A stretch of DNA of 15,918 nt from Streptomyces misionensis (lineage in GTDB: Bacteria > Actinomycetota > Actinomycetes > Streptomycetales > Streptomycetaceae): NCBI RefSeq assembly GCF_900104815.1, contig NZ_FNTD01000001.1:1-15918 (forward strand), given 5' to 3'. Each line of letters begins with the position of its first letter. Position 1 is the stretch's first letter. Positions 1-15,918 of this stretch are shown here, one piece after another. A program made the position numbers and the translations under genes. Under the pieces are notes generated by a model. The model was not told the origin of the DNA. It worked only from the letters and a program-made list of their open reading frames with translations, and ran no database searches.

Positions 1-170
1 TTCGCACGGGCTGATGACGGAGTGTTACCGCCCGCCCTGCGGGCGGGCGTTCGGCCGCTGCGGCGGCCGGGCCCTCTGCGCTGCGCTCCGAGGGCGGGCC
101 CCGGGCCTGCGTCCCGGGGCGGCACGGTCCGCTGCGCTCCCCGTGCGAATGCTGCGCTCCGCGCAGCAGG
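1..170. other. left telomere palindrome cluster, non-archetypal
   Basis: Six consecutive inverted repeats are visible. I: 29-49, 9-bp stem CGCCCGCCC with a TGC loop. II: 52-69, CGGCCG twice, 6 nt apart. III: 71-95, GCCCTC/GAGGGC. IV: 98-120, 8-bp stem GCCCCGGG, and C107-G111 can also pair around a TGC loop. V: 122-146, GCACGG/CCGTGC. VI: 150-168, TGCTGCGC/GCGCAGCA with a 3-nt loop. The element CTGCGCTCC recurs at 81-89, 132-140 and 152-160. On the 3'-ended strand the triloops read GCA, the loop typical of Streptomyces telomere overhang foldbacks. The outer bases do not match the archetypal CCCGCGGAGCGGG start. The terminal 10 nt also complement 140-149. Confidence 0.85.
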
Positions 171-216
171 CTGGCAGCAGGGGCGGGGTGGGTCTCTCGC
201 GCGTGGGGGCGCGTCT

Positions 217-248
217 GGGCGTGTGGGCGTGTGGGCGTGTGGGCGTGT
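217..248 (+). repeat. GGGCGTGT x4 tandem repeat in left TIR
   Basis: Four perfect head-to-tail copies of GGGCGTGT start at 217, 225, 233 and 241. They are followed at once by the palindrome CGCCTAGGCG (252-261). The array sits just inside the telomere palindromes, so it could be a protein-binding array for end replication or a slippage-prone spacer. Confidence 0.9.
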
Positions 249-886
249 GGGCGCCTAGGCGTTGGGCGGCCCCTTAGGCGCCCGGGACCCCTCCGTTGGA
301 CTCCGGGCGCCGGGCCCGGCTGACAGGCCACCAGACGGACACACAGCCCCTCTCCCGGGGCGAGTTGGCCGCCCCACCGTCCCTGCGTCGTGCCACACCC
401 CGCGCGAGGCCCGCGCCGCGGACCCGGTCAGCCGCGCCGGCCAACCGAGCCTCGACTACGCAGGGTTGATGCAGCATGTGCTGTTGGCAGATCCAGGCCA
501 CCCCCGTGCATCATTTTTCGAGCTGGGTAGAGTCTGGAACTACGGCCCACCACCCCCCGGGGCGTTAACGGGCTCCGTCAACACCACGGTGCGGGTCCGG
601 CGCAGCGCTGCACGATCCTCTCCGGACCGCGCGGACGCGGAGCTTGGACCGGGACGCGCACCGCTCTGAACTGGACGTACACCCGTCATGGGCCGTGGCC
701 CAGGCCGTGTTGCACACCCTCCCGGCAGACTCGCCGAGCCACCCCGCACGGGAGACCCCACACTCATGAGACGGGTCGAGGACGACCCCACCAACCCACA
801 CTGACACCCCGTCAGCCGTCCCAGAGAAATACCATCGGTCGCCCCTAACACCGTTGACAGCCTCCCAGGAATCCGACCGTAAACAC

Positions 887-925
887 GAAACACCCCCGGA
901 CGGATAACCGTCCCGGGGGTGTTTC
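887..925 (-). terminator. terminator of the left membrane/HTH gene, spanning the TIR edge
   Basis: A long near-perfect stem (GAAACACCCCCGG against CCGGGGGTGTTTC, with an inner CGG/CCG pair around ATAA) lies 14 bp beyond the stop codon at 939. In the minus-strand transcript it is followed by a U-containing stretch (GTGTTTACGG). One arm is inside the TIR and the other outside it. Confidence 0.8.
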
Positions 926-938
926 ACGGCTCCGCGAA

Positions 939-2300
939 TTACGCAGCCCGCTCCCGCTCCTTCTTCCGACGATTAACAACGGTGGCGCTGCGTCCGGCGA
1001 ATTCGCCAACGCGGCGCTGGGTCCACCCCTGGGTCAGCCCGTAGTCAATGCGGGCGGTCACCTGGGCATCGGTGAGCAGCTCGGGCGCACGGCCGGGGGC
1101 GCAGTCGGCAGGGAGGCCGGGCAGATCCCAGTCCTTGACGGGCCCGGAGGGCGCCGCGGGCTGCGGGGCGGGCCGTTCCCAAATTTGGGAATCGGCGGTC
1201 GCCGCCGGGGCGGGCTTGTCCTCCTGGTCCTCGATGCGGGCGGTGACGCGGCCGGGGGCGGTGGCCTGCGCGGCGGCCACGGACAGCGTGGCGTCCTTGC
1301 GGGGCGCGGCCGGGGCCTGCGGGGTGGCGTGGAGCGCCTGAACGGCCTGTGCGGCCTTGTCGGCTGCTGTCGCGTCCAGGTCGGCCTTGGGCGCGACAGG
1401 GTGGCCGTTCGCGGCTTCAGTGCGGGGCTGCGGGGCCGGGACCCCCGTGCGAGGCGCGGACGCGACAGGCGCGGCAGGTACACGTACCGGTGCGGCCGGC
1501 GCGGGCGCGACCGGGTGCTGCGGGGCGGGGCTGGCACCTGACGCGGGAGCCGGGTGCGGCGTGGCGGGTGCGGGCCGGTGCAGGGTGAGGCGCTTCTCCT
1601 CCAGGTCGAGGCGCCGGGCCTGGATCTCGCGGGACGCGCGGGCGGCCTCGCGCTTCTCCTCCAACTCCGCCCGCTTCAGCTCGTCGTCCCATGCCTGCTT
1701 GCGCCGCTGCTCCTCTTCCTGGCGCTGCCGCTCGGCCTCGCGGTCGGCGTCCTCCTGTGCCTGGCGGCGCCGGCGCTCCTCCTCCTGCTCCTGGCGGGCG
1801 CGCTCGGCGTCGGCCGCGGCGGCTTCCTCCGCCTCGATGTCGTCCAGGCGCCGGGCGAGGCGGCGCCGGTAGACGGGGCCGGCCTCCGCGAGCAGCACGA
1901 GGATGCCCGGCGTGATCAGGTGCTGGAACACGCCCGTCCAGTCGTTCTTCTCGGCCGCGCTCCCGATGTTCAGGAACAGGCTCGACGCTCCGGTGAACAG
2001 GCGCAGCGCCGCCGCCCACGCTCCGCCGCCCACGTTGTGGCGGGAGGCGATCTCGTCCGCGCGCAGCGACCCGAGGAACGCCAAGTCCACCACCAGGGGC
2101 AGCACGAACGCGGTGTCCCGCCAGTCCGGGTCAAGGTGATCGGCCACGTACGGGGTCGCGTTCAGCATCGACCACACGATCATCCCCGCCGCCACGCCCC
2201 ACGTGACGAACGAGATGAACCGGTCCGCCACCGCCAGTCCCGCCCGCAGCCGCGCCGCCGAGCCGGGCGGCCCGGACTCCTCCAACTTCTTCCTGCCCAT
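939..2300 (-). CDS. DUF2637/Spd-like membrane protein with coiled coil and C-terminal HTH
   Basis: 453 residues from the ATG at 2300, chosen because AGGAAG lies just upstream; a longer TTG start at 2360 has no ribosome binding site. Four hydrophobic segments (about 27-47, 65-80, 93-113, 123-143) are followed by a long Glu/Arg/Gln-rich coiled coil (about 144-230), a Pro/Ala-rich linker (about 231-385) and a C-terminal HTH region (about 389-453) with the motif QGWTQRRVGEFAGR. The membrane part resembles DUF2637 or spread-type proteins of actinomycete plasmids and integrative elements. The predicted topology is a membrane-anchored protein with a cytoplasmic DNA-binding tail. The C-terminal domain is a paralogue of that of the gene at 14539-14967 (about 41 of 53 identical residues). 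It has its own terminator and probably its own promoter. Likely roles, by inference, are plasmid spread or tethering of DNA to the membrane. The gene is real; its function is uncertain. Confidence 0.85.
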   Translation of the reverse strand: MGRKKLEESGPPGSAARLRAGLAVADRFISFVTWGVAAGMIVWSMLNATPYVADHLDPDWRDTAFVLPLVVDLAFLGSLRADEIASRHNVGGGAWAAALRLFTGASSLFLNIGSAAEKNDWTGVFQHLITPGILVLLAEAGPVYRRRLARRLDDIEAEEAAAADAERARQEQEEERRRRQAQEDADREAERQRQEEEQRRKQAWDDELKRAELEEKREAARASREIQARRLDLEEKRLTLHRPAPATPHPAPASGASPAPQHPVAPAPAAPVRVPAAPVASAPRTGVPAPQPRTEAANGHPVAPKADLDATAADKAAQAVQALHATPQAPAAPRKDATLSVAAAQATAPGRVTARIEDQEDKPAPAATADSQIWERPAPQPAAPSGPVKDWDLPGLPADCAPGRAPELLTDAQVTARIDYGLTQGWTQRRVGEFAGRSATVVNRRKKERERAA

Positions 2301-2428
2301 GTCTTCCTGACTCTCCGTAGTGTGCGCGCACGGTGCGCGGAAACTGATCGCGCCGGACAAACCGGTACGCGTCGGACTGTGCGCGGGAGGTGTGCGCGGC
2401 GCGCACCCGCTCCCTTCTAAGGGCCGGG
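2301..2428 (-). promoter_or_regulatory. promoter region with TGTGCGCG octamers
   Basis: The gap between the upstream operon terminator and the start at 2300 contains TGTGCGCG at 2321-2328, 2378-2385 and 2391-2398. A fourth copy lies in the adjacent terminator loop (2450-2457). The copy at 2391 is part of an imperfect dyad with GCGCGCAC (2400-2407). This looks like an operator cluster for the membrane/HTH gene. No convincing -35/-10 pair is visible. Confidence 0.4.
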
Positions 2429-2471
2429 CGGGGTGCGGGCGTTGCGCACTGTGCGCGTCGCCCGCACCCCG
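2429..2471 (-). terminator. terminator of the sigma/HNH operon
   Basis: A 13-bp perfect stem (CGGGGTGCGGGCG at 2429-2441, its complement at 2459-2471) encloses a loop that can form a second stem (GCGCAC/GTGCGC). It lies 18 bp beyond the stop at 2489. It lacks a U-tract, as many actinomycete terminators do. Confidence 0.65.
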
Positions 2472-2488
2472 ACCACGGTCACGGCGGG

Positions 2489-2659
2489 TTACTTCTTCTT
2501 CGAGGCGCGGAACCCGATCCGCTTCACCGGCTGGTCCGCCGGCGCGGGCTTCGAGCGCGTGGTGCGCGGCGGCTGGCCCACCGCGCGGGGCTCACCGGCC
2601 TTGCGCGGCACGGTGACGTAGGGCGGGTACTCGACGCCGGGCTTCTTCTTCGCGAACAC
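2489..2659 (-). CDS. 56-residue basic protein, unknown function
   Basis: Small ORF with a GTG start at 2657-2659, preceded by AGGAAGGA at good spacing, and a TAA stop at 2489-2491. Nearly every third codon base is G or C, which strongly supports coding. The product is rich in Lys, Arg and Pro, begins MFAKKKPGVEYPPYVTVPRK and ends in a Lys-rich RASKKK tail. It has no membrane segment and no recognised domain. It is the last gene before the operon terminator, 91 bp after the HNH gene, so it is probably cotranscribed with the sigma-like genes. The composition suggests a nucleic-acid-binding or protein-binding peptide. No family is recognised. Confidence 0.7.
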   Translation of the reverse strand: MFAKKKPGVEYPPYVTVPRKAGEPRAVGQPPRTTRSKPAPADQPVKRIGFRASKKK

Positions 2660-2750
2660 GGGGACGTCCTTCCTGGGCCGGGCCGTGTGCCCGGCTCCCC
2701 GCCCGGCCCCGGCCGCCTGGTGGTGGCGGGCGGGGGCGGACAGGCAGCCG

Positions 2751-3050
2751 TCACACCGCGCGGGTGGGGACCAGGCCGGGGCGGAACTGGCCGGGCGCCG
2801 GGCGCAGCAGCGCCTGCGGAAGCTGGTCGGACTTGGCCTCGTTGCAGGGCTGGCAGGCGAGCACCAGGGCGGCCTGCGCCCATGTGTGGACCAGGGATCG
2901 CGGGATCAGGTGATCGACCGTGGCGCCCTCAAGTCCGGGCCCGAACGGCGTGGCGCAGTAGAAGCACTGCGCGCCGTCCCGGGCCGCGAGGCGCGCCTTC
3001 AACAGACGCCGACGCTTCGAGCACGGCTTGCGGTCGGGGTTGTTGCTCAC
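2751..3050 (-). CDS. HNH endonuclease
   Basis: 99 residues from a GTG start overlapping the preceding stop by 4 bp (GTGA), implying translational coupling. The HNH fold is clear: CFYC (Cys29, Cys32), TVDHLIP (Asp46-His47 catalytic), and ACQPCNEAKSDQ (Cys66, Cys69, Asn70). The two Cys pairs would bind structural zinc, and the Asp-His with Asn70 would form the beta-beta-alpha-metal active site. The N-terminus is strongly basic (KRRRLLKAR). The family cuts or nicks DNA, and small free-standing members are common in phages and plasmids. Its place behind two sigma-like genes is unusual. Possible roles are DNA processing of the plasmid, anti-competitor activity or homing; none can be chosen from sequence alone. 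Confidence 0.88.
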   Translation of the reverse strand: MSNNPDRKPCSKRRRLLKARLAARDGAQCFYCATPFGPGLEGATVDHLIPRSLVHTWAQAALVLACQPCNEAKSDQLPQALLRPAPGQFRPGLVPTRAV

Positions 3051-4036
3051 GACTCCACCCCCGCCACCAGCACGGCGCAGCCGGAGACCACCGAGAGCAC
3101 GCGTCCGCGCGGGACGCCCAGGCGCTCGGAGATCTGAGGGCCGGTCAACCCGTCGACCAAGTGCAGCAGCAGAGCCTGGCGCGGGAAGTCGTCCAGGCGC
3201 AGCAGCAGCTGCCGCTGCGCCCAGCTCACGCGGTGCAGCGCCGCGCGCTCCCAGTCCTCAAGTTCATGCATCGGCGTGCGCGGGCCCGACAACTCGGGGT
3301 TGTCGATCAGCAGCAGCAGCACCGCCCGGGCCACCAGCTTCTCCAGCTTGCCGACCGCCCCCGTCTCCACCAGCAGCTCACGCGCCCTGTCCACCGGCAC
3401 CGCGTAGGCCAGGGTCAGCAGCGCCTCGCGCTCCGCCTCCGGCAGCGCCGCCACCATCTGCGCCATCGGGCCCGTAAGCGCTCCGAGCTGGCAGCGCTCG
3501 GACAGCGTCTCCTCCAGCAGCGGACACAGCACGGCGCACGTCTGCTTGTCGTCCCAATCGACGGCCGTCTCGTACGAGGCGGACCGCTTGTAGTGCGCCA
3601 GGATCCGGTCCTTCACCCGCCGCCACAGCATCCACCGCGTCTCGTCAGCCGAGTACCGGCTCCCCGCGTCCGGCGCCAGCAAGTCCTTCGCACCCGTCCG
3701 CGCGATCTCCACCCACGCGTCCTGCGCGATCTCCTCCGCGAGGTGCACCACCACCCCGGCCGGGGTTCCGCGGTTCATCAGCTTGCGCCGCGCGTAGTGC
3801 ACCAGGCCCTCGCCGTACTCCGCGTACAGCTCGCCCAGTCGCACCGACGCCCTCGGCTCCAGCCGGACGTCCTCGCCCCGGCCCAACCGCCGGCCACCCG
3901 GCCCGTTCCCCCGGATCGCCTCACCCCGCAGCCTGCGCTGCGCCTTCAAGCTCAGCTGCTTCTCCGGCGCCTGCGCTGTCTGTCCTGACTGCCGCACTAC
4001 CTGCCGGACGGCCACCGCACCTACCTGCGCGCTCAT
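3047..4036 (-). CDS. sigma-70 (ECF-like) factor, second of a tandem pair
   Basis: 329 residues, ATG start at 4036 overlapping the upstream stop by 4 bp (ATGA). A region-2-like segment lies at about 67-155 (LGELYAEYGEGLVHYARRKL, EEIAQDAWVEIA, then an aromatic-rich RWMLWRRVKDRILAHYKRS). A first region-4-like part lies at about 192-245 (ALPEAEREALLTLAYAVP), and a second HTH at about 274-322 (DDFPRQALLLHLVDGLTGPQISERLGVPRGRV). ECF sigma factors normally have about 170-220 residues and one region 4, so this is long and has a duplicated C-terminal HTH. It may direct RNA polymerase to plasmid promoters, or may have become a dedicated DNA-binding protein. No cognate anti-sigma factor is visible. Confidence 0.8.
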   Translation of the reverse strand: MSAQVGAVAVRQVVRQSGQTAQAPEKQLSLKAQRRLRGEAIRGNGPGGRRLGRGEDVRLEPRASVRLGELYAEYGEGLVHYARRKLMNRGTPAGVVVHLAEEIAQDAWVEIARTGAKDLLAPDAGSRYSADETRWMLWRRVKDRILAHYKRSASYETAVDWDDKQTCAVLCPLLEETLSERCQLGALTGPMAQMVAALPEAEREALLTLAYAVPVDRARELLVETGAVGKLEKLVARAVLLLLIDNPELSGPRTPMHELEDWERAALHRVSWAQRQLLLRLDDFPRQALLLHLVDGLTGPQISERLGVPRGRVLSVVSGCAVLVAGVES

Positions 4037-5352
4037 GCCTGCACCGCCGCGTGCAGCCGGGCGCAGCCCTCACGCCACAGGGCGCGGATGTAGGAGTCGC
4101 TCTTGAGTCCGAGCCGGGCGGCGACCTCGGCCGTCGGCACGCCCTGCGCGCGCAGCGCCACCACGGCCCGGTGCAGCTCCGGCAGCCGGTCCGCCACCGC
4201 CTCCCAGCCCTCCGGCGGCTCCGACACGGCGGGCCGCTTCGGCAGCTCGGCGTCCCGCCCGGCGGCGCGCAGCGCCTCCACCAGGCGGCGCACCGACTGC
4301 GCGGTCACGTTCGAGACCGTGACTGGGCTCCGGCCGACCCGGGCCGCGATTTGCGAGTTCGTCAGCCCTTCGGCCCGCAGCCGCACGATCGCCCGCCAGA
4401 CCTCCGGCAGCACGTCCACGACCGTCTCCCACCCGTCCGGGAAGGGATCGCTCTTCACCGGCACGGCCACCTCGCCGCCCGACGCGACCGGCCGTAACTG
4501 CGCGATCGCCCGCTTCAGCCGCTTGGTGACCGCGCACTGCGACAGCTCCAGCCGGGCGCCGATGGCCCGGTAGGACATGGCCAGCTCGAACCGCAGGTGC
4601 ACGATCTCCCGGAGCTTCGGCTCCAGCAGTTCCAGCGCCTCCTGCCAATGCGCGGGCAGCTCCCCCGCCACGGGCTCCGCCGGCACCGCCGCGGGCGCCC
4701 GGTGCGCCGTCCGCTCCAGCGCCGCATCCGCCGAGTCGTCCCCGTCCGCGACCCGGACCAGGCGCTCGTCGCGGTTGCTCCTCAGCCGGAAGTGACGGGC
4801 GATCATCCACTTCGCCCGACCCGCGAGGATCCCGAACGCGTCCTGCGGCTCCACCTCGCGCAGCAGCTCCAGACCGCCCGGCCGCGACACGCCCAGCCAG
4901 ACCTCCTGCGCCAGGTCCTCCGCCAGAGGCCCGTCACCGAACCGGTCCAGCCGCAGCCACACGTAGCGCACCAGCCGCTTCGCGTGCAGCGCGAACAACT
5001 CCCCGACCAGCACCGCGTCCTGCGCCGACAGCGGCTCATCGGCCACCGCCCGCAGGGAAACCCGCACCGGCTCGGTGTACGACGACGTCAGCAACGCGTT
5101 CTCCGGCACCCCCGCCGTCACCGCCGGCCGCACCCGGTCCCGCTCCGCCCGCGACCGCTCCCCCGAACGATCCCGAACCCGAACCCGCTCCTGCGGCTCC
5201 GGCTCCGGCTCGAAACCCCGGGCGTCGTCCTCCTGCTCCTGGCGCTCGATCTCCTCCGCCAGCCCAGCGCTGACCGCTACGTCAGCCCGCTCCCCCACAT
5301 CCGCGCGTCCCGCTACCTGCGGGATCACCGGCCGCTCAGCGACAATCGACAT
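4033..5352 (-). CDS. sigma-70 (ECF-like) factor with three region-4-like HTH units
   Basis: 439 residues from the ATG at 5352, which has GAGGG about 9 nt upstream. An in-frame extension to 5541 would translate through two hairpins and has no ribosome binding site. After a charged, Glu/Arg-rich N-terminus, region 2 lies at about 114-192 (ELFALHAKRLVRYVWLRL, AEDLAQEVWLGV, GRAKWMIARHFRLR). Three HTH units follow: about 237-290 (LEPKLREIVHLRFELAMSYRAIG), 305-362 (PDGWETV, NSQIAARVGRSPVTVSNV) and 380-434 (PEGWEAV, TAEVAARLGLKS). Units two and three are clearly repeats of each other. The gene heads an operon with a second sigma-like factor, an HNH nuclease and a basic peptide. The repeated HTHs suggest multivalent DNA binding; transcription initiation is the family role, but activity is unproven. 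Confidence 0.82.
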   Translation of the reverse strand: MSIVAERPVIPQVAGRADVGERADVAVSAGLAEEIERQEQEDDARGFEPEPEPQERVRVRDRSGERSRAERDRVRPAVTAGVPENALLTSSYTEPVRVSLRAVADEPLSAQDAVLVGELFALHAKRLVRYVWLRLDRFGDGPLAEDLAQEVWLGVSRPGGLELLREVEPQDAFGILAGRAKWMIARHFRLRSNRDERLVRVADGDDSADAALERTAHRAPAAVPAEPVAGELPAHWQEALELLEPKLREIVHLRFELAMSYRAIGARLELSQCAVTKRLKRAIAQLRPVASGGEVAVPVKSDPFPDGWETVVDVLPEVWRAIVRLRAEGLTNSQIAARVGRSPVTVSNVTAQSVRRLVEALRAAGRDAELPKRPAVSEPPEGWEAVADRLPELHRAVVALRAQGVPTAEVAARLGLKSDSYIRALWREGCARLHAAVQA

Positions 5353-5463
5353 ACGTCGGCCCTCACACCTAGTCCGTGGATCGGTCCGACAGCGGTCGAG
5401 GCGCTCCAACGCCTTGACCACCGCCCAAAGGCCCCTGACGTGCATCAACGCCGAGGGCCACCA

Positions 5464-5511
5464 GCCCGGCCGGTGCTCCAACACCGGCCGGGCACCTGCG
5501 TTTATGCAGGT
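5464..5511 (-). promoter_or_regulatory. double hairpin in the 5' leader of the sigma operon
   Basis: Two stems stand back to back in the minus-strand leader: ACCTGC/GCAGGT (5494-5499 with 5506-5511), then a 12-bp perfect stem GCCCGGCCGGTG (5464-5475) with its complement at 5482-5493 and a 6-nt loop. They lie about 110-160 nt upstream of the start at 5352. There is no U-tract, so this could be an attenuator, an mRNA stabiliser or a pausing element. Confidence 0.55.
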
Positions 5512-5539
5512 CAGCGCGTCGTAAGCGACAGGCCGAAGC

Positions 5540-5653
5540 AAGGTACGAATCGACTGCCGCTAGGTACTTCGTGTACCTTCCCGACGCCATGAAGGTACAT
5601 GTAGCACCGCCATGGGTCAAGCGTTGTACCTTGAGCGAAGATTGATGTACCTT
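5540..5653. promoter_or_regulatory. operator cluster of GTACCTT/AAGGTAC half-sites
   Basis: Half-sites are AAGGTAC 5540-5546, AGGTAC 5562-5567, GTACCTT 5573-5579, AAGGTAC 5592-5598, GTACCTT 5626-5632 and GTACCTT 5647-5653. The pair at 5562-5579 forms a dyad AGGTAC-N5-GTACCT. They lie in the divergent region between the leftward sigma operon and the rightward GntR gene, so the natural reading is autoregulated binding by the GntR protein that also controls the sigma operon. Short repeated operators of this kind are typical of GntR/HutC regulators of actinomycete plasmids (KorSA and TraR types). Confidence 0.7.
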
Positions 5654-5690
5654 CGTGGGGCAGGACCGACCCGGCAAACCTGGAGGAGTC

Positions 5691-6428
5691 ATGGCATACA
5701 AGTCGCCAGGGAAGGGGTACGCCGACGTGGCGAATCACTTCCGAGCGCTGATCAAGAGCGGGGAGCTCGCTCCAGGCGACGCGCTTCCCTCTGTGGCGGA
5801 GATCCGAGATCAGTTCGACGTGGCGGCGAAGACCGTCAGCCGCGCGTTGGGCGTGCTCAAGGGCGAGGGCCTGGTGACGTCGCGGGGCTCGCTCGGGACT
5901 GTGGTGGCCAAGTCTCCGCTCGTGATCACGGGAGCGGACCGTCTCGACCGCATGGCCAGGAACGGGCTCCGATACGCACCCGGGGAAACTTCCTCGGGGC
6001 ACAAGGTGATGCGCAGGTCGGTCCACGACGCGGACGTGTGCAGGGCGCTGGACCTGGAGCCCGGAGACGAGGCCGTCATCCGCATCCGCGTCTTCCGCCA
6101 GGACGGCCGGCCTACCTCGGTCGGGGTCTCCGTCTACCCGCCGCACACGGTGAGCGAGGTGCCCGAGCTGGCGGACGACGCCCGAATGACCCGGCAGTTC
6201 GACGCTCTGTACACCGAGCGGACCGGCCGCGAGGTAGTAAAGGGACAGCGCACCGCGCACGCTCGGCAGGCGTCACAAGACGAGTTGGATGCACTGGAGA
6301 TTGACGCTCCTCCGCATACCGCAGTTGCCGTCCTAGTGACCACGGTCGTCTTCCATGACGATGAACACGCCCTGGGTTACTGGGAAGACGTGTACGCGCC
6401 CGGAGCGCATGTACCAATTTCCAGTTAA
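5691..6428 (+). CDS. GntR/HutC-family transcriptional repressor with UTRA domain
   Basis: 245 residues from the ATG at 5691, which has an excellent GGAGGAG 4 nt upstream; an in-frame GTG at 5655 lacks one. The N-terminal winged HTH (about 1-74) is typical: YADVANHFRALIKSGELAPG, LPSVAEIRDQFDVAAKTVSR, LKGEGLVTSRGSLGTVV. The C-terminal part (about 95-243) has the alternating strand/helix pattern of a UTRA effector domain (AVIRIRVFRQDGRPTSVGVSVYP). In actinomycete mobile elements such proteins repress transfer or replication genes. Six candidate operators lie directly upstream, and one more GTACCTT lies in the parA upstream region (13505-13511). A small ligand could release it; which one cannot be told. 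Confidence 0.9.
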   Translation: MAYKSPGKGYADVANHFRALIKSGELAPGDALPSVAEIRDQFDVAAKTVSRALGVLKGEGLVTSRGSLGTVVAKSPLVITGADRLDRMARNGLRYAPGETSSGHKVMRRSVHDADVCRALDLEPGDEAVIRIRVFRQDGRPTSVGVSVYPPHTVSEVPELADDARMTRQFDALYTERTGREVVKGQRTAHARQASQDELDALEIDAPPHTAVAVLVTTVVFHDDEHALGYWEDVYAPGAHVPISS

Positions 6429-6753
6429 CAGAAATCGCGTAAATCTAAACGCAAGGAATTTCGCTCCCTCTGTTTCAGCGGGATCACTCCTTGCAAGCAG
6501 GTTCCGCGTTTCTCTGGGTCGCTAAGCAGAGGATCCACATCGGCTTATGCGGTCGCCCAGTAAACCACCAAAGGCACAACGCCAGTAGAGAAAAGATCAA
6601 CAGGCTCGATCCTCTGTCCACAGAGGGAGGACGGCAGGATGGGCCGCACAACGCAACAGGCCCCGCTTAGGGGCGGGGCCTGACGCTCCACTCCCGGGAG
6701 GCGACCCGGGGGCGGAGGAAGCACTACGACTCCCTGCAAGGAGGTGCGCTCCC
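6429..6753. other. AT-richer non-coding region upstream of rep1, candidate origin/control region
   Basis: No gene is seen in these 325 bp, which have lower GC than their surroundings. A nested stem is visible at 6451-6494 (GCAAGGA/TCCTTGC, inner CGCT/AGCG). A 9-bp inverted pair CAGAGGATC (6527-6535) and GATCCTCTG (6608-6616) is present. CCTCTGT-CC-ACAGAGG (6611-6626) forms a near palindrome. CTGTCCACA (6614-6622) fits the Streptomyces DnaA box pattern (TTGTCCACA, one change); GGATCCACA (6531-6539) is a weaker relative. The region ends with a hairpin (6658-6681), a CTCCCGGGAG palindrome (6691-6700) and a perfect AAGGAGGTG ribosome binding site (6738-6746). It may combine replication control with the rep leader. 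Confidence 0.5.
6658..6681 (+). terminator. terminator- or attenuator-like hairpin before rep1
   Basis: A 9-bp perfect stem AGGCCCCGC/GCGGGGCCT has a 6-nt loop and no following U-tract. It could end the GntR transcript or attenuate transcription into rep1; position alone does not decide. Confidence 0.5.
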
Positions 6754-6831
6754 TTGAGCGTACGACGCACGGCCCGCACAGCACCACATGGACAGGCTCC
6801 GACCCTGGTCACACCGGGGGTTGCCCAGTGA
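6754..6831 (+). CDS. 25-residue leader ORF coupled to rep1
   Basis: Short ORF with a TTG start at 6754, about 9 nt after the strongest ribosome binding site in the window (AAGGAGGTG, 6738-6746). It encodes MSVRRTARTAPHGQAPTLVT plus five residues and stops at TGA 6829-6831. That stop overlaps the GTG start of rep1 as GTGA. The rep1 GTG itself has only a weak GGGGG upstream, so ribosomes terminating on the leader probably start rep1. Leader-peptide coupling is a known means of copy-number control in plasmids. The peptide is basic; whether it works as a peptide or only as a translated leader is unknown. Confidence 0.5.
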   Translation: MSVRRTARTAPHGQAPTLVTPGVAQ

Positions 6832-7736
6832 TCCAGCACATGAACCTGGTGTTCCAGGCGGAGGGACTGAGTGTGGGTGAGGGCGCGTTCCTGATGGCGT
6901 GCTGCAACCACACCGACGCCAAGGGATACGTGATCGCGCACATGCAGCAGATCGCGGACGAGGCGCACATGTCCCTCAGGTCCGCGCGGGACCAGCGGGC
7001 CAAGCTGGAGAAGCGCCGGCTACTCAAGGCCGGGGAGCGCTTCAGCCCGAAGAACGGGGCGCAGCTCGCCAACCTGTTCCGGGTCAACCTGGACTTGCTG
7101 GCCAGCATGAAGCGTGCGCGCACCGACTATGGGCCGTCCCTCGTGGAGGAACTGACCTTCAACGAGGCGCCTGAGGAAAACCCCAGCTCAGACCCCCCGG
7201 CGAAATCTGCCGCCCCCCCGTCGCCCCCCCCGGCAGATCTCGCACCCCCCCCGGCAGATCTCGCACCCCCCCCGGCAGATCTCGCAGGGGCAGGGGGTGC
7301 GAAATCTGCCCCCCTTCTCCTTCCTTCCTCTTCTCCCTCTTCTCCCGCCGGGGTCCCGACAGCCACTGTTGTCACACCGGCCCCGGAGCCTCAGGGGGGA
7401 GAGAGAGAGGCGGCTGCGCCGGAGGTGTCGGGAGCTGATGTGGTCGTGGACGCCTACGTCCGGGCGCTGGGTCGTCCGCTGGTGAACGGTTCGCGGGAGC
7501 GGCTGCGGAGCCAGGCCGTGCAGCTGCTTGCGGCGGGCTACCCGCTGGCGTGGCTGGCAGCGCGGGCGGCGGAGATGCCGGCGAATGGCTGGTTGGACCT
7601 GGTGAAGCACGCGGAGGCGTCGCGGGTGCCGCTGCCGGGGCAGGCCGGTCCTGCGGGCGCTGATGGTGCGGGTGGCGCGACGCCGGAGCAGGTGGCGGCG
7701 CTGCGGGCGCAGGTCATGAAGGGGGCGATGATGTGA
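6828..7736 (+). CDS. Rep1-like replication initiator (HTH protein) with iterons inside the gene
   Basis: 302 residues if translation starts at GTG 6828; ATG 6840 is an alternative. The N-terminal 90 residues form a winged-HTH region (LSVGEGAFLMACCNHTD, IAHMQQIADEAHMSLRSARD, LEKRRLLKAGERF) like replication initiators of actinomycete plasmids and phages. The middle is a Pro-rich, low-complexity linker with PPADLA repeats (about 123-155), whose DNA is the iteron array. A C-terminal helical part (about 203-302) follows (VNGSRERLRSQAVQLLAAGY). The stop overlaps the helicase start as GTGA. An HTH protein plus a helicase with iterons in the first gene matches the pSLA2 rep1/rep2 arrangement (established for that plasmid; inferred here). 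It should bind the iterons and load the helicase. Confidence 0.8.
   Translation: MIQHMNLVFQAEGLSVGEGAFLMACCNHTDAKGYVIAHMQQIADEAHMSLRSARDQRAKLEKRRLLKAGERFSPKNGAQLANLFRVNLDLLASMKRARTDYGPSLVEELTFNEAPEENPSSDPPAKSAAPPSPPPADLAPPPADLAPPPADLAGAGGAKSAPLLLPSSSPSSPAGVPTATVVTPAPEPQGGEREAAAPEVSGADVVVDAYVRALGRPLVNGSRERLRSQAVQLLAAGYPLAWLAARAAEMPANGWLDLVKHAEASRVPLPGQAGPAGADGAGGATPEQVAALRAQVMKGAMM
7200..7310. repeat. iteron array, candidate replication origin
   Basis: Five copies of the 12-mer GCGARATCTGCC. Two are in plus orientation (7200-7211 and 7299-7310) and flank three inverted copies GGCAGATCTCGC at 7232-7243, 7253-7264 and 7274-7285, spaced exactly 21 bp apart and separated by C-runs. The 21-bp period is two helical turns. 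The array lies in the linker-coding part of rep1 and at the middle of the molecule, as for centrally located origins of linear plasmids. Confidence 0.8.
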
Positions 7737-9112
7737 GCGGCTTCGAGGACCAGGACGAGCGGCAGGCGCGGGAGCTGGAGGCGGCCGAGGCGGTGCTGGG
7801 TGCGCTGCTGACGCCGGGAGATGCGGCGGATGCGGCGTTCATGGAGCTGGTGGAGGTGGTGGAGGCCGCCGACTTCCGCGAGCCCCGCCACCAGCTGCTG
7901 TTCGAGGTGGCGTGCGCGATGCGCACCCGGCGCGAGCCGTGTGACCCGATCACGATGACGGCGGAGCTGACCGGGCGCGGGCTGCTGGAGAAGGCTGGCG
8001 GCCGGGCCTACCTGCACCACCTGGTGCAGGCGGTGCCGACCGTCTACGCGGCGGTCGAGTACGCGAACGTCGTGCGGGACGCGGCGCTGCTGCGGCGGGT
8101 GGAGTCCGCCGGCATTGCCGCGGTGGCGGCCGCGCGCTCCGGCGCCGGGGAGGCGGCCGATATCGCCGAGCGGGCGGTCGAGGAGATGCGTGCGGCCCGG
8201 GACCGGGGACTCGCCGCGACGGACGCGCCGCTGCTGGACTTGGGCACGTTCCTGGCCGAGACGCCTGCGGAGCCGGATTGGGTGCTGCCCGGGGTGCTGG
8301 CCCGCTGGGACCGGCTGATCGTCACGGGTGGCGAGGGCGGCGGCAAGTCGCTGCTGCTGCGGCAGATGCTGCTGCGCGCGGCGGCCGGGCTGCACCCGTG
8401 GAAGAAGGCCCGCATCGCGCCGGTGCGCTGCATGCTCATCGACGCCGAGAACAGCCGGGACCAGGCGCGGCCGTGGATCGAGCAGATGGCCCGGGCCGCC
8501 GAAGCCGAGGGCGCGCCGATCGATCCGCGGCTGGTCACGCTGGAGTTCCTGAACGAGCGCGGCCTCGACCTGGCGCGGCCGGCGGACCGGGCCTACCTCG
8601 CCCGCCGGATCGAGCGCGCGAAGCCGGACCTGATCGTGATCGGCCCGCTGTACAAGCTCACGCTGACCGGCAACCCGAACGACGAGGAGACCGCCCGGGT
8701 GCTCATGTCCGGGCTGGAGATGCTGCGCACGGTCTCCGGCGGCGCGGCGATGCTCATCGAGGCGCACTCCCCGCATGCCGCGCCCGGCGCCAAGCGCCGC
8801 GACCTGCGCCCGATCGGCTCCAGCCTGTGGCTGCGCTGGCCGGAGTACGGCTTCGGCCTGTCCCCGGCGGCCGAACTCGGCGCCGAGGAACTGCGGCTGG
8901 TGGACTGGGTGCCGTGGCGCGGGGCCCGGTCGGAGCGGACGTGGCCCGAGCAGTTCTGCGGCGGCCACCCGTGGCCGTGGGTGGCCATCCAGCACGCGGG
9001 TAACGAGCCGATCCCGGTCGTCACGCTGACCGCTGAGGAAGCCGAGACGGCAGGCCTGATCCCGGAGCAAGGCTTCTGGGACGACCAGCAGATCGGCTAC
9101 GCAGCCCAGTAG
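7733..9112 (+). CDS. Rep2-like replicative helicase (DnaB N-domain plus RecA-like ATPase)
   Basis: 459 residues, GTG start overlapping the rep1 stop by 4 bp. Residues about 8-125 match the DnaB N-terminal domain pattern (EAAEAVLGALLTPGDAADAA, VEAADFREPRHQLLFEV, LLEKAGGRAYLHHLVQAVPT). The RecA-fold ATPase follows, with Walker A GGEGGGKS at 199-206, a DAENSRDQ segment, and Walker B-like LIVIGPLY at about 301-308. The tail (WVPWRGARSERTWPEQF) is of the AAA_25/RepA helicase type. It should unwind DNA at the iterons together with the Rep1-like protein, as described for pSLA2 Rep2. A strong terminator follows. Confidence 0.9.
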   Translation: MSGFEDQDERQARELEAAEAVLGALLTPGDAADAAFMELVEVVEAADFREPRHQLLFEVACAMRTRREPCDPITMTAELTGRGLLEKAGGRAYLHHLVQAVPTVYAAVEYANVVRDAALLRRVESAGIAAVAAARSGAGEAADIAERAVEEMRAARDRGLAATDAPLLDLGTFLAETPAEPDWVLPGVLARWDRLIVTGGEGGGKSLLLRQMLLRAAAGLHPWKKARIAPVRCMLIDAENSRDQARPWIEQMARAAEAEGAPIDPRLVTLEFLNERGLDLARPADRAYLARRIERAKPDLIVIGPLYKLTLTGNPNDEETARVLMSGLEMLRTVSGGAAMLIEAHSPHAAPGAKRRDLRPIGSSLWLRWPEYGFGLSPAAELGAEELRLVDWVPWRGARSERTWPEQFCGGHPWPWVAIQHAGNEPIPVVTLTAEEAETAGLIPEQGFWDDQQIGYAAQ

Positions 9113-9138
9113 CGGGCTACACGCCGTCTCCCGTATTT

Positions 9139-9170
9139 CCGCCCCGCCCGGGTGCCTTCGGGCGGGGCGG
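9139..9170 (+). terminator. terminator of the rep operon
   Basis: A 12-bp perfect stem (CCGCCCCGCCCG and its complement) with an 8-nt loop, followed by TTCGTGTCC, begins 26 bp after the helicase stop codon. Confidence 0.88.
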
Positions 9171-9229
9171 TTCGTGTCCGCGCTGGGATCGGGCGTACAA
9201 CGCCTCAGCAGGGCGGGTAGACAGGCGGC

Positions 9230-9478
9230 ATGACGAAGCCGAAGCCCCACGCACTGACCGTGGGCATGCTGCGAGAGATGCTGGCTGACCCCGCGATTGA
9301 AGACGCCACGCCCGTGGTGATCCACGCCGAGATCCTGGACGGCGAGTACGTGTCGGTGCTGCGCCTGGAGTCAGTCGGTACCGATTGGGGAGTCCAGGAC
9401 GGAGTGCGCCAGGTGGTGCTCACTGCCGGACTCGGTGATGGCGAGACGATGCGCAAACCGCCGCTGTCCAGCTTCTGA
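9230..9478 (+). CDS. 82-residue hypothetical protein
   Basis: ATG at 9230 with AGGCGG just upstream and a TGA stop at 9476-9478; codon usage is high-GC3. The sequence starts MTKPKPHALTVGMLREMLAD and continues with PVVIHAEI and VLRLESVGT. The pattern TVGxLREML followed by DATPVVIHAE recalls small actinomycete proteins of the DUF6225 kind, but this is from memory and unsure. It forms a monocistronic unit between two similar GC-rich terminators. The predicted fold is a mixed alpha/beta globular protein, with no signal peptide or membrane segment. Function unknown. Confidence 0.7.
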   Translation: MTKPKPHALTVGMLREMLADPAIEDATPVVIHAEILDGEYVSVLRLESVGTDWGVQDGVRQVVLTAGLGDGETMRKPPLSSF

Positions 9479-9561
9479 TGGCAGGGCGTCGGCGTTCGGG
9501 GCGCAGCGGCGGGCGGGTGAATGCGTCGGGGAACCGGTTGTGCGTCGTTCTCCGGCTCTCT

Positions 9562-9591
9562 CGCCCCGCCCGGGTCTCTCTGGGCGGGGCG
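9562..9591 (+). terminator. terminator after the 82-residue gene
   Basis: A 10-bp perfect stem CGCCCCGCCC/GGGCGGGGCG with a 10-nt loop. Its sequence is close to that of the terminator at 9139-9170, so the small gene sits in a terminator-bounded cassette. Confidence 0.8.
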
Positions 9592-9725
9592 GCGTCTGTT
9601 CGGCCGTCAGATCGCCGTATAGCGCTTCCGGTTGGTTGTCGGTGTCACGGTCCGGGGCGCGGCAGGACCGGACTTGCGGTGCTTGGGCCGGGGCGTGTCA
9701 CCGTGGCGGTGGCCCGCTGAACCGG

Positions 9726-9764
9726 CCGTCTGCTGATTGGCGGGCGGTGCCGATCAGCAGACGG
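9726..9764. repeat. 12-bp perfect inverted repeat
   Basis: CCGTCTGCTGAT (9726-9737) pairs with ATCAGCAGACGG (9753-9764) across 15 nt. No T-run follows, so a protein-binding dyad or an RNA hairpin is as likely as a terminator. Confidence 0.75.
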
Positions 9765-9906
9765 CGGCGGAACCGATCCTGACGTGCGCGGGCCAATGAA
9801 TCCAATCGGCGGCGCACCCCCCGGGGTCTGGGGCTCTGGCGGGCGTTTCCGGGCCCGGGGCCGGGGGGTTGCTGATTGGCTTGTCTGGCTTGTCATGCCT
9901 GGTGGC

Positions 9907-9960
9907 GTCCTGGAGCGCGTCTTGGCGCCGGCACATCAGCGCCAAGACGCGCTCCAGGAC
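9907..9960. repeat. 22-bp perfect inverted repeat with 10-nt loop
   Basis: The arms 9907-9928 and 9939-9960 are perfectly complementary over 22 bp around the loop CGGCACATCA (9929-9938). This is among the longest perfect non-terminal hairpins in the window. It has no flanking T-run and no gene ends beside it on either strand, which argues against a plain terminator. Candidates are a single-strand origin, a nicking or transfer site, or a structured RNA. Confidence 0.85.
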
Positions 9961-10588
9961 ACCGGCACGTCGCGGACAGGCCGCGCCAGGTGCCGGACAG
10001 GACACTGCCAGTTGGCGCCAGGTCCTGGTTGTCATCACCGTCATCATCACCGGGCCCGAACGGCCTCGCGGGCGCGAGAACTACGCGTACGCGTACGCGT
10101 GGTTGGCCGCCGCGGCGACCGTCACCGCGCGGGAAGTCCGGGCCTGTCCGCAACGTCCGCGCGCCCGGCCGCGGCTGCCCGCGCGCCGGCGCCGGGGTGC
10201 GCCCGCCCGGCTGCGCCCGCCTGTCCGGGTACGCGGGCGTCCGCGCGCCCCTGTCCGCCCGTACGAGAGGCGTTGGGCGGGCTCGGCGGCCGGGAGTCCG
10301 GCCCGGTGCCGGAAGGCGCTCCAGGGGGCCGTGGAAGGCCGTGGCGGGCCTCGCGCGCGTTAAAGCGTGCACACGTGCGCGGGCACACGCGTGCACACGA
10401 GACGGGACGGACGATCGGGACCGACCGGGGAAGCCGGGCCGGGCACGGCGAGGGCGGGCTGCGGAGCGCCGCCGACGGCTCATCGAGGGGCCCAACGCGT
10501 GCCGCGCGTGACGCGGGTCGGGCGTGCCGCCTGCGCGCGATTACGCGCACGTACGCGTGAGGACCCGGGCCGGTCCCGGCGGCGGTGG

Positions 10589-10804
10589 TCACCGCACGGT
10601 GTCACCGTGCCCGTCACCGCCCGGCGCGGCGGGGCCGGCACCGAGCATCCGGCGCCCGGCCGTCGGGCGCGGCTTCGGCTCGGCGGCCGGGACGGCTTCG
10701 AGGCGTTCGGCGGCGAGCTGCGCGCGCGGCGCCGGTTCGGTGTCTCGCGTACGGGACAGGTCGGCGCGGTCGGGTCCGGTGCCCAGCGGGCGGCGGTCGG
10801 TCAT
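10589..10804 (-). CDS. possible 71-residue ORF, weak support
   Basis: ATG at 10804, TGA at 10589-10591. The product is basic and Pro/Ala/Arg-rich (MTDRRPLGTGPDRADLSRTR...), probably disordered, with no recognised domain. Third positions are about 87% GC, but first positions are as high, so the codon signal is weak. Upstream, a strong purine tract (GGAGGAAGGAAGGAG) lies in the 3' arm of a long stem, and a 4-codon frame (ATG at 10814) ends in TGA overlapping this ATG. A following frame (start 10592) overlaps its stop by 4 bp. It could be a real, structurally regulated small gene or a composition artefact. Confidence 0.25.
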   Translation of the reverse strand: MTDRRPLGTGPDRADLSRTRDTEPAPRAQLAAERLEAVPAAEPKPRPTAGRRMLGAGPAAPGGDGHGDTVR

Positions 10805-10822
10805 CGCCCGATCATCGCGCGC

Positions 10823-10928
10823 GGTGGTTACTCCTTCCTTCCTCCCGACCGGGGAGCGGCCGGTGAGACGGCTCATGAGGGCCGGTCGCGGCACTCTCGG
10901 CCGGGTCGGGAAGTAGTAAGTAACCACC
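10823..10928 (-). promoter_or_regulatory. long stem-loop enclosing a Shine-Dalgarno-like purine tract
   Basis: GGTGGTTACT (10823-10832) pairs with AGTAACCACC (10919-10928), and TCCCGACC (10843-10850) with GGTCGGGA (10904-10911). Together they give a two-part stem of about 106 nt. In the minus-strand RNA the 3' arm contains the purine-rich tract GGAGGAAGGAAGGAG, the only strong ribosome-binding-like sequence of the surroundings. The layout resembles a translational control element for the ORF that starts at 10804. Confidence 0.45.
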
Positions 10929-11012
10929 CTGTGTGACGCGTCGGAGTTCTTCTTCACCGCCCCGGCCGGTTGCTCCGGGCGGCTCCAAGGCGCGCGCGTG
11001 TCGCGCGCGCAC

Positions 11013-11067
11013 GAGGCGGTGAACTTCCGGACTGGCCGCGCTGCCCGCGTCCGGGACTGACCGCCTC
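11013..11067 (+). terminator. nested hairpin followed by a T-run
   Basis: GAGGCGGT/ACCGCCTC (11013-11020 with 11060-11067) encloses CCGGAC/GTCCGG (11027-11032 with 11049-11054), and GCGATTTTCC follows. It is terminator-like on the plus strand, but no plus-strand gene ends just before it. Confidence 0.45.
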
Positions 11068-11274
11068 GCGATTTTCCTCGCGCCGGACCGTCACATGTGG
11101 CTGCCTGCGCCCCATAACTCCTTCGTAGGGCAGGGCTTGCGGGGCTTGCCCCCGCTCCCCGCACTCTGGCGCCGCCCTGTCCGGGGGCCTGCCCGGGACG
11201 TAAGGGCTGGGGAGTGTCCACGCTCCGCCATCCATCCGCTGCACCACCGTGTGCACTGACCCTCTGGGGGACTC

Positions 11275-11463
11275 GTGTCTGTCGTCACGATGCTCGTGCT
11301 GTTCGTCGCGCTGCTCCTGGTCGTCGTCGGCCTGGCCGTGGTCGTCGGTCTGGCCGTGGTCGTTCACCGCCGTCCGGCACTCGGGGCGCCGGTCGGTGTC
11401 GCCATCGCCGCCGCCGGCGTCCTCGTGGGGGGTGTGGTCGGCATCGTCCAGGCCGTGTCGTGA
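11275..11463 (+). CDS. 62-residue two-helix membrane protein (Spd-like)
   Basis: GTG start at 11275 with GGGGG 4 nt upstream; TGA stop at 11461-11463. Third codon positions are almost all G or C. The product is two hydrophobic helices (about 5-31 and 37-60) joined by a short basic turn (HRRPAL), with repeated VVVGLAVVV. Small hydrophobic proteins of this kind (SpdD and similar) are linked to plasmid spread in Streptomyces mycelium, but no tra gene is nearby, so this is a likeness, not an assignment. The gene stands alone, convergent with the par operon, and the 12-bp repeat array and a hairpin (11755-11793) lie between them. Confidence 0.7.
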   Translation: MSVVTMLVLFVALLLVVVGLAVVVGLAVVVHRRPALGAPVGVAIAAAGVLVGGVVGIVQAVS

Positions 11464-11614
11464 CCGGGGCGGCCCGGCCCAGTCGGGCGCCAGGACCCGG
11501 CGGAACCGGGCCGGTACCGCCCGGGGGAACGCCCCAGGGAAGTAGTCGGCGCGCCGAACCGTTCGGAATCGCGCGGCTGAGCTGGCGTTTTGCCGGGCTC
11601 CGGGGCGACGCCCG

Positions 11615-11698
11615 GTGCGACCCGGGGCGCGACCTAGGGCAGGACCCAGGGCGCGACTTAGGACGCGACCCAGGACGCGACCCAGGACGCGACCTGCG
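11615..11698. repeat. seven tandem 12-bp repeats next to the par operon
   Basis: Units of 12 bp run from 11615 to 11698 with consensus RCGCGACCCAGG. Examples are GCGCGACCTAGG (11627), GCGCGACTTAGG (11651) and two identical ACGCGACCCAGG (11663 and 11675); the outer copies are degenerate. The array is non-coding and lies about 120 bp beyond the end of the parB-like gene. Tandem repeats beside a parA/parB operon are typical centromere sites, so this is the best parS candidate. The GACCC core also recalls TraB recognition repeats, but no TraB is encoded. Confidence 0.85.
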
Positions 11699-11754
11699 AG
11701 TCAGTCCTGTCCGGCAGGAACTCGACGCCGGCGGCGAAGTGGTGCGGAGTGAGA

Positions 11755-11793
11755 GCCCCCCGACCATCCCCGTGATGGGGCCGGTCAGGGGGC
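11755..11793. terminator. bidirectional terminator-like hairpin between spd-like gene and par operon
   Basis: GCCCCC and GACC on the 5' side pair with GGTC and GGGGGC on the 3' side, each interrupted by one base, around an inner CCCC/GGGG stem. It lies 27 bp beyond the parB-like stop codon (11820-11822) and between convergent transcripts. Confidence 0.6.
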
Positions 11794-11819
11794 GATCAAG
11801 AGGGCCCGGGTCGCTGCCG

Positions 11820-12686
11820 CTAGTCGTCCGTCGGCGTTCCGCCTGGCGTCGGCCGGGTGAGGAGATCCTGTTCCAGGCGGGCGAGGTCGCTCTGCGCCTG
11901 GCGGCACAGCGCCAGGGCCCGTTGCGGGTCACTGGCGGCGAGCCGCTGAAGCTTCTTCAGCCGCAGGACATCGGACGGCTCCAGCTCCGGCTGGGGCTTC
12001 ACCTCCTCCAGCGGCTCGGGCTCCGGGGCGATGGCGTAGCCGCACTCGACTGCTGCCGCGCGCAGCCCGCGCTCGGTCAAGTCCCCGGCGGCTTCCGCCT
12101 TGCGCCAGCACCGGCGGACCGCCTCGTCGCCGTGCTCGCGCTGGACGGCGACGAGCGGGCGCAGCGGCTGCTCCTTGAGTTGGCGGCGGGTGATGGGCGA
12201 GAGGGCTCGTACGACCGGCGCCACTCGGATGATCTTGTTCATGTAGTCGCCGCTGCGCCCGTTGAGCGCGCGGCCCCACTTGTCGAACGTCGAGTAGCCG
12301 GCGACCCGGTACAGCTCTTCGTCGCGCACGATCCGGTAGGGCTCGCCCACCCACAGCAGGTATTGCTGGGTGATCCGCTCGGTGGCCAGCTCGGTACGCC
12401 GGTCCGCGTCCTGGATAGCCCCCGTGCAGTACGCCAGCCGCTCGGCGGGATCGGTGCTCGTCGGCGGCGAGAACAGGGTGACAGCCGGGAGATCCGGAAG
12501 ACTATTAGTCTTTTCGTCTTCCTGACGAGATCCGTTGACCTGCGAAGACTCCGCCTGCGGCACGGAAGACCGCGGAGACGGCGCGGAAGACTGCGGCCGG
12601 ACCGTCTGCCGACGCGGCTCGACCTCCGTGCCCACCGCCGCGTTCGCCAGCTGCTCGGCGATGCTCGTACGGGTCCCCGCCATCAC
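11820..12686 (-). CDS. ParB-like partner of ParA (DNA-binding protein)
   Basis: 288 residues from GTG 12686; ATG 12683 gives one residue less. Both starts overlap the parA stop (GTGATG), so the two are translationally coupled. The first ~80 residues are Ser/Pro/Gln-rich and disordered, with heptads of the type xSSxPxx. The core (about 85-225) is helical, with TGAIQDADRRTELATERITQ, LYRVAGYSTFDKWGRALNGR and SGDYMNKIIRVAPVVRAL, consistent with an HTH DNA-binding domain. A second helical tail (about 240-285) is rich in Leu, Arg and Glu. The canonical ParB nuclease-like N-domain is absent, so it is ParB by context, not by sequence family. A 45-bp relic of a second copy lies at 14354-14397. It should bind a centromere, perhaps the 12-bp repeats or the repeats in its own gene. 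Confidence 0.75.
   Translation of the reverse strand: MMAGTRTSIAEQLANAAVGTEVEPRRQTVRPQSSAPSPRSSVPQAESSQVNGSRQEDEKTNSLPDLPAVTLFSPPTSTDPAERLAYCTGAIQDADRRTELATERITQQYLLWVGEPYRIVRDEELYRVAGYSTFDKWGRALNGRSGDYMNKIIRVAPVVRALSPITRRQLKEQPLRPLVAVQREHGDEAVRRCWRKAEAAGDLTERGLRAAAVECGYAIAPEPEPLEEVKPQPELEPSDVLRLKKLQRLAASDPQRALALCRQAQSDLARLEQDLLTRPTPGGTPTDD
12544..12591. repeat. 21-bp-phased GAAGAC repeats inside the parB-like gene
   Basis: GAAGAC occurs at 12544, 12565 and 12586 with an exact 21-bp period. A further GGAAGAC (12496-12502) and inverted GTCTTCC (12516-12522) lie nearby. They encode the Ser-Ser heptads of the disordered N-terminus. Phasing at two helical turns would suit cooperative protein binding, but simple expansion of a linker-coding repeat explains it too. 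Confidence 0.65.
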
Positions 12687-13426
12687 GCCTGCACCGCCTC
12701 GGCGTCCGCGCCGGCCTGGACGGGCAGACGCGTCTCCGCGCCCCGCAGGCCGTGCTCGAGCGCGAACCGGTAGAAGTCTTCGCGTGCCTGGAGCTCCACC
12801 CGGTTGTTGTTGTACTGGGTGACCACCTTGGTGGCGTTGGTGTGCACGCGGTACCGGCGGATCACCGTCTGTGCCACCGGATAGCCGTGCTTCTCACACC
12901 AGCCGCGGGTGCCCTCCACGTAGGCGATGCCTTCGGCCGGCGCCCAGTTGTTGATGACCACCTGGAACGGGACACCGAGCGGCTTGAGCACCCACTCGAT
13001 CGTCTGCCACGTCGCCTCGTAGCAGTCCACCTCGGTCATCATCGGCACGATGACGTCGTCCGCCTGGTCCAGCAACGCCCGCAGGATCCGCCCGTACTTG
13101 TCCTCCCCCAGCGGATCCCTGCCGCTGGTCGGATCGATCTCGGCCCAGCCCGGGGTGTCCACGAAGACGTGCGCGTACGGCAGCCGCTTCAGCAGCGCGA
13201 TGTTCTCGACGTCGTCCGAGATGTCGAGGATGTCGAACGGCTGCTCAGCCAGCCGCGCCGCCCGCCACAGCGCCGTCCCCTGCGGGTCCGCCGACGCCAC
13301 CGCCACATGCGGCTGCCCGTCCGGCCGCGGCCCCCGCACATCCGCGCAGACCGCCCCCATGTTCAGGCTGATCAACGACTTGCCGACACCGCCCTTGCGG
13401 TTCATCACGACATGGATCTTCGCCAC
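12683..13426 (-). CDS. parA: ParA-family partition ATPase
   Basis: 247 residues from GTG 13426, chosen because GGAGG lies 8 nt upstream and the Walker motif then starts at residue 11; an ATG at 13459 would add 11 residues but lacks a good site. The deviant Walker A KGGVGKS is at residues 11-17 (MAKIHVVMNRKGGVGKS), a DPQG A'-motif at about 52-55, and Walker B HVFVDTPGW at about 91-99. Then come VIVPMMTEVDCYEATWQTIE and VVINNWAPAEG, all typical of ParA/MinD ATPases. It lacks an N-terminal HTH, so it is of the short ParA type. It should form ATP-dependent filaments or gradients on the nucleoid that move plasmid-bound partner complexes. It is first in an operon with the ParB-like gene. Confidence 0.93.
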   Translation of the reverse strand: MAKIHVVMNRKGGVGKSLISLNMGAVCADVRGPRPDGQPHVAVASADPQGTALWRAARLAEQPFDILDISDDVENIALLKRLPYAHVFVDTPGWAEIDPTSGRDPLGEDKYGRILRALLDQADDVIVPMMTEVDCYEATWQTIEWVLKPLGVPFQVVINNWAPAEGIAYVEGTRGWCEKHGYPVAQTVIRRYRVHTNATKVVTQYNNNRVELQAREDFYRFALEHGLRGAETRLPVQAGADAEAVQA

Positions 13427-13680
13427 GCCCAGGACCTCCGTTCGCTTCACCGCCCCCATGAGCGGCTACTTCGGGTCCGGACAGTCTGTCAGGCAGCCCC
13501 GTCTGTACCTTGTATGGCCATCTGATCTCCTACATCCCGTCCACCCGGACGGCCCCGAGGCGCTCCCCCGCGCCTAGTCAGCGGGCCTACATATCGGCAT
13601 CAACGCCATCTGCCTGTAGGTCAGGATGTAGGGAACCGAGTACGATCGGGGTGCGAGTGTAGACACAGCGTCTACGTAAT
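13427..13680 (-). promoter_or_regulatory. parA upstream control region
   Basis: Several operator-like elements are packed here: the odd dyad GACAG-T-CTGTC (13480-13490) and one GTACCTT (13505-13511) identical to the half-sites before the GntR gene. ATGTAGG-type repeats occur as CCTACATCC (13529-13537), CCTACAT (13586-13592) and inverted GGATGTAGG (13624-13632). The dyad GTAGAC-N5-GTCTAC lies at 13659-13675. Autoregulation by the Par proteins and control by the plasmid GntR protein are both plausible. TACGAT (13641-13646) is a possible plus-strand -10 element. A firm promoter cannot be placed. Confidence 0.55.
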
Positions 13681-13724
13681 GAAGGGCCCCTTCACCGGGC
13701 TGCCACCCAGGTCAGAGGCCCTTC
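13681..13724 (+). repeat. hairpin GAAGGGCC/GGCCCTTC
   Basis: An 8-bp stem with a 28-nt loop (arms 13681-13688 and 13717-13724) lies just upstream of a strong plus-strand terminator. With that terminator it could form the body of a short RNA transcribed away from parA. Confidence 0.5.
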
Positions 13725-13743
13725 TTCGCGATACAGCAGGAGC

Positions 13744-13778
13744 CCCGGTCGCGCACCAGTCGACCGGGTTTCTTGTTT
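13744..13778 (+). terminator. intrinsic terminator on the plus strand with T-tract
   Basis: CCCGGTCG (13744-13751) pairs with CGACCGGG (13761-13768), and TTTCTTGTTT follows directly. This is the most canonical rho-independent terminator of the window. No plus-strand protein gene ends before it, so it may end a small RNA that starts in the parA upstream region. Confidence 0.75.
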
Positions 13779-13814
13779 CCCCGATCATTGCGACCTCGCT
13801 CACGCCGCTCCCTG

Positions 13815-13970
13815 CTAGGAGCAGCGCTGAATCACGATCTTGGCGAGTACCGCCAGCACCGGTGACCAGTCGAGCAGGATCTGCCAGAGCCTCTGCTGCC
13901 GTTCCCGGCGCCGCTCGGCGGCTTCCTTCTCGTCTTCGTCGTCCGATGAAGCGGGTGTCTCACCAATCAT
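13815..13970 (-). CDS. 51-residue charged protein with C-terminal hydrophobic segment
   Basis: ATG at 13970 with a perfect GGAGG 5 nt upstream; TAG stop at 13815-13817. The product has an acidic stretch (SSDDEDEKEAAE), a basic helix (RRRERQQR) and a hydrophobic C-terminal segment (WQILLDWSPVLAVLAKIVI). It could be a small membrane-associated protein. The frame is open much further upstream, and GTG in-frame starts exist, but this start has the best ribosome binding site. Codon bias is weaker than in the core genes and the surrounding 800 bp is less GC-rich, suggesting a separate origin. No family recognised. Confidence 0.5.
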   Translation of the reverse strand: MIGETPASSDDEDEKEAAERRRERQQRLWQILLDWSPVLAVLAKIVIQRCS

Positions 13971-14266
13971 CTGGTCCTCCGCGATGTCCAGTAGGTGCCC
14001 GATTGCCGGATGGCTGACCGGGCCTCCACTACGAGGGACCTCTCGACCATCCTCGTGGTGGAGCTCGAGCGGACCTCTGCGGAAGACCAGGAGCAAGCAT
14101 AAGGCGCACTCCTTGGCGGACACCCCCCCAACAACGTCAACTAAGCCTGTGAGCTGCGCTTTTGGTGCCAAAGTAATGTGCGCGCATTGACAAACCGTTA
14201 TGTGGCCTGCGTCACAAAGCTCGAGAGGCTGAGGGCTGAGCGGAAGTAACTCCCCAGAGAGCCCTT

Positions 14267-14553
14267 GTCGTTGACCGTGCGTGGCCGAATCCGTGGCGGC
14301 GTCGCCCTCACCGCCGCCGTCGCCCTCGGCGCCGCGACCCGCGGTCGGCCCGATACGCCGGTCCGCGTCCTGGATGGCGCTCGTGCGGTACACCAGCCAG
14401 GGCGGGAAGGAGCGGCGGGCACGGGGACGCCTCGGGGGTCGGGCGCCCGGATCCTTTTCTCGCGCGGGTCGGCGGGGCCGCGCGCGGCCGGGGCCAGACA
14501 CCCCGGCACCAGGACACGGGTCTGGTCGTTCACCGTGCATGGCCGACCCCGTG
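14267..14553 (+). repeat. direct repeat flanking the relic, at the start of the right HTH gene
   Basis: Bases 14267-14295 and 14525-14553 match at 25 of 29 positions. The second copy contains the ATG start of the right HTH gene, the first a GTG in the same frame. The offset is 258 bp, exactly 86 codons. The parB relic lies between them. This looks like duplication of the gene start with intervening foreign sequence, or a recombination scar. Confidence 0.65.
14354..14397 (-). pseudogene. relic of a parB-like gene fragment
   Basis: This stretch matches 12395-12438 inside the parB-like gene. The first 22 bases are identical and the rest differ at about five positions. On the minus strand it would read VYRTSAIQDADRR, against AYCTGAIQDADRR in the intact protein. 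The match fades on both sides and no surrounding frame continues the protein, so it is a short remnant of a second copy or of gene conversion. Confidence 0.7.
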
Positions 14554-14967
14554 ATCGTCACCGTGCAGTACACCCCGCCCGGCGCCGCCGACAGCCTCCG
14601 CCTGGAGCTGCATGCCGAACCCGGTGCCCGCCTCACCCTCCAGCTCGGCGCTCGCACCACGCCGGCCTCCGTCCCCACCCAGCCCCAGCCCACCGACTGG
14701 GAAGACCTGTCCGGCCGCCCCAAGCCCCCCGCTTCTCCCGACTGGGCAGACCTGTCGGGCATTCGAGACTGGGATCTGCCCGGCCTCCCGGCCGAGTGCG
14801 CGCCCGGGCGCAGGCCTGAGCTGCTCACCGACTCGCAGGTCACCGCCCGCCTCCGCTACGGCTACGAGCAGGGATGGACGCAACGGCGCATCGGAGCCTT
14901 CGCGGGCCGCGCTGCGGGCACCGTGCACAAGTACGTCGAGCGTTTCCGGGCAGAAAGCAAAAAGTGA
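14539..14967 (+). CDS. HTH protein of the right end, paralogous to the left membrane/HTH protein
   Basis: 142 residues from ATG 14539. A longer frame from GTG 14281 would cover a repeat and a relic, so it was not chosen; the ATG has only a weak ribosome binding site. The N-terminus (MADPVIVTVQYTPP, LRLELHAEPGARLTLQL) is beta-rich, followed by a linker with DWEDLSG and DWADLSG repeats. Then comes DWDLPGLPAECAPGRRPELL and a C-terminal HTH with QGWTQRRIGAFAGRAAGTVHKYV (residues about 111-133). The last 65 residues are a close paralogue of the end of the protein at 939-2300, but no membrane part is present. The gene reads outward and stops 50 bp from the TIR, as its paralogue stops 37 bp from the left TIR. 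It probably binds DNA; the target is unknown. Confidence 0.75.
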   Translation: MADPVIVTVQYTPPGAADSLRLELHAEPGARLTLQLGARTTPASVPTQPQPTDWEDLSGRPKPPASPDWADLSGIRDWDLPGLPAECAPGRRPELLTDSQVTARLRYGYEQGWTQRRIGAFAGRAAGTVHKYVERFRAESKK

Positions 14968-14997
14968 GGCCGGGGCGTAAATTCGGGTCGGTTGTGG

Positions 14998-15014
14998 CGC
15001 CCTCGGGGCGGTTT
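14998..15014 (+). terminator. small terminator of the right HTH gene
   Basis: The stem CGCCC-TCG-GGGCG (14998-15010) is followed by GTTTTC, 30 bp after the stop codon and just inside the right TIR edge. It has no sequence relation to the left-side terminator. Confidence 0.6.
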
Positions 15015-15670
15015 TCAGTCCGGGGGTGTTTCGTGTTTACGGTCGGATTCCTGGGAGGCTGTCAACGGTGTTAGGGGCGACCGATGGTATTTCTCTGGGA
15101 CGGCTGACGGGGTGTCAGTGTGGGTTGGTGGGGTCGTCCTCGACCCGTCTCATGAGTGTGGGGTCTCCCGTGCGGGGTGGCTCGGCGAGTCTGCCGGGAG
15201 GGTGTGCAACACGGCCTGGGCCACGGCCCATGACGGGTGTACGTCCAGTTCAGAGCGGTGCGCGTCCCGGTCCAAGCTCCGCGTCCGCGCGGTCCGGAGA
15301 GGATCGTGCAGCGCTGCGCCGGACCCGCACCGTGGTGTTGACGGAGCCCGTTAACGCCCCGGGGGGTGGTGGGCCGTAGTTCCAGACTCTACCCAGCTCG
15401 AAAAATGATGCACGGGGGTGGCCTGGATCTGCCAACAGCACATGCTGCATCAACCCTGCGTAGTCGAGGCTCGGTTGGCCGGCGCGGCTGACCGGGTCCG
15501 CGGCGCGGGCCTCGCGCGGGGTGTGGCACGACGCAGGGACGGTGGGGCGGCCAACTCGCCCCGGGAGAGGGGCTGTGTGTCCGTCTGGTGGCCTGTCAGC
15601 CGGGCCCGGCGCCCGGAGTCCAACGGAGGGGTCCCGGGCGCCTAAGGGGCCGCCCAACGCCTAGGCGCCC

Positions 15671-15702
15671 ACACGCCCACACGCCCACACGCCCACACGC
15701 CC
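15671..15702 (-). repeat. GGGCGTGT x4 tandem repeat in right TIR
   Basis: Inverted copy of the left array, reading ACACGCCC four times on the plus strand, with the CGCCTAGGCG palindrome at 15658-15667. The copy number is the same at both ends, which implies recent homogenisation of the two TIRs. Confidence 0.9.
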
Positions 15703-15748
15703 AGACGCGCCCCCACGCGCGAGAGACCCACCCCGCCCCTGCTGCCAG

Positions 15749-15918
15749 CCTGCTGCGCGGAGCGCAGCATTCGCACGGGGAGCGCAGCGGACCGTGCCGC
15801 CCCGGGACGCAGGCCCGGGGCCCGCCCTCGGAGCGCAGCGCAGAGGGCCCGGCCGCCGCAGCGGCCGAACGCCCGCCCGCAGGGCGGGCGGTAACACTCC
15901 GTCATCAGCCCGTGCGAA
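15749..15918. other. right telomere palindrome cluster
   Basis: Mirror copy of the left palindrome cluster, with the same stems, loops and the CTGCGCTCC element in the opposite orientation. On this strand, which ends 3', the outermost hairpin reads CGCCCGCCC-GCA-GGGCGGGCG (15870-15890), as expected for a foldback of a 3' overhang patched by terminal-protein-primed synthesis. Confidence 0.85.

Follow-up and report, generated by a model that had tools for sequence, protein, structure and literature searches.

An HTH module encoded at both ends of a pSCL1-type linear Streptomyces plasmid points to probable ancestral terminal copying

The 15.9-kb linear contig of Streptomyces misionensis analysed here (15,918 nt, the window) was analysed in full and is of the pSCL1 plasmid type; on it two outward-reading genes, one beside each terminal inverted repeat (TIR), share a C-terminal HTH module. 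In our view ancestral terminal copying probably fused a left-end module behind a new N-terminus at the right end, and the fusion was then kept by selection. Homology between the arms runs from the TIR into both genes and recurs in a second plasmid, the TIR edge lies at a different place in each relative, and the right fusion gene and both module copies are under purifying selection. The copying mechanism and its left-to-right direction are what we infer from these observations.

A pSCL1-type replicon

Like other plasmids of this type, the window is linear with TIRs, carries a central Rep1-like replication initiator gene (6744..7736, plus strand; PHROG match weak at E=6e-05) that contains three iteron-like repeats of 21 bp (7224-7286), a DnaB-like Rep2 helicase gene (7733..9112, plus strand; Pfam DnaB, E=9e-23) and an outward DUF2637-like gene that bears the module and adjoins the left TIR. 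The backbone it has in common with pSCL1 of Streptomyces clavuligerus (NZ_CP086230, 11,696 bp, linear) consists of the left outward DUF2637 gene with the module, a sigma-like gene, a GntR regulator, Rep1-like and the DnaB-like Rep2, with 71% DNA identity to pSCL1 over the Rep2 region (7681-9107). Unlike the window, pSCL1 has no right-end module copy, carries a ParA gene rightward, and begins with CCCGCGGAGCGGG, which we take to be an archetypal telomere; the window begins with TTCGCACGGG. Aligned through the plasmid of S. althioticus, base 24 of the window falls near base 75 of pSCL1, and therefore about 50 terminal bases may be absent from the window contig. That third plasmid (S. althioticus NBC_01679 plasmid unnamed4, NZ_CP109219, 11,429 bp, linear) holds orthologues of both the left and the right end gene, each with the module; it differs from the window in being shorter, in having a ParA-like gene rightward and in its more diverged arms, and about 224 bp seem to be absent at one end of its record. 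A Pfam scan of 25 ORFs of the window, picked from 82 mostly overlapping ORFs of at least 80 aa and a coding-bias list, found no match to an FtsK/TraB-like transfer gene, either beside the left gene or elsewhere.

Two end genes with one module

The left gene (939-2300, minus strand) is open and was translated into a predicted SpdB/DUF2637-like membrane protein, composed of a predicted membrane part, a long helix, a Pro/Ala-rich linker and the C-terminal HTH module (942..1139, minus strand; placed by alignment and BLASTP); its structure model, of low overall confidence, shows three helices in the C-terminal domain as well as the long helix. The DUF2637 model (PF10935) was matched at E<=1 by four of six alignment members, the window's own left protein being without a match; the pSCL1 left protein, with which it aligns, passes the cut-off (6.6e-07), and a tblastn search with the N-terminal region of the left protein recovered DUF2637 genes (2e-10 to 2e-18). 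The same part is distantly similar to proteins of pJV1 (38%) and pSN22 (35%), neither of which matched PF10935; their records say hypothetical, and we take them to be spd genes. Relatives of this part sit inside circular plasmids such as pJV1, pSN22 and NZ_CP109526. The predicted combination of a membrane part and a DNA-binding part resembles the SpdB/SpdB2 spread proteins of Streptomyces conjugative plasmids, SpdB2 of pSVH1 being described in these terms (PMC4170104), and by this analogy the left protein may act in plasmid spread or stability. It differs from that system in that no TraB-like gene occurs among the window ORFs scanned and in that the C-terminal HTH module is special to the left-gene group.

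At the other end, the right gene (14539-14967, plus strand; open and translated) encodes 142 residues, in which a short N-terminal domain (VIVTVQYTPPG...) is fused to the right copy of the module (14764..14964, plus strand; placed by alignment and structure model, with helices at residues 98-110, 115-122 and 126-141). The last ~65 residues of the two proteins are paralogues, as the sequence-only reading had proposed (BLASTP E=3e-29), and from DWDLPGLP onward 41 of 53 residues are identical in an alignment counted by eye. All remaining BLASTP matched stretches between the two proteins have E>=1, and therefore the N-terminal parts are unrelated, which also agrees with that reading. The recognition-helix region differs between the copies (ATVVNRRKKERE versus AGTVHKYVERFR), and the right gene's N-terminal domain was found with a different C-terminus in NZ_CP108445. 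We would expect the module to bind DNA and the right protein to be a soluble DNA-binding partner or regulator.

As a small protein with a predicted HTH that is encoded next to a telomere, the right protein might instead be a plasmid-borne Tpg-like terminal protein priming end patching, and Tpg has an HTH too, as well as a deoxynucleotidylated Thr/Ser site, T114 in S. lividans (PMC3572947). We regard this as very improbable: Tpg measures about 185 residues as against 142 here; searches of profile databases gave no Pfam or NCBIfam match above the curated cut-off and only a weak PHROGs match; and the right gene is missing from four of the six related plasmids.

Homology between the arms beyond the TIR

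The TIR is perfect over 901 bp (1..901 and 15018..15918, with the first mismatch at 902), or 919 bp at an identity that rounds to 100%. Measured from the perfect part, the stop codon of the left gene is 37 bp further in and that of the right gene 50 bp, as had been noted. The arms align well beyond this edge (1-1133 with 1-1152, 92.7% overall), the homology starting at the terminus, crossing the TIR and reaching the two genes. Within the genes, 1039-1133 and 14767-14861 form an inverted repeat of 83% that closes with the 23 identical bases already pointed out by the sequence-only reading (1111-1133 and 14767-14789). The idea that homology between the arms is limited to the module did not hold, as 902-1038 aligned with its counterpart in the right arm at a score that none of 500 unrelated segments reached. 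On this alignment and null test, 902..1133 and 14767..15017 appear to be the decayed inner parts of an older, longer TIR. The S. althioticus plasmid has the same arrangement in a more decayed state: its arms align at 86% (1-795 with 225-1036) and reach into the genes, the score of 351-603 being attained by none of 500 null segments, while that of its last coding stretch (601-660) is weak and was equalled by 3 of 500.

The edge of the TIR was also found near the left gene in four relatives. Measured from the stop codon of that gene, it lies 100 bp outside in pSCL1, whose TIR thus ends before the left gene, 12 bp outside in rh34 (a draft contig with a repeat of 81-88% identity), 17 bp inside the gene in NBC_01650 and 40 bp inside it in AC550 (a draft contig). 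Of the two explanations first offered, a decayed longer TIR or a DNA-binding module kept at both ends because it acts on them, the former is the better supported by these alignments.

The following course of events would account for the two ends. A common ancestor of the window and the S. althioticus plasmid would have received, on its right end, a copy of about 1.15 kb of left-end DNA by break-induced replication or telomere exchange, the source being the plasmid's own left end or that of a sister plasmid. With the breakpoint falling where the HTH module begins, the module would have become the in-frame continuation of a different N-terminal domain. Further rounds of copying would have kept the two ends identical over their outer ~0.9 kb, whereas the inner part, by then coding sequence of two different genes, would have diverged and been retained by selection. 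Growth of TIRs through recopying of one arm has been proposed for Streptomyces chromosomes (PMC7205883), where, with homogenisation by break-induced replication, the TIR edge likewise shifts when one arm is recopied; those TIRs span hundreds of kb, whereas the plasmid repeat is about 1 kb and would have yielded an in-frame fusion gene.

Selection, ancestry and distribution of the module

Comparison of the only two plasmids with the fused right gene gave a dN/dS of ~0.29 for this gene overall, 0.34 for its N-terminal part and 0.24-0.27 for its module. The right modules of the window and S. althioticus plasmids form one clade (98/97 in the protein tree, 99/97 in the DNA tree), and therefore the duplication predates the split of the two plasmids. 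In the protein tree they group with the left module of NBC_01650 (93/92, below the tree tool's threshold for a firm branch) and not with the left module that sits on the same plasmid, so that in this tree the two arms of one replicon are not each other's nearest relatives for the duplicated segment; the DNA tree did not resolve a grouping with any left module. Because of the NBC_01650 grouping, simple copying from the left end of the same plasmid is not what fits best, and one has to assume either a donor plasmid or a left gene that was replaced later; a sister plasmid could have been such a donor.

The module is uncommon, and Streptomyces is the only genus in which it turned up. All plasmid records that carry it are linear (6/6), no circular plasmid record matched it, and the nine intact module genes all read outward, with stop codons 58-1,017 bp away from the end of the record or contig. 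The search did not show the module distributed evenly across circular plasmids and chromosomes: copies far from ends, including those on chromosome-sized contigs, are fragments. Among the intact genes the N-terminus is of three kinds, and the third comes from Streptomyces sp. col6, where the gene lies close to a telomere-like contig end.

This distribution, the three kinds of N-terminus and purifying selection on both copies are what one would expect of an end-acting DNA-binding domain selected at both ends, with membrane-anchored left and soluble right proteins binding subterminal sites, possibly for tethering or aligning the ends for segregation or transfer. We nevertheless consider this improbable, since the left genes are for the most part orthologues that share a single plasmid backbone and therefore not independent cases, both ends carry the module in only two of the six related plasmids, and the differing recognition-helix regions suggest different sites. 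There is a similarly slim chance that the module serves as a portable domain for recognising ends, which, in a membrane protein at one end and in soluble partners at the other, would bind subterminal DNA and draw the ends of the plasmid to the membrane or septum, for segregation or for end-first transfer; because the module is encoded beside the ends, terminal copying would on that account both spread it and fuse it to new partners.

A further reading, which we judge unlikely, sees the module as the DNA-binding tail of an outermost spread or regulatory gene whose place is inherited, with the right copy an ordinary duplicated regulator without end function. Gene order is indeed conserved among pSCL1-type plasmids, and the left N-terminal relatives in circular plasmids imply that this protein family is not tied to ends. 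However, inherited gene order leaves unexplained both the homology that continues from the TIR and the col6 gene with its other N-terminus. Terminal copying, our preferred explanation, would make the plasmid a small and readable example of gene birth, in which the edge of a TIR entered a gene and the in-frame fusion was retained by selection. The module may also work as a tracer, as fragments of it occur close to where two chromosome-sized Streptomyces contigs begin, and also in a large linear plasmid, and may mark where plasmid ends have been exchanged. If the module binds the ends, it would open a way to study the positioning and spread of ends in small linear plasmids that have no recognised transfer gene.

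Plasmid type and the two module genes

The window, contig C1 of its genome (1-15918), carries at its two ends an inverted repeat (TIR) that is perfect over 901 bp. A megablast search of 72,556 plasmid records gave as its best two matches NZ_CP109219 from S. althioticus (11.4 kb) and NZ_CP109261 (13 kb), both of them small linear plasmids of Streptomyces, and by gene order and blastn the linear pSCL1 (S. clavuligerus, 11.7 kb) is of the same type. The centre of the window holds a gene for a Rep1-like protein, with three 21-bp repeats, and one for a DnaB-like helicase; a Pfam scan of 25 of the window's ORFs found no TraB/FtsK-like gene (a subset was additionally scanned in NCBIfam and PHROGs). 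The ParA-like gene (12683-13459), which together with an overlapping gene fills 11820-13459, reads leftward like that gene; the relatives have a ParA-like gene that reads rightward. A stretch of about 0.9 kb (10139-11041) with no ORF from the coding-bias list is 80% identical to NZ_CP109219, and pieces of it occur in AC550 (a draft contig), NZ_CP109261 and pSCL1.

We confirmed on the window sequence the coordinates, the run of 23 identical bases and the spacings of 37 and 50 bp that the sequence-only reading had reported for two outward-reading genes with paralogous C-terminal modules. The left and right modules share 41 of 53 residues (E=3e-29 by BLASTP of the two proteins); their fold is of a common three-helix type, and no target site for the module was found. 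The left gene (939-2300, minus strand) encodes 453 residues, modelled with a mean pLDDT of 57 as low-confidence N-terminal helices, a long helix at residues 122-239 whose confident part begins near 150, a Pro/Ala-rich disordered stretch and, at the C-terminus, a three-helix domain. Pfam DUF2637 was matched at E<=1 by four of the six alignment members and its cut-off was passed by the pSCL1 protein, with no match for the window's own protein. The N-terminal 170 residues had matches in 21 plasmid records, including the circular pJV1, pSN22 and NZ_CP109526; the pJV1 and pSN22 relatives did not match the DUF2637 model.

The product of the right gene (14539-14967, plus strand) has 142 residues and consists of a short N-terminal domain followed by the module. 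Among the plasmid records, NZ_CP109219 and NZ_CP108445 matched this N-terminal domain (joined in the latter to a different C-terminus); of 392 Streptomyces genomes, 6 did so (E<=0.01; own genome included, three of the six weak). Between the window and NZ_CP109219, dN/dS was 0.03 for the left module and 0.29 for the right gene overall, with 0.34 in its N-terminal part and 0.24 in its module (0.27 in a separate estimate; Fisher p ~0.001 for the right-gene module and N-terminal part, from rounded counts). By these values the right gene is in use and is not debris. Partial direct repeats lie near its start (12384-12439 with 14343-14398, and, by eye, 14266-14297 with 14525-14555), which suggests that the right arm is a mosaic of fragments.

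Arm homology and a proposed origin of the right-end fusion

The sequence-only reading had offered two explanations for the paired modules, an older, longer TIR that has decayed or a module retained for action on the ends. Starting at the end, the alignment of the two window arms passes the TIR and continues into the modules (1-1133 against 1-1152); in NZ_CP109219 it does so too (1-795 against 225-1036, about 224 bp being apparently absent from one record end). From the perfect TIR to the best module match (window 902-1038), the arm score was above all 500 of 500 unrelated segments, and likewise for NZ_CP109219 351-603; the weakest piece was NZ_CP109219 601-660, the last coding stretch, where 3 of 500 unrelated segments scored as well. 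In four further relatives the TIR edge also lies at the left gene: 100 bp outside its stop in pSCL1, 12 bp outside it in the draft contig rh34 (repeat identity 81-88%), 17 bp inside the gene in NZ_CP109261 and, counting the stop codon, 40 bp inside it in AC550, a contig that terminates within its TIR. At the other arm of AC550, the TIR is joined to sequence matching window 14399-14492, the stretch immediately preceding the right gene; the right gene is itself absent there.

In the simplest account, terminal copying, proposed for chromosome TIRs in PMC7205883, would have shifted the TIR edge into the left gene in the common ancestor of the window plasmid and NZ_CP109219, creating an in-frame fusion gene. 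The right modules of these two plasmids form one clade (support 98/97 in the protein tree and 99/97 in the DNA tree) and their left modules are 97% identical, so the module duplication is older than the split of the two plasmids; the outer 0.9 kb is identical between the arms within the window. Against the simplest version of copying, the right modules group in the protein tree with the NZ_CP109261 left module (93/92, not firm) and not with the left modules of their own plasmids, so the donor of the copied end may have been a sister plasmid rather than the plasmid's own left end.

Distribution of the module

We found nine intact module genes, two each in the window and NZ_CP109219 and one each in NZ_CP109261, pSCL1, AC550, rh34 and Streptomyces sp. 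col6 (a second pSCL1 record, NZ_CP045848, was left out). As to the enrichment near ends raised by the sequence-only reading, all nine read outward and have their stop codon within 58-1,017 bp of the end of a record or contig, and each of the six plasmid records that contain the module is linear. Five further copies are fragmentary or broken. The nine are not independent events, since most of the left genes are orthologues that share one backbone, and several records are draft sequences or do not include the true ends. In col6 the gene, whose N-terminus is of a third kind, is adjacent to palindromes judged telomere-like by eye; no repeat is common to the two ends of its contig. By eye, the last 300 bases of that contig end (L053) seem folded back around such palindromes, as if the read ran through the telomere. 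NZ_CP109168 contains an unannotated module frame that also reads outward, at about 2 kb from the record end; the record shows no TIR and its last gene extends to that end, so this is the distance to the record end only.

Four of the fragmentary or broken copies read toward the nearer end. One is in the 351-kb linear plasmid NZ_CP108530, 42 kb from its end; two are in chromosome-sized contigs, of 12.3 Mb in G128 and 8.6 Mb in G698, where they lie 40.5 kb and 3.3 kb from the respective start; and one is in a 54-kb draft contig of S. geranii, at 15.5 kb from the nearer end. The fifth, in a 15.9-kb draft contig of S. olivaceoviridis, lies 2.3 kb from the nearer end and reads away from it. In the S. 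geranii locus (L022, 8950-10200 and 17333-17451), the broken left gene lies about 7 kb apart from the sequence around its stop codon, as if an insertion had occurred near the gene's end.

Telomeric features and possible chromosomal footprints

Both TIRs contain 8-bp tandem repeats, GCGTGTGG, in 7.4 copies (211-268 and 15651-15708), and pSCL1 has an internal array of the same 8-mer on the other strand (8369-8404). Recognition of 8-bp repeats by TraB is described in PMC4170104, and by analogy the TIR repeats are a candidate transfer site. The window end (1-30) lacks the CCCGCGG with which pSCL1 starts; the contig may lack about 50 terminal bases, or its telomere may be of a different type.

The module fragments near the starts of the two chromosome-sized contigs, G128 and G698 (L048 9373-9736 and L068 3268-3480), read outward. 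A comparison of the first and last 10 kb of the G698 contig revealed no common repeat. Of the sequence that flanks the gene on its outer side in the window, G128 retains about 140 bp, about 100 bp of which is TIR. Telomere exchange between plasmids and chromosomes is inferred in the abstract of PMC7205883; the remnant in G128 would fit such exchange, and the fragments on chromosome-sized contigs are possible footprints of it.
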